From Rhodanobacteraceae bacterium (GTDB lineage Bacteria > Pseudomonadota > Gammaproteobacteria > Xanthomonadales > Rhodanobacteraceae): a DNA stretch of 64,000 nucleotides. The notes beneath the pieces are model-generated. The model ran no database searches, was not told where the DNA came from, and saw only the letters and a list, made by a program, of their open reading frames with translations. The first letter of the stretch is position 1. The number at the start of each line of letters is the position of its first letter. The stretch is from positions 62,001 through 126,000 of the forward strand of contig JAEUPP010000068.1 in assembly GCA_016790075.1 (NCBI GenBank), given 5' to 3'. Made by a program: the position numbers and the translations under genes. This document shows, piece by piece, positions 1-64,000 of the stretch.

Positions 1-218
1 CCGAAATCGAGCGCTATTTTGTCGCGCCGGGTCAGGCGCTGGGCTACAAGGTCGGCATGATCAAGATTCTGGAATTGCGTGAAAAAGCGAAGAAAGAACT
101 TGGTGACAAGTTTGATATTCGCCAATTCCACAATGTTGTGCTCAAGACCGGCGCGTTGCCGATGGTGCTGCTGGAGCGTACCGTCGACGAGTGGGTCGCC
201 AAGACCAAGGGGGCATGA
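1..218 (+). CDS. DUF885 family protein, C-terminal end (5' partial)
   Basis: Only the last 71 codons are in the window, read from base 3. The visible residues include APGQALGYKVG, ELREKAKKELGDKFD and LERTVDEWV, which I recognise as the C-terminal signature of DUF885 proteins. These are often annotated as secreted or lipoprotein metallopeptidase-like enzymes; their substrate is generally not known. The metal-binding part would lie upstream and cannot be checked here. The TGA stop overlaps the ATG of the next gene (ATGA), so the acetyltransferase is probably translationally coupled to it. Confidence 0.8.
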   Translation, partial: EIERYFVAPGQALGYKVGMIKILELREKAKKELGDKFDIRQFHNVVLKTGALPMVLLERTVDEWVAKTKGA

Positions 219-817
219 GTCCCGCAGTGAGAATCGAGTGTTTCCACGGTGCGGCGGTAACGCCGCACCTGGACGCGGTCGCGGCACTGCGCATCGCCGT
301 ATTCCGCGACTGGCCGTATTGTTATGCCGGCAGCGCGGAGTACGAGGCGCGTTACCTGGAGACCTATGCGCGTTCGCCGCGCAGCCTGTTCGTACTGGCC
401 TTGCACGGCGACGAGGTGATCGGCGCGTCTACCGCGCTACCGCTGGCGGACGAAGTTGGCGCCTTCCAGCAGCCGTTCATCGAGCGCGGCATTGATCTCG
501 CGCAGGTGTTCTATTTTGGTGAATCCGTGCTGCTGCCGGCCTGGCGTGGCCGCGGCCTTGGACACGCTTTCTTTGACGCGCGCGAGGCGCGGGCGCGGGA
601 GCTGGGTTTGGCCCTGACCGCGTTCTGTGCGGTCGAGCGCGAAGTCGGGGATGCACGGCGCCCGGCCGGGTACAGGGACAACGAGGCGTTCTGGCGCAAG
701 CGCGGTTACCAGCGCCAGGACGCGATGTTCTGTGAGCTGGAGTGGCTGGAAACCGGTGCAGCGGAGCCGCAAATGCACCGCCTGCGCTTCTGGCTGCGTG
801 GCGCGCAGCCGTGCTGA
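215..817 (+). CDS. GNAT family N-acetyltransferase
   Basis: This 200-residue protein looks like a single-domain GNAT acetyltransferase, which moves an acetyl group from acetyl-CoA to an amine. The acetyl-CoA loop is visible as PAWRGRGLGHAFF (about residues 107-119), preceded by the beta-strand FYFGESVLL. The C-terminal part has YRDNEAFWRKRGYQ, the usual region where the substrate enters and the fold closes. I place the start at the ATG that overlaps the upstream stop (ATGA), because residues before it do not look like GNAT sequence. The stop in turn overlaps the ATG of the carbon-nitrogen hydrolase (TGATG), so three genes appear to form one coupled transcript. The substrate is unknown. Confidence 0.85.
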   Translation: MSPAVRIECFHGAAVTPHLDAVAALRIAVFRDWPYCYAGSAEYEARYLETYARSPRSLFVLALHGDEVIGASTALPLADEVGAFQQPFIERGIDLAQVFYFGESVLLPAWRGRGLGHAFFDAREARARELGLALTAFCAVEREVGDARRPAGYRDNEAFWRKRGYQRQDAMFCELEWLETGAAEPQMHRLRFWLRGAQPC

Positions 818-1692
818 TGCGTATCGCGGTGGCGCAATGGCCTGTCGTCGCGCCCGTGAGCATGGACGACTATGCGGCGCGTCTGCGGCGCGAAACCGAG
901 ACCGTTGCCGGGCAAGGTGCGCAACTGGCGGTACTGCCGGAATATCTCTCGCTAGAACTTGCCGGCATGTTTGCCGATGCGGTGCGTACTGATTTTGCCG
1001 CCTCGCTTGCGCAGCTGCAGCCCTTGTACGCCGACTGGCAGGAGCTGTTCGCCACGCTTGCGCAGGCTAGTGGCCTGCACCTGCTGGCGGGTAGCTTCCT
1101 GCTGCGCCAGCCCAATGGCCGCTATCGCAATCGTTCGGAACTGTTCGCCCCTGACGGTCGCCGCTGGTTCCAGGACAAGCTCACCTTGACCGGATTTGAG
1201 CGTGCCGCCGGCTGCCTGGAACCCGGCGACCAGTTGCAGGTATTTGATACGGCGCTAGGCCGTATTGCGGTCAACGTCTGCTACGACTGCGAATTTCCGC
1301 TGTACCTGCGCCGCCAGTACGAAGCCGGAGCGCGCCTGCTGCTGGTGCCGAGCTGCACGGACACGCCGGCCGGCGCGACCCGCGTGCGCGTCGGCTGCCG
1401 TGCGCGTGCGCTGGAAAACCAGATATACGTCGCACAGTCCGTCACCGCCGGTACCGCGGCCTGGAGTCCAGCGCTCGACACCAATACCGGCAATGCTGCC
1501 GTGTACGCGCCCAGCGACCGCGGTCTGCCGGATGACGGCATCATCGCCAGCGCAGCCGCCGGTACAGTCTGGACTTGTGCCGATATCGACACCGAGGCGC
1601 TTGTTCGCCTGCGCAGCGAAGGGCAGGTCGCCAACGCAGCCGACTGGGACGCGCAATTGCGCCCGGCTGTTGCGGCCGCGGTCGTGCGCTGA
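817..1692 (+). CDS. Carbon-nitrogen hydrolase (nitrilase superfamily)
   Basis: This 291-residue protein has the nitrilase-superfamily triad: Glu42 in VLPEYLSLE, Lys121 in FQDKLTLTGFER and the nucleophile Cys155 in VCYDCEFP. Members hydrolyse amides or nitriles through a covalent thioester; the branch cannot be fixed from the motif alone, but omega-amidase or other amidase activity is more likely than true nitrilase. The start is the ATG overlapping the stop of the GNAT gene, which immediately gives the typical beta-strand MRIAVAQWPVV; the longer frame upstream is only the shadow of the GNAT gene. The pairing of a GNAT enzyme with a C-N hydrolase recurs in bacteria and suggests acylation and deacylation of one small amine, but this is inference. 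Confidence 0.85.
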   Translation: MRIAVAQWPVVAPVSMDDYAARLRRETETVAGQGAQLAVLPEYLSLELAGMFADAVRTDFAASLAQLQPLYADWQELFATLAQASGLHLLAGSFLLRQPNGRYRNRSELFAPDGRRWFQDKLTLTGFERAAGCLEPGDQLQVFDTALGRIAVNVCYDCEFPLYLRRQYEAGARLLLVPSCTDTPAGATRVRVGCRARALENQIYVAQSVTAGTAAWSPALDTNTGNAAVYAPSDRGLPDDGIIASAAAGTVWTCADIDTEALVRLRSEGQVANAADWDAQLRPAVAAAVVR

Positions 1693-1701
1693 AGGCGCGG
1701 A

Positions 1702-2262
1702 TCAGATCAACGCCAGCGTTACTCCCGGCACCAGCCATAGGGACAAACCTGCAAGCAGGCTGCCGATGACGCCAGCGGCGAGCACGTCGCTGGGGAAATG
1801 CAGTCCGAGCACGACTCGCGATGCAGCGACGAGCGCCGTGAAAGGTAGCAATGCGACAGCGAGCAGCGGAAAGTACGCAATTGCAACGAGGCTGAAGCTG
1901 ACTGCGTGCAAGGTGTGGCCTGATGGAAAACTGTACTCATCCAAAGGTGGAGTGTGGGCCACTATGCCGCGGTGCGCGCGGAAGGGCCTTGGCCGGCGCG
2001 TATGACGCTTGAGGCGGCGATAGAGTGCAAGCGCGATCAGTCCCACGCTGGCCATATGCAGCGCCGCCTGGGCGCCGCGCGCCCCGCCCAGCAGCAGTAG
2101 CGCGCCCATCAGCGAATACCAGAACACGCCATCGCCAGCGCGGCTGACGAGGCCGAAGAAACGTGCGATGTCGCGGCGCGCGCCCCAACGGTTTGCGGCC
2201 AGGCAAAGGCGCCACTCACCGCTACGGACTTCTAGCCGGTTCCAGCGTTCGATGCCGTTCAT
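1702..2262 (-). CDS. PAP2 superfamily phosphatase (lipid phosphatase-like)
   Basis: This 186-residue integral membrane protein carries the three PAP2 phosphatase motifs: KRHTRRPRP (K-x6-RP), SFPSGHT (PSGH) and SRVVLGLHFPSD (SR-x5-H-x3-D). Several hydrophobic segments surround them. PAP2 enzymes remove phosphate from lipid phosphates such as phosphatidic acid or undecaprenyl pyrophosphate, usually on the outer face of the inner membrane. Its ATG overlaps the stop of the upstream glycosyltransferase (ATGA), so the two are almost certainly co-translated. The pair may remodel or assemble a glycolipid, although the exact lipid is not shown by the sequence. Confidence 0.9.
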   Translation of the reverse strand: MNGIERWNRLEVRSGEWRLCLAANRWGARRDIARFFGLVSRAGDGVFWYSLMGALLLLGGARGAQAALHMASVGLIALALYRRLKRHTRRPRPFRAHRGIVAHTPPLDEYSFPSGHTLHAVSFSLVAIAYFPLLAVALLPFTALVAASRVVLGLHFPSDVLAAGVIGSLLAGLSLWLVPGVTLALI

Positions 2263-3389
2263 GCACTGCTCCTTAGAGAGGCGAGGAGTTCGACGAAGTG
2301 ATCGGTGACGGACTGCGGACTGAGGCGCAGCATGGCTTGGCGCGCGGCATGAGCTTGGGCGCGGCGCAGTGCGGCGTCGGACGCGAGGGCGACGGCCGCG
2401 GCAACGAAGGCGTCTGCGTCGCCGCAGGCGATACGGCGACCGCTGATGCCGTCGATGATGTGCTCACGTGCTGCACCGTAGTCGAAAGCCACGGTAGCGA
2501 CGCCGCTGGCCATGGCTTCGAGCGTGACGTTACCGAAGGTTTCACTCAGGGAAGCGAACAGGAACAGGTCGCCGCTGGCGAAATGGGCGGCTAGCGCTTC
2601 GCCGCGCAGGCTGCCGCAAAAAATGAAATCGGGATTGGCCCGGGCAAGCTCGGCGCGGGCCGGGCCCTCGCCGATCCAGATATAACGTGCCTGCGGTCGT
2701 AGCTGCTGCAGCGCGCGGAACGCGCGGACATTGAGTTCGAGATTCTTCTCCGGCGCGATGCGTCCGACGTAGACCACCGCAAGTTCGTCGTTGGCAAGGC
2801 CCCAGGCCAGGCGCAGTGTTTCGCGGCGATGTGCGGGATCGAATTGCTGCGTGTCGACGGCTCGACGCAGCAGACGCACGGCGCCAAAGCCGTGCTGGCG
2901 CAGGAAGTCGGCGAGCTCCTGCGTCGGCACCAGGGTCGCGGCGGAGTGGGCGTGGAAATAGCGTAGCCAGGCGAACACAAACGGTGTCAGCCAGCCGACG
3001 CCATAAAAGCGGGCGAAGTCGTCAAAGCGTGTGTGGAAGCCGGTGCTGGCGGCGATGCCAAGGCGTCTTGCGGCGCGCAATGCCGAGTGGCCGAGCGGAC
3101 CCTCGGTGGCGACATAGACAGCGTCGGGGCGACGCGCATGCCAGAGCCGCTCAAGTCTGCGGCGCGCAGGCCAGCCAAAACGCAGTCCCGGATAACGGGG
3201 AATGGCGCCGCCGCCGACTTGAATGTCGTCAACGGGCGCCTCGACAGCCTCGGCAGGGGCCGGCTGGCGCGGGCGGATCAGCTGCACGGTGTGGCCGCTG
3301 CGGCGCAATCCCTGCGCCAGCGACTGCACGGTCAGTGCGACGCCGTTGATTTCCGGCGGGTAGGTTTCCGTGACGATCGCGATGTGCAT
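2259..3389 (-). CDS. Glycosyltransferase family 4 protein
   Basis: The 376-residue protein is a GT-B fold retaining glycosyltransferase of family 4. It starts MHIAIVTETYPPEINGVA, which matches the N-terminal nucleotide-fold start of this family and decides against a longer frame upstream. The C-terminal half has the usual donor-binding elements: VYVGRIAPEKNLE, the E-x7-E-like stretch SLSETFGNVTLEAMASGVATVAF, and YGAAREHI. Close relatives are annotated as alpha-mannosyltransferases acting on lipids (MgtA or PimB-like), so a glycolipid product is plausible, and the coupled PAP2 phosphatase fits that. Donor and acceptor remain unproven. The gene is divergent from the pst operon. Confidence 0.88.
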   Translation of the reverse strand: MHIAIVTETYPPEINGVALTVQSLAQGLRRSGHTVQLIRPRQPAPAEAVEAPVDDIQVGGGAIPRYPGLRFGWPARRRLERLWHARRPDAVYVATEGPLGHSALRAARRLGIAASTGFHTRFDDFARFYGVGWLTPFVFAWLRYFHAHSAATLVPTQELADFLRQHGFGAVRLLRRAVDTQQFDPAHRRETLRLAWGLANDELAVVYVGRIAPEKNLELNVRAFRALQQLRPQARYIWIGEGPARAELARANPDFIFCGSLRGEALAAHFASGDLFLFASLSETFGNVTLEAMASGVATVAFDYGAAREHIIDGISGRRIACGDADAFVAAAVALASDAALRRAQAHAARQAMLRLSPQSVTDHFVELLASLRSSA

Positions 3390-3627
3390 GGCCTCGACTC
3401 CTGGCTCAACCCGAATCCTTCGCGGCGTCGGGCCTGGCATGACCACCGTCCGGTCCTGGTGTGCTGATCCGGGGCTGTATCGGACGATGGCGGCGGGTGC
3501 GCCGGCGCGGTACTCCGCCGCAGCGCCTGCTGTCCCTCCGGCCAACGGCCGTATCACTGCGCCAGAGTGCGCAACATCGATGGCGCGCCGGTTGCCGCGG
3601 CATGACGCTGCCGTGACAGCGGGGCGC

Positions 3628-3645
3628 CTGTAACATGACTGTCAT
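3628..3645 (+). promoter_or_regulatory. Pho box (PhoB operator) upstream of pstC
   Basis: Two 7-base direct repeats, CTGTAAC and CTGTCAT, start exactly 11 bases apart (3628 and 3639). This is the arrangement of the PhoB-binding Pho box, 7-base repeats with 4-base spacers of A/T-leaning sequence. The second half is a perfect consensus half. The box sits 22 bases before the pstC start codon, so PhoB would bind at or near the -35 region. I infer phosphate-starvation induction of pstCAB-phoU. Confidence 0.75.
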
Positions 3646-3667
3646 ATTCGGCTCCTAGCGTGCGCCC

Positions 3668-4762
3668 ATGCCTGTCCAGGTTTCTTCGTCGCCGGCTACG
3701 TCGCTGGCTGCGCGTTTTGCGCAGCGCCAGCGCGTGCGTGCGCGCCGCGAACGGTGGTTGCGCGGCGGTCTGGCTTTCGCTGCCGTACTGCTAGGCGTGC
3801 TCGCCGTCGCCATGCCGCTGTTCCTGCTCGCGTCGACGCGGATAACGCCGGGCTGGAGCGAAACCCTGCTACCGCTAGTGGCCGGCAGCTTCAAAGCGGC
3901 GTTCTATGCGCTCAGTGTGGCGGCTCCCTTGGCGCTGGGGGCGGCAATCTGGTGCGCGCGCTTTGCTGCGCCGCGTTTGCGCCAGCTGCTCAAGCCGCTG
4001 TTTGAATTGCTGGAGGCCGTGCCGGTAGTGGTACTGGGCCTCGTTGCGGCGCTGCTGCTGGCGCCCTGGCTGGCACAGCGCGTACTCGCTCTGGCGATCT
4101 TCGTCGCCGCACTGGTGCCCGTGCTGGCGGCCAGCGGCGCGCTGTGGCAGCACGCAGCGCCGCGACGCTGGCAACGCGCCCTGGTCGGTCACGAAGTCGG
4201 CCTGTCGCTGCCGGTACTGGTGTTGCTCGCCTGGGCTGCCCTGGTGGCCGGGGAGGCTTTCGCCACCCATGTCAGCGCGGCAATCATCCAGCCGCAGACG
4301 CCGTGGAACGCTCTCGTTGTCGGCATCATGCTCGGGCTCGCCGTGATGCCGACCATGTTCACGTTAGCCGAAGATGCCCTGTTCGCCGTGCCGGCGGAAT
4401 TCGCGCTGGGCGCCCAGGCACTGGGTGCGACGCGCTGGCAGGCCCTGGTGCACCTGCTCCTGCCGATAGCAGCACCGGGCATCGTTGCTGCGTTGTTGCT
4501 GGGCTTCAGCCGGGCTCTGGGCGAAACCATGATCGTGCTGATGGCCAGCGGCAATACACCGCTGCTGGATGCCTCGCCGCTGACCGGACTGCGCTCCATC
4601 GCGGCCAATCTGGCCCTGGAAGCGCCGGAAGCTGCACCTGGTAGCGAGCACTACGGCCTGCTGTTGCTGTCGGCGCTGCTGCTGTTTGGTCTTTGTCTGC
4701 TGCTGAACGCGCTGGCCGAACACGTGCGTGGCCGTTTGCGCCGCCGCTTGGCGGGGCTGTAG
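3668..4762 (+). CDS. pstC: Phosphate ABC transporter permease PstC
   Basis: This 364-residue inner-membrane permease has about six hydrophobic segments and the binding-protein-dependent permease motif in EFALGAQALGATRWQALVHL (the EAA loop, about residues 240-259) that contacts the ATPase PstB. The following SRALGETMIVLMASGN is a PstC/PstA hallmark. With PstA it forms the channel for high-affinity phosphate import. The gene heads a coupled operon: its TAG stop shares a base with the proposed GTG start of pstA. A Pho box lies just upstream. No pstS phosphate-binding protein gene precedes it, which is unusual. No strong Shine-Dalgarno is visible before the ATG. Confidence 0.93.
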   Translation: MPVQVSSSPATSLAARFAQRQRVRARRERWLRGGLAFAAVLLGVLAVAMPLFLLASTRITPGWSETLLPLVAGSFKAAFYALSVAAPLALGAAIWCARFAAPRLRQLLKPLFELLEAVPVVVLGLVAALLLAPWLAQRVLALAIFVAALVPVLAASGALWQHAAPRRWQRALVGHEVGLSLPVLVLLAWAALVAGEAFATHVSAAIIQPQTPWNALVVGIMLGLAVMPTMFTLAEDALFAVPAEFALGAQALGATRWQALVHLLLPIAAPGIVAALLLGFSRALGETMIVLMASGNTPLLDASPLTGLRSIAANLALEAPEAAPGSEHYGLLLLSALLLFGLCLLLNALAEHVRGRLRRRLAGL

Positions 4763-6072
4763 TGGGACTCGTGCTGCGTCTGCGTCGCGTCACACGCCGC
4801 CGTGATCACGGGCTCTGGCTGGCGGCCGGTGCGGTCGGTCTCAGTCTGCTCGCGCTGCTGGTGATCGTCTGCGTGCTGCTGCGGCAGGCCGCGCTGGCTT
4901 TTCTGCCGGCCCCGGTTGCCGAGCTGCGCTGGCATAGCAACGGCATCGAGCAGGTTCTGCTTGCGGCCGTCGTTGAACAGGATGCGCGCGAGCTCATCGT
5001 CCGCGCCAGCGAGTGGCAGCGGCGCGGCACCGGCTACCAGCGCATCCGGCGCGGTGATCTGGTCTCGTTGACCTGGCCGGCTGATGTGATGACATGGCGT
5101 CTGCGCGATGGCCGTGAGCTTCACTGGCGCAGCGCGGCGACGTCAGTGCACGAGGCTTATGCGGCATTGCTCACGCAGGCGCCGGCGGGGTTTTCCGCAG
5201 ATCCTGCAGGGCAGGTCGATATCGTCGCGGTAAACCAGCTGTCGACGGCCGGTGTCGTGCGAATCGCACTGCAACGCGCCTGGCTTTTTGTCTGCAGCGG
5301 GCCGCAGGCTGGTGCCGGTGTGTTCCCGGCGCTGGTTGGTACAGTGGTACTGGTCCTGCTGATGAGTGTGCTGGTAATGCCGCTGGGTGTGTTGCTTGCG
5401 CTATGGCTACATGAATACGCCGGCGGCCGTCGAAGTGCGCGCATCCTGCGTGCGGCCATGGCCAATCTCGCTGGTGTGCCTGCGGTCATCTACGGTTTGT
5501 TCGGTCTCGTGCTGTTTGTCGATGGTATCGGCGGTGGACTTGATGCCTTGCTTGCGCACAAGACGCCGCAGTGGGGCGGTGGCGGCCTGCTCTGGTCGGC
5601 GCTTACCCTGGCGCTGCTGACCTTGCCTGTGGTCGTTGTCGCGACAGAGGAAGGCTTGGGACGTGTGCCGGACGGGTTGCGCCAAGCTGCCCTGGCTCTC
5701 GGCGCCACACGTGCCGAGACCTTGTGGCATGTAGTGTTGCCGGTGGCTCGCCCCGCCTTGCTGACCGCGCTGATACTGGCGATTGCACGTGCCGCCGGGG
5801 AGGTTGCTCCGCTGATGCTGGTCGGTGCCGTGAAATACGCGCCAGCCCTGCCAGTGGACGCTGAGTTTCCCTATCTGCACTTGTCGCGCCAGTTCATGCA
5901 CCTGGGCCAAAGCGTTTACGACCTCGCCCTCACCGGTAGCGACGCGCCGCGTGATACCGCCCAGGCGTACGCGGCGGCACTGCTGCTGCTCGTCGTCGTG
6001 GTCGGGCTCAATGCGGCGGCAATCAGTGTGCGCAATCGTCTGCGCGAACGGACGCGGGAGCTGAGCACATGA
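4762..6072 (+). CDS. pstA: Phosphate ABC transporter permease PstA, long form
   Basis: The 436-residue protein is the second phosphate permease. Its C-terminal 230 or so residues hold the permease core with the EAA-loop sequence [20 protein letters not shown] and [18 protein letters not shown]. Between the first membrane helix ([17 protein letters not shown]) and the core lies an extra soluble stretch of about 120-130 residues, as in the long PstA forms of pseudomonads, so it is longer than the roughly 290-residue E. coli type. I choose the GTG that overlaps the pstC stop (TAGTG); an ATG at 4693 in frame would overlap pstC by 70 bases and add 23 residues. Its stop overlaps the pstB ATG (ATGA). 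Confidence 0.9.
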
Positions 6073-6881
6073 GCGCGGTCGAGGTGATGCCGGCACAGTT
6101 GCTCGCGGGACTGGAGCTTGCGCTGCAGGCACGTGGTCTGAGCCTCGACTATGCCGATCGCCGCGCACTCGACAGTGTCCACCTGCAGGTGCCGAGCCGG
6201 CGCGTGACCGCACTGATAGGGCCGTCCGGCTGCGGCAAGTCCAGCCTGCTGCGCTGCTTCAACCGGCTCAACGACGAAATCGCGGGTTGCCGGGTCGGCG
6301 GCGAAATTCTGCTGTTCGGTGACGACGTGTATGCGGGCGCGATCGCCCCGCCGGAGCTGCGTCGGCGTGTCGGCATGGTGTTCCAGAAACCCAATCCGTT
6401 TCCGCAGTCGATTGTCGACAACGTCGCGTTTGGCCTGCGTCTGGCCGGCATACGCTCGCGCCTGGAGCTCGACGACCGGGTCGAGGCGGCGCTGCGCGCC
6501 ACCGGGTTGTGGCACGAAGTACGCGACCGGCTCGCGGCCAGTGCGCTGCAGTTGTCGGCCGGCCAGCAACAGCGTCTGGTAATCGCGCGGGCACTCGCGG
6601 TGGAGCCGGAAGTCCTGTTGATGGATGAGCCGGCTTCCATGCTTGATCCCATTTCGACCCTGCGTTTCGAGGAACTGGTCGTGGCGCTGCGTGAGCGCTA
6701 CAGCGTGTTGCTGGTGACCCACAACATGCAGCAGGCTGCGCGTGTGGCCGACTACACCGCGTTCCTGCATGCTGGCCGGCTACTGGAATTCGATACCACG
6801 GATCACATCTTCACCAACCCGCGTCTGCGCGAAACCGAGGACTACATTACCGGACGCATGCGCGAGACTCCGCTGCGCTGA
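6069..6881 (+). CDS. pstB: Phosphate ABC transporter ATP-binding protein PstB
   Basis: This 270-residue ATPase powers phosphate import through PstC/PstA. The Walker A loop is GPSGCGKSS, the signature is [15 protein letters not shown], and Walker B plus D-loop is [25 protein letters not shown] is specific enough to name PstB. The switch histidine is in [15 protein letters not shown]. The signature reads LSAGQQQR rather than the usual LSGGQQQR, a conservative Gly to Ala change. The start overlaps the pstA stop. About 105 bases separate it from phoU. Confidence 0.95.
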
Positions 6882-6986
6882 GTGCGACTTCTGCGCTGCA
6901 CCGGCCGTGCGTCTTTTGCCTCGTGTCAACACGGCGTAATCTCGGTCTGCCCAGATACGCCATCCACTACAGACTAAAATATACAA

Positions 6987-7709
6987 ATGGACAGACTCCA
7001 CCTAGGCCAGCATATTTCCCAGCAGTTCAACACCGAGCTTGCGGCGCTTACCAAGCAAGTGCTGGCCATGGGGGGGTTGGTCGAGGCGCAGCTTGCGACG
7101 GCGTTGGAAGCCCACGCAGCGCGCGATTTGCGCCAGGTCGCGCACGTGGTTGCGCGGGAAAGCGAGGTCAACGCGGCCGAACTCGAGATCGACGCGCGCT
7201 GCACCCAGATCCTCGCCCGGCGCCAACCGGCAGCGTCGGATCTACGGCTGGTGCTTGCCGTCGTGCGCATGGTCACGAACCTCGAACGCATAGGCGACGA
7301 AGCCGAGCGTATCGCGCGCATTGCCGAAAAACTCGGCAATGGGGAATTTGCAGAGCACTACGGGGTCAAGCTCGCCCAGATGGGCAGCCTGGTGCGGGAT
7401 CAGTTGCGTGGCACGCTCGATGCGTTCGCGCGCATGGATGAAACCAGCGCACTCGACTGGTTGCGCCGCGACCGCGAGGTCGATCTGCTTTACAAGGAGC
7501 TCACGCGCCTGCTGGTCGAGCTGATGCAGCGCGAGTCCGAGCGCGTGCCTGCGGCGCTGGAGTTGCTCTGGTGCGCGCGCGCGCTGGAGCGCATCGGCGA
7601 TCGCTGCAAGAACATCGGCGAGCAAGTCATCTATCTTGTGCGCGGCAAGGACGTACGCCATACCGGCCTTTCACGCAGCGCAGCGCCGTTGCCGGACGCG
7701 AAGTCCTGA
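6987..7709 (+). CDS. phoU: Phosphate signalling complex protein PhoU
   Basis: The 240-residue protein is all-helical with the duplicated PhoU fold; the metal-binding repeat cores are seen in NLERIGDEAERIARIA (first half) and ALERIGDRCKNIGEQVIYLV (second half). PhoU couples the PstSCAB transporter to the PhoR kinase and represses the Pho regulon when phosphate is plentiful. It is the last gene of the pst cluster. No Shine-Dalgarno precedes the ATG; instead there is TAAAAT six bases upstream, which could make this start leaderless from its own promoter. Confidence 0.95.
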   Translation: MDRLHLGQHISQQFNTELAALTKQVLAMGGLVEAQLATALEAHAARDLRQVAHVVARESEVNAAELEIDARCTQILARRQPAASDLRLVLAVVRMVTNLERIGDEAERIARIAEKLGNGEFAEHYGVKLAQMGSLVRDQLRGTLDAFARMDETSALDWLRRDREVDLLYKELTRLLVELMQRESERVPAALELLWCARALERIGDRCKNIGEQVIYLVRGKDVRHTGLSRSAAPLPDAKS

Positions 7710-7710
7710 C

Positions 7711-8172
7711 TCAGACGTAAGGATCGGCAATGCCAAGCCGTGCCAGTGCGCGGCGTTCGATGGCTTCCATCTGTTCGGCTTCGATGTCGAGGTGATGGTC
7801 GTAGCCGAGCAGGTGCAGTACGCCGTGTACCGTCATGTGGGCATAGTGGTGGCGTGGCGGCTTGTGCTGCTCGGCTGCTTCGCGCGCAACGACCGGGGCA
7901 CAGACGATAAGATCGCCCAATAGCGGCGTGCGCACGCCGGCTGGCAGCTCGGCCGGAAACGAGAGCACGTTGGTCGCGTAGTCGCGGCCGCGGTAGTCGC
8001 GGTTGTAGCGGCGGCCTTCGTCGTCGCCGACCAGATGTATCGACACCTCGCTCGCGCGGCGCCGCCGTGCCGCAGCAAGCGCCGCCTCGACCCAGCGCCG
8101 GAAACTGTCGGCGCGCGGAATGCCCGCAGCGGCCAGCCCTGCGGCACGGCTGAGGTGTACGCGCAGGTCCAT
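7711..8172 (-). CDS. ybeY: Endoribonuclease YbeY (rRNA maturation factor)
   Basis: The 153-residue protein has the zinc-binding UPF0054 signature [16 protein letters not shown] with three metal-ligand histidines, and the earlier strand LNVLSFP-like sequence [11 protein letters not shown]. YbeY is a metal-dependent RNase that matures the 16S rRNA 3' end and takes part in ribosome quality control. I start it at [10 protein letters not shown]; that ATG overlaps the stop of the upstream secreted-protein gene (sharing one base). In most gammaproteobacteria ybeY directly follows ybeZ; here another gene separates them. Confidence 0.93.
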
Positions 8173-9023
8173 CAGCGTTCGAAATCGTCGACAAACACCG
8201 CCGGCGCGCAACGTTGCACGAGGGTGACCCGATTGGCGCCGGATTCGGGAATGCCGATCGCGCCGCTGCGTGGATCGAAGTCGATGTCGGCCGGATTGGA
8301 TAGCGCGGCTGCCTCTATCGTTGCGGGCGAGGTCGCTGTGAAAGGCGGCTCGAAGCGCGCGAGGCAGCCTCCGCCACCGGGACAGCTCCAGGCGGCGATA
8401 TAGAGATGGCCGTTGCAGTCCAGCGTGATGCCGTCGATGTTGCTGTACCCGGTTGCGGTTATCAGTGTCGTCGGCGCGGTGTTCGTGGCGATGTCGTAGC
8501 TGAGCACGCGCCCGCTGCCCCAGGTCGCGATCAGCAGGCGGTTGTTGGCCTTGTCATAGATCACGCCGTTGGGGGTTGGTGTCAGCGTCTGCAACAGCGT
8601 CTGTACCGGGCTTGCTAGATTGGCCACATCTACCCGGTGCAGGCGTTTTGCGCTGAAGTCGGTGATGTAGAGGGTGTGATCGCCATCGGAGGTGATGCCG
8701 TTGAGGAAGCTCGCACCGGTGATTGCGAGGTTCAACACCGAGGCTGCGGTATCGACGTCATAGCCACGCAGGAAGCCGGAATCGAGCACGAATACGGTGC
8801 CGCGCAGAAACTCGATGCCGTAGGGCGCAGTCGGTGCCGCCGTAAACGTACTGAGTGTCCCGCTGGAGGTGCGCCAGAGAACGTCGCCACCGGACGGATT
8901 ACTGACCAGATGCCGGCCCGAGCGCGGGTGAAACTCGACACTCTCCGGGCCATTCAGCACCTGCGCCGGAACGGCAGCGGCATGCAGCATCAGCAGCAAA
9001 GCGCAGATTGACCGTTGTTTCAT
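8172..9023 (-). CDS. Secreted beta-propeller-like (NHL/SMP-30-type) protein with tail motif
   Basis: This 283-residue protein starts with a clear signal peptide ([21 protein letters not shown]). The body is built of repeated beta-strand units of the type [23 protein letters not shown] and [18 protein letters not shown], as in NHL or SMP-30/gluconolactonase propellers. No catalytic residues can be assigned, so I do not propose an enzyme function. The C-terminus is [12 protein letters not shown], one of the shared tails in this region. The gene is placed between ybeZ and ybeY: its ATG overlaps the ybeZ stop by ATGA and its stop overlaps the ybeY ATG by one base, so it is coupled to both. A periplasmic or extracellular protein inside this RNA-processing operon is odd. 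Confidence 0.78.
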
Positions 9024-10003
9024 GTGTTACTCCCCCCGTCTTTTGCCGCCTCGTGTTTTTCGTAGGCGCGCACGATTTTCTGCACCAACGGATGGCGTAC
9101 CACGTCGTGTGCCGTGAAAAATGTAAAGCTGATGCCGGACACCTCGCGCAGCACATCGATTGCATCGCGCAGGCCCGAACGTACTTGCCGTGGCAGGTCG
9201 ATCTGGGTCACGTCGCCGGTGACGACAGCAGCGGAGCCGTAGCCGATGCGCGTGAGGAACATCTTCATCTGCTCAACCGTCGTGTTCTGCGCTTCGTCGA
9301 GGATAACGAATGAGTCGTTGAGCGTGCGGCCGCGCATGTAGGCGAGCGGGGCGATCTCGATGACATTGCGCTCGATGAGCTTGGCCACTTTTTCGAAGCC
9401 GAGCATTTCGTAGAGCGCGTCGTAAAGCGGGCGCAGATAGGGGTCAACCTTCTGGGTGAGGTCGCCGGGCAGAAAACCCAGCTTTTCGCCGGCCTCGACC
9501 GCGGGTCGCACGAGGATGATGCGCTGCACCCGGTTGGCTTCGAGCGCATCCACCGCGCTGGCCACAGCGAGATAGGTCTTGCCGGTGCCGGCCGGGCCTA
9601 TGCCGAAGTTGATGTCATGTGTCGCGATCGCGTGCAGGTAGCGCGTCTGGTTGGGACCGCGGCCCTTGATCGAGCCGCGTTTGACCCGGATCACGACGTC
9701 CTGCGCACTGGTGGCCGCAGCAAGGTCGAGCGCGGCGACATGGGATTCCTGCAGATGCAGGTTGATCCCGCGCGCGTCGAGTACCTCGTCCTCGGTTGCT
9801 GCATAGAGTGCGCGCAGTACTTTTTCGGCAGCGTCAACGTGGCCCTGGTCGCCATCGATACGGAACACGTTGCCGCGATTGGCCACACTGACGCCAAGAC
9901 GCAGCTCTATCTGGCGCAGATGTTCGTCGAACGGACCGGCCAGGTTCGCCAGGCGTTCGAGGTCTTCGGGTTCCAGCGCGAATTCGCGGCGTGCATTGGG
10001 CAT
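9020..10003 (-). CDS. ybeZ: PhoH-like ATPase YbeZ
   Basis: The 327-residue protein has Walker A GPAGTGKTYLA and Walker B FVILDEAQNTT of the PhoH family, with the following TGDVTQIDLPR. The first 110 or so residues form the N-terminal nucleic-acid-binding-like region typical of YbeZ. YbeZ works with YbeY in RNA processing. Its stop overlaps the ATG of the inserted secreted-protein gene, not ybeY. miaB, which normally lies immediately upstream, is found about 19 kb away on the same strand (29163-30494). Confidence 0.94.
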   Translation of the reverse strand: MPNARREFALEPEDLERLANLAGPFDEHLRQIELRLGVSVANRGNVFRIDGDQGHVDAAEKVLRALYAATEDEVLDARGINLHLQESHVAALDLAAATSAQDVVIRVKRGSIKGRGPNQTRYLHAIATHDINFGIGPAGTGKTYLAVASAVDALEANRVQRIILVRPAVEAGEKLGFLPGDLTQKVDPYLRPLYDALYEMLGFEKVAKLIERNVIEIAPLAYMRGRTLNDSFVILDEAQNTTVEQMKMFLTRIGYGSAAVVTGDVTQIDLPRQVRSGLRDAIDVLREVSGISFTFFTAHDVVRHPLVQKIVRAYEKHEAAKDGGSNT

Positions 10004-10360
10004 AGGGGGGGCAGGTTAACGCAGCGTGGTGGCGGCCTGCCAGCGTGAGCCGCGGGCAAGGCCGTGTGCACGAAGCCGGGGCGTCCGAAGCCGGCACCGC
10101 GTGAGCGGTGCGGGTGCTGTGGTTGGGGAGATGGCCGAGCGGCTGGCCGCTCTTTCCCACACCGCTGTTTCCCGCTGGCTCGGCCGCTGGTCCGTTCCGT
10201 TGGGCGTTAGGTCAGCGCCATTCCAGCCTGGCCCCGCATTCATGCGCTTTCATCGGCAGATGTTCGGATTTCTTTCCGTTGGGCGTTATTCGCAGCATCC
10301 GGCTGATAACGCAGACGTCGGTCGCGTCAACTCCGTTTACGTCAACTAATGGGTGGGACC
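10004..10360. other. Intergenic region between ybeZ and the first beta-helix gene
   Basis: No convincing gene lies here. The stretch contains a partial tRNA-like start (GGAGATGGCCGAGCGGC near 10129), which does not fold on into a tRNA, and a 15-base direct repeat TTCCGTTGGGCGTTA at 10195-10209 and 10274-10288. The promoters for ybeZ (leftward) and the beta-helix gene (rightward) must lie in it, but no hexamers stand out. Confidence 0.5.
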
Positions 10361-12610
10361 ATGTACTCGATGCAATCCGCGCACTTATGCAGCAAGAGGC
10401 CTTACTCCGGCGTACGGCGCCTGGGGGCGCTGTGGCTGGTGGGCGCGATGCTGGGTGTGCTGAGCGTGCAAGCTGGCGCTGAAATCTACAACGTAAACGT
10501 GTCCAACGATGCCGTGCAGGATCCGGCCACCACCAACAAGTGCGCCACCCTGGGCGATACCACGAAATGCTCACTGCGCGCCGCGATCATGTTCGGCAAT
10601 ACGCGCGCCGGCTCGCACACCATCAACTTCGTTGGCGTTACCTCGATCACGGTGATCAATGGCGGGCTGCCGCAGTTGCGCGCGCCGTTCACCATCAATG
10701 GCAACCGCGTGACGATCAACGGCAATGGTCGTGGTTGCCTGGATCTCACCGACTCCGGCACCGCCGCGCTGGGTCATGCCGACGGCGCGACTGGCTCGAA
10801 GATCTTCAATCTGACGATCGGCAACTGCAATGGCAATGGCATCAGCGCCAACGGCCACAACTATACGTTCAGTGGCAACTACATCGGCGTGAACGGTACC
10901 GGGGCGGTCGCGATGCCCAATTCGGGCGATGGAATCTCGGTCTCGTCGTCGCGGGTCTACCCGGATACCAGCACCGGGTTCCTGTCCAATCTGTACGCGC
11001 AATTTCCGGTGCAGCCGGTGGACGCGTCAGCCATCAACGCCTTCCAGAGCCAGCTGGCCACGACCCTTGCCTCGCTGCAGCCCGTGCAGATTTCCGGCAA
11101 CGTCATTTCCGGCAATGGCGGCGACGGCATCGAGCTTTTCAGTCAGAACCTCGCCGGGGTATTCATCAGCGGCAACATGATCGGCACCGACCTGACCGGC
11201 AACATCGCAATTGCGAACGGCGGCAACGGCGTCAATCTGGTCGGTACCACCTTCGCCAACATGATTGGTCCGGGCAACGTCATCAGCGGCAACAATGGCA
11301 ATGGCATCAACGCCGTCGCCGGTTCCGTGTTCCTGCCGAACTTCATTATGGGCAACCGAATCGGCCTGAGTGCCACCAACCAAGCAGTGCATATCGGCAA
11401 CACCTTGAGTGGCATCTATGTTGACTCGAAGCCCGATACGTCGGCGACGAGCTTCAATCCGAGTTCCACCTCCCTCGTGATCGGCCCGGCCAATCTGATT
11501 TCCGACAACAAGGGTACGAACAACAACGCTTTCCCGGATGTGGGGGCCGACTATGGCGGCATCATGATCACGGGGGCGAGCAATGGCGTGAAGGTGCTCT
11601 ACAACACGATCGGACTGGCCGAGTTCCCCACCGGCACCGCGATCAACTCCGCCGCCTTCGGCAACAAAGGCGACGGCATTATCGTCACCACCACCGGTAA
11701 CTCCATTACCGGTAACATCGTGGCGGCAAACGCACGCCACGGAATCACCATCCGTGGCAGCAGTACCAACAGCACCAGTGTCCTGAAAAACTTTGTAGGC
11801 ATCAGCCCGAAATTCGCCAGCGTCACGACCCTGGGCAACGGCGTGGATGGCATCCATATCGAAACGGCCGCCTCGACCTCGGTGGGTGGCCCCAATTACG
11901 CTGATCGCAACGTGGTCGTCGCGAACAAGCGCAATGGCATCAAGCTTTACAACGGTGGCGGCGATACCAGCGGCTGGGCCAATCTGTTCCAGCGCAACCA
12001 CGTCTACGGCAATGCCAAATCGCTGCCCGGTGTGGATATCGATCTTGAGCACAACGCCAACGCCGCCGACGTAGACCACAGCGAATTCCCCGCCAATTAC
12101 GCAAATCGCGACCAGAACACGCCGCGGATCTGCACCGGCACCGATGTCAGCGGGCCGTGTGCCGGTCTCGCGGGGCCCGCCAACACCACACCGAACACCA
12201 CGTTGCGCTGGATACTGGCCAGCCATGGCCCGGCTACCTTTCGCATGGAGTTCTATTCGATCAATGCCGCCACGACTGCCGCGGCAACCTCGATGGTGTT
12301 CCTGGGTGAGCAGACGATAACCACCGACGCGACCGGCAAGCCTGCCAACAGCGCCTCGTGTGTGGCGGGTTGGTGCCTTGCCATCTTGCCGCCCGTATCC
12401 GCCGGGCGCCGTGTCGTGATGACCGCGACTGACGTCACGCCGTTGACCAATGTGCCTTCCGGCTCCGGCTGGCAGGGACAGCTGAAGTGTTTCCTTGGCA
12501 ATAACGGCATCATCCTGTCGGCCTGCACTGCCAACAACACGTCCGAATACTCGAACGTCGTTGCCATTACCGGCGGCGACGTCCTGTTTGCCAACGGCGT
12601 CGATCTGTAA
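10361..12610 (+). CDS. Secreted CSLREA-type right-handed beta-helix protein with tail motif
   Basis: This 749-residue protein begins with a long n-region and a signal peptide core (LWLVGAMLGVLSVQAGA) and then a CSLREA-like motif, DTTKCSLRAAIMFGN. The body is a parallel beta-helix with many Asn/Gly-rich turns such as ISGNVISGNGGDGIELF and NGNGISANGHNYTFSGNYIG. Proteins of this type are exported and mostly uncharacterised; some are pectate-lyase-like folds without known activity. The C-terminus is GGDVLFANGVDL, matching the tail shared by neighbours. I use the ATG at 10361 because GGTGGGACC precedes it at a good distance; the ATG at 10349 would add four residues. A strong terminator follows. 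Confidence 0.85.
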   Translation: MYSMQSAHLCSKRPYSGVRRLGALWLVGAMLGVLSVQAGAEIYNVNVSNDAVQDPATTNKCATLGDTTKCSLRAAIMFGNTRAGSHTINFVGVTSITVINGGLPQLRAPFTINGNRVTINGNGRGCLDLTDSGTAALGHADGATGSKIFNLTIGNCNGNGISANGHNYTFSGNYIGVNGTGAVAMPNSGDGISVSSSRVYPDTSTGFLSNLYAQFPVQPVDASAINAFQSQLATTLASLQPVQISGNVISGNGGDGIELFSQNLAGVFISGNMIGTDLTGNIAIANGGNGVNLVGTTFANMIGPGNVISGNNGNGINAVAGSVFLPNFIMGNRIGLSATNQAVHIGNTLSGIYVDSKPDTSATSFNPSSTSLVIGPANLISDNKGTNNNAFPDVGADYGGIMITGASNGVKVLYNTIGLAEFPTGTAINSAAFGNKGDGIIVTTTGNSITGNIVAANARHGITIRGSSTNSTSVLKNFVGISPKFASVTTLGNGVDGIHIETAASTSVGGPNYADRNVVVANKRNGIKLYNGGGDTSGWANLFQRNHVYGNAKSLPGVDIDLEHNANAADVDHSEFPANYANRDQNTPRICTGTDVSGPCAGLAGPANTTPNTTLRWILASHGPATFRMEFYSINAATTAAATSMVFLGEQTITTDATGKPANSASCVAGWCLAILPPVSAGRRVVMTATDVTPLTNVPSGSGWQGQLKCFLGNNGIILSACTANNTSEYSNVVAITGGDVLFANGVDL

Positions 12611-12635
12611 TCGCCATTCACTCTGGCTGGCCCAG

Positions 12636-12670
12636 CGAAGCTCGCGCCATGCGCGAGCTTCGTGCTTTTT
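12636..12670 (+). terminator. Rho-independent terminator after the beta-helix gene
   Basis: A perfect 12-base stem (CGAAGCTCGCGC paired with GCGCGAGCTTCG, loop CAT) is followed by TGCTTTTT. It lies 26 bases after the stop codon, the standard position for an intrinsic terminator. Confidence 0.9.
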
Positions 12671-12842
12671 CTGAAGAGGAATCGGGGAGGTGGGCACCTG
12701 TAGCGTTGAAGTGGGTCGCTTAACCTGACCATTGCCGGCTTCGATCCATGACCCGGTGACTCGCGGAATCACCAGTCCTTGGCGAGTAGAGGAACTTCCC
12801 ATCATATGTTCCGCCGGATTCGTCCCGGAGCTTCTGCGCGGA

Positions 12843-13799
12843 CTAGGAGCCTGCGCGGCAGAAGGAACAGAGGACCGATAGCCTGAGCCGACCGGTCATC
12901 CGCCACGATGATCTGACGCGCGGCATCTACCGCCGTCTGCACGTGGTAGCTGTGCTCAAAGCCACCGTTAGGCTGCTTCATGATCCGGCTCTGCGGATCG
13001 GTGAAGCGGGTCTGGTCCGAGTCCTCCGGTACGCCGGAGTCGCGCTTGAATCGCTTGCTCCGCCTCGGTGTGCCATCCGGATGCCGCGGCTTGCGCTCGT
13101 CGCCCTCATGCCGCCCACGCGCCGCATCGGCCTGGCGTTGCTGCGTCTCCAGGTGCGCCTTTGCCGCTTCAATCGCAGCCAGCCGCTGCTCGCGCCGAGC
13201 GATCTCGGCCGGCAAATCGTGCTCGGGTTCGTTCCAACAAGGCTGCGATCTGCTGCGTTAACTCGGCCTCGGCCTGTTCCATCCGCCCGTAGCTCATCGC
13301 CTTGTGGCGCGACGCGTTGGCTTTCACCCTGGTGTCGTCTACCGCGATCATGCCCAGCTTCACCAAACCGCACGCGCGCGCCAGCTTCACCACCTGCACG
13401 AACAACCCCGGCAGCTCCGCCCGATGCAGAGCGCGGAAGTCGCTCAGCGTCCGATGCGCCGGAAAGTTGCCGGCGGCCAGAGCCCGCAACGCTACGTCCT
13501 CGTGCAGCCGCTTGGCCAGCTTGCGCGAAGAGAACACCCCGGTCGCGTAGCCTCAGGGCAATACCTTCACCATCATCACGGGATGAAACGGTTGGTTGCG
13601 CGGCCCACCCTTGGCGTACCGCGCGTGAAACGCCGACAGGTCGAGCGACTCCACCGTATTAGCAATGAAGTAGGCCTGATGGCCCGCGGGAAGCCAGTCC
13701 GCCACCGACACTGGCAACAGGTGGGCTTGATCGGGGTAGACATGCAGCAACTGTCGCTCAATCGTTCTGTCAGATCGCTTCTGCTGCGCAGGCTCCTAG
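12843..13799 (-). mobile_element. Internally deleted IS1182-family insertion element
   Basis: The element is bounded by near-perfect inverted repeats: GGAGCCTGCGCGGCAGAA at the left (12846-12863) and its complement TTCTGCTGCGCAGGCTCC at the right (13779-13796), with one mismatch. CTAG abuts each repeat and may be a 4-base palindromic target duplication. Inside is a broken transposase on the minus strand. The length, about 0.96 kb, is well short of the roughly 1.6-1.7 kb usual for this family, because the C-terminal half of the transposase is gone while both ends remain. It could only move if a full copy elsewhere supplies transposase. Confidence 0.85.
12880..13750 (-). pseudogene. IS1182-family transposase, broken
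   Basis: The reading is recognisable in three pieces. The N-terminal piece (13750 to 13553) contains LLPVSVADWLPAGHQAYFI and FHARYAKGGPRNQPFHP, then an in-frame TGA where the family has a tyrosine before GYATGVFSSRKLA. The second piece (13537 to about 13190) contains LHEDVALRALAAGNFPAHR and KANASRHKAMSYGRM. A frameshift, apparently with loss of a short linker, then leads into the third piece (13215 to 12880) with PAEIARREQRLAAI and FTDPQSRIMK. After HVQTAVDAARQIIVADDRSAQ the sequence jumps straight into the terminal repeat. No ATG start is present. The gene cannot make an active transposase. Confidence 0.9.
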
Positions 13800-14017
13800 G
13801 TTCCTGAATCAATGCCTCCGCAATCGAGCCACACAAAACCGCCGCGCTGGCGGAGAACGTGTTGCGGCTTTGTGTGTGGCTGTACCAGGTCTGGCCGTAC
13901 CAGGTCAGCCACTGGCGGCGTGTCAGTTACGCCGTGGAACGACGTAGGTAGCACGGAGGCCCCGGCCGCGCCGTGTCGGCGCTACCGGATCCGGGCCACT
14001 ACTGCGAGAAAACTGCC

Positions 14018-15547
14018 ATGTCGAACCGAGCCTTCCTTTTTCCTTGCCGCCGCGCCGCGCCCTTCCTGTTGTGCTGCGGCTTTGCCTTGGCGCCGCCGCT
14101 CGGCGCCGCAGACTCGCCGCAGGACGGTAATTTCGACCGCAGCTTCAATACGGTGCCGAGCTGGAACGGCGCACCAGGATGGGCAACGATTCCATTCGAT
14201 CCCTCCGGTCGTACGCCGCGCGATACGGCCCTGGGCGTGAGGATGCTGCTGGACGGGACGATGATCATCGGCGGTCTGGCGGGGCGCGACCGGCTGGACG
14301 ACAACAACGGCTTGCTCGCCGCGGTGCGCCTGAACAGCGACGGCACGCCCAGCAGCTTCTGGGCCAGCCCGGAAGACCTGCGCGGCGGCACGCAGCCCGG
14401 CCGTATCACCTGGCCGTATATGTATGACTTCTTCACGATGACCCCGGCCGGCATGAACCCCGGCGGCAACGAAGGCGTGGGTTTCGCCGGCTCCGGCCGC
14501 GTCACGATCGGCACAAACATCAACAGAGCGAAATATTTCAGCGTTTCGCCCTCCGGCACCACGCTCAACGGCGGCCTGGGCACCTGCGAACTCTATGCAG
14601 GCGGCGCGCTGCGCAATTTCTTCGCGCTGGGCGCCAGCACGCGTTACTACGACTCGGCAGTGATTGCCGGCTATGTGCGGCGCTACGGCGATCAGGCCTA
14701 CCTTGAGGCCAACTGCGAGCTGACGCGCAACCAGGTCAGAACACGCACCGTGCCGGACACCTTGCCGAGTACACCGGCCGGCGTGATCGGTGCCGTCAGC
14801 ATCATGCCGCACTATGTGACCGCCGACGCTACAGTCTATTCGCGCCGCCTGTTCCGCAACTTCAACAGCGCCGCAGACAACGACGTCGAACTGTGCGAGC
14901 CCGGCTACAACTACACGGTCACGCCGCCGACGCCGTACACCAACTGCAGCGTATTCCAGCCAAACGTCGGCGGGCACCTCGACGATCTGCTGTTCAGCGT
15001 GGTGCCGACCTACGGCGGCTTCACCACCGGCCTGATCGAGTCGCAGGCGGAGTCCAGTCCTGGCGGCGGCGACGACCGCCGCGTACTGACCATTGCCCGG
15101 CCGCGCGTCTACGGCGTCAATGCCACCGGCGACGTTTACGAGCGCGATTCGCAGTTGCGTACCTATCAGCTCGGGGACGCCACCACCCCTGCGTCGTCAC
15201 TGTCGTTCCACTCGCCAATCGGTGTCTTTGACGGCCGCAACGGCACGACGCTCTGGGTGGTCATGGCCCTGCGTCCATTCCCAGGTGCCAACGAGTACCG
15301 CGAAATCGCCGTGGCGCGGTTCAAGTACTATGACTTGTCGCTTGACACGCGTTTCGGCAACGGCACCGGCTGGCGCCGCTATAGTCTCGGCGGCGCCGAA
15401 GTGATGCCCAATGCGGTCGTGCTCGACAACCAGGGGCGCCTCGTCATCGCCGGCACACGGCGCTACAACCCTGATACCGACGACTGGGACTTTTTCGTCA
15501 TGCGCATCAACGACGATGTGCTGTTCCAGGACAAATTCGGCGACTGA
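14018..15547 (+). CDS. Secreted protein resembling delta-60 repeat proteins, with tail motif
   Basis: This 509-residue exported protein has a signal peptide (APFLLCCGFALAPPLGAADS) followed by DGNFDRSFNTVPSWNG, a start typical of proteins with delta-60-type repeats (FDxSF...G). Later sections such as LDTRFGNGTGWRRYSLGG and VVLDNQGRLVIAGTRRYNP fit the same repeat type, which is predicted to form a beta-propeller. The function is unknown. It ends DDVLFQDKFGD, another of the shared tails. I place the start at ATG 14018, which gives the signal peptide; upstream in-frame residues do not belong. The gene at 24471-25961 has the same general architecture. Confidence 0.78.
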   Translation: MSNRAFLFPCRRAAPFLLCCGFALAPPLGAADSPQDGNFDRSFNTVPSWNGAPGWATIPFDPSGRTPRDTALGVRMLLDGTMIIGGLAGRDRLDDNNGLLAAVRLNSDGTPSSFWASPEDLRGGTQPGRITWPYMYDFFTMTPAGMNPGGNEGVGFAGSGRVTIGTNINRAKYFSVSPSGTTLNGGLGTCELYAGGALRNFFALGASTRYYDSAVIAGYVRRYGDQAYLEANCELTRNQVRTRTVPDTLPSTPAGVIGAVSIMPHYVTADATVYSRRLFRNFNSAADNDVELCEPGYNYTVTPPTPYTNCSVFQPNVGGHLDDLLFSVVPTYGGFTTGLIESQAESSPGGGDDRRVLTIARPRVYGVNATGDVYERDSQLRTYQLGDATTPASSLSFHSPIGVFDGRNGTTLWVVMALRPFPGANEYREIAVARFKYYDLSLDTRFGNGTGWRRYSLGGAEVMPNAVVLDNQGRLVIAGTRRYNPDTDDWDFFVMRINDDVLFQDKFGD

Positions 15548-15578
15548 ACGCATCGTCCTGGCAGCGAGACTCTGGCCC

Positions 15579-15639
15579 GGAAACGGAGCCAGGTTAACTT
15601 AGTGACTTTGTTCAGTAAGTTAACTTGACCCCGTTTTTC
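15579..15639. repeat. Palindromic repeat, copy 1
   Basis: The sequence is an imperfect palindrome: GGAAACGGAGCCAGGTTAAC on the left pairs with the complement of GTTAACTTGACCCCGTTTTTC on the right, with TTCAG in the loop. A second copy lies at 17839-17900 in the same orientation, so the two bracket the sulfatase gene. Elements of this look are often dispersed REP/MITE-type repeats, but I cannot assign a family. Confidence 0.8.
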
Positions 15640-15651
15640 ACTTGCCGCTTC

Positions 15652-17652
15652 TCAGGGGGCGTTGAAGTCGTGGCGCACGAATTGCTGAGTGGCAGGTCGT
15701 GCCGAACGCTGCGCCGGGCCGCCGTCGGCCGCATACCCGACACGGACCATGTCCGCTGCCAATGCTTTTTGCAGCCGGTCAAGCGCCGTTAGCAGTGCGC
15801 CCGGGGTCAGGCTCCAGCCTTCGGGGATCCGCCCTGGCTCTGGAACGGGTTGGCCATCGCGCCAGCTCACCAGGTTGATGTTTTCACCGGGATCCTCGCC
15901 CAAGCAATAAAGTTCCCACTGATCCGCCTCGAACTTCTGCGGTGGATCCGATGCTGCTTCGCTGCGACGCCCATCGATGTACCTGACCAGCTTCCACTGC
16001 GCCTCACAGTAGGCATACACGTGGTTCGGCTGGACGATGGGGCCTTCAGTTGTCTGCTGCTTGCCTTGGTCGATGGCGTTCTTGACGATCTGCAGATAGT
16101 TCACGAACGTGGCTGGCAGGCTGTTGCGATCCGTCGGCAAGGTGATCTCGTCCTGACTCACGAACAGCACACCTTCTGACTCGTGGCGTTCCGGTGCAGC
16201 GGGCTTGCCCGTGATTGCAAAACTGAGGTCGCGCCCTGGCAGGTCGTAGACCTCGTGACCAAGAATCAATGACTTGAGGATGGGCTGTTCATGCTCGTGA
16301 TAGCCCGCCAGACCTAGCAGCGTGGGTGCGAGGTCGATGTGGCTGGTGATGCTATCGATCTCCCTCATCTGGTCCCGCGACGGATTGACCAGCGGGCTGG
16401 AGACGACAAATGGCACGTGAATCGTCTCGCGATAGGCGTTGTGCCATTTCTCGATCTGACCGCCGTGCGCGCCGCCCATCTCGCCGTGGTCAGACGTAAA
16501 CACCACGATCGTCTGGTCGAGCAGGCCGTTTCGCTCGAGGTTGGCGAGGACCTTGTCGATCTCCAGATTCACGAGGTAATGAAAATAGACATATGCCTGC
16601 AGATGGGCGAGCAACCAGGCTTCGGCGCGCGGTGCGGACTTGTACGGCAGGGGCGCGACCGGCCACAGCTGCCGTGGCCACTGGGCCAGGAATCCCTGGC
16701 TGATCTTGTAGGAAGCTTCGAGCTGACAGGTGGGTTTCGTCGAGAGGTCGCTGTTCCAGTTCGGCGAGAGCACGCTGTTGTCTTGCGGAAAGTCGTCGGG
16801 ATTCAGCCACACCTGGTATGTCCCCCCGGCGGGTGGCTCGCTTCTGTCGCATCGCGTCGGGATGGTGGCCGGCGATCCTCGCAGGAGAGCGCCAATCCGC
16901 TCGAAGACGTCGGCCGCCTCGGGGGCGTCTTCCCGGGCCGGCAGGGACTGCACGCCGCCAAGCCATGGAAGCGGCCAGCCGGTGATGTCGTGAGGGTTTA
17001 CGAACGAGGCGACGGCGAACCAGGGCGTCTGTGCGGTCGTGGCATTGGTGCTGTTGTAGAGGTTGCGGACATTGGTACTGAATCCCAGTGCCTGGCGGTT
17101 GAAGAAGGTGTTGGACACATCGACAAAGCCGATATCGCGGAACACGCCCAGGTTGCCAGGCCCGCCGCCCTGACTGCTCGGCCAGGAACTGGACCAGTCG
17201 CTGAAACCCCATTCTTGCAGGCTGGGCCCTGGCGGCGTCGTGAAGTCGTGGCGGCCGAAGTAGTGGGTGGTATAGCCGGCTGCACGAAACCAGTCGCCGA
17301 TGGTCGGCACCTGATTGTCGGGCAGCCAGGGGAAGCCCGGGTCGTACTCCTGCTTGAACATGCCTGCGGTCTGTGTGACCAGATGCCGGCTCGGGTATTG
17401 GCCTGTGATCAGCGACGCGCGGCTAGGGACACAGGCCGCGGAGGCAATCTGGTGTCGCGCCAGGCGGACGCTGTGACGGCGTAGGCGCCGGAAGGCCGGA
17501 AAGAACGCAAGAAAGGGGTTGTCGTCCTTCAGCTGCGGATCAAAAGACAGTACCTGATTCAGCTGTTCCAGCCGTGGTCCTAGGTTGGGTTGGCTGGGTG
17601 GCATCCGCATCTGGTCCACTAGCACCAAGAGGATATTCGGCCGAGTTGTCAT
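15652..17652 (-). CDS. Sulfatase family hydrolase
   Basis: The 666-residue protein is an arylsulfatase-superfamily enzyme. The N-terminus TTRPNILLVLVDQMR has the first metal-binding Asp, and the active-site motif is ACVPSRASLITGQYPSR, with Cys74 to be converted to formylglycine. Further metal ligands are in FTSDHGEMGGAHGG. There is no signal peptide, so it probably acts in the cytoplasm. The substrate is unknown; its closest feel is to choline-sulfatase-like or phosphonate monoester hydrolase-like members. The start is supported by AGGAG six bases before the ATG. The only formylglycine-enzyme-like domain in this window (kinase at 37379) lacks the needed cysteines, so a maturase must be elsewhere. 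Confidence 0.9.
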   Translation of the reverse strand: MTTRPNILLVLVDQMRMPPSQPNLGPRLEQLNQVLSFDPQLKDDNPFLAFFPAFRRLRRHSVRLARHQIASAACVPSRASLITGQYPSRHLVTQTAGMFKQEYDPGFPWLPDNQVPTIGDWFRAAGYTTHYFGRHDFTTPPGPSLQEWGFSDWSSSWPSSQGGGPGNLGVFRDIGFVDVSNTFFNRQALGFSTNVRNLYNSTNATTAQTPWFAVASFVNPHDITGWPLPWLGGVQSLPAREDAPEAADVFERIGALLRGSPATIPTRCDRSEPPAGGTYQVWLNPDDFPQDNSVLSPNWNSDLSTKPTCQLEASYKISQGFLAQWPRQLWPVAPLPYKSAPRAEAWLLAHLQAYVYFHYLVNLEIDKVLANLERNGLLDQTIVVFTSDHGEMGGAHGGQIEKWHNAYRETIHVPFVVSSPLVNPSRDQMREIDSITSHIDLAPTLLGLAGYHEHEQPILKSLILGHEVYDLPGRDLSFAITGKPAAPERHESEGVLFVSQDEITLPTDRNSLPATFVNYLQIVKNAIDQGKQQTTEGPIVQPNHVYAYCEAQWKLVRYIDGRRSEAASDPPQKFEADQWELYCLGEDPGENINLVSWRDGQPVPEPGRIPEGWSLTPGALLTALDRLQKALAADMVRVGYAADGGPAQRSARPATQQFVRHDFNAP

Positions 17653-18299
17653 GGTGATCTCCTGTATCCCGATCGCGGGATCTTATCTGAGCGTAAGTCC
17701 GCTGTTGCTCGTTAGCTCCTCTACTGATGTCGTTGGTGCAATGACTCATCCGTGTGGCAACCGCTAAAGCCGCCCACTTCTGCTTGACGCCAAGCGCTTC
17801 GAGGTGGTCACGATGGCCGGCGCACCGGCCTTGGGTTTGGAAACGTAGCCAGGTTGACTTGATGATCTTGTTCAGTAAGTTAACCCGACCCCGTTGTTGC
17901 ATTGGATCCACTAATCCACGGCCCTGAATGTCACCCCAGCTTCAGCGTGGTGGCCCATTCCTCCCTGGGCGACAAGGATCAACGGAGTGCACACCAGTTC
18001 GCTGCCCAGCCACAGCCACAGCGCGCTGAACTCCTTGTTCCCGGACATTACGAATGTGCCAGTTTGTCCTGCCAGCCTCTCAAGCGGCAGGGCTTTGCTC
18101 AGAAAGCCGCCGGCGCCGTGGAAGCTCAGCAAACGGGACGTGAACTTGGTTGTCTGGAACGGCGGGTGTCTCAAGGGTGTCGCCTCAAGGGGGCTGGCAG
18201 CTGATTCGAGCAGCCCGGAGCGAAAAACGGTAGGCGGCACCGCAATGAGGCCGCCTACCGCCCGGGGCATTTCATGCAGCCGTCAGCTGGGATACAGCA
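17653..18299. other. Gene-free stretch upstream of the sulfatase
   Basis: I find no supported gene in these 650 bases. They contain the second palindromic repeat. A reverse-strand open frame of 119 codons (18270 to 17911) has no signal, domain or convincing start, and I do not call it. The composition is visibly less GC-rich than the core genes, in keeping with acquired DNA. Confidence 0.5.
17839..17900. repeat. Palindromic repeat, copy 2
   Basis: It matches copy 1 over its whole length with scattered differences, for example GTAGCCAGGTTGACTTGA against GGAGCCAGGTTAACTTAG, and the shared core TTGTTCAGTAAGTTAAC is identical. Same orientation as copy 1, 2260 bases away, on the other side of the sulfatase gene. 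Confidence 0.8.
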
Positions 18300-19784
18300 T
18301 CACCACTGCTTCTGGATGCTCGAAAGCGAGTCATTCTCGCAATCTGGATCGTCGGCCCACGTGCCTGGATAGCACCATGACCCTTGGTAGTTCTCGTGTT
18401 CGAACAACTTCCAGCCGCTTCGCCTGTGCGAGAAATACCTGATGTTGCTGACCACGTCGTTCATCGTACGGCCGATCTTGGGCACGTCCTCGACCGCGCA
18501 GTCTGCGATGCCTTCCCATCCTGTCTCGCTGCTGTAGCAAATTTGATTGATTCCATTGGTCAGATTGGCCGGAACATTGAAGTTTCCCCTGGGCGGGCTG
18601 CTCTTTGGATCGGGCTCGGATTTCGAGCTGTGACGCGGCTCGTCGAAGAGATTGCGTGAGAAGTTATTGCAGGCATCGCCGTTCTCGGATCCATCCGCGA
18701 ACACGCATTCGTAGATCTGTGGTTGGATCACAGTGCCGTCGCCACGGCAATCCCACCACGTTTTATAGAATTCACCGAACAGGTTGTCGAAACCAAATCG
18801 GCAGTAATTGGTAGGGTAGTGTCCATGGAAGTAGGTGCCCACATAAACACGATGCCGATTGCCGTCGCGTGGTGTTGAATTCCAGGGATAGATCGTTACC
18901 GCACCGCCATGCACGCGATATTTCACAGCCACAGGACTGTTGTTGACGAAATGGATGCTCGTCGTTTCCCAGTCGTCGCCGTGTGCGCCGCCGATCCAGC
19001 CTTGCTGCCAGCCGTAGAACACATGGAAGTTGATCCAGTAGCTGTACGTGCCGCCGCCCTGTTCGTTCGGCCGAAAGGTCACGCTCGGATACACCGGAAC
19101 GTGGGCAGGAATGCTCGGGCGGCATCGTTCCTTGTCTTGCGGTTTCCATTCAATCGGGAAGCAGAAGGATTGCCCTTCCTCGTCACGGTCGTACTTGGAG
19201 TGGAAGTAATACACCGGCGCATAGTCCCGCATCTGTTGCAGGATCGTCTCGCTCAGGTCGCCGTGATCAACGATCGCGCTCTTGCTGGCGAAATGGCTGA
19301 GCGGCCGACCGTAGAGGTTGCGGCTGCCGAGATTCAGCGCCGTAAGGATGGCCTCTTCCGAGTATTCGCCATTGAACATCTCGATCAAGCGCGGGTTCGT
19401 TTCCGCGATGGCCAGCGCCTCCTTGCCGTAACGCTGCTCGATGATCGAACGAACAATCGGGTCGTGTGCGGAGTCGCGCAGCGCCTTCGACTTGATCGCG
19501 GCCTCACGCTCGTCCGTGGCGCTGACTACAGCCGGAACGTCCGGCTCGCGCGGCCCACGCTTTACGATATTCACCGCGCCAGAGCTGTCCACATAGTGGC
19601 TGACGGGGCGCTCGCCCTGGCTGACCAGGTCGAGCCCGTAGCTCGGAGTCTGCCCGGCACCATTCACTCGACTCGTTCCTTGGCCCGTGGTCTCGCTGGC
19701 TAGCTCAGCGCCGGCGAGTACAGGGCTCGCCGAAAGCAGGGCGATGAACGAGCCTAGTATCCAATTCTTCAGACTATTTACCAT
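18300..19784 (-). CDS. Secreted Vps62-like protein with C-terminal beta-gamma-crystallin motif
   Basis: This 494-residue protein has a signal peptide (NWILGSFIALLSASPVLAGA). The middle part (about residues 190-345) resembles Vps62-type domains, with FHVFYGWQQGWIGGAHGDDWE as the key G-x-H-x-D-W-E element, and aromatic-rich strands such as VYVGTYFHGHYPTNYCRFG. The last 45 residues, WKLFEHENYQGSWCYPGTW to the end, look like half of a beta-gamma-crystallin domain; NDSLSS at 484-489 fits the calcium-binding (N/D)(N/D)xx(S/T)S motif. The two-domain build is not one I know as characterised. Base composition is less GC-rich than neighbours, suggesting transfer. A secreted surface or toxin-like role is possible but unproven. 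Confidence 0.65.
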   Translation of the reverse strand: MVNSLKNWILGSFIALLSASPVLAGAELASETTGQGTSRVNGAGQTPSYGLDLVSQGERPVSHYVDSSGAVNIVKRGPREPDVPAVVSATDEREAAIKSKALRDSAHDPIVRSIIEQRYGKEALAIAETNPRLIEMFNGEYSEEAILTALNLGSRNLYGRPLSHFASKSAIVDHGDLSETILQQMRDYAPVYYFHSKYDRDEEGQSFCFPIEWKPQDKERCRPSIPAHVPVYPSVTFRPNEQGGGTYSYWINFHVFYGWQQGWIGGAHGDDWETTSIHFVNNSPVAVKYRVHGGAVTIYPWNSTPRDGNRHRVYVGTYFHGHYPTNYCRFGFDNLFGEFYKTWWDCRGDGTVIQPQIYECVFADGSENGDACNNFSRNLFDEPRHSSKSEPDPKSSPPRGNFNVPANLTNGINQICYSSETGWEGIADCAVEDVPKIGRTMNDVVSNIRYFSHRRSGWKLFEHENYQGSWCYPGTWADDPDCENDSLSSIQKQW

Positions 19785-20461
19785 GTTTGCTCCTTATACG
19801 TTTTGCATGGCCCTTGGGATGACATAAGGCACGGCCGAACAAAGCAGCGGTGTCGCGGAATAGGGGCATGCTGCCCGCGACACCAGCACGTATGCGCACG
19901 AATCAGCGACGGAAAACGTAGGCCGACTGCCGTGGTGTCACCGCTGCGGCGATGCCGGCCAATGCCCGGCCAGATTCAGTGCGTTATTTTGTACGGTTGT
20001 ATTCATTTGCCGTGCGTCGGCTCTACCGCGCGAGTGGATCGATTGCTGCCGGAAAACGGCAGAGCCGTAGGCAAGAGCGGCAGGTGATCAGTCACAAGCG
20101 GCATAGTGTGCTGACGGCTATCACGACATCGTGGGCAAATTGTGGAATGGCCGGACAGCGCCGTGGGAGGAAGCACCATGGGGCACGCACCGATGTGCAC
20201 AATTCAGGGCCGCAAGCCCGATCCATTGATGGAGAGTCCCCTGACCAGCCAGAGCGGCGCAGCCCCACTGACGCTCTGACACCACCTGCCGCACGCGGCG
20301 GCTGGTCTATTGGGCCACTTCAGGTTGCCGCACTGTTGGGCTGCACCGCATTAGTCGCATCCGCACTCGCCCAGACCACGGTGAATTTTGGGAGCGGATA
20401 GTGTCGCTGAATTCCCTCCCCGGTGCGGGGAGGGCAGGTGCTCATGGTTAGGGAGCAGTAG
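19785..20461. other. Gene-poor stretch with a hairpin and a doubtful reading frame
   Basis: No gene is supported. A forward frame ends at 20401 with a signal-peptide-like run (LQVAALLGCTALVASALAQT) followed within seven codons by a stop; it could be the beginning of a lost secreted-protein gene. A GC hairpin lies at 20414-20434. Confidence 0.4.
20414..20434. terminator. GC-rich hairpin, possible terminator or REP-like unit
   Basis: CCCTCCCC pairs with GGGGAGGG across the loop GGTGC. It lies 28 bases beyond the stop of the reverse-strand outer-membrane protein gene. No T-tract follows, so a REP-like repeat or a Rho-dependent end is as likely as an intrinsic terminator. Confidence 0.45.
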
Positions 20462-21004
20462 TCAGAAACGAAACTCGGTATTGACGCTGATCACGTTGGC
20501 GTCGAAATCCATGCCGCTTTTGCCGGCACGGTAGTGGTCGTAGTTGAGGCCGAGGCTGAAGCGCTCGCTGAAGTCGTAGCCCACACCAGCGCCGGCGTAC
20601 CAGTCGTTGCCGCTGAATTTCGCGTTCGTAGGGCTGGCGACGAGATCCATATCGGCCTTCCAGTGGAACAGTCCTGCCCGGGCCGAGAGATACCAGTTGG
20701 GCGTCAGGTTGAAATGGCCGTTGGCGCCCAGCGTCCAGCCCGCGACATCGATGCCGGAGTGCAGTCCCGACGAACCGGTGTAACCGCGGTCCAGCGAGCC
20801 CAGGTCGACGTAGCCACCTTCGAGCCCGAACGCACCCCAGCGGTAGCCGCCGTTGATGCCTAGCGCGGTGTCCTTGCCTGAACTGTCGAAGTCCGAGCGA
20901 CCATAACGGCCGTCCACGAAAAAGCCGTCAGCCCGCGCGGCTCCGGCGGAGCAGATTCCCGCGACGATGGCCGCAGCCATCGCCGTCACGATCTTCACAT
21001 TCAT
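20462..21004 (-). CDS. Small outer-membrane beta-barrel protein
   Basis: The 180-residue precursor has a signal peptide (IVTAMAAAIVAGICSAGAARA) and then alternating beta-strands with aromatic girdles: WGAFGLEGGYVDLG, WTLGANGHFNLTPNWYLSARAGLF, WYAGAGVGYDFSERFSLGLNYDHY. It ends VNTEFRF with the terminal phenylalanine needed for barrel assembly by the BAM complex. This fits the eight-stranded OmpA-like/OmpW-like porin-family barrels that appear in many proteobacteria. No ligand can be inferred. The start ATG is preceded by AGGAAAACGCG, a fair ribosome site. It stands alone between accessory genes. Confidence 0.85.
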   Translation of the reverse strand: MNVKIVTAMAAAIVAGICSAGAARADGFFVDGRYGRSDFDSSGKDTALGINGGYRWGAFGLEGGYVDLGSLDRGYTGSSGLHSGIDVAGWTLGANGHFNLTPNWYLSARAGLFHWKADMDLVASPTNAKFSGNDWYAGAGVGYDFSERFSLGLNYDHYRAGKSGMDFDANVISVNTEFRF

Positions 21005-21167
21005 CGCGTTTTCCTGTTTTTTGGATATTGGGAAAACCTCGCAAGGGCGCGCTCCCGGCGAGGCTGCGCGACTATCGAAGAATCGAGCTGAACAGTGCCG
21101 CCTATGAAGGCTGAACGGTTTGGTCGCGATTCACACAACTGGCAGGAAACGCTGTGCTGCCGTACCG

Positions 21168-22592
21168 TCACTGAAAATTGTTTGCGAAGATCGCGTCGCT
21201 GCTGCGCTCATCGGCGCCGATGTCGTAGGGCGCTGTGCGGATCTGCCGGTCTATGTCGTCGGCAACCTGTGCCAGCGTCTGCCCCCGGTCGATAGCGGCG
21301 CTGCCGGCGGGCAGGTGTCCATCGTTGGCGACGCTGAGCGGGGTTTCCAGGCTGAGGCTGTCGGTGTTCAGCGCGCTGCGCCATTGAGGCAATGTGCCAC
21401 CAGCGTTCAGTGGGCTGCCGGGGCGCAGGTCAATATAGCGGCAGGCACCGGCGGTGTCGTAGAACGCGTTGTAGTCGCTGCCCGGATTGCCGGAAAGGCC
21501 ACTGAGGCCGCCGAGATCCTGCGAATAGCGTATGGCCATGCAGGGACGTGCGTTCTGGATCACCAGGTTGTTGCGCACCAGCGCCCCCGTGTTTGCCGGT
21601 CTTCCCGCGTCGGGGTCGAAGTCCTGCAGGGTGACGCCGTAGTAGATTGCGGCGTGGCCAGAACGGGCTGCATCGATGACGGTGTTGTTCGCGACTACCG
21701 CGTCGCGGGACGCGTACAGGCCGATGCCCGCGTAGTTCGTGCCGCGCACGAGGTTGTTGCGCACGATGCCGCGGATCGCTTCGTAGTACTGCGGATTTTC
21801 CGTCAGGTCGAAGAACTCGGGGCTGGTGTCAAAACCAATGAGAATGCCGGCCTCGCCCGCGTTCTCGATGCGATTGCGCTGCACGATCACGTCGCGCGCG
21901 CCACCCTTGAAGTAAACACCGGTCGTGGCGGTGTCATGGATGTAGTTGTCCTCGACCAGCATGTTCGAGCCGTTGACGTTGTCGATGCCTTCGGCGTTCT
22001 TGTCCTCCGGCGGTGTGCCCGGCGGGTAGATGGCGCCCGAGGCATAGATCTCGTTGCGGCGTATGGTCACGTGGTTGCATTTGGGGGTGATCTTGATCAC
22101 GTCGCGGCCGCTGCCGTGCAGTTTCGAGTCTTCGATGATGATGTTCGACGCGCCAGTGCCGCTGGTACCGTCCGGACGATACCAGTCGGTTTGCAGGAAG
22201 ACGGCGTAGAGGTTGCCGCCGCTGACTTCCAGGCGCGAAATGCGGCTGCCCGAGGCGTCTGGATCGATCTGAATGCAGACCGTGTCCGCGACATTGATCG
22301 GACACGCGATATGCGCCCATTCGCCCGGATGGCTGCGCAGGGTCAGCGGCACGCGCAGGCGCACTTCGGTTTCATTGTATACATTGTTGTTGGTCGGGCC
22401 GCGCAGCGTGATGATGTCGCCGGCCTGCACGATGTCGTTGGCTGGATCGACGACGTGGCTCACGCTGCGGAAAGGCTGGCTGATCGAGCCGTTGCCACTG
22501 GCATCGCTGCCGCTGGTGGAAACAAACCACTCCGCGCCGTGCGCGGTTGGCGTGAGTGCGAGCAACGAGCAAAGGGCAACTGTCGAGCGCAT
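21168..22592 (-). CDS. Secreted right-handed beta-helix protein with tail motif
   Basis: This 474-residue exported protein (signal peptide STVALCSLLALTPTAHGA) begins EWFVSTSGSDASGNGSISQP, the common entry of pectate-lyase-like beta-helix proteins, where the G-x-x-x-x-P-F motif marks the first turn (SQPFRSVSHVV). The helix repeats are seen in NMLVEDNYIHDTATTGVYF, DVIVQRNRIENAGEAGILI and DAVVANNTVIDAARSGHA. Near the end is APYDIGADE, a frequent closing motif. Polysaccharide lyase or binding activity is possible, but I see no assignable catalytic base. The C-terminus SSDAIFANNFQ is the shared tail. It lies 11 bases from the next beta-helix gene and is likely co-transcribed. Confidence 0.83.
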   Translation of the reverse strand: MRSTVALCSLLALTPTAHGAEWFVSTSGSDASGNGSISQPFRSVSHVVDPANDIVQAGDIITLRGPTNNNVYNETEVRLRVPLTLRSHPGEWAHIACPINVADTVCIQIDPDASGSRISRLEVSGGNLYAVFLQTDWYRPDGTSGTGASNIIIEDSKLHGSGRDVIKITPKCNHVTIRRNEIYASGAIYPPGTPPEDKNAEGIDNVNGSNMLVEDNYIHDTATTGVYFKGGARDVIVQRNRIENAGEAGILIGFDTSPEFFDLTENPQYYEAIRGIVRNNLVRGTNYAGIGLYASRDAVVANNTVIDAARSGHAAIYYGVTLQDFDPDAGRPANTGALVRNNLVIQNARPCMAIRYSQDLGGLSGLSGNPGSDYNAFYDTAGACRYIDLRPGSPLNAGGTLPQWRSALNTDSLSLETPLSVANDGHLPAGSAAIDRGQTLAQVADDIDRQIRTAPYDIGADERSSDAIFANNFQ

Positions 22593-22603
22593 TGTGGGTT
22601 CCG

Positions 22604-24196
22604 TCAGAAGTCCAAGGTGGCGTTGAAAATGGCGTCGGTCGTGATTTCGCTGGTGTTGCCGTCGGCATCGGTAGCAAACAGTGTCAGCGCGCCGCCCAGC
22701 AGTGCGGATGTGGTGAGCACGACCGTCTTCGCGCTCTGCGCCTCGGCCGCCGTATAGGTGAATGAGGCGACCAGATTCTGCGGTTGCCCGCCACTGCCGG
22801 TCGCGACATCGACGGTCAGCGGATACGCAGCATTCGTGATGCTGCTGTCAACGTGAAACGTCAGCGCTGTTGTGGCGCCTCCCCCGGTCAGGGCGACGGT
22901 GTCGATTACCGGCGTGTTCTGCAGCCGGTTGCTGCCGCTGTCGGCATCGGCTGGGTCGTTCGGGTTGAGCCCATCCGCAAACGAGCCCAGAGCAAGATCG
23001 ACCGGCAGCCCCCGGTTGTAGGCGTAGCGGTTGCGGCCGGCGTTGACGTTGCGGCAACCGATCACCGCGACTCCGGCACCGCGGTTGTATGCGATGGTGT
23101 TGCCTTCGATGGTGATGTTGCAGGCGTCGTTGCCACCGATACTGAGGGCGGGCTGGGGCGTGCCCGGTGTGTCGCCGTTTGGCAGCGGCAGCAGGCCGCT
23201 GATCTCGGTGCCGATGAAGTTGCCCTCGATGCGCGTTCCGCTATATGCACCGGCACCGGTAGTGCTCAAGGCTATTGCGCCGATCGGGTTGCCCGAGATC
23301 AGGTTGCGCGCGCCTGCCTGCGGACCACCGATGCGCGCATTGGTGAAGCGCGATGTGGTGTAAATGGCCGCATAGCTGGTCTGGCCTATGGCGGCTGTGC
23401 CACTGCGGTCGGTGCCGATGAGATTACCCTGCACCGTCAGGCCGTCGTTGTCGCGCTGCAGGACGATGGCACCGGCAAGGCCGCTGAGCAGATTGCGGGC
23501 CGCAGGCGCTGTACCGCCGATGAGATAGCCGCCCGCGCCGTAGGTGACGACGCCATAGCCGCGGCCGCCCGACGTCGAAACCGCAGCGGCGGTCCCGGTA
23601 ATGGTTGTCCCGAGAAAGCAGCCCTCGATCCGATGTGCGGACGTGCCCCATAGCTGGATCTGCTGAGCAAACCGGTTGATCGCGAGTCCGCGAAACGTGC
23701 TTGCCGCCTGGAACGGGAAATTCGGTGAGATCTCCAGGCCGTTCTGCTGCTGCCCCGATGCAGTGCCTGGGGTCAGCTCAACCTTCAGGACGGTGTTGAG
23801 CCCACCACTTTCTGCAGCTGTCGTATTTGGTATCGCCCCAGGTTGTGTATAGCCGTCGATCTCCACGGCATTGTCTATAGCCGGCAATGGACTCGTGCCT
23901 ACCGTGATGCGCCAGTGGTCGGTTGCGGCCTGGTAGCTTGTGTCGCTGACAGGAATCGCGAATTCGATGCGGTCAGGGCTGGGGTTTCCATTCGCGTTCT
24001 GGATTGCCCCGCGCAACGAGCAGTCGTCTGGCTGTTGCGGGTCGCAGGCGGTCAGCGCGAGATCGATGCCGGTATCGACGACATAGGTTGCCGCATAAGG
24101 GATGGCGGGTAGCAGCATCCCTACAGCAAAGGCGAGCCTTGTCGGGGCCATCGCAAGCCCGAGTGCTCCGGGTGTGCGTACCAACACGCGACTCAT
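22604..24196 (-). CDS. Secreted CSLREA-type beta-helix protein with divergent tail
   Basis: The 530-residue protein has a signal segment (LAFAVGMLLPAIPYAATY) and then the CSLREA-like motif QPDDCSLRGAIQNANG, as in the gene at 10361. The body contains beta-helix turns, including LTVQGNLIGTDRSGTAAIGQ and CNITIEGNTIAYNRGAGVAV, and a probable C-terminal beta-sandwich. The end TTDAIFNATLDF is a weaker version of the shared tail. I choose the ATG at 24196 (MSRVLVRTPG); an ATG at 24148 (MAPTRLAFAV) is equally possible. The long in-frame extension upstream is not protein-like. It is followed closely by the other beta-helix gene. Confidence 0.8.
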   Translation of the reverse strand: MSRVLVRTPGALGLAMAPTRLAFAVGMLLPAIPYAATYVVDTGIDLALTACDPQQPDDCSLRGAIQNANGNPSPDRIEFAIPVSDTSYQAATDHWRITVGTSPLPAIDNAVEIDGYTQPGAIPNTTAAESGGLNTVLKVELTPGTASGQQQNGLEISPNFPFQAASTFRGLAINRFAQQIQLWGTSAHRIEGCFLGTTITGTAAAVSTSGGRGYGVVTYGAGGYLIGGTAPAARNLLSGLAGAIVLQRDNDGLTVQGNLIGTDRSGTAAIGQTSYAAIYTTSRFTNARIGGPQAGARNLISGNPIGAIALSTTGAGAYSGTRIEGNFIGTEISGLLPLPNGDTPGTPQPALSIGGNDACNITIEGNTIAYNRGAGVAVIGCRNVNAGRNRYAYNRGLPVDLALGSFADGLNPNDPADADSGSNRLQNTPVIDTVALTGGGATTALTFHVDSSITNAAYPLTVDVATGSGGQPQNLVASFTYTAAEAQSAKTVVLTTSALLGGALTLFATDADGNTSEITTDAIFNATLDF

Positions 24197-24405
24197 GGGG
24201 CGAGCCTGCGGCCGGGAAACGCGACGGCCCGGAAGCGAGAAAGCCGAGCCGGGCACGGCGGGGCGAATCGCAAGGAGGAAATGGCGACTGCGTCGGTTCG
24301 CATGGATGGCTCCTGGGTGATGTGCCAGGACGTACGCCGTTGACGGCTGGACCTGACATGGCGCCGGAATGCGGAGGACATCCGTCCGCGCCTTCGGGGC
24401 AACGT

Positions 24406-24440
24406 GCTCCCATGCGCTTGCTCGGCAAGCGCATGGGAGC
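24406..24440. terminator. Perfect 16-base-pair hairpin after the delta-60-like gene
   Basis: The arms GCTCCCATGCGCTTGC and GCAAGCGCATGGGAGC are perfectly complementary, with loop TCG. It lies 31 bases beyond the stop of the reverse-strand gene at 24471-25961. No T-run follows, so it may act as an mRNA-stabilising or recombination structure as well as a terminator. Confidence 0.65.
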
Positions 24441-24470
24441 CGGCAAGTAGCCGGGCCGCTGCGGCCAGGC

Positions 24471-25961
24471 TCAGTCGAGCGGGCGCAGCCGCGCACTGAG
24501 GTACAGTGACCCATAGCCCGCGTGACTACCGAAGCCGGAAACGTAGTAGCGACCGTCAGGCGCGGCAGCGATGCCACGCAGGGAGCTGTCGCCGGCAACT
24601 ATGCCGTTTTCCTGTTGCTGCAGTACGTCGAGCGTCCGGACTTCCCCGGTGGCCGGGTCCATGCGCAGCAGCAGGCCGTCGGCTCTCCACGCTGTCGTTG
24701 CATAGTCGTAGTACCAGGTCTCTCCCGCGATCGCGATGTCAGCTGTGACTGTCATGTCGCGCGGCACATGGGCTGCTGCCCCGTCGCAGCGGTAGTCGAC
24801 GACCTGATCGCCACCGACGATGGCCGTTCCGCCTGCGCCAAATCTCGAGTTGAGTCGGCCGCGACTGCTGATCTGCGCGACGCCAATGCCCGGCTTGCAT
24901 TCCAGACTGACTTCCGCGGTCAACCAGATGCCTTCGCTGTTCGGGTCCACCGTCGGGATGCGCTGCACCGCGAGTGCGCGTGCTTTTGCTGAATACGGAC
25001 GATGCGCGGGGCCGAACAGTACTTTCTGCACGCCCCAGAGCTGCAATCCGCCCAGGTCTAGGCGATAGAACGCGCCATCCAGGGCGCCCAGGCTGTCGAG
25101 CTTGATCACGAGTGGATACCACTGATCCAAGCCTGTCCGGGTTGAAGCGGCGATATAGGTCGGTGCGTTGTTCCCGATTCCGTTGGACGGCCGGGCAAGA
25201 TCGGCCCCCTCCAGCATGCAATCCCGATCGGCGCCGCAATAGAAGCCCGGAACGATCACTTCGCTCATGCCGCGATAGCCGAAGCGCGCATCCGGGATAA
25301 GGTCGCCCTGCGCGTTGAGCTTCAGACGTCCGACGAGCAGGCGGTCGCCCTCGGCGTTGACCAGTGCAGTCACGGCGACGGGCGCGGCGACGAAGCGTGT
25401 CGACGTCGCGTCGAGTGCAACGCCGGTTTCGTCCGCGCCGCTGTTGGCAACGGCCTGCTGTTCGACGAACGTGCCATCCTCGGTGAACACGATCACTGCA
25501 ACGTCGCGCTCAAGCGATGCCAGCGTCGGCCGGTGTGTGACGAGTACGAACAGCCTGCCATGGGCATGGGCGATGTCATCAATGCGCTCGATGAAGGGGG
25601 CGGTCGCCCCCGTTGTCGGCGCATTCGGATAGACCAGGTATTGCGAGAAATAGTGGCCGTAGACACCGGTATAGCCGGGCCATGCACGGCGCTGACCGTT
25701 TGCGTCGTATCGCACCAGACCGAGATTCCACAGCGGCGCGACCGGATCGCCGTCGAGGCGTACACGCCCGGCGACAACGATGTCGCCGTCGGGCAGTCGC
25801 GCGAGCTTGCCGCCCTCGCGCTGGCCGGCCCAGGAACCGGCGAATGCGTCGATGGAATAGCCCGGATTGAAGCCGTTGTCGAAACCGTAGTCTGCAGCGG
25901 CAGGAGTGGAAATGGAGACGGCAAACGTTGCCACGGCGATAAGCCGGCGGATCACATTCAT
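24471..25961 (-). CDS. Secreted protein resembling delta-60 repeat proteins
   Basis: The 496-residue protein has a signal peptide (LIAVATFAVSISTPAAADYG) followed by FDNGFNPGYSIDAF and LARLPDGDIVVAGRVRLDG, the repeat style of delta-60 proteins: a measured quantity, then a gloss of the 'FG.GG' type, seen again in NSRFGAGGTAIVGGDQVV. Such proteins are predicted beta-propellers with no proven activity. Unlike its neighbours it ends SARLRPLD and lacks the shared tail. The start is supported by GAGGAATTC before the ATG. It is divergent from the ECF sigma gene. Confidence 0.75.
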   Translation of the reverse strand: MNVIRRLIAVATFAVSISTPAAADYGFDNGFNPGYSIDAFAGSWAGQREGGKLARLPDGDIVVAGRVRLDGDPVAPLWNLGLVRYDANGQRRAWPGYTGVYGHYFSQYLVYPNAPTTGATAPFIERIDDIAHAHGRLFVLVTHRPTLASLERDVAVIVFTEDGTFVEQQAVANSGADETGVALDATSTRFVAAPVAVTALVNAEGDRLLVGRLKLNAQGDLIPDARFGYRGMSEVIVPGFYCGADRDCMLEGADLARPSNGIGNNAPTYIAASTRTGLDQWYPLVIKLDSLGALDGAFYRLDLGGLQLWGVQKVLFGPAHRPYSAKARALAVQRIPTVDPNSEGIWLTAEVSLECKPGIGVAQISSRGRLNSRFGAGGTAIVGGDQVVDYRCDGAAAHVPRDMTVTADIAIAGETWYYDYATTAWRADGLLLRMDPATGEVRTLDVLQQQENGIVAGDSSLRGIAAAPDGRYYVSGFGSHAGYGSLYLSARLRPLD

Positions 25962-26169
25962 GAATTCCTCTCAGGTGCGGGTGGATGGAAATTGCCGCGC
26001 GGTTTGCGAGCACCGCCGCGACAATTCCCCCGCACATACGCCGACACAGGGCAGAACTGACAGTGCGGTGAAAAAGCTCGATTTGGGCACACTCGCTACG
26101 TCGACTCGTGCCGGGACGCTGCAGCGAGGGCTGCTAGACTGCATCCACACACGGCGATGGGGCGGCACG

Positions 26170-26733
26170 TTGCAGCACGATACGGGGGTCACGCAGCAGT
26201 TGCGGCAATGGCAGCAGGGCGATGAAGGCGCGCTCGATGCGTTGCTGCCGCTGGTCTATGAAGATCTCCGCCGCATCGCGGCGCACGAACTGCGCAGCCA
26301 TCGCGGCCACGAGACGCTGCAGCCGACTGCACTGATCAACGACGTGTTCGTGCGACTGCTCGGTGCGAGCAGCCTGGATATCAGCAACCGCAAGCATCTC
26401 TACACCACGGCTGCGAAGCTCATGCGGCAAATCCTGATCGATCGCGCACGCGCGCAATCGCGCGACAAACGCGGCGGTGGGCAATGGCAGCGCGTTGATT
26501 TCATCGAGGCGATGGCATTGCCGATCGAACAGGACACGCATCTGCCGGCGCTTGATGAGGCATTGACGGCGCTGGCGGCGCTCGATGCACGCATGGCCGA
26601 AATCGTCGAACTGCGCTATTTCGTCGGCCTTGAAGTCGTTGAGGTCGCGAACTTGCTTGGGGTCGACGAGCGCACTGTTTATCGCGACTGGGCGATGGCG
26701 CGCGCCTGGCTGCGGCACCAGCTCGGCGCGTGA
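26170..26733 (+). CDS. ECF-type RNA polymerase sigma factor (TIGR02999-like)
   Basis: This protein of about 187 residues belongs to the ECF-like sigma factors often called TIGR02999. Region 2 is seen in LVYEDLRRIAAHELRSHRG and LQPTALINDVFVRLLG, and region 4 in AEIVELRYFVGLEVVEVANL and DERTVYRDWAMARAWL, the DNA-recognition helix. The usual acidic DAED stretch of sigma region 2.2 is replaced by QPTALIND with a threonine. No ATG lies close to the conserved start; I use TTG 26170, which gives the family's normal length, but a GTG further up is possible. The Ser/Thr kinase gene starts 74 bases downstream, and the two probably form a signalling pair. The target promoters are not visible. Confidence 0.8.
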   Translation: MQHDTGVTQQLRQWQQGDEGALDALLPLVYEDLRRIAAHELRSHRGHETLQPTALINDVFVRLLGASSLDISNRKHLYTTAAKLMRQILIDRARAQSRDKRGGGQWQRVDFIEAMALPIEQDTHLPALDEALTALAALDARMAEIVELRYFVGLEVVEVANLLGVDERTVYRDWAMARAWLRHQLGA

Positions 26734-26806
26734 GCGGCGCGGGACTGTCAGCCGTTGCCCTGCCTCAGCGTATGTGGGAACCAAAACCAGCTGGCATTTC
26801 ACGCTC

Positions 26807-29080
26807 ATGAGCACTGTCGATTTTCGCATCCTGCGCGAGGCCTTTCATGCCGTGATCGAACTCGCGCCGGAGGCCCGCAGCGCGCGGCTTGCGGAGCTCG
26901 CGAGCGCCGACCCGGCGTTGCACGACGCGTTGCACGAACTGCTGGCAAACGTCGCCGAAGGCGATCTTTACCACTCCGAAGTGGCCGCACCCGTGGCGCC
27001 GGTACAGGTCGGTCCATATCGCGTGCTTGCGCTGCTCGGCAGTGGCGGCATGGGCGAGGTCTATCTGGCCGAACGCTGCGACGGCGGATTCGAGCAGCGC
27101 GTTGCGTTGAAGCTCGTCCGCAGCGGCACGCTGTCGCAGCAGCTCACGAGGCGTTTCCTGCACGAGCGCCGCATTCTCGCGCGCCTGGAGCATGCAAACA
27201 TTGCGCGTCTGCTCGATGGTGGCTTTACCGCTTCAGGACAGCCCTGGCTTGCAATGGAGTATGTCGACGGCAGGCACATCAGCAGGTATGTGGAAGAGTG
27301 CGGTCTGGATCTGCGCGCGCGCGTAGCGCTGGTGGCTCGGGTGGCGGTGGCAGTGGCCTACGCGCAGCGCAACCTTGTCGTCCATCGCGACATCAAGCCG
27401 GCGAACATCCTGGTTACCGACGGTGGCGAGCCAAAGCTGCTTGATTTCGGCATCGCCAAGTTGCTCGACGGTGATGATGCAGAGCAGACCCGCACAGCCT
27501 GGCGGGCCATGACCACGCGCTACGCGGCACCAGAGCAGATCGCGGGCGAACGCACGACGACGGCAACCGATGTGTATGCGCTGGGTGTACTGCTGTATGA
27601 GCTGGTGAGCGGGCGGTCGCCGTATGCAAGCGCTGACACGCGCGACGGCGACCTGGCATCGGCGATCATGCGCGAATTGCCGCGCAGCCTCGCACAGTCC
27701 TGCGCCATCGACTATGCGTTGCAGGATAGGCGGCGGCTGGGCGGTGCGCTGGATCGACTGACAAGCAAGGCGCTAGCCAAGGCTCCGGCGCAACGTTATG
27801 CCGGTGCAGCAGCGCTGGCCGACGATCTCGACGACTGGCTCGCCGGGCGGCCGCTGCGCAGCGGGGTTGGTGGTGCTCGCGATCAGACACGCCAGTTGCT
27901 GCTGCGTTACCGCTGGCCGTTGACCGTGGCGACGACGACGATGCTCGCGCTTGGCCTCGGTGCATTCGCGGCGCTGCGCCAGGCGCGCATCGCGGCCGAG
28001 CAGGCGCGCGTTGCGAATATCCATCTTGATGCGATGCTTGGCGTGCTTGGCGCAGCCAATCCTCAGTACTACGCCGGCCGCGACCCACACGCCAGCGAGT
28101 TCCTTCTCACCGCGGCACAAACACTGCAACGCGAGAACGCCGACGACCCGGCGCTGCTGCAGCGGGCGCTCAGCGAGATCGGCCACGGCCTTATCAATCT
28201 CGGAAAACCCCATGAGGCTGAAGCCGTGCTGCGCGCCGCCGTAATTGAACTTGAGCGTGATAGCCGGGTCACGGCAAGCGGCAAGCTGGGCACCTACAAA
28301 CTGCTCGCCATGGTGCAGGACGAGTCGCATAACCGCGACCGTCTGCATGAAACCGCTGCGAGGATCGAGGCATTGGCCGGTGAGGTATCTCCTGCAGTCG
28401 CGCTCGACGCGCTGGGCAGTGTTGCCGGCGCGTTGTCGAAACTCGGTGAGTTCAAGCGTGCGGATGCGTTGTTCGCGCGTGGCGATGCATTGCTGCCACG
28501 TGTGGATACAAGCTTCCCGGGTGCTGTCGAGAACTACCTTCGCCAGCGCGGCTGGAGTGCATTGCGGGCGTTTGAGCTTGACCGTGCGCGCGAATCGCTG
28601 CAGCAGGCGTTGCTGCGCATCGACGCGGCGCCACAGGCTTTCTCGGCCATGCGCCGCGCCGAAGGCCAGTTGCTGCTCGCTGAAGTACTGCTCGCTCAGT
28701 CGGACGTGTCGGCGCAGGTGCATCTTGCTGCGGCTCAGCCTGTCTACTACGCGGAATACCCCGCTGGGCATGCCGAACGCGCGGGATTCGATTTGCAGAA
28801 AAGTCGGCTATTGCTGTTGCGCGACGACGTGAAAGGCGCGCGGGTGGTAGCGACTGCGGCAGCTTCCGTGGTCGATGGACAGCCTGTGACCCGCGCCGCG
28901 TCAGTGGTTCACTGGCTTCTGGCCGAGATCGCCGCGCGTAGCGGTGACTGTGCACTGGCGCGAACCGAACTCGGTCTGTCGGCTCGCGTGGTCGACGCCC
29001 TGCAACCCGCGCTGCCGCGCGATCGCGCCTTGTTCGAGGCGTCAGCGCTGCGTATCGAATCGATCTGCATGCGGCCTTGA
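26807..29080 (+). CDS. Membrane Ser/Thr protein kinase with TPR-like C-terminal domain
   Basis: The 757-residue protein has a cytoplasmic Hanks-type kinase domain (about residues 68-350) with GSGGMGEVY (78-86), the ATP lysine in VALKLV, the catalytic loop HRDIKPANIL (from 193), LDFGIAK and APEQ, so all key residues are intact. A single membrane helix follows (about 371-390), then some 365 residues of helical repeats that look like TPR units, for example HGLINLGKPHEAEAVLRAA, presumably periplasmic. The first 65 residues form the short helical region common to kinases paired with this sigma type. Close linkage to the ECF gene suggests it phosphorylates that sigma factor, as reported for other ECF/kinase pairs. 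Confidence 0.88.
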   Translation: MSTVDFRILREAFHAVIELAPEARSARLAELASADPALHDALHELLANVAEGDLYHSEVAAPVAPVQVGPYRVLALLGSGGMGEVYLAERCDGGFEQRVALKLVRSGTLSQQLTRRFLHERRILARLEHANIARLLDGGFTASGQPWLAMEYVDGRHISRYVEECGLDLRARVALVARVAVAVAYAQRNLVVHRDIKPANILVTDGGEPKLLDFGIAKLLDGDDAEQTRTAWRAMTTRYAAPEQIAGERTTTATDVYALGVLLYELVSGRSPYASADTRDGDLASAIMRELPRSLAQSCAIDYALQDRRRLGGALDRLTSKALAKAPAQRYAGAAALADDLDDWLAGRPLRSGVGGARDQTRQLLLRYRWPLTVATTTMLALGLGAFAALRQARIAAEQARVANIHLDAMLGVLGAANPQYYAGRDPHASEFLLTAAQTLQRENADDPALLQRALSEIGHGLINLGKPHEAEAVLRAAVIELERDSRVTASGKLGTYKLLAMVQDESHNRDRLHETAARIEALAGEVSPAVALDALGSVAGALSKLGEFKRADALFARGDALLPRVDTSFPGAVENYLRQRGWSALRAFELDRARESLQQALLRIDAAPQAFSAMRRAEGQLLLAEVLLAQSDVSAQVHLAAAQPVYYAEYPAGHAERAGFDLQKSRLLLLRDDVKGARVVATAAASVVDGQPVTRAASVVHWLLAEIAARSGDCALARTELGLSARVVDALQPALPRDRALFEASALRIESICMRP

Positions 29081-29162
29081 GTGTTGGTTGGAAAGAGCTA
29101 ATGCGACAACTCGGGCGTGGGAGATGTGGCACAAGCTGCCGATACCGGACGTCTAGCGCGGT

Positions 29163-30494
29163 TCAGGTATCGAGCGCGATCCGGCCACGCAGCGAATTCG
29201 TCATCGCTTCCGTGATGATGACGTCGACGAACTGGCCGATCATGCGTGCATCGCCGGGGAAGTTCACATAGCGCATGTTCTCGGTACGACCGGTCAGTTC
29301 GGCAGCGTTCTTGCGGCTGGTGCCTTCGACCAGTACGGTCTGGCGCGTGCCGATCATGGCCTGGCTGATGCGGTTTGCGTTGGCTGTGACCGTGGCCTGC
29401 AGTTTTTGCAGGCGGGCATGTTTGGTTTCGGCACTCGTGTCGTCGTCGAGATTCGCTGCGGGTGTGCCCGGACGCTTGGAATAGATGAAGCTGAAGCTCT
29501 GGTCGAATCCCACGTCCTCGATCAGCTTCAGGGTTTTGTCGAAATCCGTGTCGGTCTCGCCGGGGAAGCCGACGATGAAGTCGGACGAAATCGAGATGTC
29601 CGGGCGCACGGCGCGCAGCTTGCGGATCTTTTGCTTGAATTCGAGCGCGGTATAGCCGCGCTTCATTGCTGCCAGTACGCGGTCCGAGCCGGCTTGCACG
29701 GGCAGATGCAGATAGTTCGCAAGCTTGGGCACGCTGGCATAGGCCTCGACCAGCGAATCGGAGAATTCCAGCGGATGTGACGTCGTGAAGCGGATGCGGC
29801 CTATGCCATCGAGCTGTGCGATGGCATGGATCAGCAAGGCCAGGTCGGCAACACCGCCGTCGTGCATGGGGCCACGATAGGCGTTCACATTCTGGCCCAG
29901 CAGATTGACTTCCCGCACTCCCTGGTCGGCGAGTGCGGCGACTTCGGCGATGACATCATCGAACGGGCGGCTTACTTCGTCGCCGCGGGTATACGGCACC
30001 ACACAGAAGGTGCAGTACTTGGAACAGCCTTCCATGATGGAGACGAAGGCACAGGGGCCTTCGGCGCGTGGTTCCGGCAACTTGTCGAATTTCTCGATTT
30101 CAGGAAACGAGATATCGACCTGGGGCTTGCCGGTGCGGCGCTTCGCCTCGATGAGTTCGGGCAGCCGATGCAGGGTCTGGGGGCCGAACACCACGTCGAC
30201 AAATGGCGCCCGTTTGACGATGGCTTCGCCCTCCTGTGAGGCGACACAGCCACCGACGCCGATGACGACGTTGCCGTTGGCTTTCTTGAGCTCACGCCAG
30301 CGACCGAGCTGGGAGAACACTTTCTCCTGCGCCTTCTCGCGGATAGAGCAGGTGTTAATAAGGATGACGTCGGCTTCGGCCTCGTTTTCGGTCAGCTCCA
30401 AACCGTGGGCGGCGCCCAGCACATCGGCCATCTTGGATGAGTCGTACTCATTCATCTGGCAACCGTGGGTCTTAATGAAGAGCTTGCCGGCCAT
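29163..30494 (-). CDS. miaB: tRNA-2-methylthio-N6-dimethylallyladenosine synthase MiaB
   Basis: The 443-residue radical-SAM enzyme adds the methylthio group to i6A37 of tRNAs. Visible are the N-terminal MTTase domain ([19 protein letters not shown], then NTCSIREKA and [11 protein letters not shown] for the auxiliary iron-sulfur cluster), the radical-SAM motif [16 protein letters not shown], and a C-terminal TRAM domain. Length is normal. In many gammaproteobacteria the next gene is ybeZ; here more than 19 kb of accessory DNA intervenes, on the same strand. Confidence 0.97.
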
Positions 30495-30641
30495 GAGCGC
30501 AGAACCAAAAAAGCGAATGGACTCGGTAGTTTACGCGTGATCGGTGGGCTTCGCCAGGGTTGCGGGAACCCGCGTGCAGCGTGGCGGTCTTGGAATTTCG
30601 CGTTTCCTGTCAGAAACTTGAGCCCAAGAGCTGGGGAATTC

Positions 30642-31562
30642 ATGAAGTCTTGTTCGCGCTACAGTCCTGTTCGCTGGATGGCCACACTGGTGCTTGCTGG
30701 CCTCAGTGCGCCTGCCTTTGCGGGCGGCCTGTATCGCTGCAGCGGCAAGAAAGGCGAGCTTGCCTATACCAACAAGCCCTCGGGTTATGCGAACTGTGTA
30801 CAGGTCGCAAGCTATGCAGAAACCAAGGACAAGTCGGTTAGCGCAGCAACTGCACCGGCCATGTCGAGCCCGACGTTTTCGGTCGAGTCAGTGAAGCCGG
30901 CTGCTGCCGCCAGCGCAACACCCGCGCCAGGGCAATGGCAGTACCGCGAAGGTGGCGCCAATGCCGCCGCTCCGGCGAATTCGCCCAAAGCTGAATCGCC
31001 GCAAGTGTTGCGCGGTGCGGTCTACAAGATCAGCAAACGTAACGGGGTTACCGAGTACACAAATATTCGTCCGGCTGGCCGGCGTTATCAGGTGTTGTTC
31101 ACCTATATATCGACTTGCTTCGCCTGCGACATTCGTTCCAAGGTCAATTTTTCGTCAACCAAACTCAACCGGGAAGCCTTCCGCGCCGAGATCGCTGCTG
31201 CGGCGTTGGAGTTTGGCCTCGATGAGGCGCTGCTGCGTGCGGTGGTACATGCGGAATCGGCGTTCAACCCGAATGCACTGTCGCGCAAGGGGGCTCAGGG
31301 GCTGATGCAACTGATGCCCGGTACGGCCGGTGACCTGGGCGTTGATAACCCGTTCGATGCGGCGCAGAACATCCGCGGCGGAGCGCAGTACCTCGCGCAG
31401 CAGCTCAAGACTTTCCAGGGGGACGAGCGGCTGGCCATGGCCGCCTACAACGCCGGTCCTGCCAATGTGACGAAATACGGCGGCGTACCGCCGTTTGACG
31501 AAACCCAGGTCTATGTGTCGCGCGTATCGACCCTGCGCGACCGTTACCGCCAGTCCAACTGA
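30642..31562 (+). CDS. Lytic transglycosylase with N-terminal DUF4124-like region
   Basis: The 306-residue exported protein (signal peptide MATLVLAGLSAPAFAGG region) has a DUF4124-like start, GGLYRCSGKKGELAYTNKP, repeated in KISKRNGVTEYTNIRP, then a C-terminal SLT domain (about residues 175-300). The catalytic Glu is in VVHAESAFNPNALS, followed by GLMQLMPGTAGDLGV and MAAYNAGPANV. It cleaves peptidoglycan glycan strands in the periplasm to form anhydro-muropeptides, for growth or for making space for envelope machines. The start ATG 30642 gives the signal peptide and has GGGGA upstream. Confidence 0.92.
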   Translation: MKSCSRYSPVRWMATLVLAGLSAPAFAGGLYRCSGKKGELAYTNKPSGYANCVQVASYAETKDKSVSAATAPAMSSPTFSVESVKPAAAASATPAPGQWQYREGGANAAAPANSPKAESPQVLRGAVYKISKRNGVTEYTNIRPAGRRYQVLFTYISTCFACDIRSKVNFSSTKLNREAFRAEIAAAALEFGLDEALLRAVVHAESAFNPNALSRKGAQGLMQLMPGTAGDLGVDNPFDAAQNIRGGAQYLAQQLKTFQGDERLAMAAYNAGPANVTKYGGVPPFDETQVYVSRVSTLRDRYRQSN

Positions 31563-31589
31563 CTGCACGAGCGCGACCGCGGCACTGAA

Positions 31590-32786
31590 TTAGCCGTTCG
31601 GAATCTGGATGCGGTTCAGTACCGGCCGCTGTATGAGTTCGGCGTCGGCGCCGAAGGCGATGCCGGCGCGCAGACCCGATACGTGTACCCGGCTGCCTGG
31701 GGGGAGCGCGGCTTCCTGTTTGCGCAGTTCCAGTGGATCGTCGATTTCCTCGCCATTGAATGTCAGCAGTACGTCGCCCGGCTGCAGTCCTGCCTGGGCA
31801 GCTGGGCTCTGCGGGTAGACGGCCAGCACCTGGACACCTCGCATCAGATTCGCGAGATTGGTATTGGCAGGGATAGGCATACGGCCATATTCGACTCCAA
31901 GCCACCCGCGCACGACCATGCCTTTCTCGATGATCTGGTCGAGCACACCCTTGGCTGTAGCGACCGGGATCGCAAAACCTATGCCTTCGGCAAGCTGCCG
32001 CTGCGGCACATTGGCGGTGTTGATGCCGACGAGCTCGCCACGTGCATTGACCAGGGCGCCACCGGAGTTGCCGGAATTGATCGCGGCATCGGTCTGGATG
32101 AATTCCTCGTAGGCCCATTGGTCCAGCTGGCGGCCCAGGGCGCTGGCAATGCCCATGGTTACGGTCTTGCCTAGTCCTATGGGATTGCCAATGGCGAGCA
32201 CCACGTCGCCGACATTGACCGGTGGTGCTTCGTCGAGCTTCATGGTCGGCAGGTCGCCAGCGTCGATCTTGAGTACCGCAAGATCCGTGTCCTCGTCGCC
32301 GCCAACCAGCCTTGCGGTCGCGATGCGGCCGTCGTAGAGCAGCACCTGGATGTCGTTGGAGCGGGCGATCACATGGTTGTTCGTCAGCACATAGCCGTCC
32401 TTGCTGACGATGACCCCAGAACCCAGGCTTTGCTCCCGGCGATAGGCTGGCGGACCAAGGCTGATGCCGCCGAACATGCGCTGGGTCAGCGGGTCGACGG
32501 AAACAAGGCGGCGCTGCGACGCGATGACCTTGTTCGCATAGATATTGACGACAGCAGGCGCTGCGCGGGCGACCGCGTCCGCATAGGAGACCGGCCCGCT
32601 ACCGAGGCTGTCTGCAGCGCTTGCCGGCGCCAGCTGGGCTGTGGCTGGAATGGGCGGTGCGACGGGGTCGCCGCCACGCAGGCGTGCCGCTGCGTCGGGC
32701 CAGAGCCGGGTGACGATAAACGCTATCGCCAGCCCCAGGGTGGCGAATTGCAGCACGAAGGCAAGCGCGCGAAACGCGGGTTTCAT
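31590..32786 (-). CDS. DegS-like membrane-anchored periplasmic serine protease
   Basis: This 398-residue protein has an N-terminal membrane anchor (about residues 8-26), a trypsin-fold protease domain with His138 in TNNHVI, Asp168 in DTDLAVLKI and Ser241 in NSGNSGGALV, and one C-terminal PDZ domain containing VYPQSPAAQAGLQPGDVLL. One PDZ plus a membrane anchor is the DegS/AlgW layout, which senses misfolded outer-membrane proteins and cuts an anti-sigma factor. I do not name it degS or algW because the target anti-sigma gene is not here. It is divergent from petABC with about 270 bases between. Confidence 0.9.
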   Translation of the reverse strand: MKPAFRALAFVLQFATLGLAIAFIVTRLWPDAAARLRGGDPVAPPIPATAQLAPASAADSLGSGPVSYADAVARAAPAVVNIYANKVIASQRRLVSVDPLTQRMFGGISLGPPAYRREQSLGSGVIVSKDGYVLTNNHVIARSNDIQVLLYDGRIATARLVGGDEDTDLAVLKIDAGDLPTMKLDEAPPVNVGDVVLAIGNPIGLGKTVTMGIASALGRQLDQWAYEEFIQTDAAINSGNSGGALVNARGELVGINTANVPQRQLAEGIGFAIPVATAKGVLDQIIEKGMVVRGWLGVEYGRMPIPANTNLANLMRGVQVLAVYPQSPAAQAGLQPGDVLLTFNGEEIDDPLELRKQEAALPPGSRVHVSGLRAGIAFGADAELIQRPVLNRIQIPNG

Positions 32787-33055
32787 GTCCTGTCCAAAGG
32801 GAGCGCGGCGAAGATGCAACGCGCGAAAGCGGGCGGCAGGTTTGATTGTGCGCTGCCAGTTCAGTCGCTAAACTAACACGATTTTTGGGGCCAGCCGTCA
32901 CGTTAGCCGGTAATCCGGTTGCGGTTTCGTCTTCAGTGGCACGCAGCGACGGCCGGCGCGGATTCGACTCCGCTGCCGCGGCGGTATGGCGAGGGCCGCT
33001 GCAGTCAGGCGCGACGACCCTGAACGTATTTTTCTGTATTGAACCGGAGACCCGG

Positions 33056-33655
33056 ATGGCGAACGAAGGCGTCAATCATGGCCGCCGTCGGTTCCTCACG
33101 GCCACGACTGCAGTCGTCGGCGGTGCAGGTGCCCTCGTAGCGGCAGTGCCATTCATCAAGACCTGGTTGCCCAGCGCAAAGGCGAAATCTGCCGGTGCGC
33201 CTGTGCAGCAGGACATCAGCAAGGTCGAAGTCGGCCAGATGGTCATCACCGAATGGCGTGGCCAGCCGGTGTGGATCATACGTCGTACTCCCGAACAGAT
33301 CGGCGCTCTTGCTTCGCTGAACGCGAGCCTGCGTGACCCGGAGTCGAAGAACGAGGAGCAGCAGCCCAAGTACGCGCAGAACCTGCACCGCTCGATCAAG
33401 CAGGAATGGCTGGTCATGATAGGCGTCTGCACCCATCTGGGTTGCTCGCCGAAGTTCCATGGCGAAATCAAGCCTGAACCGTTCGACGCGCAGTGGAAGG
33501 GCGGCTTCTTCTGTCCTTGCCACAAGTCGCGTTTCGACATGGCTGGCCGGGTTTTTGCCGGCGTGCCGGCGCCGACCAATCTCAAGGTGCCGGACTACCA
33601 TTTCGTCGATGACAAGACGCTGGTGATCGGTGTCAAACCGGAAGGAGCCGCGTGA
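33056..33655 (+). CDS. petA: Ubiquinol-cytochrome c reductase iron-sulfur subunit (Rieske)
   Basis: The 199-residue Rieske subunit of complex III has a twin-arginine-style anchor (GRRRFLTATTAVVGGAG) and the two cluster-binding boxes CTHLGCSP and FFCPCHKSRFD, which hold the 2Fe-2S centre. It passes electrons from ubiquinol to cytochrome c1. The start ATG 33056 is preceded by CCGGAGAC; the frame upstream is not coding. Its TGA overlaps the petB ATG. Confidence 0.96.
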   Translation: MANEGVNHGRRRFLTATTAVVGGAGALVAAVPFIKTWLPSAKAKSAGAPVQQDISKVEVGQMVITEWRGQPVWIIRRTPEQIGALASLNASLRDPESKNEEQQPKYAQNLHRSIKQEWLVMIGVCTHLGCSPKFHGEIKPEPFDAQWKGGFFCPCHKSRFDMAGRVFAGVPAPTNLKVPDYHFVDDKTLVIGVKPEGAA

Positions 33656-34929
33656 TGCAGCCCAGCCGCATTGATCGTGCCGTCGCCGACCTGCAGGAAT
33701 GGTTCAACTATCGCGCCAAGGCTTTCGGTCCGTTTTACCGCAAGCACATGTCGGAGTACTGGGCGCCGAAGAATTTCAACATCTGGTACTACTTTGGCTC
33801 ACTCGCACTGGTTGTTCTGGTCAACCAGATACTGACGGGCATTTTTCTGACCATGCACTTCAAGCCATCGGCGCTTGAGGTGGCACCGGGCATCTCCGAG
33901 GCGTTCGCCTCGGTCGAGCTGACCATCATGCGCGATGTCGAATGGGGCTGGCTGGTGCGCTACATGCACTCGACCGGTGCATCCGCATTCTTCATCGTGG
34001 TCTATCTGCACATGTTCCGCGGCCTGATCTACGGCTCGGCGCAGAAACCGCGCGAGCTGGTCTGGCTGCTCGGCATGCTGATCTACCTGGTGCTGATGGC
34101 CGAGGCCTTCATGGGCTATGTATTGCCCTGGGGGCAGATGTCGTTCTGGGGCGCCAAGGTCATCATCTCGCTGTTCGGCGCAATCCCTATGGTCGGTGAC
34201 TCGCTGGTCGAGTGGATCATGGGCGACTACCTGCCGGCCGATGCGACCCTGAATCGCTTCTTTGCGCTGCATGTGATCGCATTGCCGCTGGTACTGCTGC
34301 TGCTGGTCGTATTGCATCTTGCGGCGTTGCATGAAGTCGGCTCCAACAATCCCGAAGGCGTCGATATCAAGAAGGTCAAGGACGCGAACGGCAAGCCGCT
34401 GGACGGCATTGCGTTCCATCCGTATTACACGGTCAAGGACCTGTTCGGCGTAGGCTTCTTCCTGACGATCTGCGCCTTCGTGGTGTTCTTCGAGCCGACC
34501 TTCGGTGGCTGGTTCCTGGAGCATGACAACTTCGTGGCGGCCGACAAGCTCGTGACGCCGGCGCTGATCAAGCCGGTCTGGTACTACACGCCGTATTACG
34601 CGATGTTGCGCGTGGTGCCTGACAAGCTGCTGGGCGTGCTTACCATGTTCGGTGCGATTGCCATCCTGTTCCTGGTGCCATGGCTCGACCGCAGCCCGGT
34701 CAGGTCGATTCGCTACCGTGGCTGGATCTCCAAGCTCGCCTTTGCGCTGTTCGCACTGTCGTTTATCTGGCTGGGCAAGATTGGCGCCGGCCCCGGCACT
34801 GATCCGGTCGAAACCATAGTCGGCCGCGTACTCACGTTCCTCTATTTCGCGTTCTTCATCACGATGCCGCTATGGACGAAGATCGATTCCACCAAGCCTG
34901 TTCCGGAGCGGGTGCCCGCGCATGATTAA
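33655..34929 (+). CDS. petB: Ubiquinol-cytochrome c reductase cytochrome b subunit
   Basis: The 424-residue membrane protein is cytochrome b of the bc1 complex, with haem-ligand histidines in the helices around RYMHSTGASAFFIVVYLHMF and LNRFFALHVIALPLVL and the quinol-site motif EWIMGDYLPAD region. It holds two b haems and the Qo/Qi sites. AAGGAG precedes its ATG, which overlaps the petA stop. It ends with an 8-base overlap into petC. Length is typical for the fused (not split b6/IV) form. Confidence 0.97.
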   Translation: MQPSRIDRAVADLQEWFNYRAKAFGPFYRKHMSEYWAPKNFNIWYYFGSLALVVLVNQILTGIFLTMHFKPSALEVAPGISEAFASVELTIMRDVEWGWLVRYMHSTGASAFFIVVYLHMFRGLIYGSAQKPRELVWLLGMLIYLVLMAEAFMGYVLPWGQMSFWGAKVIISLFGAIPMVGDSLVEWIMGDYLPADATLNRFFALHVIALPLVLLLLVVLHLAALHEVGSNNPEGVDIKKVKDANGKPLDGIAFHPYYTVKDLFGVGFFLTICAFVVFFEPTFGGWFLEHDNFVAADKLVTPALIKPVWYYTPYYAMLRVVPDKLLGVLTMFGAIAILFLVPWLDRSPVRSIRYRGWISKLAFALFALSFIWLGKIGAGPGTDPVETIVGRVLTFLYFAFFITMPLWTKIDSTKPVPERVPAHD

Positions 34930-35674
34930 GAACGTCATGACCAAGCTGGGCCTGTCCCTGGCCGTTGCGTTGACCTCGATGGCACCTGCGGCGCTGGCCG
35001 CCGGTGGCGGCGGCAAGCTGCTGCCGGCCAATACGCGTCCCGACAACATAGCCTCGGTGCAGCGCGGTGCGAAGTTGTTCTTTAACTATTGCGTCGGCTG
35101 CCATTCGCTGCAGTTCGTGCGTTATTCACGCATAGCAGAAGATCTGGGCCTCAGTGAAGAACAGGTCATGAAGAACCTGAACTTCACCGGTGGCAAGTTC
35201 GGCGATACCGTCGTTTCACCGATGCGTGCTGCCGATGCTGCCGTCTGGTTTGGCAAGGCGCCGCCGGATCTTTCATTGGAAGGCCGCTCCAAGGGGGCCG
35301 ACTGGATCTACACCTACCTGAAGTCGTTCTACGTTGACCCATCACGTCCATTGGGTTGGAACAACACGCTGTTCCCCGGGGCTTCTATGCCGAACGTGCT
35401 GTGGGAGCTTCAGGGTATCCAGCGGGCGAAAGTCGGTCATGCGAAGGACGGCGGCGAAGCCCATATCGAAGGGTTGGAACTCGTGCAGCCGGGTACACAG
35501 AGCGCGCAACAGTTCGACGACAGCGTGCGCGATCTGACCTCCTTCCTGCAGTACGCAGCTGAACCGGCTGCGCTCAAGCGTCAGAAGCTTGGTGCCTGGG
35601 TCGTGCTGTATCTCGCGTTCTTTACTTTCCTCGCCTGGCTGCTCAAGAAGGAATACTGGAAGGACGTGCATTGA
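34922..35674 (+). CDS. petC: Ubiquinol-cytochrome c reductase cytochrome c1 subunit
   Basis: The 250-residue protein has a signal peptide (LGLSLAVALTSMAPAALAAGG), a c-type haem site CVGCHSLQF, the Met haem ligand probably in PGASMPNVLW, and a C-terminal membrane anchor (VVLYLAFFTFLAWLLKKEYW). It takes electrons from the Rieske subunit and hands them to soluble or membrane cytochrome c. Its first eight bases overlap the end of petB, so petABC is one coupled operon. Confidence 0.96.
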   Translation: MIKNVMTKLGLSLAVALTSMAPAALAAGGGGKLLPANTRPDNIASVQRGAKLFFNYCVGCHSLQFVRYSRIAEDLGLSEEQVMKNLNFTGGKFGDTVVSPMRAADAAVWFGKAPPDLSLEGRSKGADWIYTYLKSFYVDPSRPLGWNNTLFPGASMPNVLWELQGIQRAKVGHAKDGGEAHIEGLELVQPGTQSAQQFDDSVRDLTSFLQYAAEPAALKRQKLGAWVVLYLAFFTFLAWLLKKEYWKDVH

Positions 35675-35804
35675 GGGTTCGGGCGCGGCGAGGCTGCTCG
35701 TCGTGCCGGCCTTGGCTCACCAGTGTCTAGGCGAATTCCTGGACGCGTAGTAGATTCGGCGTAGGCGACCGCGGGTGGTCGCCGCTCCGTGTCAGGGGAG
35801 AGGC

Positions 35805-36428
35805 ATGGCCTTGGGTACCCGTTCGCGCACGATCCTCACACTGTATTCGGCACGCGATTGCGTCCATTGCCATCGCGTCCGGTTGATTCTTGCGGCCAAG
35901 GGTGTCAGCTACGATCTGGTTTTTGTTGACCCGGCCAAGCCGCCGGAAGATCTGATCGACCTGAATCCGACACAGAGCGTTCCGACGCTGGTCGATCGCG
36001 ACCTTGTGCTGTACGAGACATCGGTTGTTGCTGAATATCTCGATGAGCGCTATCCGCACCCACCGCTGATGCCTATCGACCCGCTGTCGCGAGCGCGGCT
36101 GCGCTTGGCAGTGGTGCGCATGGAGCGCGATTGGCTGCCGCTGGTCGAGCAGTGTGCGGGCAGCGGCAAGAGTTCTGAGGCTGCGCGCAAGAAGCTGCGC
36201 GAGTCGCTTATCGGTGCGCTGCCTCTGTTCAAAGCTGCGAAGTTCTTTCTCAATCCCGAACTGAGCCTCGCCGACTGCGCCCTGGCGCCGTTGATCTGGC
36301 GCCTGCAGGCACTTGGGGTCAGCCTGCCGCGCGAAGCGCAGGCGATCATCGACTACGGGGAACGTATTTTCCGCAATCCCGGCTTCACCCGAAGCCTGAC
36401 GCCTGAAGAGAAACTGTTGCGTGACTGA
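35805..36428 (+). CDS. sspA: Stringent starvation protein A, glutathione-transferase-like
   Basis: The 207-residue protein has a thioredoxin-fold N-terminus (TLYSARDCVHCHRVRLILAA, then NPTQSVPTLVDRDLVLYET) and an all-helical GST C-domain. SspA binds RNA polymerase and acts in stress and stationary phase; it does not act as a glutathione transferase in the model cases. Gene order petABC-sspA-sspB is shared with many gamma- and betaproteobacteria. The start ATG 35805 follows GGGGAGAGGC. Confidence 0.93.
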   Translation: MALGTRSRTILTLYSARDCVHCHRVRLILAAKGVSYDLVFVDPAKPPEDLIDLNPTQSVPTLVDRDLVLYETSVVAEYLDERYPHPPLMPIDPLSRARLRLAVVRMERDWLPLVEQCAGSGKSSEAARKKLRESLIGALPLFKAAKFFLNPELSLADCALAPLIWRLQALGVSLPREAQAIIDYGERIFRNPGFTRSLTPEEKLLRD

Positions 36429-36840
36429 CAACGACGCCGGTGCAACCGGCATGACTTCCAATGTGCCCTATCTGATTCGTGCGATTCACGAGTGGATAGG
36501 CGACAACAATCTGACGCCTTATTTGCTGGTCGATGCGGCATGGCCCGGAGTGCTGGTGCCGCCGCAAGCCGCCAAGGATGGCCGTGTCGTGCTGAATATC
36601 GCGCCGCGTGCGGTTGCCGGACTCGAGATTGCCAGGGACTGGATACGCTTCAACGCGCGTTTCGGAGGGGTCAGCCATCGTGTTGAAGTGCCCTTGGGCG
36701 CTGTGCTTGCGATTTACGCACAGGAAAATGGGCAGGGGATGATGTTTCCAGCCAGCGACGCACCGCAGACTCCGCCACCGGCGAGCAGCGACGCTGACAC
36801 GCCGGCCAAGAAAGGCGGCCACCTGCGCGTGGTCAAATGA
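36421..36840 (+). CDS. sspB: ClpXP protease adaptor SspB
   Basis: The 139-residue protein has the SspB core (PYLIRAIHEWIGDNNLTPYLL, then GRVVLNIAPRAVAGLEIA), a peptide-binding domain that captures ssrA-tagged proteins, and a C-terminal basic tail GGHLRVVK, which docks on ClpX. The GTG start used here overlaps the sspA stop by eight bases; an ATG at 36451 (MTSNVPYLI) is a real alternative and would give 129 residues. The acidic-Pro linker between the core and the tail is typical. Confidence 0.93.
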   Translation: MTDNDAGATGMTSNVPYLIRAIHEWIGDNNLTPYLLVDAAWPGVLVPPQAAKDGRVVLNIAPRAVAGLEIARDWIRFNARFGGVSHRVEVPLGAVLAIYAQENGQGMMFPASDAPQTPPPASSDADTPAKKGGHLRVVK

Positions 36841-36886
36841 CATAGGCAACTCGCCGGGATTGCTGCTATCTGGCCCTGGGGCGCGA

Positions 36887-37231
36887 TCAATTCAGACGCG
36901 GGGCTTGCGGCAGCAGAGCCGGATCGTCAGCTCGGAGCGGCAAGCTGAAATTTTCAAGCCGCGTGCCGTCGAACTGCAGACTACCTGGATGGCGGTTGGT
37001 GCCGTCCGTGCTCACGTCGAAGCTGTAATGTCGGCGCATGACAAGTCGGCCTGATCGTTGGCGTACCAGCGCTATACGGTGCAGCCTGACGGACTGGTCC
37101 AGCAATTGCACACCGGCGCGGGCGCACAGGTCACGGCTTGCCTGAACAGCGTGGTCACGTGCGCGCAGGGCGGATTGCCAGATCAGGGCTGCAGCGCCCA
37201 GGAGCATGAGTAGCAGCATGGCTTCAGTCAT
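36887..37231 (-). CDS. DUF3301 domain-containing protein
   Basis: This 114-residue protein has an N-terminal membrane helix (MLLLMLLGAAALIWQ), then a short conserved domain with GVQLLDQSVRLHRIALVRQ, RHYSFDVSTDGTNRHPGS and the closing G-x-R-L-E. I recognise this as DUF3301, a small inner-membrane family of gammaproteobacteria with unknown function. It is convergent with sspB. Confidence 0.85.
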   Translation of the reverse strand: MTEAMLLLMLLGAAALIWQSALRARDHAVQASRDLCARAGVQLLDQSVRLHRIALVRQRSGRLVMRRHYSFDVSTDGTNRHPGSLQFDGTRLENFSLPLRADDPALLPQAPRLN

Positions 37232-37378
37232 CGCCGGAGTGTGGTGTCAGCAGCTGCGAATCTCAACCGGTACGCCCGGCTGCAGACGTGATGCGTGATA
37301 GGACACGCCCACGTAGGGTTACAGTCTTTACAATGTCGATGTCGCTGGGTCCGCAAAGTACAGGGGAGTGCGAAGGCT

Positions 37379-39904
37379 GTGATCGAGATACCCGGTTACC
37401 AGATAAAACGCGAGATCGGTCAGGGCGGCATGGCCAGTGTTCACCTCGCGGTGCAGACCTCGCTGGAGCGGCAGGTTGCACTCAAGGTGATGTCTCCCGC
37501 GCTCGCGGCCGATCCGACGTTCACACGGCGGTTTCTGCAGGAGGCGCGTACGCTCGCTTCCCTGGCCCATGCGAACATCGTTCAGGTTTTTGATGTTGGC
37601 GTAACGCCTAACCAGTTGCACTATTTTTCGATGCAGTATCTGCCCGGCGGCGACTTTGTCGCGCGGGTGCAACGCGGTCTGGATGAAGGCGAGCTCAAGC
37701 GTGTCTTGTCCGGTGTTGCGAAGGCACTCGCCTATGCGCATGAGCGCGGTTACGTGCATCGTGATGTTGCGCCAGGCAATATCCTGTTTGATTCTGCCGA
37801 CAATCCGGTGCTGACCGATTTCGGCATTGCGCTGGCGGCAAGCCAGGCGACACGTATCACCAGTACCGGGTTTTCGGTCGGAACCAGCCACTACATGAGT
37901 CCCGAGCAGGCTCGTGGTGGTGACATTGATACGCGTTCGGACCTATACAGTCTTGGCGTGCTGACCTGGTTTGGCCTTACTGGCAAGCCGCCATTTGACG
38001 GAGCCGACGGGTTTGCCGTTGCCTACGCGCATGTGTTTGAAGCTATCCCACGGCTGCCTTCGGCCCAGTCGCATTGGCAGGAGCTGATCGACCGATGCCT
38101 TGCCAAGGATCCCAAGGACCGCTACGCAAACGCGGAACAGTTGCTTGGCGCACTCGAAGCCATTCCGGTCGCGCAGCGCGCCAAGAACGGCGACGGCGCT
38201 GCGCGCACTCCAGAGCTGGCGGCGGCAACGGTGGTGGTGAAGTCAACGGCGGTTGCCACTGCGCGCCCGGAAGCAGCCAAGCCTGCGCCGGCCAAGCCGG
38301 CGCCGGCGGCTCGCAGTGCGCCGGCAAAGCCTGCCACGCGGGCCTCTGCGGCGGAGTCGCGGCGCAGCGGCGGTATCTGGCTCGCACTCGCAGGTGTGGG
38401 GGTGGTGGGGGCTGCTGCGCTGGGTGGTTATCTCTGGTTCGCCTCCCGTCAGCCACCTGCTACGGTAGCCGCCGTGGCGCCTGCCCCGGTAGCGACTGTG
38501 GCACCCGTTGCTACGCCGCCGTCACCGACCCCGCCGCCCGCACCGCCACCGACAGTAGATTCCGCGCCCCCACCACCGCGGGAGACTCCGGCTGAGACGA
38601 CGGTGGCGACGCCCGTGGTGGAACCGGTGGTCGATCCTCTGGCGAGCACGACGGACTTGGCACCGCCGAACGGTAACGGGAGTGAGGCGCTGCAAGTGGC
38701 TCCGGCGGGGCCGACGCCGTTGCTGCTGGACGACGGTTCGCCGGGCAACCTCGCCGATGTTCCGACCGTCGACGATCCAGTACAGAAACTGGTGCGGCTG
38801 GGGCGTAGCGATCTGGCTGCCCAACGTCTTACCACGCCGCCGAATCAGAATGCGCTGGATCGCTTCAAGCTCGCCCTGCGAATCGACGCACGTGACAAAG
38901 GGGCTAAGCAGGGCATCGTCGACACGGCCAAGGCTTATGTGACGCTTGGCAACAAGGCGCAGTCGCTGAGTGACTGGGCTGGCATGAAGCTCAATTTCGA
39001 CAAGGCGCTGGAGCTTGCTGCCTTGGTCCCTGCCGAAGGCAAGGTTGTCGCCGATGAAGTTCGGCAGCGCCGGACCAACCTCGTGGGGCCGCTACTTGAA
39101 GACGCGCGCAATGCCGTCGCGGCTTGGGACAAGGTCGCGGCGAAGGCGGCTTACGACAAGGCGCTGTTGGTTGATCCAAGCAATGCGGTTGCCCAGGAAG
39201 GGCTGCGCAAACTGCCGTCGGTCGGTAGTGCAGGGTTCGTGTTCCGCGACAAGTTTGACGATGGCGGGCAGGGACCAGACCTCGTCGTGCTGCCCGGGGG
39301 GCGTGTTGCCGCCGGGCGTTTCGAGGTGTCCCGCGGTGAGTTCCGCCGCTACTGGAGTGCGGGTGGATCGGCGGCGGCCAAGGAGCTGTCATGCCGTGAT
39401 CGCGAGTCGGTATTTCGCAGCTCAAAGAAGCGCAGCTGGCAGAATCCCGATATCGAACAGGATGATTCCCATCCGGTGGTCTGCCTGAGTTTCGATCAGG
39501 CGCAGGCTTATGTGCGCTGGCTGTCGCAACGCAGCGGCAAGACTTACCGACTCCTGACGTCTGCCGAGTTCGATAGCCTTGCCCGCGAGGCCAAGGCAAG
39601 CTGCGGTGGTGCCAATCTGGCCGACCAGGCGTTCAATAAGGCATTCGATTCGCGTGCTGGTGCCTCCTGCGACGACGGATTTGCGGGTTCGGCCCCAGTT
39701 GGCCGGTTCAGCGCAAGCCGCTCCGGCGTTTACGATATCGACGGCAATGTGCGCGAATGGGTAGCTGAGCGCCGTGCCCGCGGGCGTAGCTGGTTGTCAC
39801 CTCCGGACAAGGAAAACGTCGATGCTAGCGAAAGTATTGGGGCCGATGTCGGGCTTAATAGCCTCGGGTTGCGGGTCGCGCGCGAAATCGATCAGAAGCC
39901 CTAG
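37379..39904 (+). CDS. Ser/Thr protein kinase with FGE-like C-terminal domain
   Basis: The 841-residue protein has a kinase domain (about residues 5-270) with GQGGMASVHLA, VALKVM, HRDVAPGN (127-134) and DFG (147-149). The usual catalytic-loop lysine is alanine, as in the HRDVSPxN kinases of myxobacteria. A Pro/Ala-rich stretch leads to one membrane helix (about 331-353), a Pro/Thr-rich linker, a helical TPR-like part, and a formylglycine-generating-enzyme-like domain (about 620-838) containing VVCLSFDQAQAYVRWLS and YDIDGNVREWV. The copper-binding cysteines of active FGE are missing: RSWLSP replaces the WLC type. So it is likely a sensor or binding domain. The start is GTG 37379, with GAAGG five bases before it. 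Confidence 0.85.
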   Translation: MIEIPGYQIKREIGQGGMASVHLAVQTSLERQVALKVMSPALAADPTFTRRFLQEARTLASLAHANIVQVFDVGVTPNQLHYFSMQYLPGGDFVARVQRGLDEGELKRVLSGVAKALAYAHERGYVHRDVAPGNILFDSADNPVLTDFGIALAASQATRITSTGFSVGTSHYMSPEQARGGDIDTRSDLYSLGVLTWFGLTGKPPFDGADGFAVAYAHVFEAIPRLPSAQSHWQELIDRCLAKDPKDRYANAEQLLGALEAIPVAQRAKNGDGAARTPELAAATVVVKSTAVATARPEAAKPAPAKPAPAARSAPAKPATRASAAESRRSGGIWLALAGVGVVGAAALGGYLWFASRQPPATVAAVAPAPVATVAPVATPPSPTPPPAPPPTVDSAPPPPRETPAETTVATPVVEPVVDPLASTTDLAPPNGNGSEALQVAPAGPTPLLLDDGSPGNLADVPTVDDPVQKLVRLGRSDLAAQRLTTPPNQNALDRFKLALRIDARDKGAKQGIVDTAKAYVTLGNKAQSLSDWAGMKLNFDKALELAALVPAEGKVVADEVRQRRTNLVGPLLEDARNAVAAWDKVAAKAAYDKALLVDPSNAVAQEGLRKLPSVGSAGFVFRDKFDDGGQGPDLVVLPGGRVAAGRFEVSRGEFRRYWSAGGSAAAKELSCRDRESVFRSSKKRSWQNPDIEQDDSHPVVCLSFDQAQAYVRWLSQRSGKTYRLLTSAEFDSLAREAKASCGGANLADQAFNKAFDSRAGASCDDGFAGSAPVGRFSASRSGVYDIDGNVREWVAERRARGRSWLSPPDKENVDASESIGADVGLNSLGLRVAREIDQKP

Positions 39905-40354
39905 GAGAGAGGCGGGTAGCGAGGTGCTGGTGCCTGAACGTTCTTCCACAGGCAAGAGAAAGGGCCTAAGCCTGCTGCGATCAAGGGCGCTGCTGTGCTA
40001 TTTCAAACCCATCGGTGCGGGCAGCTGTCTTTTCTCGCGGAATCTCGGCCCAGTTCGTCGCTATGGTGTCTGCTGGCTCCATTCGAGGCCGGCGCCAGGG
40101 CGGACTGCCCGGGAATTCTCCATTTTTTGCGAGGGGTAACTCGGGGTGCGGCTAATCCTCGGTCTGCTATTCGACCGCAGGCCAAACTTGGATACATTGC
40201 GGTACGGATGGTCATGGCGAATGCGGTGTCGGGCGGAAGTTTGCATCCTTAACCTGCATCGCTTGCGCGGCGTCACGAGCGGCGCCTAAGCTGTTGCCGA
40301 TAGCGTGCCTCGCGGACGGGGCGCGATCTGAACACGATCAAGGGGCAGGATCGA
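39905..40354. other. Gene-free stretch between the kinase and the FHA gene
   Basis: No gene is supported in these 450 bases; the open frames are short and unconvincing. A promoter for the FHA gene is expected near its 3' end, but no clear hexamers or operator are visible. Confidence 0.4.
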
Positions 40355-41146
40355 ATGAAGCTGATTTTTCCGAACGGCGAGCATGAGCCGGTAACCCTTA
40401 GCGAAGGTATTACCGCGATAGGCACGGCGGCAGAGTGTCTGGTCGTTCTCGCGGCACCGGGGATAGCGCTGCGCCACGCTGAAGTACATCTGCGCAACGG
40501 TCAGGCTTTGGTGCGTGTGCCAGACCCGCGGAGCGTCGTTGTATTGAACGGCCGGCAGGTTACCTCCGACACCGCGCTGAAGGCTGGAGATCTGCTGCTG
40601 TTTGCAAAAGTTGGCTGCCAGGTGTTGGCGTCGCCGGAAAAAGTCGCACCCGTGGCGGCAAAACCAGCCGCCAACGAGGAGAACGACGGACGTACGCGCG
40701 TCCGCCAGGCTTTGCCGAAGTTCATGCTACGCGGCGTTTCGGGCTCGACCTTCGGCAAGACTTACGCGCTGGTTGGTTCGATGACGATAGGGCGTCAGCA
40801 GGACTGCGACATCAGCCTTCCCGGAGACGAGATTTCACGCCATCACGCACGTGTGCAAGTTCTGCCCGATGGCGTCATGGTTGAGGATATGGGCTCGGCC
40901 AATGGCACGTTTATCAACGACAAGCGTGTGCATAGCGCCGTGCTCAAGCCTGGCGAGGAACTACGCCTCGATACGGTGCGCTTCCTGCTGATGTCGCCGG
41001 GCATGGACGCCACCAAGCCGGCGGCTGCGCCACCCCCGGTAGCCGTATCGGAGAAATCCGGACCCAGTGCAGCGGTCTGGATCGTGATTGCAGTCGTTGT
41101 TGTTGTCCTGGCCGCAGGCGCAGCAAAATTTGCCGGCTTATTCTGA
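40355..41146 (+). CDS. Membrane protein with two FHA domains
   Basis: This 263-residue protein has a degenerate FHA domain at the N-terminus (about residues 1-90: GITAIGTAAECLVVL, RHAEVHLRNG) and a canonical one at about 125-215, with TIGRQQDCDISLP, EISRHHARV and GSANGTFIND, the phosphothreonine-binding loop. The C-terminus is a single membrane helix (AAVWIVIAVVVVVLAAGAA). FHA domains read phosphothreonine, so it is a likely partner or substrate of the kinase encoded just upstream in the same direction. The first FHA lacks the clear G-R and S-x-x-H pairs, so it may not bind phosphate. Confidence 0.85.
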   Translation: MKLIFPNGEHEPVTLSEGITAIGTAAECLVVLAAPGIALRHAEVHLRNGQALVRVPDPRSVVVLNGRQVTSDTALKAGDLLLFAKVGCQVLASPEKVAPVAAKPAANEENDGRTRVRQALPKFMLRGVSGSTFGKTYALVGSMTIGRQQDCDISLPGDEISRHHARVQVLPDGVMVEDMGSANGTFINDKRVHSAVLKPGEELRLDTVRFLLMSPGMDATKPAAAPPPVAVSEKSGPSAAVWIVIAVVVVVLAAGAAKFAGLF

Positions 41147-41283
41147 AAAAACGCGACTCGGTCTGGCGGCGATAAGCCTGGTGGCGGCTCTGAAGTCCTC
41201 GCCAAGCCCCTGCTGCAGGCGCCGGGCGAGGCTCCGGTCGCGGGCAGCTCCTGCTGTTTCTCCGGCTAGGTGAAGAATCGATT

Positions 41284-41326
41284 CAGCCAAAGGGCGCCGC
41301 TGCGCACGAGTGTCGCCCTTTGGCTG
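41284..41326. terminator. Bidirectional terminator hairpin between FHA gene and nadC
   Basis: A perfect 13-base stem, CAGCCAAAGGGCG paired with CGCCCTTTGGCTG, has a 17-base loop and lies between the two convergent genes. The T-run is short, so efficiency is uncertain. Confidence 0.7.
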
Positions 41327-41383
41327 TGTGACGTCGGGCATGTGCTGCAGCCACAACAATGACCAGCGGCGCATGCCGCAAAA

Positions 41384-42232
41384 TCAGTTGTCGAGCAGTA
41401 TGCGCATTGACAGGTCGACGGCGCGCACATGCTTGGTCAATGCCCCGACGGAGATGAAATCGACGCCGCTTGCGGCGATGCGCTTGAGGCGCTGCAGGTC
41501 GATGCCGCCGGATACTTCGACCTCGGCGCGGCCTGAGATTTCGGCGACCGCGCGGCTCAGGTCGGCGTCGGAAAATTCATCCAGCATTACGCGATCGACG
41601 CCTGCGGCCAGCGCTTCCGCAAGTTCGTCGAAATTCTCCACCTCGACTTCCAGCAGCAGTTGAGGATGCCGAGCCCGCGCTGCGTGTACCGCGGTGGTCA
41701 ACGAACCCGCTGCTGCGATGTGGTTTTCCTTTATCAGGATTGCATCGAAGAGGCCAATGCGATGATTCGTTCCGCCACCGCAGCGCACCGCATATTTTTG
41801 CGCAACACGTAGACCCGGCAGGGTCTTGCGCGTATCGAGGATGCGGGTGCGCGAGTCTGTCACCGCATCGACATGGGTGGCCGTGACCGTCGCCGTGCCG
41901 GATAGGGTTTGCACGAAGTTCAGCGCACAGCGCTCTGCGGATACGAGCGCACGTGCATTGCCGGCGAGCTCGGCCAAGGTTTGCCCGGCCACGAGTCTAT
42001 CCCCATCGGCGGCGTGCCAAAGGATGGCGACCTCCGGATCGAGTTCGCGGAAACAGGCATCGAACCAGGCCTGACCGCAGAGCACGGCCGATTCGCGTGT
42101 GATAACGCGCGCCTTTGCCGTTGCATTGGCCGGAAGCAGATCAGCGGTCGCATCGCCGCTGCCCAGGTCTTCGGCTAGCGCGCGCCGCACGTCATCCAGC
42201 ACTAGGGCCGCGGGCGGTGGATCAAATCGCAT
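41384..42232 (-). CDS. nadC: Nicotinate-nucleotide pyrophosphorylase (carboxylating)
   Basis: The 282-residue enzyme makes nicotinate mononucleotide from quinolinate and PRPP in NAD synthesis. Visible are the quinolinate/PRPP residues in RILDTRKTLPGLRVAQKYAV, GGGTNHRIGLFDAILIKENH and LLEVEVENFDEL, and the C-terminal ISVGALTKHV phosphate loop. The start ATG 42232 begins MRFDPPPAALVLDD; the longer frame upstream is not coding. It follows the DUF1631 gene by 25 bases on the same strand, so they are likely one operon. Confidence 0.96.
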   Translation of the reverse strand: MRFDPPPAALVLDDVRRALAEDLGSGDATADLLPANATAKARVITRESAVLCGQAWFDACFRELDPEVAILWHAADGDRLVAGQTLAELAGNARALVSAERCALNFVQTLSGTATVTATHVDAVTDSRTRILDTRKTLPGLRVAQKYAVRCGGGTNHRIGLFDAILIKENHIAAAGSLTTAVHAARARHPQLLLEVEVENFDELAEALAAGVDRVMLDEFSDADLSRAVAEISGRAEVEVSGGIDLQRLKRIAASGVDFISVGALTKHVRAVDLSMRILLDN

Positions 42233-42257
42233 GTAAGCGCGTCCCTGCGTAGGTGGA

Positions 42258-44597
42258 TCAGTTCGGCGCGGCGACAGCAACAGCTGGCGTGGCTGCTTTT
42301 GCCGCATGCGTGCTCTTGAGTCGTTCGACGATGGCGTCAAGTGCACGGTCGAACAACGGCACTTCTTCAAGTATGGTGATACGACTTTCGGCGAGGTCAC
42401 TAGCCAGTTGCATCAGCGTGCGATCAGCGACCTTGAGTCCCTTGCGGTTGACGAACAGGTATTTCGAGCTGATCGGGCTGATCCACGAGAGCTTCGCGCG
42501 CTCCTTGGAGCCTTGCTCGTCGAGGAATTCGATCCAGGTGCCGACCTTGAGCTCACGCACCGCCTGAATCCACCGTTCTTCCACGGATTCCTGCGGCAGC
42601 GAGACCGGCTCTTCCTCCTGTATCGCGCTCATGACGGTGTCCCCGGCTTCCTGGCTTGTCGCGGGCAGCGGGTCAGTCAGATCGAGCATCGGCACTTCGG
42701 TTACTGCCGTCGGTGCAGCCGGTTGTAGCAAGGCTTTGTAAAGCACGTTGAGCTGATGCATCAGACGGCGCACGTCGTTTTCGTCGAATGCTACTGTGGC
42801 AAGGCCGTGCCGAAGGGTTTTCTCCAGCTGCGGCAGTACGGCGCTCAACCGTTCGCGTTCGGCGGCATTCTGCTTGGGTTGCACACTCCAGACGAGTTCG
42901 TCGGCGAAGCGCAATGCATGGCGCCATTCGTCGGAATTTTCGCCCTGGCGCAGCAATACCAGCACCAGATAATTCGCCCATGGACGGGACAGCAGGTTGC
43001 GGATCATTTCCGGCATCGTGCGGTTTTCGACCCGCTGCATGATTTCGCGTGCGGCCGTACGACGTGCTTCCAGTAGCTTCTCGCGGCCGCGTGTGGCCTC
43101 GCTCGCTCGCTGTTCCGCGAGATCTGCACGGCGTTTGTTGGTTTCTGCGAATGCCTCGAAATCGATACGCACGCGATCGAAGATGCCGAGGTCGTCCTCG
43201 AAATCCTTGAGCAGCAGCTCCACGATTTCTTTGACCTTGTCGTACAGGCGGCGATCGCGGTCGGATTCCTCCGACCAGCCGACGCAAGCCTGCGCCAGAC
43301 TGTCGAGCAGCACACGTGCCGGGTGTGTGCGGCGTGCAAACAGGTGCTTGTCGAGCAGCGCGACCTTGAGGAAGGGAATTTGCAGGCGTCCGAGCAGGGC
43401 CTGCATCTGCGCCGGCAGATTGCGGTCCTGCAGTATGTACTCAAACAGCATGCCGACCAGATCAATCGTGTCTTCGTCGGCACCAGAGACATTCGCGCCG
43501 TCCTCGCCGCGGAGTTTGCCTGCCTGGCCCAACAGCTCTTCCTTGACGCGTAGAGCGACTTGCGCCGACTCCACCGCGCTCTGTTGCATGCTCAGCGACT
43601 GGGTTTGCAATATCGACAGCGCGGATAGAATTTCCGCCGGGTTCAGTGGTACGACGTTCGGGTTGTAGGTCGCCGGCACGTAGCCAGCGGCGACGGCAGC
43701 GCCGTCGCCGTCGCCACGCCGGGTCGCAAGTAGCGCGCGCAATGAGCTGTAGAGATTGGCCTGAAGCTCGGCCGCAGCGGCGTCTACGGGCAAATAGCCC
43801 GCTGCTGCTTCCGTAGATTCCATGCCTGGAACGCTACCCGGAACCGGTTCGCCGGGACGCTGTGGTGAACTCGACGCGGCGCCGCCAGGCCGGCGCGGGA
43901 CGTTGGCGCGGATCTGCGGCAGTACTCCGGCGTGCACCAGCAGTGCGTTGAGTTCGTCGTAGAACTGATCTAGCCCGCCCATTACATAGCGGTCAAACAA
44001 CTTGTAGATGATCAGCCGCACCGGCAGCTCTACTTCGAGCTCTCCGCTGGCCAGACGAAAGGCCTGTCCTACCGCCGCCGGGCCGACTGGGCTGTTGGTA
44101 TCCTCGACGCGCTGGTTGCTGATGTGCGAGAGCCGCTGATTGATCGCAAACAGCACCCGCTGCAGACGGTTTTCGGTTTTTGCAACCATGCTGGCCACAG
44201 CCAGCGATTCTTCCAGCTCCGTATTCTCGACCAGTGTCAGGGATACTTCGCCGTTGCTGTTCTCCGCCTTGACCGCAATGCCTCGGCCGGCGAGGAAGTC
44301 GACGAATTGACGGGAGAGCTGTTCCTGGAAGCGCGATTCAATCTGCTGGCGCTTCTTGCGCACCTCGCGCATGCCGTCGAAATACTGCGCCTGGATCGTG
44401 TTGTTGTCGGCCTTGCTCGCGAGGTCGAACAACGCGTCATCGGTGTTTTCAAACAGCGTTGTCGCCAGAGCGGTAAGCCGCTTTAGCGCATGCATGCGGA
44501 CCTGGGTCAACGCTTCTGCGGGTTTCTCGCCGAGCGTGGCCGCTGCGCTGCGCTGGTTAAGGTCGACTACTTTGGGGTTGTTGTCGTTAGCGCTCAT
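42258..44597 (-). CDS. DUF1631 family protein
   Basis: The 779-residue cytoplasmic protein is a DUF1631 member, as shown by its length, its helix-rich build, its position upstream of nadC, and conserved stretches such as FELYVMGGL-like KLFDRYVMGGLDQFYDELNA, IPFLKVALLDKHLFARRTHP and VGTWIEFLDEQGSKERAKLSW near the end. The last part resembles a PilZ-like small beta domain. Function is unknown; the label 'thymidine phosphorylase' sometimes attached to this family is not supported here. The ATG 44597 (MSANDNNP) is chosen over one three codons upstream. Confidence 0.85.
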   Translation of the reverse strand: MSANDNNPKVVDLNQRSAAATLGEKPAEALTQVRMHALKRLTALATTLFENTDDALFDLASKADNNTIQAQYFDGMREVRKKRQQIESRFQEQLSRQFVDFLAGRGIAVKAENSNGEVSLTLVENTELEESLAVASMVAKTENRLQRVLFAINQRLSHISNQRVEDTNSPVGPAAVGQAFRLASGELEVELPVRLIIYKLFDRYVMGGLDQFYDELNALLVHAGVLPQIRANVPRRPGGAASSSPQRPGEPVPGSVPGMESTEAAAGYLPVDAAAAELQANLYSSLRALLATRRGDGDGAAVAAGYVPATYNPNVVPLNPAEILSALSILQTQSLSMQQSAVESAQVALRVKEELLGQAGKLRGEDGANVSGADEDTIDLVGMLFEYILQDRNLPAQMQALLGRLQIPFLKVALLDKHLFARRTHPARVLLDSLAQACVGWSEESDRDRRLYDKVKEIVELLLKDFEDDLGIFDRVRIDFEAFAETNKRRADLAEQRASEATRGREKLLEARRTAAREIMQRVENRTMPEMIRNLLSRPWANYLVLVLLRQGENSDEWRHALRFADELVWSVQPKQNAAERERLSAVLPQLEKTLRHGLATVAFDENDVRRLMHQLNVLYKALLQPAAPTAVTEVPMLDLTDPLPATSQEAGDTVMSAIQEEEPVSLPQESVEERWIQAVRELKVGTWIEFLDEQGSKERAKLSWISPISSKYLFVNRKGLKVADRTLMQLASDLAESRITILEEVPLFDRALDAIVERLKSTHAAKAATPAVAVAAPN

Positions 44598-44694
44598 AGG
44601 CCGCATGGGGAATACAGGCTCGGCGATACAGCTGAAGTGTGGTGAAGATCAGAAATGCGTCACGACCGAATTGTGACGTGGATCCCGATTTTCG

Positions 44695-44961
44695 TTACAG
44701 GGGAAACGAAGCAAGCTGGGTCGTGCCAATCGCCTCGTCAGCAAGCATCACCGGGATATCGTCCTCGACCCGGTAAACAACTTTCCCATCTGCTGTAATC
44801 AGACCCGCAGCAAGAGGCGTGCCCACCTTTGCGCCGGTAACGGTTTGCACCGTACCTGCTCGTATCTCCGCGTTCAGGGCATCGAGTTGCGCGCGGCCCA
44901 GCGGACTGACGGGTGACTTGCTGACCGGGCAGCAAAGAATGTCCAACAAGCGCTTGTCCAT
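44695..44961 (-). CDS. Trm112 family protein
   Basis: The 88-residue protein starts [18 protein letters not shown], the classic Trm112/YcaR entry, and ends with [15 protein letters not shown], the family's conserved core. Only the first cysteine pair (CC) is present, so zinc binding is doubtful. In eukaryotes Trm112 is a methyltransferase partner; bacterial members are small and little studied. It is divergent from purE, 58 bases apart. Confidence 0.88.
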
Positions 44962-45019
44962 GGCGCGCGTCCCTGTGAGGATTTACCCCTACAATACCGT
45001 TTTTGCACAGGGCGGACCA

Positions 45020-45529
45020 ATGAGTATGGCGAGCGACAGCGAGCCTCTGATAGGTGTGGTGATGGGATCCCGATCGGATTGGGAAACAATGCAGCATGCT
45101 GCCGACGTGCTGGCGCGCCTGGGCGTGCCGCACGAAGTGCGTGTTGTTTCGGCGCACCGCACGCCCGACTTGCTGTTCCAATATGCTGAGCAAGCACAGG
45201 AGCGTGGTCTCCGCGCCATCATCGCCGGTGCCGGTGGTGCCGCTCACCTTCCCGGCATGCTCGCGGCAAAGACCAGCGTCCCTGTCCTGGGGGTGCCAGT
45301 GCAATCGCAAGCGCTCAACGGCATGGACTCGCTGCTGTCTATCGTGCAGATGCCTGCTGGTATACCGGTGGCGACTTTCGCGATCGGCAAGGCCGGCGCC
45401 GTTAACACGGCGTTGTTTGCCGCCGCGTTGTTGCAGGCTACGCATCCGGAGATAGGCCGTGCGCTTGCGGACTACCGGGCGGCGCAGACGCGCAGTGTGC
45501 TCGACAACGCCGATCCTCGCCTGTCATGA
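45020..45529 (+). CDS. purE: N5-carboxyaminoimidazole ribonucleotide mutase
   Basis: The 169-residue class I PurE converts N5-CAIR to CAIR in purine synthesis. [26 protein letters not shown] and [15 protein letters not shown] are the active-site loops. GGGCGGA precedes ATG 45020. Its stop overlaps the purK ATG (ATGA), giving a coupled purEK operon. Confidence 0.97.
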
Positions 45530-46665
45530 CAACGGTAGGCGTACTTGGCGGCGGACAGCTCGCTCGCATGCTCGCCCTGGCCGGCGCTCCACTCGGCGTG
45601 CGCTTTCTCGTCGTTGACAGTGTGGCCGATGCCTGCGCAAGTCAGGTCGCACCGCTGATGCAGGCCGACTGGCGTGACTTTGCTGCACTCGAAACCTTTG
45701 CTGCGCGTATTGACGTCGCGACCTTCGATTTCGAGAACGTGCCTGCGGAGACGGCGCAGTGGCTTACGGAACACACGGCGGTCTATCCGAATCCGCGTGC
45801 GCTTTCGTTGGCCCAGGATCGCCTTGCGGAAAAGACCCTGTTTCGCGAGATCGGCCTGGACACACCTGCGTTCGCTGAGGTTGATAGCAAGGCTGACCTT
45901 CAGCGTGCGCTGGCTGAAATCGGTTGCCCGGCCATACTCAAGACACGCCGGCTCGGATATGACGGCAAGGGGCAGTTCAGGATCAAATCGCCAGAGGACA
46001 TCGACGCCGCCTGGGCTGCGCTCGGTCAGGTGCCGCTGATACTGGAGGCCTTCGTACCCTTCGAGCGTGAACTGTCGGTGGTCGCTGTGCGTTCGCGCGA
46101 AGGTGAGTTCCGCAGCTATCCATTGACACAGAACTGGCATGCGGACGGCATACTTTCGATGAGTTTAGCGCCCGCACCTGACTCTGCGGAGCTTGCCGAG
46201 CAGGCCACTTCCCTTGCCCGGCGTATCGCCGAGGCACTGGACTATGTCGGAGTCTTCGCGCTGGAGCTGTTTGTGCATCAAGGCCGGCTGCTGGGGAATG
46301 AAATGGCGCCGCGCGTACACAATTCCGGTCATTGGACAATAGAAGGCGCGCCCTGCAGCCAGTTCGAGAATCATGTGCGCGCTGTGCTGGGCCTGCCGCT
46401 CGGAGACACGAGTTCACTCGGTGTCAACGTCATGTTCAACTGGATCGGCGATCTGCCTGCGCCGGCTCCCGTGCTGGCTGAGCCCCGCGCTCATTGGCAC
46501 GACTATGGTAAGGAGCCCCGGGCTGGCCGCAAGGTCGGCCATGCGACGCTCTGTGCGTTCACCCCGCTGGAAATGCGCGATCGGCTCGCCCGCGTAGCCC
46601 TGGCGCTGGGGCGCGAAGCTCAGGCTGCGCCCGTGCTCGCGGTGTTGACTGCTGTACCAGAATGA
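45526..46665 (+). CDS. purK: 5-(carboxyamino)imidazole ribonucleotide synthase
   Basis: The 379-residue ATP-grasp enzyme uses ATP and bicarbonate to carboxylate [20 protein letters not shown] is the N-terminal loop, [15 protein letters not shown] the ATP-grasp glycine-rich loop, and [17 protein letters not shown] the conserved metal/substrate site. Length is typical. A bidirectional terminator follows. Confidence 0.97.
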
Positions 46666-46694
46666 AACGGTTGCTGGTGATGTGCATCGTCAAA

Positions 46695-46724
46695 CAAGAA
46701 GCCGCCTGATGAGGCGGCTTCTTG
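46695..46724. terminator. Bidirectional terminator between purK and sodB
   Basis: CAAGAAGCCGCCT and AGGCGGCTTCTTG form a perfect 13-base stem with a GATG loop. The flanking A/T-rich ends give a short T-run on either strand, so it can end both convergent transcripts. Confidence 0.9.
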
Positions 46725-46740
46725 TCGTATGAAAGCGGTC

Positions 46741-47319
46741 TCAGGCCATCTGTGCTGCGACGAAATCCCAGTTGACCAGATTCCAGAATGCTTCGACGTA
46801 CTTCGCACGCGCGTTGCGGTAGTCGATGTAGTAAGCGTGTTCCCATACGTCACAAGTCAATAGTGCCCGGTCCGTGCCGGTTAGCGGAGTCGCCGCGTTG
46901 GAGGTGCTGACGAGGGCGAGCGATCCGTCGGGGCGCTGCACCAGCCAAGCCCATCCCGAACCGAAGGTAGTCAGCGCAGTGTTGGTGAACTGTTCCTTGA
47001 ATGCCGCAAACGAGCCGAAAGCGGCATTGATTGCATCAGCCAGCTTGCCGCTGGGTTCGCCGCCGCCCGCCGGCTTAAGGCAGTTCCAATAGAACGTGTG
47101 GTTCCAGATCTGGGCTGCGTTGTTGAACATGCCGCCGCTGGATTTTCTGATGATTTCTTCCAGCGAGAGGTTTTCAAACTCCGTGCCCTTGATCTGATTG
47201 TTCAGATTGGTCACATAGGTCTGATGATGCTTGCCGTAGTGGTAGTCGATGGTCTCGGCGGAAATGATGGGGGCCAGTGCATCTTTGGCGTAGGGCAGGG
47301 CAGGCAGTTCGATCGCCAT
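46741..47319 (-). CDS. sodB: Superoxide dismutase, iron type
   Basis: The 192-residue enzyme removes superoxide in the cytoplasm. Metal ligands are His27 ([11 protein letters not shown]), the His in WNHTFYWN, and Asp/His in [13 protein letters not shown]. The features [10 protein letters not shown]-like [15 protein letters not shown] and Ala/Gln patterns (FGSGWAWLV) match the Fe class. Start ATG 47319 is chosen because [15 protein letters not shown] is the standard N-terminus. Confidence 0.96.
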
Positions 47320-47487
47320 GGGGCAGTTCCTTGCGGGTGGGCTGGGATCCGCGATTATAGGTAGGTCGGCGGCTCCTGTGCGGTATCGCGTCAAGCAGGA
47401 TGGCGGCGGTCTGCGGCGCGGCTGGCGTCGGCCCGCTGCTACAATCCGCCGCTGGCGCACCCTGCGCATATCCCTCAAGGTAATTCC

Positions 47488-47805
47488 ATGGACGTACTCG
47501 AACGCATCAAGACCACGGTTGAAGGCAGCCCCATCGTGCTGTTCATGAAAGGCACGCCGCAGTTCCCCATGTGCGGTTTCTCCAGCCGTACGGCCCAGGC
47601 GCTCAAGGCCGTCAGTGCGGACTACGTGTCGGTCAACGTGCTGGAAGATCCGGAGATTCGTGCGAATCTGCCGCGTTATTCCAACTGGCCGACGTTTCCG
47701 CAGCTATTCATCAACGGCGAGCTGATAGGCGGCTGTGACATCACGCTTGAGCTCTATGAGTCCGGCGAGCTCGAACGCATGGTGCGCGAGACCCGGAAGG
47801 CGTGA
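47488..47805 (+). CDS. grxD: Monothiol glutaredoxin, Grx4 type
   Basis: The 105-residue protein has the monothiol active site CGFS in [16 protein letters not shown] and the glutathione-binding [19 protein letters not shown]. Grx4 proteins bind and pass on 2Fe-2S clusters. CAAGG lies at a proper distance from ATG. Its stop shares a base with the next gene's ATG (TGATG). Confidence 0.96.
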
Positions 47806-48563
47806 TGGCGACGTTGCCTGCAGGCTGGAGGCCTGCCGCCGCCGCCCTCAAGGGCCGCACCATTCTTGTCATCGGCGCCACAGGCGGGTTAGGGCGCGCC
47901 AGCGCGTTGGCCTGCGCTGAGGCCGGCGCTACGGTCGTGCTGCTGGGACGCAAGGTTCCGGCATTGGAAAAGCTCTACGACGAAATTGAAGCACTAGGTA
48001 CGGCAACGCCTGCGATCTATCCGCTCAATCTCGAAGGGGCTACGCCGGCTGATTACGAGGAGCTTGCGGCGACGATAGAGCGCGAATGCGGTGGGCTTGA
48101 CGGCATCGTTCATGCGGCAGCCCATTTCGCCGGCCTGCAGCCGCTGGTTCAGTTCAAGCCTGAAGAATGGATGCGCGTGCTGCAGGTCAATCTCAATGGC
48201 CCGTTCCTGCTGACCCAGGCATTGTTGCCCTTGCTGCAGCAGTCACCGGACGCAAGCGTCATTTTTGTCGACGATGATCCGGCACGGGTGCGCAAGTCGT
48301 TCTGGGGAGCCTACGGCGTGGCCAAGGCAGCGCTGAGTGGCCTGGTTGCGATCCTGCACGACGAGACCGAGAACTCGACCGTACGGGTAGCGACCCTGCT
48401 ACCTCCGCCGATGCGCTCGGCCTTGCGCCGCATGGCTTATTTCGGCGAGAACACCCTGGATCGGCCCGAGCCGGCTGCGTTTGCCGCCGGAGTAATCTAC
48501 CTGCTGGCCAGTGAAGGTGTTTCGGCGCGCGGCCAGACCTTGGATTTGCGCTCCATGCAATGA
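47805..48563 (+). CDS. Short-chain dehydrogenase/reductase, YciK-like
   Basis: The 252-residue SDR has the NAD(P) loop VIGATGGLGRASA, the LDGIVHAAAHFAG strand, and the catalytic YGVAKAA (Tyr-x3-Lys). The usual Ser before Tyr is not in its normal form: the strand reads VIFVDDDPARVRKSFWGAYG, so catalysis may be altered. Sequence is closest to YciK-type proteins of unknown substrate. It is coupled to grxD. Confidence 0.86.
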   Translation: MATLPAGWRPAAAALKGRTILVIGATGGLGRASALACAEAGATVVLLGRKVPALEKLYDEIEALGTATPAIYPLNLEGATPADYEELAATIERECGGLDGIVHAAAHFAGLQPLVQFKPEEWMRVLQVNLNGPFLLTQALLPLLQQSPDASVIFVDDDPARVRKSFWGAYGVAKAALSGLVAILHDETENSTVRVATLLPPPMRSALRRMAYFGENTLDRPEPAAFAAGVIYLLASEGVSARGQTLDLRSMQ

Positions 48564-48590
48564 CGGCGCCGTGCGCCTCGGGGGAAATCG

Positions 48591-49202
48591 ATGGACAGCC
48601 AGATGAGCACGGTGTCGGCAGGAATACTGCTGTTTCTTATCATGGACCCACTGGGCAATATTCCGGTGTTCCTGAGCCTGCTCAAGGGCGTAGCGCCCGA
48701 GCGCCGCCGCCGTGTGTTGCTGCGGGAGCTGTTGATCGCACTGCTCGTGTTGCTCGCCTTCCTGTTCGGCGGCCAGTACATCCTCAAGCTGCTGCAGCTC
48801 AAGCAGGAGTCAGTCAGCATAGCCGGCGGCATCATTCTGTTTCTGATCGGCGTCAAGATGGTGTTTCCGCCAAAAGAGGGCAGCATCTTCGGCCATGCTG
48901 ATGGCGGCGAACCATTCATAGTGCCTATGGCGATCCCTGGTGTAGCCGGCCCTTCGGCTATGGCTGCGTTGCTGCTGCTGACCAATACGCAACCTGGCAA
49001 GTTGCCGCAATGGGCGCTCGCGCTGTTTGCCGCGTGGCTGGCCACGGCGCTGATTCTGTGGTCGGCAACCTACCTGTACAGGCTGCTTGGCGAGAGTGTA
49101 TTGACGGCTCTTGAGCGGCTTATGGGTATGATCCTGATCGCCCTTTCGGTCCAGATGCTGCTCGACGGGATTGCCAAGTACCTCCGCGTGGCCCCAGTTT
49201 GA
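48591..49202 (+). CDS. MarC family membrane protein
   Basis: The 203-residue integral membrane protein has six hydrophobic helices and the MarC motif MDPLGNIPVFLSLLKG at the start and VPMAIPGVAGPSAMAALLLL in the middle. Family function is unknown; a link to multiple antibiotic resistance is not supported. It is 27 bases downstream of the SDR gene. Confidence 0.92.
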   Translation: MDSQMSTVSAGILLFLIMDPLGNIPVFLSLLKGVAPERRRRVLLRELLIALLVLLAFLFGGQYILKLLQLKQESVSIAGGIILFLIGVKMVFPPKEGSIFGHADGGEPFIVPMAIPGVAGPSAMAALLLLTNTQPGKLPQWALALFAAWLATALILWSATYLYRLLGESVLTALERLMGMILIALSVQMLLDGIAKYLRVAPV

Positions 49203-49231
49203 GGTCGCCCTGAAGGACTGAATAGAGGCTC

Positions 49232-49249
49232 GATTCAAACGCCTGTAAC
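49232..49249 (+). promoter_or_regulatory. Possible weak Pho box upstream of the OlsF-like gene
   Basis: CTGTAAC (49243) is identical to the first half of the pstC Pho box, and GATTCAA (49232) starts exactly 11 bases upstream, with partial match. Ornithine-lipid synthesis is often induced by phosphate starvation. The second half is poor, so this is only a candidate. Confidence 0.3.
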
Positions 49250-49291
49250 ATCCGCCGCCGAGCATCGCTCGAACTGTGATGGAGATAGGTC

Positions 49292-51031
49292 GTGATCAGC
49301 GTCGAACGCAGCCTGTACGATAAATTTCCGTGGCTCGCAGAGGGTGTGGTTCGCCGGTTTTCGCAGCCTGTAGTCAGCCTCTTGCGCAAGGTGGTCTGCG
49401 AGGAACAAATCAATGCAACGCTCGCGGCGCTGGACGGGCATACCGGGTTCGAGTTTATTGAGCTGGCGCTGGAGCGCTTTGAACTCAGCTACAGCGTTGC
49501 CAACACCGACCGCGAGAATATTCCGGTCGACGGTCCGGTCGTCATCGTTGCGAACCATCCGCTGGGGGCTCTCGATGCGCTCAGCCTGCTACAGCTGGTC
49601 GGCAGCGTGCGTCGAGATGTGCGCATACTTGCCAACGATGTTCTGATGCATTTGACACCGCTGCGCTCGCTGCTGCTGCCGATCAATGTATTCGGTGGAG
49701 ACGACAGCGCGCCTGGCGGGATGCGCGAAGCCTATCGCGCACTCGGCGCCGGCCAGGCGCTCATAGTTTTCCCGTCAGGGGAGGTATCGCGGATGCGCCC
49801 GAACGGCGTGCGCGATGGGCGCTGGTCGCCAGGGTTTCTGCGCATGGCGCGCAAGGCCGGCGCTCCCGTACTTCCGGTGCACATTGATGCGCACAACTCA
49901 CCGCTGTTCTATGGGGTGTCGATGTTGGCGAAGCCTTTGTCGGCGCTCCTGCTGGCCCGGGAAATGTTTGGCGCGCGCAAGATGCGCATCGGTTTCACGA
50001 TAGGCCAGTCAATTCCTTCGCTGGCGCTGGAGCGGGAAGGCGCTACCCCGGAGCAACTGGCCAAGGCCATGCGCCGGCATGTCTATCAACTTGTCAAGCG
50101 CCGACCTAACCAGTTCACGACGTCGACCGCGATTGCCCATCCCGAATCGCCGCTGGCTGTACGCAAGGCGTTGAAGGATCGTGCTGAAATCCTCGGTGAG
50201 ACGACAGACGGAAAACGCATCCTGCTGCTTGATGCTTGCTCCGATTGTCCTGTAATGCGTGAAATCGGTCGCCTGCGCGAACTCGCATTCCGCCGCGTTG
50301 GCGAAGGCACGGGCAATCGGCGCGACCTCGATCGCTTCGACGCGTACTACCGGCACATCGTACTCTGGGACGAGGAGGCGCTAGCTGTGGTCGGTGCGTA
50401 TCGGCTTGGCGAAGCGCGTACGATTTTGAGCAGCCATGGCATGGCCGGACTGTATTCGGCGACGCTGTTCGACTATGCGCCTGCGGCGGCCACCTTTCTT
50501 GATGATGCGGTGGAGCTGGGGCGCAGCTTTATCCAGCCGGCATACTGGGGGTCGCGCAGCCTCGACTATCTCTGGCAGGGCATAGGCGCGTTCCTGCGCA
50601 AGCGCCCCGAGGTGCGTTATCTCTTCGGTCCCGTGAGTCTTTCCGCCAGCCTGCCGTTGCCGGTGCGCGAACTCATCGTGCATACGCATGGACGCTTTTT
50701 TGCTGACCCCGAATGCCTTGCAAACGCAAAAAACCCGTTTCGCATTTCGCCGGAGGTTGCGCGCGAAGCCGATGCCGCGCTTGCGGGCAAGGACGCAAAG
50801 GCAGCGCTGTCGCTGCTCAAGCAGCAACTGGCGGTTTCCGATCAGGCCATTCCGACGCTCTATCGTCAGTACGTGGATCTCTGTGAACCCGATGGGGTGC
50901 GCTTCCTTGCGTTCGGCGTCGATCCGCAGTTTGGTGGTTGTGTCGACGGGCTGATCCGGCTCGACCTGACGCGACTCAAGGCCGCCAAGCGCGCGCGATA
51001 CCTCAGAGAGCCGGATGCGTCAAGCGAATAA
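49292..51031 (+). CDS. olsF: Bifunctional acyltransferase, probable OlsF-type ornithine lipid synthase
   Basis: The 579-residue protein fuses two acyltransferase domains. The N-terminal part (about 60-260) is PlsC-like: VIVANHPLGALDALSLL with the catalytic His-Asp pair, then FPSGEVSRM and PVLPVHIDAHN. The C-terminal part (about 310-530) is a GNAT-type hemolysin-like acyltransferase: LRELAFRRVGEGTG, DEEALAVVGAYRLG, ELGRSFIQPAYWG. This order is that of OlsF, in which the C-terminal domain makes lyso-ornithine lipid and the N-terminal domain adds the second acyl chain, giving phosphorus-free membrane lipids. I take the name from domain order; other COG3176-type fusions exist. GGAGATAGGTC precedes the start. 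Confidence 0.7.
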   Translation: MISVERSLYDKFPWLAEGVVRRFSQPVVSLLRKVVCEEQINATLAALDGHTGFEFIELALERFELSYSVANTDRENIPVDGPVVIVANHPLGALDALSLLQLVGSVRRDVRILANDVLMHLTPLRSLLLPINVFGGDDSAPGGMREAYRALGAGQALIVFPSGEVSRMRPNGVRDGRWSPGFLRMARKAGAPVLPVHIDAHNSPLFYGVSMLAKPLSALLLAREMFGARKMRIGFTIGQSIPSLALEREGATPEQLAKAMRRHVYQLVKRRPNQFTTSTAIAHPESPLAVRKALKDRAEILGETTDGKRILLLDACSDCPVMREIGRLRELAFRRVGEGTGNRRDLDRFDAYYRHIVLWDEEALAVVGAYRLGEARTILSSHGMAGLYSATLFDYAPAAATFLDDAVELGRSFIQPAYWGSRSLDYLWQGIGAFLRKRPEVRYLFGPVSLSASLPLPVRELIVHTHGRFFADPECLANAKNPFRISPEVAREADAALAGKDAKAALSLLKQQLAVSDQAIPTLYRQYVDLCEPDGVRFLAFGVDPQFGGCVDGLIRLDLTRLKAAKRARYLREPDASSE

Positions 51032-51238
51032 GTACCGGGAGCTTTGCCAATCAACTATCTATTGCTGTTAAACTGCCGTTAACGGGGCCGCCACGCAGGG
51101 ATTTCGTAGGGTCAGGCTCCTGAGCAAACAGAAAATCCAAGGCTTTACTGTTGCCGCGCACCACGATGGGACCATCATTGCGCGGCGTCCGTTCGGCCAA
51201 CGACTGCAACAATTTGCACGCAACCCAAGGGTGAAACA

Positions 51239-54200
51239 ATGAACAAGCGACTCCGTGTCAGAGTCCTCCCGCTCGTGCTTGCATCGCTGCTGGCTTCATC
51301 GCCGAGCTTTGCGCAGAACACGTCGGCGGGGATGTCGGGCCGTATTACCGATGCTGCAGGTAATCCGGTTTCCGGCGCGACGGTAGAAATCGTCCACGTG
51401 CCATCGAATACGACCAAGACTGTCACGACCGACGCGGACGGTCGTTTCGTTGCGCGCGGCCTGCGCGTTGGTGGTCCGTTCGTGGTCGACGCTGAGAAGA
51501 GTGGTCTGGCCAAGGCTGAGCGCTCCGATGTCTATCTGAAGCTCGCAGAAGACACGACGATTGATCTCACCCTGGGCGCGGATGCTGCGACGTTGGAAGC
51601 AGTCGAGGTGACGGCAACGGCGGTATCGTCGACTTTCCTCGCTGACAACAAGGGCTTGTCAACGAACGTCTCAAATCAGCAGATCCAGGCGCTGCCTTCG
51701 ATCTCGCGTTCGATCCAGGACTATGTCCGCGTCGATCCCCGCATCGTGCAGACCGACAAGGAGCGTGGCGAAATCTCCGCGGTCGGTCAGAACTCGCGTT
51801 ACAACAACATCAAGATCGACGCAGTTTCAACCAACGACGAGTATGGCCTTGAGTCCACGGGCTTGCCGTCGCAGAGCGGCAGTCAGCCGATCTCGATTGA
51901 TACGATTGAAGAATTCAACATTTCTACCGCGAACTACGATGTGAGCAATTCACGCGCCGTGGGCGCGTCGATCAACGCTGTCACCAAGAGCGGTACGAAC
52001 GAGTTCAAGGGGTCGGTCTACTTCACTTACCGTGATCCGGATCTCGTCGGTGACAATGAAGCCGGCGTCGCATTCACCGGCTTCGGCAAGCAGACCAACA
52101 AGGGCTTCACTCTCGGTGGTCCTATCCTCAAGGATACGCTGTTCTTCTTCCTCAACTACGAAGAATTCGAGCGTACGGACGTGGCGCCGGATGTCGGTGT
52201 GCGTGGTTCGGGCGCGACCAACGAGGCCGGCATTACTCAGGCGCAGATCGACGACATCCGCCGTATCGCGCGCGAGCGCTATGGCTTTGACGCCGGCTCA
52301 CTGAGCCCGTCCGGCGATCTGACCGACAAGAAATATCTGGCCAAGTTCGACTGGAACATCAACGACTTCCATCGCGCGAGCCTGCGCTACAACAAGACCG
52401 AATCGTCGGTGCCTGTACTTGAGCGCTTGACGGGCGGTCAGGTGTCCCTGTCGTCGTGGTGGTACGACAAGAGCTACGACTTCGAGAACTATGCGCTGAA
52501 CCTTTACAACGACTGGAATACGAATTTCTCGTCGGAAGCCTCGGTGTCGTACAGCAAATACGCCAACCGGTCGCTGCGCAATTCGACCCTGCCCGCGATA
52601 GCGATTGCTGTTGCCGGCACCGGCGGAGTGCCGAATACGAGCGTGTTCATCGGTTCCGAGCGCTCGCGCCAGGCCAATGCACTCGACGTAAAGACCTGGA
52701 ATGCGTACTGGGCCGGCAACTGGTTCATTGGCGACCACGACGTCAAGTTTGGCCTGGACTACAAGAAGAACGACACCTTCAACCTGTTCCTGCAGGACGT
52801 CTACGGCAACTACGCGTTTGCGAGCATCGCTGATTTCGAGGCGGGCCGTTATTCGCCGTTCCCTTCGGGCTTCACCGGTGGCCTGCTGCCGGGTGGCGTC
52901 GGCTATCAGCTCAACGTGCCGACGGGTGGTGATCCGCTCAACGCAGCAGCTGACTGGGCGCTGGAGCAATGGGGCTTCTTCGCTCAGGACACCTGGCAGG
53001 TCACCAGCAACCTGTCATGGCAGTTTGGTCTGCGTCTTGACCGATTCGTGACGGACGACTTCCCGCTTTACAACGCCAGCGTCGAGCCGGTGTTCAACTA
53101 TCCCAACGACTCCACGGTCAACGGCCTTGAGGTGATTCAGCCGCGCACCAGCTTCAACTACACCTTCGACACGTCGCGTCCGACCCAGTTGCGCGGCGGC
53201 GTTGGCCTGTTCCAGGGCAGCAATCCGGGTGTGTGGCTGTCGAACTCGTACAGCAACAACGGCCTGCTGTTCTCGACCTTCCGTGCGAATACGGGCACCA
53301 ATTTCTCCGCCGATCCGTTCAACCAGCCGCGTCCGGCCGGTTCTCCGGCGCTGCAGACGATTTCGCTGATCACGCCGAATTTCCATGCTCCCTCGGTCTG
53401 GAAGAGTTCGCTCGCCTTCGACCACGAGCTGCCGTGGATGGGGCTGGTCGCATCGGCCGAATACATCTATCTCGATGTGCGTGACGGCGTGCAGTTCAAC
53501 TACCTTAACCTGGGGCCCTCGACCGGCAAGCTGCCGGACGGCCGCGACCAGTTCTGGGCTAACCCGAATACCGGCACCGGTGCGGCACGTTCGCGCCGTA
53601 ACCCGGCGTTCGGGGACGTGGTGCTGTTGCGCAACACGCATGACGGCAAGGGCAGCAACCTGACCCTTTCGCTGGAGAAGCCGTTTACTGGTAGCTGGGG
53701 CGGCAAGCTCGGTTATTCCTACGGCAATTCAACCGATACCAACGTCGCTTCGTCGTCGGTGGCGTTGTCGAACTGGAACTCGCTGGCGGTCTACAACGCC
53801 AACGAGGATGTTGCCGCCACGGCCGCGTCGGAAATCCAGCAGCGCTTTACGGCGGTGCTGAGCTGGCGCCACGCATTCTTTGGCGACTACAACACGATGA
53901 TCTCGGGCTTCTATGAAGGCCGCGCAGGTCGTCCGTTCAGCTATACCTTCTCCAACGACGCGAATGGCGACGGCAACGCCGGGAACGACTTGTTCTACGT
54001 TCCGCTGGATCAGAATGACGTGGTGTTTGCTGATCAGACGCAGGCGGCTTCGTTCTGGAACTATATTCAGGGCAACGAGTTCCTCAACAGCCACCGTGGT
54101 CAGGTTATCAGCCGCAACAGTGCGCGCGGCAAGTGGATCAACCAGATCGATCTGCGTTTCTCGCAGGAAGTCCCGGGCTTCTTCAAGGGCAACAAGGGTG

Positions 54201-54442
54201 AGCTCTGGATCGACATCCTGAACTTCACCAACCTGCTCAACAAGAAGTGGGGCCATGTGGAGGAAGCGCCGTTCAATGCCAACGGCGGCCAGCGTCTCGG
54301 TGTTGCAGAGTTCGGTGGCGTCGATCCGGCTACCGGCAAGTACATCTATCGCTACCCGCGGGCGGCGCAGAGCTTCGTGACCAAGGACAACATCGGCGAG
54401 TCACGCTGGGCGGTCCAGGTTGGTCTGCGTTACTCGTTCTAA
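51239..54442 (+). CDS. Oar-like TonB-dependent receptor
   Basis: The 1067-residue outer-membrane protein has a signal peptide (VLPLVLASLLASSPSFAQ), a carboxypeptidase-regulatory-like domain (about 28-115: SGRITDAAGNPVSGATVEIV), a TonB box region (VEVTATAVSS), a plug domain, and a large beta-barrel ending VGLRYSF. This is the Oar architecture known from Myxococcus and common in Xanthomonadales, where members are thought to import large or peptide-like ligands or to take part in protein export. The ligand is unknown. It is a single-gene unit: a strong terminator follows. Confidence 0.92.
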   Translation: MNKRLRVRVLPLVLASLLASSPSFAQNTSAGMSGRITDAAGNPVSGATVEIVHVPSNTTKTVTTDADGRFVARGLRVGGPFVVDAEKSGLAKAERSDVYLKLAEDTTIDLTLGADAATLEAVEVTATAVSSTFLADNKGLSTNVSNQQIQALPSISRSIQDYVRVDPRIVQTDKERGEISAVGQNSRYNNIKIDAVSTNDEYGLESTGLPSQSGSQPISIDTIEEFNISTANYDVSNSRAVGASINAVTKSGTNEFKGSVYFTYRDPDLVGDNEAGVAFTGFGKQTNKGFTLGGPILKDTLFFFLNYEEFERTDVAPDVGVRGSGATNEAGITQAQIDDIRRIARERYGFDAGSLSPSGDLTDKKYLAKFDWNINDFHRASLRYNKTESSVPVLERLTGGQVSLSSWWYDKSYDFENYALNLYNDWNTNFSSEASVSYSKYANRSLRNSTLPAIAIAVAGTGGVPNTSVFIGSERSRQANALDVKTWNAYWAGNWFIGDHDVKFGLDYKKNDTFNLFLQDVYGNYAFASIADFEAGRYSPFPSGFTGGLLPGGVGYQLNVPTGGDPLNAAADWALEQWGFFAQDTWQVTSNLSWQFGLRLDRFVTDDFPLYNASVEPVFNYPNDSTVNGLEVIQPRTSFNYTFDTSRPTQLRGGVGLFQGSNPGVWLSNSYSNNGLLFSTFRANTGTNFSADPFNQPRPAGSPALQTISLITPNFHAPSVWKSSLAFDHELPWMGLVASAEYIYLDVRDGVQFNYLNLGPSTGKLPDGRDQFWANPNTGTGAARSRRNPAFGDVVLLRNTHDGKGSNLTLSLEKPFTGSWGGKLGYSYGNSTDTNVASSSVALSNWNSLAVYNANEDVAATAASEIQQRFTAVLSWRHAFFGDYNTMISGFYEGRAGRPFSYTFSNDANGDGNAGNDLFYVPLDQNDVVFADQTQAASFWNYIQGNEFLNSHRGQVISRNSARGKWINQIDLRFSQEVPGFFKGNKGELWIDILNFTNLLNKKWGHVEEAPFNANGGQRLGVAEFGGVDPATGKYIYRYPRAAQSFVTKDNIGESRWAVQVGLRYSF

Positions 54443-54488
54443 GCAAGGCAAGCTCGTCGCGGCGCCGCAGTTCCGGCGTCGTGCCAAG

Positions 54489-54517
54489 ACCCCCGGCAGC
54501 GATGCCGGGGGTTTTTT
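54489..54517 (+). terminator. Rho-independent terminator after the Oar-like receptor
   Basis: ACCCCCGGCA and TGCCGGGGGT form a 10-base stem with a GCGA loop, followed by six T residues. A textbook intrinsic terminator 47 bases after the stop. Confidence 0.95.
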
Positions 54518-54975
54518 CCGTATGGGGGCGCCAAGTCCGAATTGGCGGCGGATTTTCACGGGGGCGTAGCGCCGGGTACAGAAATCGTGTCCGGCCTATT
54601 TACCAAGTCCTTTCCTTGGCCTGTGCCGGCAAGCCGGGCTCCCTCGAATGTCTGGCTGATTGGACCGCATGCCACGTGGCCGGGCAGGGACGGCGGGTGT
54701 TGTTGCGGCTCCGAAGTGGCTTATATAAGTATAAAAAGTTGTTCGGCGACGGCGTGTCGGCTCCCACTCTCGGGCGCGTGTGCAGTTGACGCGGGAATCG
54801 GCTTGCGGAATGCTGGTGCGACGAGTCGGAGCCCTTGATGGGCACGCGGGACAAGGCGTCTCGCAATCCTCGCCCCGCCTGCGTTGTTGCGAATCGAGTT
54901 CGCTACGCCGGCGCAGGGCGCCAATTCCTGCGGTTGCTGCGAAGGCGCGGTGCCGCCCGTACCTGATGGATATTC
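54518..54975. other. Gene-free stretch upstream of ppnN
   Basis: No gene is supported. An unusually A/T-rich patch, TATATAAGTATAAAAAG (54722-54738), stands out in the GC-rich context and may be a promoter -10 region for ppnN, giving a 5' leader of over 200 bases. Confidence 0.45.
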
Positions 54976-56373
54976 ATGAGCCCTGACAGCAAGATGCCCA
55001 ATCGCCTGACGACTGTGTCGGCGCGTATTTCCCCGGCCGCCGGTCTCGACGTCCTGTCTCGCAACGAAGTCACCCGCCTGCGCGGTGCGTCGCATGGTGG
55101 GGTGCATGCGCTGCTGCGCCGCTGTGCCCTGGCCGTGCTGACCCAGGGAGTCGAGACAGACGACGCGCGTGCATTGCTTGACCGCTATCCGGATTTCGAT
55201 ATCCAGGTGTTGCAGCAGGATCGCGGTATCAAGATCGAGCTTACCCATGCACCGGCGCAGGCCTTTGTTGATGGCCGCATCATACGTGGTGTCAACGAGC
55301 TGTTGTTTGCGGTAATTAGGGATATTGTATACGTTGCGACACAGCTTGAGGCGGGCGGCTTCGAGCTGCGTGACTCCAGCGGCATCACTCACGCGGTATT
55401 CGAGATACTGCGCAATGCACGTGTCCTGCGTCCGCACAACGATCCCAACCTCGTAGTTTGCTGGGGAGGTCATTCGATTGCGCGGCATGAATACGAGTAC
55501 ACCAAACAGGTGGGATACCAGCTTGGCCTGCGTGGACTGGACATAGTCACGGGCTGTGGCCCTGGCGCGATGAAGGGACCAATGAAGGGGGCGATCATCG
55601 GTCACGGCAAGCAGCGGCGTAAAAACAATCGCTACATTGGTATCACCGAGCCGGGCATTATCGCGGCTGAGTCGCCGAACCCGTCGGTCAATCACCTGAT
55701 CATCATGCCTGACATCGAGAAGCGCCTCGAAGCTTTCGTGCGCGTCGGTCACGGCATCATCGTGTTTCCGGGAGGGGTGGGCACGGCGGAAGAAATCCTC
55801 TATATGCTCGGCATTCTGCTGCACCCGGACAATGCCGGAATTCCGTTCCCACTGATTTTCACCGGGCCGCGCGAGTCAGCTGCCTACTTCGAGCAGATCG
55901 ACAAGTTTCTGCGCCTCACGCTGGGTGACGACGTCGCCAGGCGCTATCACATCATCGTCGATGACGCTGCTGAAGTTGCGAAACTCATGGTCAAAGGCAT
56001 CGACAAGGTGCGCGACTACCGCCTGGATACCAAGGATGCGTTCTTTTTCAACTGGGCATTGCGTATCCAGTACGAACTCCAGGTCCCGTTCAAGCCGACC
56101 CACGAGAACATGGCCAGCCTGAAACTCAACCGCGATCAACCTTCGTATCGGCTCGCCGCGGACCTGCGTCGTGCGTTCTCGGGCATCGTCGCGGGGAACG
56201 TAAAAGAAGACGGTATTCGCGCGATTGAACAGCACGGACTGTTCGAAATTCACGGTGAACCGGAAATCATGCGGGCACTGGATGCGCTACTGCAGAGTTT
56301 TGTCGCGCAGCACCGTATGAAGTTGCCGGGCGGTAGTGCGTATAAGCCGTGCTACAGGGTCATCGTCGACTAG
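54976..56373 (+). CDS. ppnN: Nucleotide 5'-monophosphate nucleosidase PpnN
   Basis: The 465-residue protein is a LOG-family nucleosidase with extra N- and C-terminal domains (the YgdH layout). The active-site motif is [17 protein letters not shown], preceded by [19 protein letters not shown]. PpnN cleaves purine and pyrimidine monophosphates to base and ribose-5-phosphate and is activated by (p)ppGpp in E. coli. Length is the full family length. It stands upstream of tRNA-Asn. Confidence 0.92.
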
Positions 56374-56453
56374 GCCTATATTTCTGTTTGTACTCGCAGG
56401 CGAAAGGGGCTTGACGAGGCCAGGGTGTATCGGCAAAATCCCGCGCCTCACAT

Positions 56454-56529
<76 letters not shown>

Positions 56530-56535
56530 GATACG

Positions 56536-56564
56536 AAAAAGCCTGCAGCAATGCAGGCTTTTTT
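56536..56564 (+). terminator. Rho-independent terminator after tRNA-Asn
   Basis: GCCTGCA and TGCAGGC form a stem with loop GCAA, flanked by AAAAA and TTTTTT, just beyond the tRNA 3' end. Confidence 0.95.
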
Positions 56565-56976
56565 GCGCGCGATACGGTCGATCTGTTCGCGTGGTGTTTC
56601 GTTTTCAGTCGTGTGAATTCACCGCAATAACGCCCTCGTCTGAATACTCGGGCTATGCAGCGGAAACTGCATCCGTTGCGGAACAAGCCGACCGGGTAGT
56701 CGGTACTTCGGTGCGGAGTGCGGAGAGGGAAACCGCAGATCACACTCTCGTGGGGCGTCGTCGTTCCCTGCTGAGGGGTGTTGGTGTGAGAACGGCGACC
56801 ATCGCTCGTCGCGCTCACCGTTAGTGCGCGAATAGACCGCGCATTGCGATCAAGTACGGCTGACAACTGAATAGGTGCGTGATGGATACACTGTCTGCGC
56901 CGTTGTCCGCATTCCATTGCGCCGATGTAAAGCAACGGCGCTGACAGTGCATGGCTCCGCAATCGGTACCTGCGAC
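56565..56976. other. Stretch without a supported gene
   Basis: Between the tRNA-Asn terminator and the small-protein gene there are about 410 bases with no convincing coding sequence, tRNA or clear hairpin. A short forward frame (56591-56824) has no homology cues and I do not call it. Confidence 0.4.
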
Positions 56977-57159
56977 TCAGGCGACGTTATGCAGGCGTTC
57001 GCGTTCCTCGCGAATCAATGCTTCGTTGAGGCGAATGAATTCGCGCAGCAGTTCGTCGCGTGGATTGCTGGCGAGCTCGGCGCGTGCGCAACGCACGTAC
57101 GCTTCCAGCCGCTGAATCGTGCGTATCTCAGTCAGGGTTTGGCGGGCGGTGGGGTTCAC
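56977..57159 (-). CDS. Small conserved-looking protein, GTG start
   Basis: The 60-residue protein NPTARQTLTEIRTIQRLEAY...EALIREERERLHNVA is helical, charged and lacks a signal peptide or membrane segment. The start is decided by the ribosome site: AAGGAG stands five bases before GTG at 57159, an ideal Shine-Dalgarno, whereas the longer frame upstream has none. I do not recognise a family. It is transcribed towards tRNA-Asn. Confidence 0.65.
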   Translation of the reverse strand: MNPTARQTLTEIRTIQRLEAYVRCARAELASNPRDELLREFIRLNEALIREERERLHNVA

Positions 57160-57449
57160 ATACGCTCCTTGGTGAATCGGGAGCGGCATACATGACTGTA
57201 TGCGCGCCTTCGGCATCGAGGGCTGCGGGCTCAACCGTTCTGCTCGGGTCGTGGGCATCCATGCCCGCCGCGTCTTCCTTGTTCCTTCGGAGCCAGGCCA
57301 GTCTGCAGTTTGCGGGTCGGCCGCACATCAGGAAAAATCTGATAGTGGCCTAGGAAATTTCCTAGAGACCGGGTTTCTCGCTCTGATGCGGTAATCTGCC
57401 GCGCCTGAGAAGGTAGCTGCTTGCACTGTGGCAGGCTGATCCTCGGTGG
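57160..57449. other. Intergenic stretch between small protein and pilin gene
   Basis: About 290 bases with no gene seen. The promoter of the small protein should lie at its start; no clear hexamers were picked out. CCTAGGAAATTTCCTAG at 57350-57366 is a perfect palindrome and could be a regulator or restriction-modification-type site. Confidence 0.45.
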
Positions 57450-57998
57450 TCAGTCGTTACCGCAGGCTGCAGCGGCCTGAGTCGGAGACGCCGCGCCGCT
57501 GCGTACCCGGCCTGCATTGTTGACCACCAGCGTTCGCGCCTTGCTGGCGCCGCGACGGTCGCAGAATGTAATCGTGGCGTTGCTGCCTTCGCTGCTGCCA
57601 TCCAGGCGGTAGCGGACGTGTGTACGCCCCGCATTGCTCAGAATGCGGACTCCAGCCTCGGCCGGGGCAACGAGCAGGATGGGCTCGCCGGTTTCGCGTT
57701 GTGCGTTGCGATTGCCATCTTCAAACACGATCCAGCCGTCCTGCCAGAACGAGGTTGCGGCACAGGTATCGCCCCTCGATGGGCAGGCGACGACGTTGCT
57801 GCTGCGCTCGATAGCTGCGACGCGGGCGCTTGCAAGGGTGGCCATCCACTGATTGATGGCAGTCCGCTGCTGCAGTCCTGCATGCAGGCTGCTGAGCAGT
57901 GGCAGGCCGGCTCCTAGGGCGATCATGGCGACCGACAGTACGGCTACGATTTCCACGAGGTTGAAGCCGCGTTGTTGCTTCCAGAGCACGAGGTGCAT
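57450..57998 (-). CDS. GspH/FimT family pseudopilin
   Basis: The 182-residue protein has a prepilin leader ending QQRG followed by FNLVEIVAVLSVAMIALGAG, the hydrophobic helix with Glu5 that marks type IV pilins; cleavage would be between Gly and Phe. Asn replaces the usual Thr at position 2. The C-terminal part (RVAAIERSSNVVACPSRGD, QDGWIVFEDGN, GRVRSG) matches GspH/FimT minor pseudopilins, with probable disulfide cysteines. FimT-type proteins can prime pilus assembly or bind DNA during uptake. No other pilin gene is nearby, so it is an orphan here, upstream and divergent from uvrB. Confidence 0.85.
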   Translation of the reverse strand: MHLVLWKQQRGFNLVEIVAVLSVAMIALGAGLPLLSSLHAGLQQRTAINQWMATLASARVAAIERSSNVVACPSRGDTCAATSFWQDGWIVFEDGNRNAQRETGEPILLVAPAEAGVRILSNAGRTHVRYRLDGSSEGSNATITFCDRRGASKARTLVVNNAGRVRSGAASPTQAAAACGND

Positions 57999-58182
57999 GG
58001 CTGTAGTCCGTTGCCAGGGATGACCACAGCCTAAGTGCAGCATTGCGCGGCGGACAGCGGCATTTGCCGCGCAGATGCCTAGGAAAAATCTGAGTGCGCG
58101 CTGTGCAAGTCCGAATCAGGGCGGGCATGATCGCAGCTGCTGCCTGCTCCCGCCTATACTGGCCGTTCGAGCGGAGAATCTT

Positions 58183-60219
58183 ATGACCGATCAGTTTCAG
58201 CTGTTGGCGCCTTATCAGCCATCGGGCGATCAGCCCGGCGCCATTACACGCCTGATCGAAGGTTTCCAGGCTGGCCTCGCGCATCAGACCTTGCTGGGAG
58301 TGACGGGTTCGGGCAAGACCTACACGATCGCCAATGTGATCCAGCAGATCCAGAAACCGACCCTGGTGCTCGCGCCCAACAAGACGCTTGCAGCGCAGCT
58401 CTACGGCGAGTTCAAGGAGTTCTTTCCGCACAATTCGGTGGAGTATTTCGTCAGTTATTACGACTACTACCAGCCGGAAGCCTACGTGCCGTCGAGTGAC
58501 ACCTATATCGAGAAGGATTCGTCGATCAACGACCACATCGAGCAGATGCGCCTGTCCGCGACCAAGGCGCTATTGTCGCGGCGTGATGCGCTTATTGTTG
58601 CAACGGTGTCGGCGATCTACGGTCTCGGTGATCCGGATCAATACCTGAAGATGCGCATGCATCTTATGCGTGGCGAGCATACAGATCAGCGCGAACTGAT
58701 CCGGCACCTGACCGAGCTGCAGTACACGCGTGGCGACTACGAACTCAAGCGCGGCACTTACCGCGTGCGTGGCGAAGTCATCGACGTGTTTCCAGCTGAA
58801 AGCGAAATGGAGGCGCTGCGCATCGAGCTGTTTGACGGCGACATCGAGAGCCTGTCGATCTTCGATCCACTCACCGGTGCAGTGCTGCGCAAGGTGCCAC
58901 GCTTTACCGTCTATCCCAAGACACACTACGCGACCACGCGCGAAAGCGTGCTGCATGCGGTCGAAACGATCAAGGATGAATTACGCGAGCGCCTTGAGCA
59001 GCTACGCCAGGCAAACAAACTGCTTGAAGCGCAGCGATTGCAGCAACGTACACAATTTGATCTTGAGATGCTCGTTGAGATCGGTTATTGCCAGGGCATA
59101 GAAAATTATTCACGTCACCTGACCCGCAGCCTTCCCGGCGAGCCGCCGCCAACGCTGTTTGACTATCTGCCGCCGGACGCGCTGCTCGTCGTCGACGAAT
59201 CTCACGTGACGGTGCCGCAGCTCGGAGGCATGTACAAGGGCGACCGCTCGCGCAAGGAGACGCTGGTCGAATACGGTTTTCGCCTGCCTTCAGCCCTCGA
59301 TAACCGGCCTTTGCGTTTCGAGGAATGGGAGGCGCGCGCGCCGCGTTCCATTTTCGTGTCGGCGACACCGGCGAGTTACGAACTCGACAAGTCGCAGGGT
59401 AGTGTGGTTGAACTGTTGGTACGCCCGACCGGCCTCATCGATCCCGAGGTCGAGGTCAGACCTGTGGGGACGCAGGTCGACGATCTGCTCAGCGAGGCAC
59501 GGGCACGCATTGATATCGGCGATCGCGTGCTGGTAACCACGTTGACCAAGCGTATGGCCGAGAATCTGACGGAGTATCTTGCGGATAACGGTATACGCGT
59601 ACGCTATCTGCATTCGGACATTGAAACCGTTGAGCGTGTCGAGATCATCCGCGATCTGCGCCTGGGGGTGTTCGACGTGCTTGTCGGCATCAACCTGTTG
59701 CGGGAAGGCCTTGATATGCCGGAAGTATCGCTGGTCGCCATCCTGGATGCGGACAAGGAAGGCTTCTTGCGATCGGAGCGCTCCCTGGTGCAGACCATAG
59801 GCCGCGCGGCGCGCCATCTGCGCGGCAAGGCAATTCTCTATGCGGACAAGATTACCGACTCGATGCGTGCGGCGTTGGACGAGACTGAGCGACGCCGCAA
59901 CAAGCAGATTGCGTACAACCTTGAACACCACATTACGCCGCGGTCGGTCGTGCGCAAGATTTCGGACATACTCGAAGGTGCTCGCTCCGATGCCGCTGGC
60001 GACAAGGCACGCGCTGGCGGCCGCGGCAAGTCCGAGCGCAAGGTCGCCGAGCCCGTCCCTGATTATTCGACACTGTCGCCGGAGCAGATCGCGGTGCGTA
60101 TCAGGAAACTCGAGGCGCAGATGTACAAGCACGCGCAGGATCTTGAGTTTGAACAAGCTGCGCGTGTGCGGGACGAGATCCACAAGTTGCGCAGTGAGGG
60201 CCTGATCGGTTCGGCATAG
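58183..60219 (+). CDS. uvrB: Excinuclease ABC subunit B
   Basis: The 678-residue UvrB is the damage-verifying helicase-like subunit of nucleotide excision repair. Motifs: Walker [15 protein letters not shown], beta-hairpin [34 protein letters not shown], the helicase motif [19 protein letters not shown] and TIGRAARH, and a C-terminal UVR domain [15 protein letters not shown] that binds UvrC. Start ATG 58183 follows GCGGAGAATCTT; TATACT at 58154 is a likely -10. Confidence 0.97.
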
Positions 60220-60340
60220 AGCGCTGCAGGTCGCGCGGATAGACGGTATGGCAAACCAGGGCTGTTGTGCCCGTGTTGCTGCGCAGAGACTCCACTGTCG
60301 CGGTCGAATGGCGCCGCGGAGGCTGTTGCCGAACGCGCAA

Positions 60341-60374
60341 ACAAAAACGGCGCAGTCCTGAGACTTGCGCCGTT
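60341..60374 (-). terminator. Terminator for tRNA-Val, possibly also for uvrB
   Basis: AACGGCGCA pairs with TGCGCCGTT, with inner GTC/GAC pairing; on the minus strand the stem is followed by TTTTTGTTTG. It lies 13 bases beyond the 3' end of tRNA-Val and about 120 bases after uvrB. Confidence 0.85.
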
Positions 60375-60386
60375 ATTGCGGTGAAT

Positions 60387-60461
60387 TGGTGGGCGCGACA
60401 GGGATCGAACCTGTGACCCCTACCATGTCAAGGTAGTGCTCTACCGCTGAGCTACGCGCCC
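60387..60461 (-). tRNA. tRNA-Val (GAC)
   Basis: On the reverse strand: acceptor GGGCGCG pairs with CGCGCCC; D-arm GCTCAGCGGTAGAGC; anticodon stem CTACC/GGTAG with anticodon GAC at 60427-60429 (plus-strand GTC); T-arm CACAGGTTCGATCCCTG; CCA encoded. Confidence 0.98.
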
Positions 60462-60644
60462 GATGAAGGGGCGCGAAATATAGCGAAGTCGCTGCAGCTG
60501 CACAACCCCCGCAAGCGTTGTTGCTGGAGACTGCCAGCTCTGTTGCCAGAATCGATGCTGATAGAGTGCATCTCGGTGCCTACAGTGAGTGATCGGCCTA
60601 CCGGGCTGTCGCAGCGCTCAACCAGAACCCAGAAGGAGATCCGC

Positions 60645-61199
60645 ATGGCTCAATTCCGTATTGCTGTGGTCGTGGGCAGTCTGCGCCGGGAGTCGATCAA
60701 CAGGAAACTTGCGGTGGCCCTGTGCCGCCTGGGACCTGAGGAGTTCGACTTCCAGACTTCCCGTATCGACGATCTGCCGCTGTATAACCAGGATGACGAT
60801 GCGGACCAGGCCGATGCTGTCAAGCGGTTCAAGCATGAACTCGGCGCCGCCGATGCAGTGCTGTTCGTGACACCGGAATACAACCGCTCGATTCCGGGCG
60901 TACTCAAAAACGCGATCGACCACGCTTCGCGCCCGTACGGCCACAATTCCTGGCGAGGCAAACCGGCCGGTGTGATCGGCGCATCAGTCGGTGCGATGGG
61001 CTCAGCGCTTGCGCAGCAACATCTGCGCAATGTGCTGGCACACCTCAATATGCCGACTCTGGGGCAGCCGGAAGCATTTGTTCAGGCCAAGGACGGATTG
61101 TTCGATGCCGATGGCAATATCGGCGTTGCGAGCCGAGCATTCCTGCAGGGCTGGATGGACGGTTATGTGAGCTGGGTCAAACTGCACGTAGTTCGCTGA
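60645..61199 (+). CDS. NADPH-dependent FMN reductase family protein
   Basis: The 184-residue flavodoxin-like protein has IAVVVGSLRRESINRKLA (FMN phosphate loop), VLFVTPEYNRSIPGVLKNAID (the family's PEYN-x-S-x-P signature) and WRGKPAGVIGASVGAMGS. These enzymes reduce FMN, quinones, chromate or azo dyes with NAD(P)H; ChrR-type quinone/chromate reduction is plausible but not proven. AGAAGGAG six bases before ATG 60645 fixes the start. Confidence 0.93.
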   Translation: MAQFRIAVVVGSLRRESINRKLAVALCRLGPEEFDFQTSRIDDLPLYNQDDDADQADAVKRFKHELGAADAVLFVTPEYNRSIPGVLKNAIDHASRPYGHNSWRGKPAGVIGASVGAMGSALAQQHLRNVLAHLNMPTLGQPEAFVQAKDGLFDADGNIGVASRAFLQGWMDGYVSWVKLHVVR

Positions 61200-61567
61200 C
61201 TATTAGTCGTTGTTTGCTTTCGCGGTAATTTTTTATATTTAACTTTTTTGGGTTTCGCCAGATCATCAGCGGAGCTGCTGTTTGCGGCGATCGTGGATCG
61301 AAAAGCCCGAACATGGCCGGGCGCTGACGGCAGCGCCTGAGCTATCCGCTTAGAGCAGCGCGCCAACTACTTGCCTGCCGGTGCCATGGCGGCAAATCGG
61401 GTGGTGCATCACTGCAAACGGTTGCTGCGGCTGACCAGCTGCGCCCCGGAGGCACGGTGCTAGGTCCTTGGGCTGAATGCTCTACTCCTCCGGACTGATT
61501 TGCCCCTGGCGGAAAACCCGGCAATCTCCCCCCTTTGCTGATAACCGTGATCAAACGAGGGGGCGTC
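61200..61567. other. Leader region of the second TonB receptor
   Basis: This 370-base gap has an A/T-rich patch TAATTTTTTATATTTAAC at 61229-61246, a GC hairpin (GGCGCTG/CAGCGCC, 61320-61337) and no gene. The long leader before a TonB receptor invites a riboswitch, but I find no cobalamin-box sequence. Confidence 0.45.
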
Positions 61568-63694
61568 ATGCGTTGCTCTTCGCTGTTGAGCGCAATTCTG
61601 GTTGTACTGGCCGCTCCGGCTATGGCCGAGAGTGCGGCTGAAACCGAGGCGGTGGCGATCGCTGAGGACTCCGATAGCGCTGAGACCACTGCCATTGCCG
61701 ATGGTGGCGGCGAGCAGCCGCTGGCGCAGATTCAGGTCACCGCTACGCGCACCGCAAAGTCGAATTTCGACGTCTCAGCCGCCGCAACGGTGATAGGGCG
61801 GGACGAGATCCTGGAGAAACCAGCGCTGACGGTCGGCGACTATCTGCGCGCCCACCCGGGTGCATTCATCCAGGCGACAACGCCGGGGCAGGCAAGTCCT
61901 ATCGTACGTGGCCTCAAAGGATCTGAGGTGCTGCACATGGTCGACGGTTTCCGCATGAATACGGCGTTCTTCCGCAATTCGCCGAACCAGTATTTCGCGC
62001 TTGCTGACGCGCAGAACATCGAGCAGATCGATCTGGTGCGTGGTGCGCAGTCGAGTTTGTACGGCTCCGACGCCATGGGCGGGGTCGTCCAGATCCTTAC
62101 GCCGGAAGAACGTTTTGAAGGCGATAGCTGGAGCGGTAGAGGCCGCTTTCGCGCCCAATTCACCAGCGGCGATCTGTCGAGTCTGGGCCGGATCGCGGGT
62201 GCTGCAGGCAAGGATGGCATCTCGATTTCTGGAGGTGTCACCGTGCAGGACGTGGGTACACGCAAGCTTGGCGATGACGGCGGCCGCTTGCCGTATACCA
62301 ATTTCAGTTCCTGGGCGGCTGATACCAAGTTGCTCTGGAGTCCTGCGCCTGGGCATGAGTTCATGCTGTCGGCGGCCTACCTCAAGCAACCCAAGACCCC
62401 GCGCGTCGACGAGCTGATGACGAGCTTCCACCAGACGCGGCCTAACTCGTCCGAGTTTTATTTTCAGCCGCAGGATCGATTGTTCGTCCAGGCGCGCTAC
62501 GTCCTTGAGCAGGACGGCGGCTGGTTCGATCGCGCGGAGTTCCACGCGGGTTATCAGAAAATCAATGACGACCGCCGCACCCGGGATTTCGGTTCGCCCA
62601 ACCGTGAGCTGGAGCAGAGTTCCAGCCGGCTGCGCGGATTCACTGCAACCTTCAACAAGGAAGTTGGCAACCATGCGCTGGTCTACGGTGCTGAGGCCTA
62701 CTACGATCACATCGACAGTTTCCGTGAGCGTCTGAACCTCAATACCAACGCCGTAAGCGCACGTCCGCCGCGTTTCCCCAATGGCTCGACCATGGACAGC
62801 TATGCGCTGTTTCTCAGCGACAGCATTGCGCTGGCGCCGCAGTGGCAGCTCGACCTTGGCGGTCGCTATTCGCGCTTTGACATTGAACTCACACCGAACG
62901 CACAAGGCGTGGGCGTCAAGCTGAACCCGGATGACGTGACTGGCAATGCCGGGCTGACGTTCAAGGCGACAGATACCCTGCACGTGGTCAGCAATATCGG
63001 CCGTGGTTTTCGTGCGCCGAACATTTTCGATCTTGGCATCTTCGGCAGCCGGCCAAGCAATCGCTTCGCGGTTCCGAACACGAACCTGAAGCCGGAAACG
63101 GTTGTTACCTTCGACCTCGGCCTCAAATGGGGTAGTCCGCGCTTGCAGGCTGAAGCCTTCGTCTGGAAATCCGATTACAAGGACAAGATCACAACCATCG
63201 AAACCGGCGAACGTACCTCGACGGGCGCCATTGTGGTCACGAACGCGAATGTGACCCAGCTCGATCTCTGGGGCGTGGAAGCTGGTGGCCGCTGGTACTA
63301 CAGCGACAAGAGCCAGTTCTACGGTGTGCTCAACTACACACGTGGTGATGAAACCTATGCTGGTCGCAGCTACGACGCGGATCGCATACCGCCACTCAAT
63401 GGCCGCCTGGGCTGGCTGCACTACTTCACGCCGGACTTGAGTCTGGATGTGAATGCGCTCTATACGGCTCGCCAGGATCGTCTGAGTCCGCGCGATCTGA
63501 CTGATCCGCGCATCAATCCAGAAGGCACGGCGGGCTGGAACACCTGGAATACGCGCCTGGCCTGGGAGTTCACGCCTGAGACCCGGCTCACGCTGCTGCT
63601 CGACAATCTGGCTGATCGCCGTTATCGCGAACATGGCTCGGGGGCGGACGAGATGGGGCGCAGCGCTAGCGTTATTTTCGACTGGGCCTTCTGA
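61568..63694 (+). CDS. TonB-dependent outer-membrane receptor
   Basis: The 708-residue receptor has a signal peptide (SSLLSAILVVLAAPAMAES), a TonB box near IQVTATR (about 59-65), a plug with IVRGLKGSEVLHMVDGFRMN and VRGAQSSLYGSDAMGGVVQI, and a barrel ending SASVIFDWAF. Plug features resemble BtuB/hemoglobin-receptor types, but the ligand cannot be assigned. GAGGGGG lies before ATG 61568. A pair of strong hairpins follows. The acidic Ala/Glu stretch just after the signal peptide is longer than usual. Confidence 0.92.
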   Translation: MRCSSLLSAILVVLAAPAMAESAAETEAVAIAEDSDSAETTAIADGGGEQPLAQIQVTATRTAKSNFDVSAAATVIGRDEILEKPALTVGDYLRAHPGAFIQATTPGQASPIVRGLKGSEVLHMVDGFRMNTAFFRNSPNQYFALADAQNIEQIDLVRGAQSSLYGSDAMGGVVQILTPEERFEGDSWSGRGRFRAQFTSGDLSSLGRIAGAAGKDGISISGGVTVQDVGTRKLGDDGGRLPYTNFSSWAADTKLLWSPAPGHEFMLSAAYLKQPKTPRVDELMTSFHQTRPNSSEFYFQPQDRLFVQARYVLEQDGGWFDRAEFHAGYQKINDDRRTRDFGSPNRELEQSSSRLRGFTATFNKEVGNHALVYGAEAYYDHIDSFRERLNLNTNAVSARPPRFPNGSTMDSYALFLSDSIALAPQWQLDLGGRYSRFDIELTPNAQGVGVKLNPDDVTGNAGLTFKATDTLHVVSNIGRGFRAPNIFDLGIFGSRPSNRFAVPNTNLKPETVVTFDLGLKWGSPRLQAEAFVWKSDYKDKITTIETGERTSTGAIVVTNANVTQLDLWGVEAGGRWYYSDKSQFYGVLNYTRGDETYAGRSYDADRIPPLNGRLGWLHYFTPDLSLDVNALYTARQDRLSPRDLTDPRINPEGTAGWNTWNTRLAWEFTPETRLTLLLDNLADRRYREHGSGADEMGRSASVIFDWAF

Positions 63695-63724
63695 TCCGCA
63701 TTTCTGACGCCCCTCCTACAGCGG

Positions 63725-63754
63725 CCGCCGGCGCTGCAATCGCGGCGCCGGCGG
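63725..63754. terminator. GC hairpin after the TonB receptor
   Basis: CCGCCGGCGC and GCGCCGGCGG form a perfect 10-base stem with a 10-base loop, 30 bases after the receptor stop. No long T-run follows. Confidence 0.6.
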
Positions 63755-63768
63755 TCTATTGCCTGAGG

Positions 63769-63797
63769 GCAAGCGTGAGCATGCGGCTCACGCTTGC
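63769..63797. terminator. 12-base-pair hairpin between convergent genes
   Basis: GCAAGCGTGAGC and GCTCACGCTTGC pair perfectly with loop ATGCG. It ends eight bases before the stop of the reverse-strand TPR gene and probably helps end both convergent transcripts. Confidence 0.7.
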
Positions 63798-63805
63798 GGT
63801 GCAAC

Positions 63806-64000
63806 TTATTTGGCGCCTTTCTTCTTGGGGCCTTCCTTGATGCGGGCCGCCCTGTCCTTGAAATAGCTTTGCGCAGGCGCTGACAGCTGGTTTTCGGCCG
63901 CAAGTGCAACGGCGCGGTCTGCTTCGCGCGCTGCATCTTTCCATTTTCCATTCTTGGCAAGCGCATCGGCCATGCCAAGGTGTGCGTCGGCTGAGTTTGG
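63806..64000 (-). CDS. TPR-like protein, C-terminal end (partial)
   Basis: The reverse strand reads 64 codons without a stop from the window edge to TAA at 63806: NSADAHLGMADALAKNG, DRAVALAAENQLSAPAQSY and KEGPKKKGAK. The A/L/G spacing with LGMADALAKNGKW and DAAREADRAVALA looks like a TPR repeat. The 5' part lies beyond the window, so the full function is unknown. Confidence 0.7.
   Translation of the reverse strand, partial: PNSADAHLGMADALAKNGKWKDAAREADRAVALAAENQLSAPAQSYFKDRAARIKEGPKKKGAK

What the first reader, a model, noticed from the sequence alone, without database searches (positions are those of the whole stretch)
8172..24196. A short C-terminal tail shared by five unrelated secreted proteins
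Five exported proteins of different folds end in a similar tail: [12 protein letters not shown] (8172 gene), GGDVLFANGVDL (10361 gene), DDVLFQDKFGD (14018 gene), SSDAIFANNFQ (21168 gene) and TTDAIFNATLDF (22604 gene, weaker). The common form is about D-x-[IVL]-F-x-[DN]-x-F-[DE]. Different folds with one tail argue for a sorting, secretion or surface-attachment signal rather than shared ancestry. I know of PEP-CTERM, MYXO-CTERM, IPTL-CTERM and T9SS tails, but none with this pattern, and I recall only similar DGFE-like endings in relatives. It may be an undescribed export signal of this group.
Basis: partly seen in the sequence, partly recalled or inferred. Interest (0 to 1): 0.75.

Follow-up and report, generated by a model that had tools for sequence, protein, structure and literature searches.

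The report
Short terminal tag on exported proteins
A nine-residue tag at the very end of dozens of otherwise different exported proteins occurs in some relatives of Xanthomonas, almost only where they also carry a second, PDZ-containing type II secretion machine, which suggests a simple export code of a kind not thought to exist for that machine.

Summary
The form is D-x-[ILV]-F-x-[ND]-G-F-[EDQ]-end; information falls to background before -9. Within the order it is strongly bimodal; 292 genomes of the phylum outside the order have at most 3 hits each, control level.

Carriers have a second type II secretion system ("T2SS-A"): its own GspD clade, a GspC with a PDZ domain and its own GspG. Of 63 genomes with at least 8 tails, 60 have GspC-A; the own family splits 5 both / 29 neither, f2 1 / 34. 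Family f10 seemed a counter-example (GspC-A, few or no tails) but carries the tail with R for G.

Best reading: a short linear address that sends folded periplasmic proteins to T2SS-A, perhaps through the GspC PDZ. The association is shown; recognition is inferred. Surface attachment after export and lineage co-inheritance remain open. No Pfam or NCBIfam model covers the tail in 10 examples.

The parts
8172..8210 (-). tail [16 protein letters not shown] of the SGL/NHL-like exported protein 8172-9023
   Evidence: translation; strict motif VFVDDFE plus one residue; Pfam SGL
12572..12610 (+). loose tail GGDVLFANGVDL-stop of the beta-helix protein 10361-12610
   Evidence: translation; F of the core replaced by V; does not match the strict motif
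15512..15547 (+). loose tail DDVLFQDKFGD-stop of protein 14018-15547 (weak delta-60-repeat match)
   Evidence: translation; K at the G position; not in the strict count
21168..21203 (-). canonical tail SSDAIFANNFQ-stop of the beta-helix protein 21168-22592, directly behind a choice-of-anchor Q match (residues 426-462) that is under the cut-off
22604..22642 (-). degenerate tail TTDAIFNATLDF-stop of the beta-helix protein 22604-24268
   Evidence: translation; only the DAIF half is kept
26170..26733 (+). ECF-type sigma factor (TIGR02999), one of 22 of its kind in this genome; relatives 54-56% identical to it lie beside T2SS-A in G026 and G057
26774..29080 (+). Ser/Thr protein kinase next to the sigma factor

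Best explanation
The tail is a short linear export address. Proteins cross the inner membrane by an N-terminal signal peptide, fold in the periplasm, and display D-x-[IL]-F-x-[ND]-G-F-[EDQ] on a flexible end. That end is recognised by the periplasmic parts of a dedicated second type II secretion system (T2SS-A), most plausibly the PDZ domain of its GspC and/or the GspD N-domains. This recruits very different folds to one exit. Because a few residues may follow the tag and it can sit at the mature N-terminus, the binding is probably not the classical carboxylate-capping PDZ mode.
For: Tag statistics. Signal peptides: 105 of 127 vs 392 of 1031. 168 tail proteins, last 20 residues removed, fall into 57 groups by single linkage at E <= 1e-3, the largest of 102; 5 of 168 have a TM-like stretch in the last 60 residues. 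GspD: within the own family the 10 well-assembled tail+ genomes have a 547-584-bit GspD besides one at 468-499 bits; in the 20 tail- genomes none exceeds 490 bits; the eleventh tail+ genome, G037, is fragmentary with 405. Tree of 40 GspD: two deep clades, 100/100 each; clade A holds 15 tail+ genomes, clade B includes the three of those 20 tail- genomes that were put in. GspC-A over 200 genomes vs strict tails >=8: 60 both, 3 tail only, 41 GspC-A only, 96 neither; f1 5/0/0/29, f2 1/0/0/34. Prediction borne out: 30 of the 41 GspC-A-only genomes are family f10, and 12 of the 13 f10 genomes looked at show the tag as F-x-D-R-F, two of them less cleanly; in G092, 35 of 286 genes have it within 9 residues of the end, in stretches not chosen by the tag. 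T2SS-A has its own GspG in 13 of 13 carriers of tag or GspC-A and 1 of 13 others, G112. PDZ-GspC: Pfam, model with high-confidence HR and PDZ, best PDB match the EpsC PDZ 2i4s. The PDZ of EpsC is needed for one substrate, and PelI touches the OutC PDZ (PMC12369372, passages). A tail gene lies on the fetched stretch with gspC-A in 3 of 23 named loci: L230 (Dokdonella fugitiva), L233, L239.
Against: G142 (98% complete) has 7 hits but no GspC-A; its best GspD is clade B (two of its four GspD matches were not listed). G159 (94%), G219, G111, G101 and G163 (77-90%) also have 4 or more tails without GspC-A. Four f8 genomes (G130, G167, G194, G213) have GspC-A and no strict tail; in three of them one choice-of-anchor locus was read, two run off the locus and one ends without the tag. 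Genomes are related, so the number of independent switches is small; f1, f2 and f9 each contain both states, f9 by one genome (G076). The sigma factors show the same split, 15-35 copies in 6 of 6 carriers vs 0-2 in 13 of 13 non-carriers. PMC12369372 speaks of the lack of a linear universal signal (passages). Residues after the tag and N-terminal copies fit a classical C-terminal PDZ ligand poorly. G112 has a clade-A-like GspD, a GspG of the A type and a GspC with a PDZ match (under gathering) but no tails. Whether the same protein families lack the tag outside the carriers was not tested: the letters could not be fetched.
Confidence: 0.55

Rival explanations
1. Surface-attachment tag: T2SS-A exports the proteins by other determinants, and the tail then docks them to a surface receptor or is trimmed and anchored outside, as VesB of Vibrio with its GlyGly-CTERM is both a T2SS substrate and surface bound.
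For: Choice-of-anchor Q domains carry the tag in some proteins and an IPTL-like transmembrane tail in others of the same or sister genomes (L175, L178, L190), the usual sign of swappable anchors. The reported distribution fits equally.
Against: 5 of 168 have a TM-like stretch in the last 60 residues. Rhombosortase is over its cut-off of 84 bits in 1 of 32 genomes, a non-carrier, though the carriers G084 (82.7) and G016 (80.1) come near. The neighbour comparison showed no other candidate; it was not a genome-wide search.
Confidence: 0.25
2. Co-inheritance only: tail, T2SS-A and the sigma/kinase expansion are separate ancestral traits of the order lost together in several lineages; the tail does something else, such as protecting a terminus or binding a periplasmic partner.
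For: The sigma factor expansion has the same distribution; the f1 clade-A GspD group together at 100/100, as expected of vertical descent.
Against: The switch is joint in f1, f2 and, by one genome, f9, and GspC-A predicted a hidden variant tag in f10.
Confidence: 0.15
3. Chance or shared descent of one C-terminal domain.
For: 102 of 168 tail proteins join one single-linkage group, and two of the window's five are homologous.
Against: Control counts of 0-1 against 11-39; 57 groups with the tail removed; information confined to the last 9 residues.
Confidence: 0.02

Closest known systems
GlyGly-CTERM / rhombosortase
   Same: C-terminal tag on exported proteins, some of them T2SS substrates (VesB, PMC12369372, passages)
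   Different: Has a transmembrane helix and is cut by rhombosortase; here such a segment is rare, and rhombosortase is not over cut-off in any of 24 carriers tested, two of them just under
PEP-CTERM, IPTL-CTERM, MYXO-CTERM
   Same: Dozens of proteins per genome, on choice-of-anchor proteins (in part recalled)
   Different: Those are tripartite with a TM helix (MYXO-CTERM: abstract of PMC11980579 in listing; others recalled); this is about 9 soluble residues
T9SS C-terminal domain
   Same: C-terminal signal for outer-membrane export (recalled)
   Different: That is a folded domain of about 80 residues (recalled); here nothing is conserved before position -9
T2SS recognition of PelI/Pel3 loops and the VesB Ig fold through GspC PDZ
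   Same: PDZ-GspC T2SS and a short flexible element as determinant (PMC7949064, PMC12369372, passages)
   Different: Those determinants are particular to one protein or fold; here one linear motif recurs on 57 sequence groups

Membership tests
GlyGly-CTERM / rhombosortase system | transmembrane helix at the C-terminus | tested here: not met
   5 of 168 tail proteins have a TM-like stretch in the last 60 residues
GlyGly-CTERM / rhombosortase system | rhombosortase gene in the genome | tested here: not met
   over cut-off in 1 of 32 genomes, the non-carrier G070; 24 of the 32 have the tag or T2SS-A, of which G084 (82.7 bits) and G016 (80.1) fall just under the cut-off of 84
PEP-CTERM / IPTL-CTERM / MYXO-CTERM | tripartite tail with TM helix | tested here: not met
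   NCBIfam on the last 40 residues of 10 examples gives only a choice-of-anchor domain end and weak aconitase matches
PEP-CTERM / IPTL-CTERM / MYXO-CTERM | exosortase or myxosortase gene | not tested
   not searched
T9SS C-terminal domain | conserved folded C-terminal domain (recalled) | tested here: not met
   information at background before -9
Type I secretion C-terminal signal | no N-terminal signal peptide (recalled) | tested here: not met
   105 of 127 have a signal peptide by heuristic
Type II secretion system (T2SS-A machine) | GspC, GspD and GspE genes together and a GspG pseudopilin | tested here: met
   gspC-gspD-gspE in most clade-A loci (gspE not beside gspD in L138), gspF near it in several; GspD, GspG, GspC Pfam T2SSC. 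Other pseudopilins and GspL/M not tested
Type II secretion substrate | exported in a T2SS-dependent way | not testable with these tools
   needs secretome of deletion strains
PDZ ligand | binds a PDZ domain | not testable with these tools
   PDZ present on GspC-A; binding needs an assay

The most novel reading that the evidence does not exclude
A general, portable, linear secretion signal for a type II secretion system: nine residues at a protein end, read by the PDZ-bearing GspC (or GspD) of a dedicated second T2SS, with a clade-specific dialect (G in most families, R in f10).
Probability: 0.4. Interest if true: 0.95.

Novelty: new variant of a known kind. Interest (0 to 1): 0.85.

Why it matters
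How T2SS picks its cargo is a long-standing puzzle: one recent paper speaks of the lack of a linear universal signal (PMC12369372, passages) and another calls recruitment elusive, with a prevailing view that determinants are structural (PMC7949064, abstract start in listing). A nine-residue tag shared by 57 sequence groups and tied to one T2SS would make the question directly testable by cutting and grafting nine residues. It would also let secretomes be predicted from sequence in a group that includes Tahibacter, Dokdonella and Chiayiivirga.

Tried and rejected
Rhombosortase as partner: over cut-off in 1 of 32 genomes, two carriers just under it. Sigma/kinase genes as neighbours of tails: present in the tail stretches of all 5 sampled carriers, but a within-stretch permutation of sigma-to-tail distance is not significant (p = 0.33 strict, 0.36 loose), so I do not claim physical linkage. 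The first gene caller failed on G057 and was replaced; the codon models were seeded with tag-bearing ORFs, which favours calling such genes. A regex slip gave nothing and was corrected. The literature search for tail strings held 787 papers; the 20 listed had only unrelated words. Searches (none found; 8 of 43 listed) listed nothing that by title or abstract start describes this tail. Structure of a tail-PDZ complex: not possible with the tool.
Full report
OBSERVATION. The five tails are at the stated places. Two match a strict form, three are looser, and two of the five proteins fall in one cluster. In the window's genome (5.62 Mb, 83 contigs) the stop-anchored DNA pattern for [hydrophobic]-F-x-x-G-F-[DE] gives 11 hits against 0 for the reversed control; a broader form gives 39 against 1. 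37 own-genome loci from these two calls were read; examples are SDVLFANGFE and ATDLIFANGFQ. A few (L009, L010, L035) are short frames that may not be genes.

ANATOMY. In 1312 genes called by my own script from stretches of five carrier genomes, the motif ends 111 times exactly at the C-terminus, 32 times 1-8 residues before it and 12 times elsewhere in 480,155 residues. The stretches were chosen around stop-anchored hits (in four of the five genomes with a pattern that demands G at -3), so the 111 and the G are enriched by choice; the 32 are not. Over 134 aligned tails, D is 65% at -9, [ILV] 95% at -7, F at -6 (fixed by the regex), A 47% at -5, N/D 88% at -4, G 87% at -3, F at -2 (fixed) and E/D/Q at -1. 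The regex limits the choice at -7, -4, -3 and -1; it leaves -9, -8 and -5 free. Upstream of -9 the information is at background. With the last 20 residues removed, 168 tail proteins (134 plus 34 from an f10 genome) form 57 groups; one holds 102 by single linkage and 49 are singletons. 105 of 127 have a signal peptide by a heuristic, vs 392 of 1031 other genes. The control rate is high because alternative starts are allowed, and most of the 22 misses look to me like signal peptides that the heuristic rejected, one of them Tat-like. Four exported proteins (L056, L059, L074, L086) carry the motif just behind the signal peptide instead.

DISTRIBUTION. In 59 genomes of the own family, 11 genomes of four genera have 11-42 hits. 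The other 48 (22 genera) have none, apart from one hit that reads TGG rather than stop; the control finds 2 in all. In 200 genomes of the order, 95 have a match: 7-59 per genome in f3, f4, f5 and f12 and in most of f9, 1-8 in most matching genomes of f6, f7, f8, f10 and f11, and none in 33 of 35 genomes of f2. Of 299 genomes of the phylum, the 292 outside the order have at most 3 each, no more than the control.

PARTNER. I looked at type II secretion because the cargo is signal-peptide-bearing. GspD was searched in 64 genomes, 29 tail+ and 35 tail-. In the own family the 10 well-assembled tail+ genomes have a 547-584-bit GspD besides one at 468-499 bits; in the 20 tail- genomes nothing exceeds 490. 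A 40-row tree splits GspD into two deep clades, 100/100 each. Clade B is taken as Xps-like because it holds the f2 genomes, and it includes the three of those 20 tail- genomes that were put in (G006, G010, G011). Clade A ("T2SS-A") holds a GspD of 15 tail+ genomes, two f10 genomes and, on a long branch whose place is unsure, the second GspD of G112. For two tail+ genomes only clade-B rows were put in: G151, whose other GspD was not fetched, and G142, whose best match is B. The T2SS-A locus is mostly gspC-gspD-gspE, in several genomes followed by gspF, often between rhlB/trx/rho-like and ftsEX-like genes (gene names by my reading). Its GspC has T2SSC and PDZ matches in the 6 clade-A proteins scanned, one with PDZ below gathering; three proteins scanned from two Xps-type loci have no PDZ match. 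The model of the own GspC shows a TM helix, HR domain and PDZ, and the best PDB matches are the PDZ domains of EpsC and PulC. A separate GspG (167-194 bits) exists in 13 of 13 carriers tested (12 tail+ and the f10 genome G067) and in 1 of 13 others, G112; the remaining 12 have only one at 93-118 bits.

CONTINGENCY. GspC-A (E <= 1e-30) over the same 200 genomes: with >=8 strict tails, 60 both, 3 tails only, 41 GspC-A only, 96 neither; at >=4, 65/6/36/93; at >=2, 74/7/27/92 (three weaker matches, G112, G193 and G212, were not counted as GspC-A). Own family 5/0/0/29; f2 1/0/0/34, where the one genome is Chiayiivirga flava by its contig length. Tails without GspC-A at >=4: G101, G142, G163, G159, G219, G111. 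Of these G142 (98% complete) is the clearest exception. Fisher p values are tiny (1.8e-23 to 2.2e-19), but the genomes are related, so they are not probabilities.

THE f10 TEST. Thirty of the 41 GspC-A-only genomes are f10. I searched 13 f10 and 4 f8 genomes for choice-of-anchor Q proteins and read 30 loci. Of 27 f10 loci, 18 show F-x-D-R-F; in one of these (L173, G188) it lies about 26 residues before the end, and in one (L180, G169) the locus stops there. 1 shows the G form, 3 end in IPTL-like transmembrane tails, 3 run off the locus and 2 are unclear. 12 of 13 genomes have at least one R form (10 without those two doubtful ones); G085 has none in its single locus. In G092, 20 stretches around choice-of-anchor hits hold 286 genes; 35 have the tag within 9 residues of the end, 34 with R (33 in the script's count, plus L200:9871 where its regex caught an overlapping match) and 1 with G; 11 matches of this looser motif lie elsewhere. 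So f10 genomes do have the tag, in a dialect with a short extension. The four f8 cases stay open: of three loci read there, two run off and one ends without the tag.

OTHER CORRELATES. ECF sigma factors (two examples scanned are TIGR02999) paired with Ser/Thr kinases occur in the tail stretches of all five carriers, one pair in the window, and beside T2SS-A in G026, G057, G091 and G109, with the kinase alone in G030. They number 15-35 in 6 carriers and 0-2 in 13 non-carriers. Adjacency to tails was not significant. In Xanthomonas citri the kinase PknS phosphorylates the ECF factor EcfK (PMC13147305, title and abstract start in listing).

LITERATURE. VesB secretion needs the EpsC PDZ while most other cargo does not; the authors speak of the lack of a linear universal signal (PMC12369372, passages). 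PelI and Pel3 use flexible loops (PMC7949064, passages). No paper describing this tail appeared by title or abstract start among those listed in searches (20 of 787 listed, 8 of 43). No NCBIfam or Pfam model covers the tail in the last 40 residues of 10 examples; the matches are neighbouring domain ends and weak ones.

VERDICT. A real terminal tag that I found described nowhere, confined to one order in this sample, whose presence nearly always comes with a second PDZ-type T2SS. I put 0.55 on an address read by that machine, 0.25 on surface attachment after export, 0.15 on co-inheritance. The nearest named carrier of GspC-A is Tahibacter harae, 79% identical.

Noticed in passing
window 26170-29080 and 37379-39904: ECF sigma / Ser-Thr kinase pair and a further kinase; this sigma family is expanded to 15-35 copies in 6 tag-carrying genomes and 0-2 in 13 others.
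   Followed up: partly
L056:11239-12741, L059:2694-4907, L074:9351-10013, L086:4199-5791: Exported proteins with the same motif directly behind the signal peptide rather than at the C-terminus; L086 looks like a beta-helix protein (my reading; no NCBIfam match).
   Followed up: partly
L175, L178, L190: Choice-of-anchor Q proteins of f10 genomes ending in IPTL-like transmembrane tails; in two of these three genomes (G148, G188) another such protein carries the R-form tag.
   Followed up: no
window 24471-25961: Protein with a weak delta-60-repeat match beside the tail genes that ends YLSARLRPLD without the tag; two delta-60-like proteins (my reading) in L124 end in a loose form, DGLEY.
   Followed up: no
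L168 (G112): Second T2SS of an f2 genome (Xcs-like by recall) joins clade A on a long branch, with a GspC whose PDZ match is under gathering, but the genome has no tags.
   Followed up: partly
window 18300-19784: 494-residue predicted protein with a signal-like start (my reading) and no Pfam match near the tail genes.
   Followed up: no
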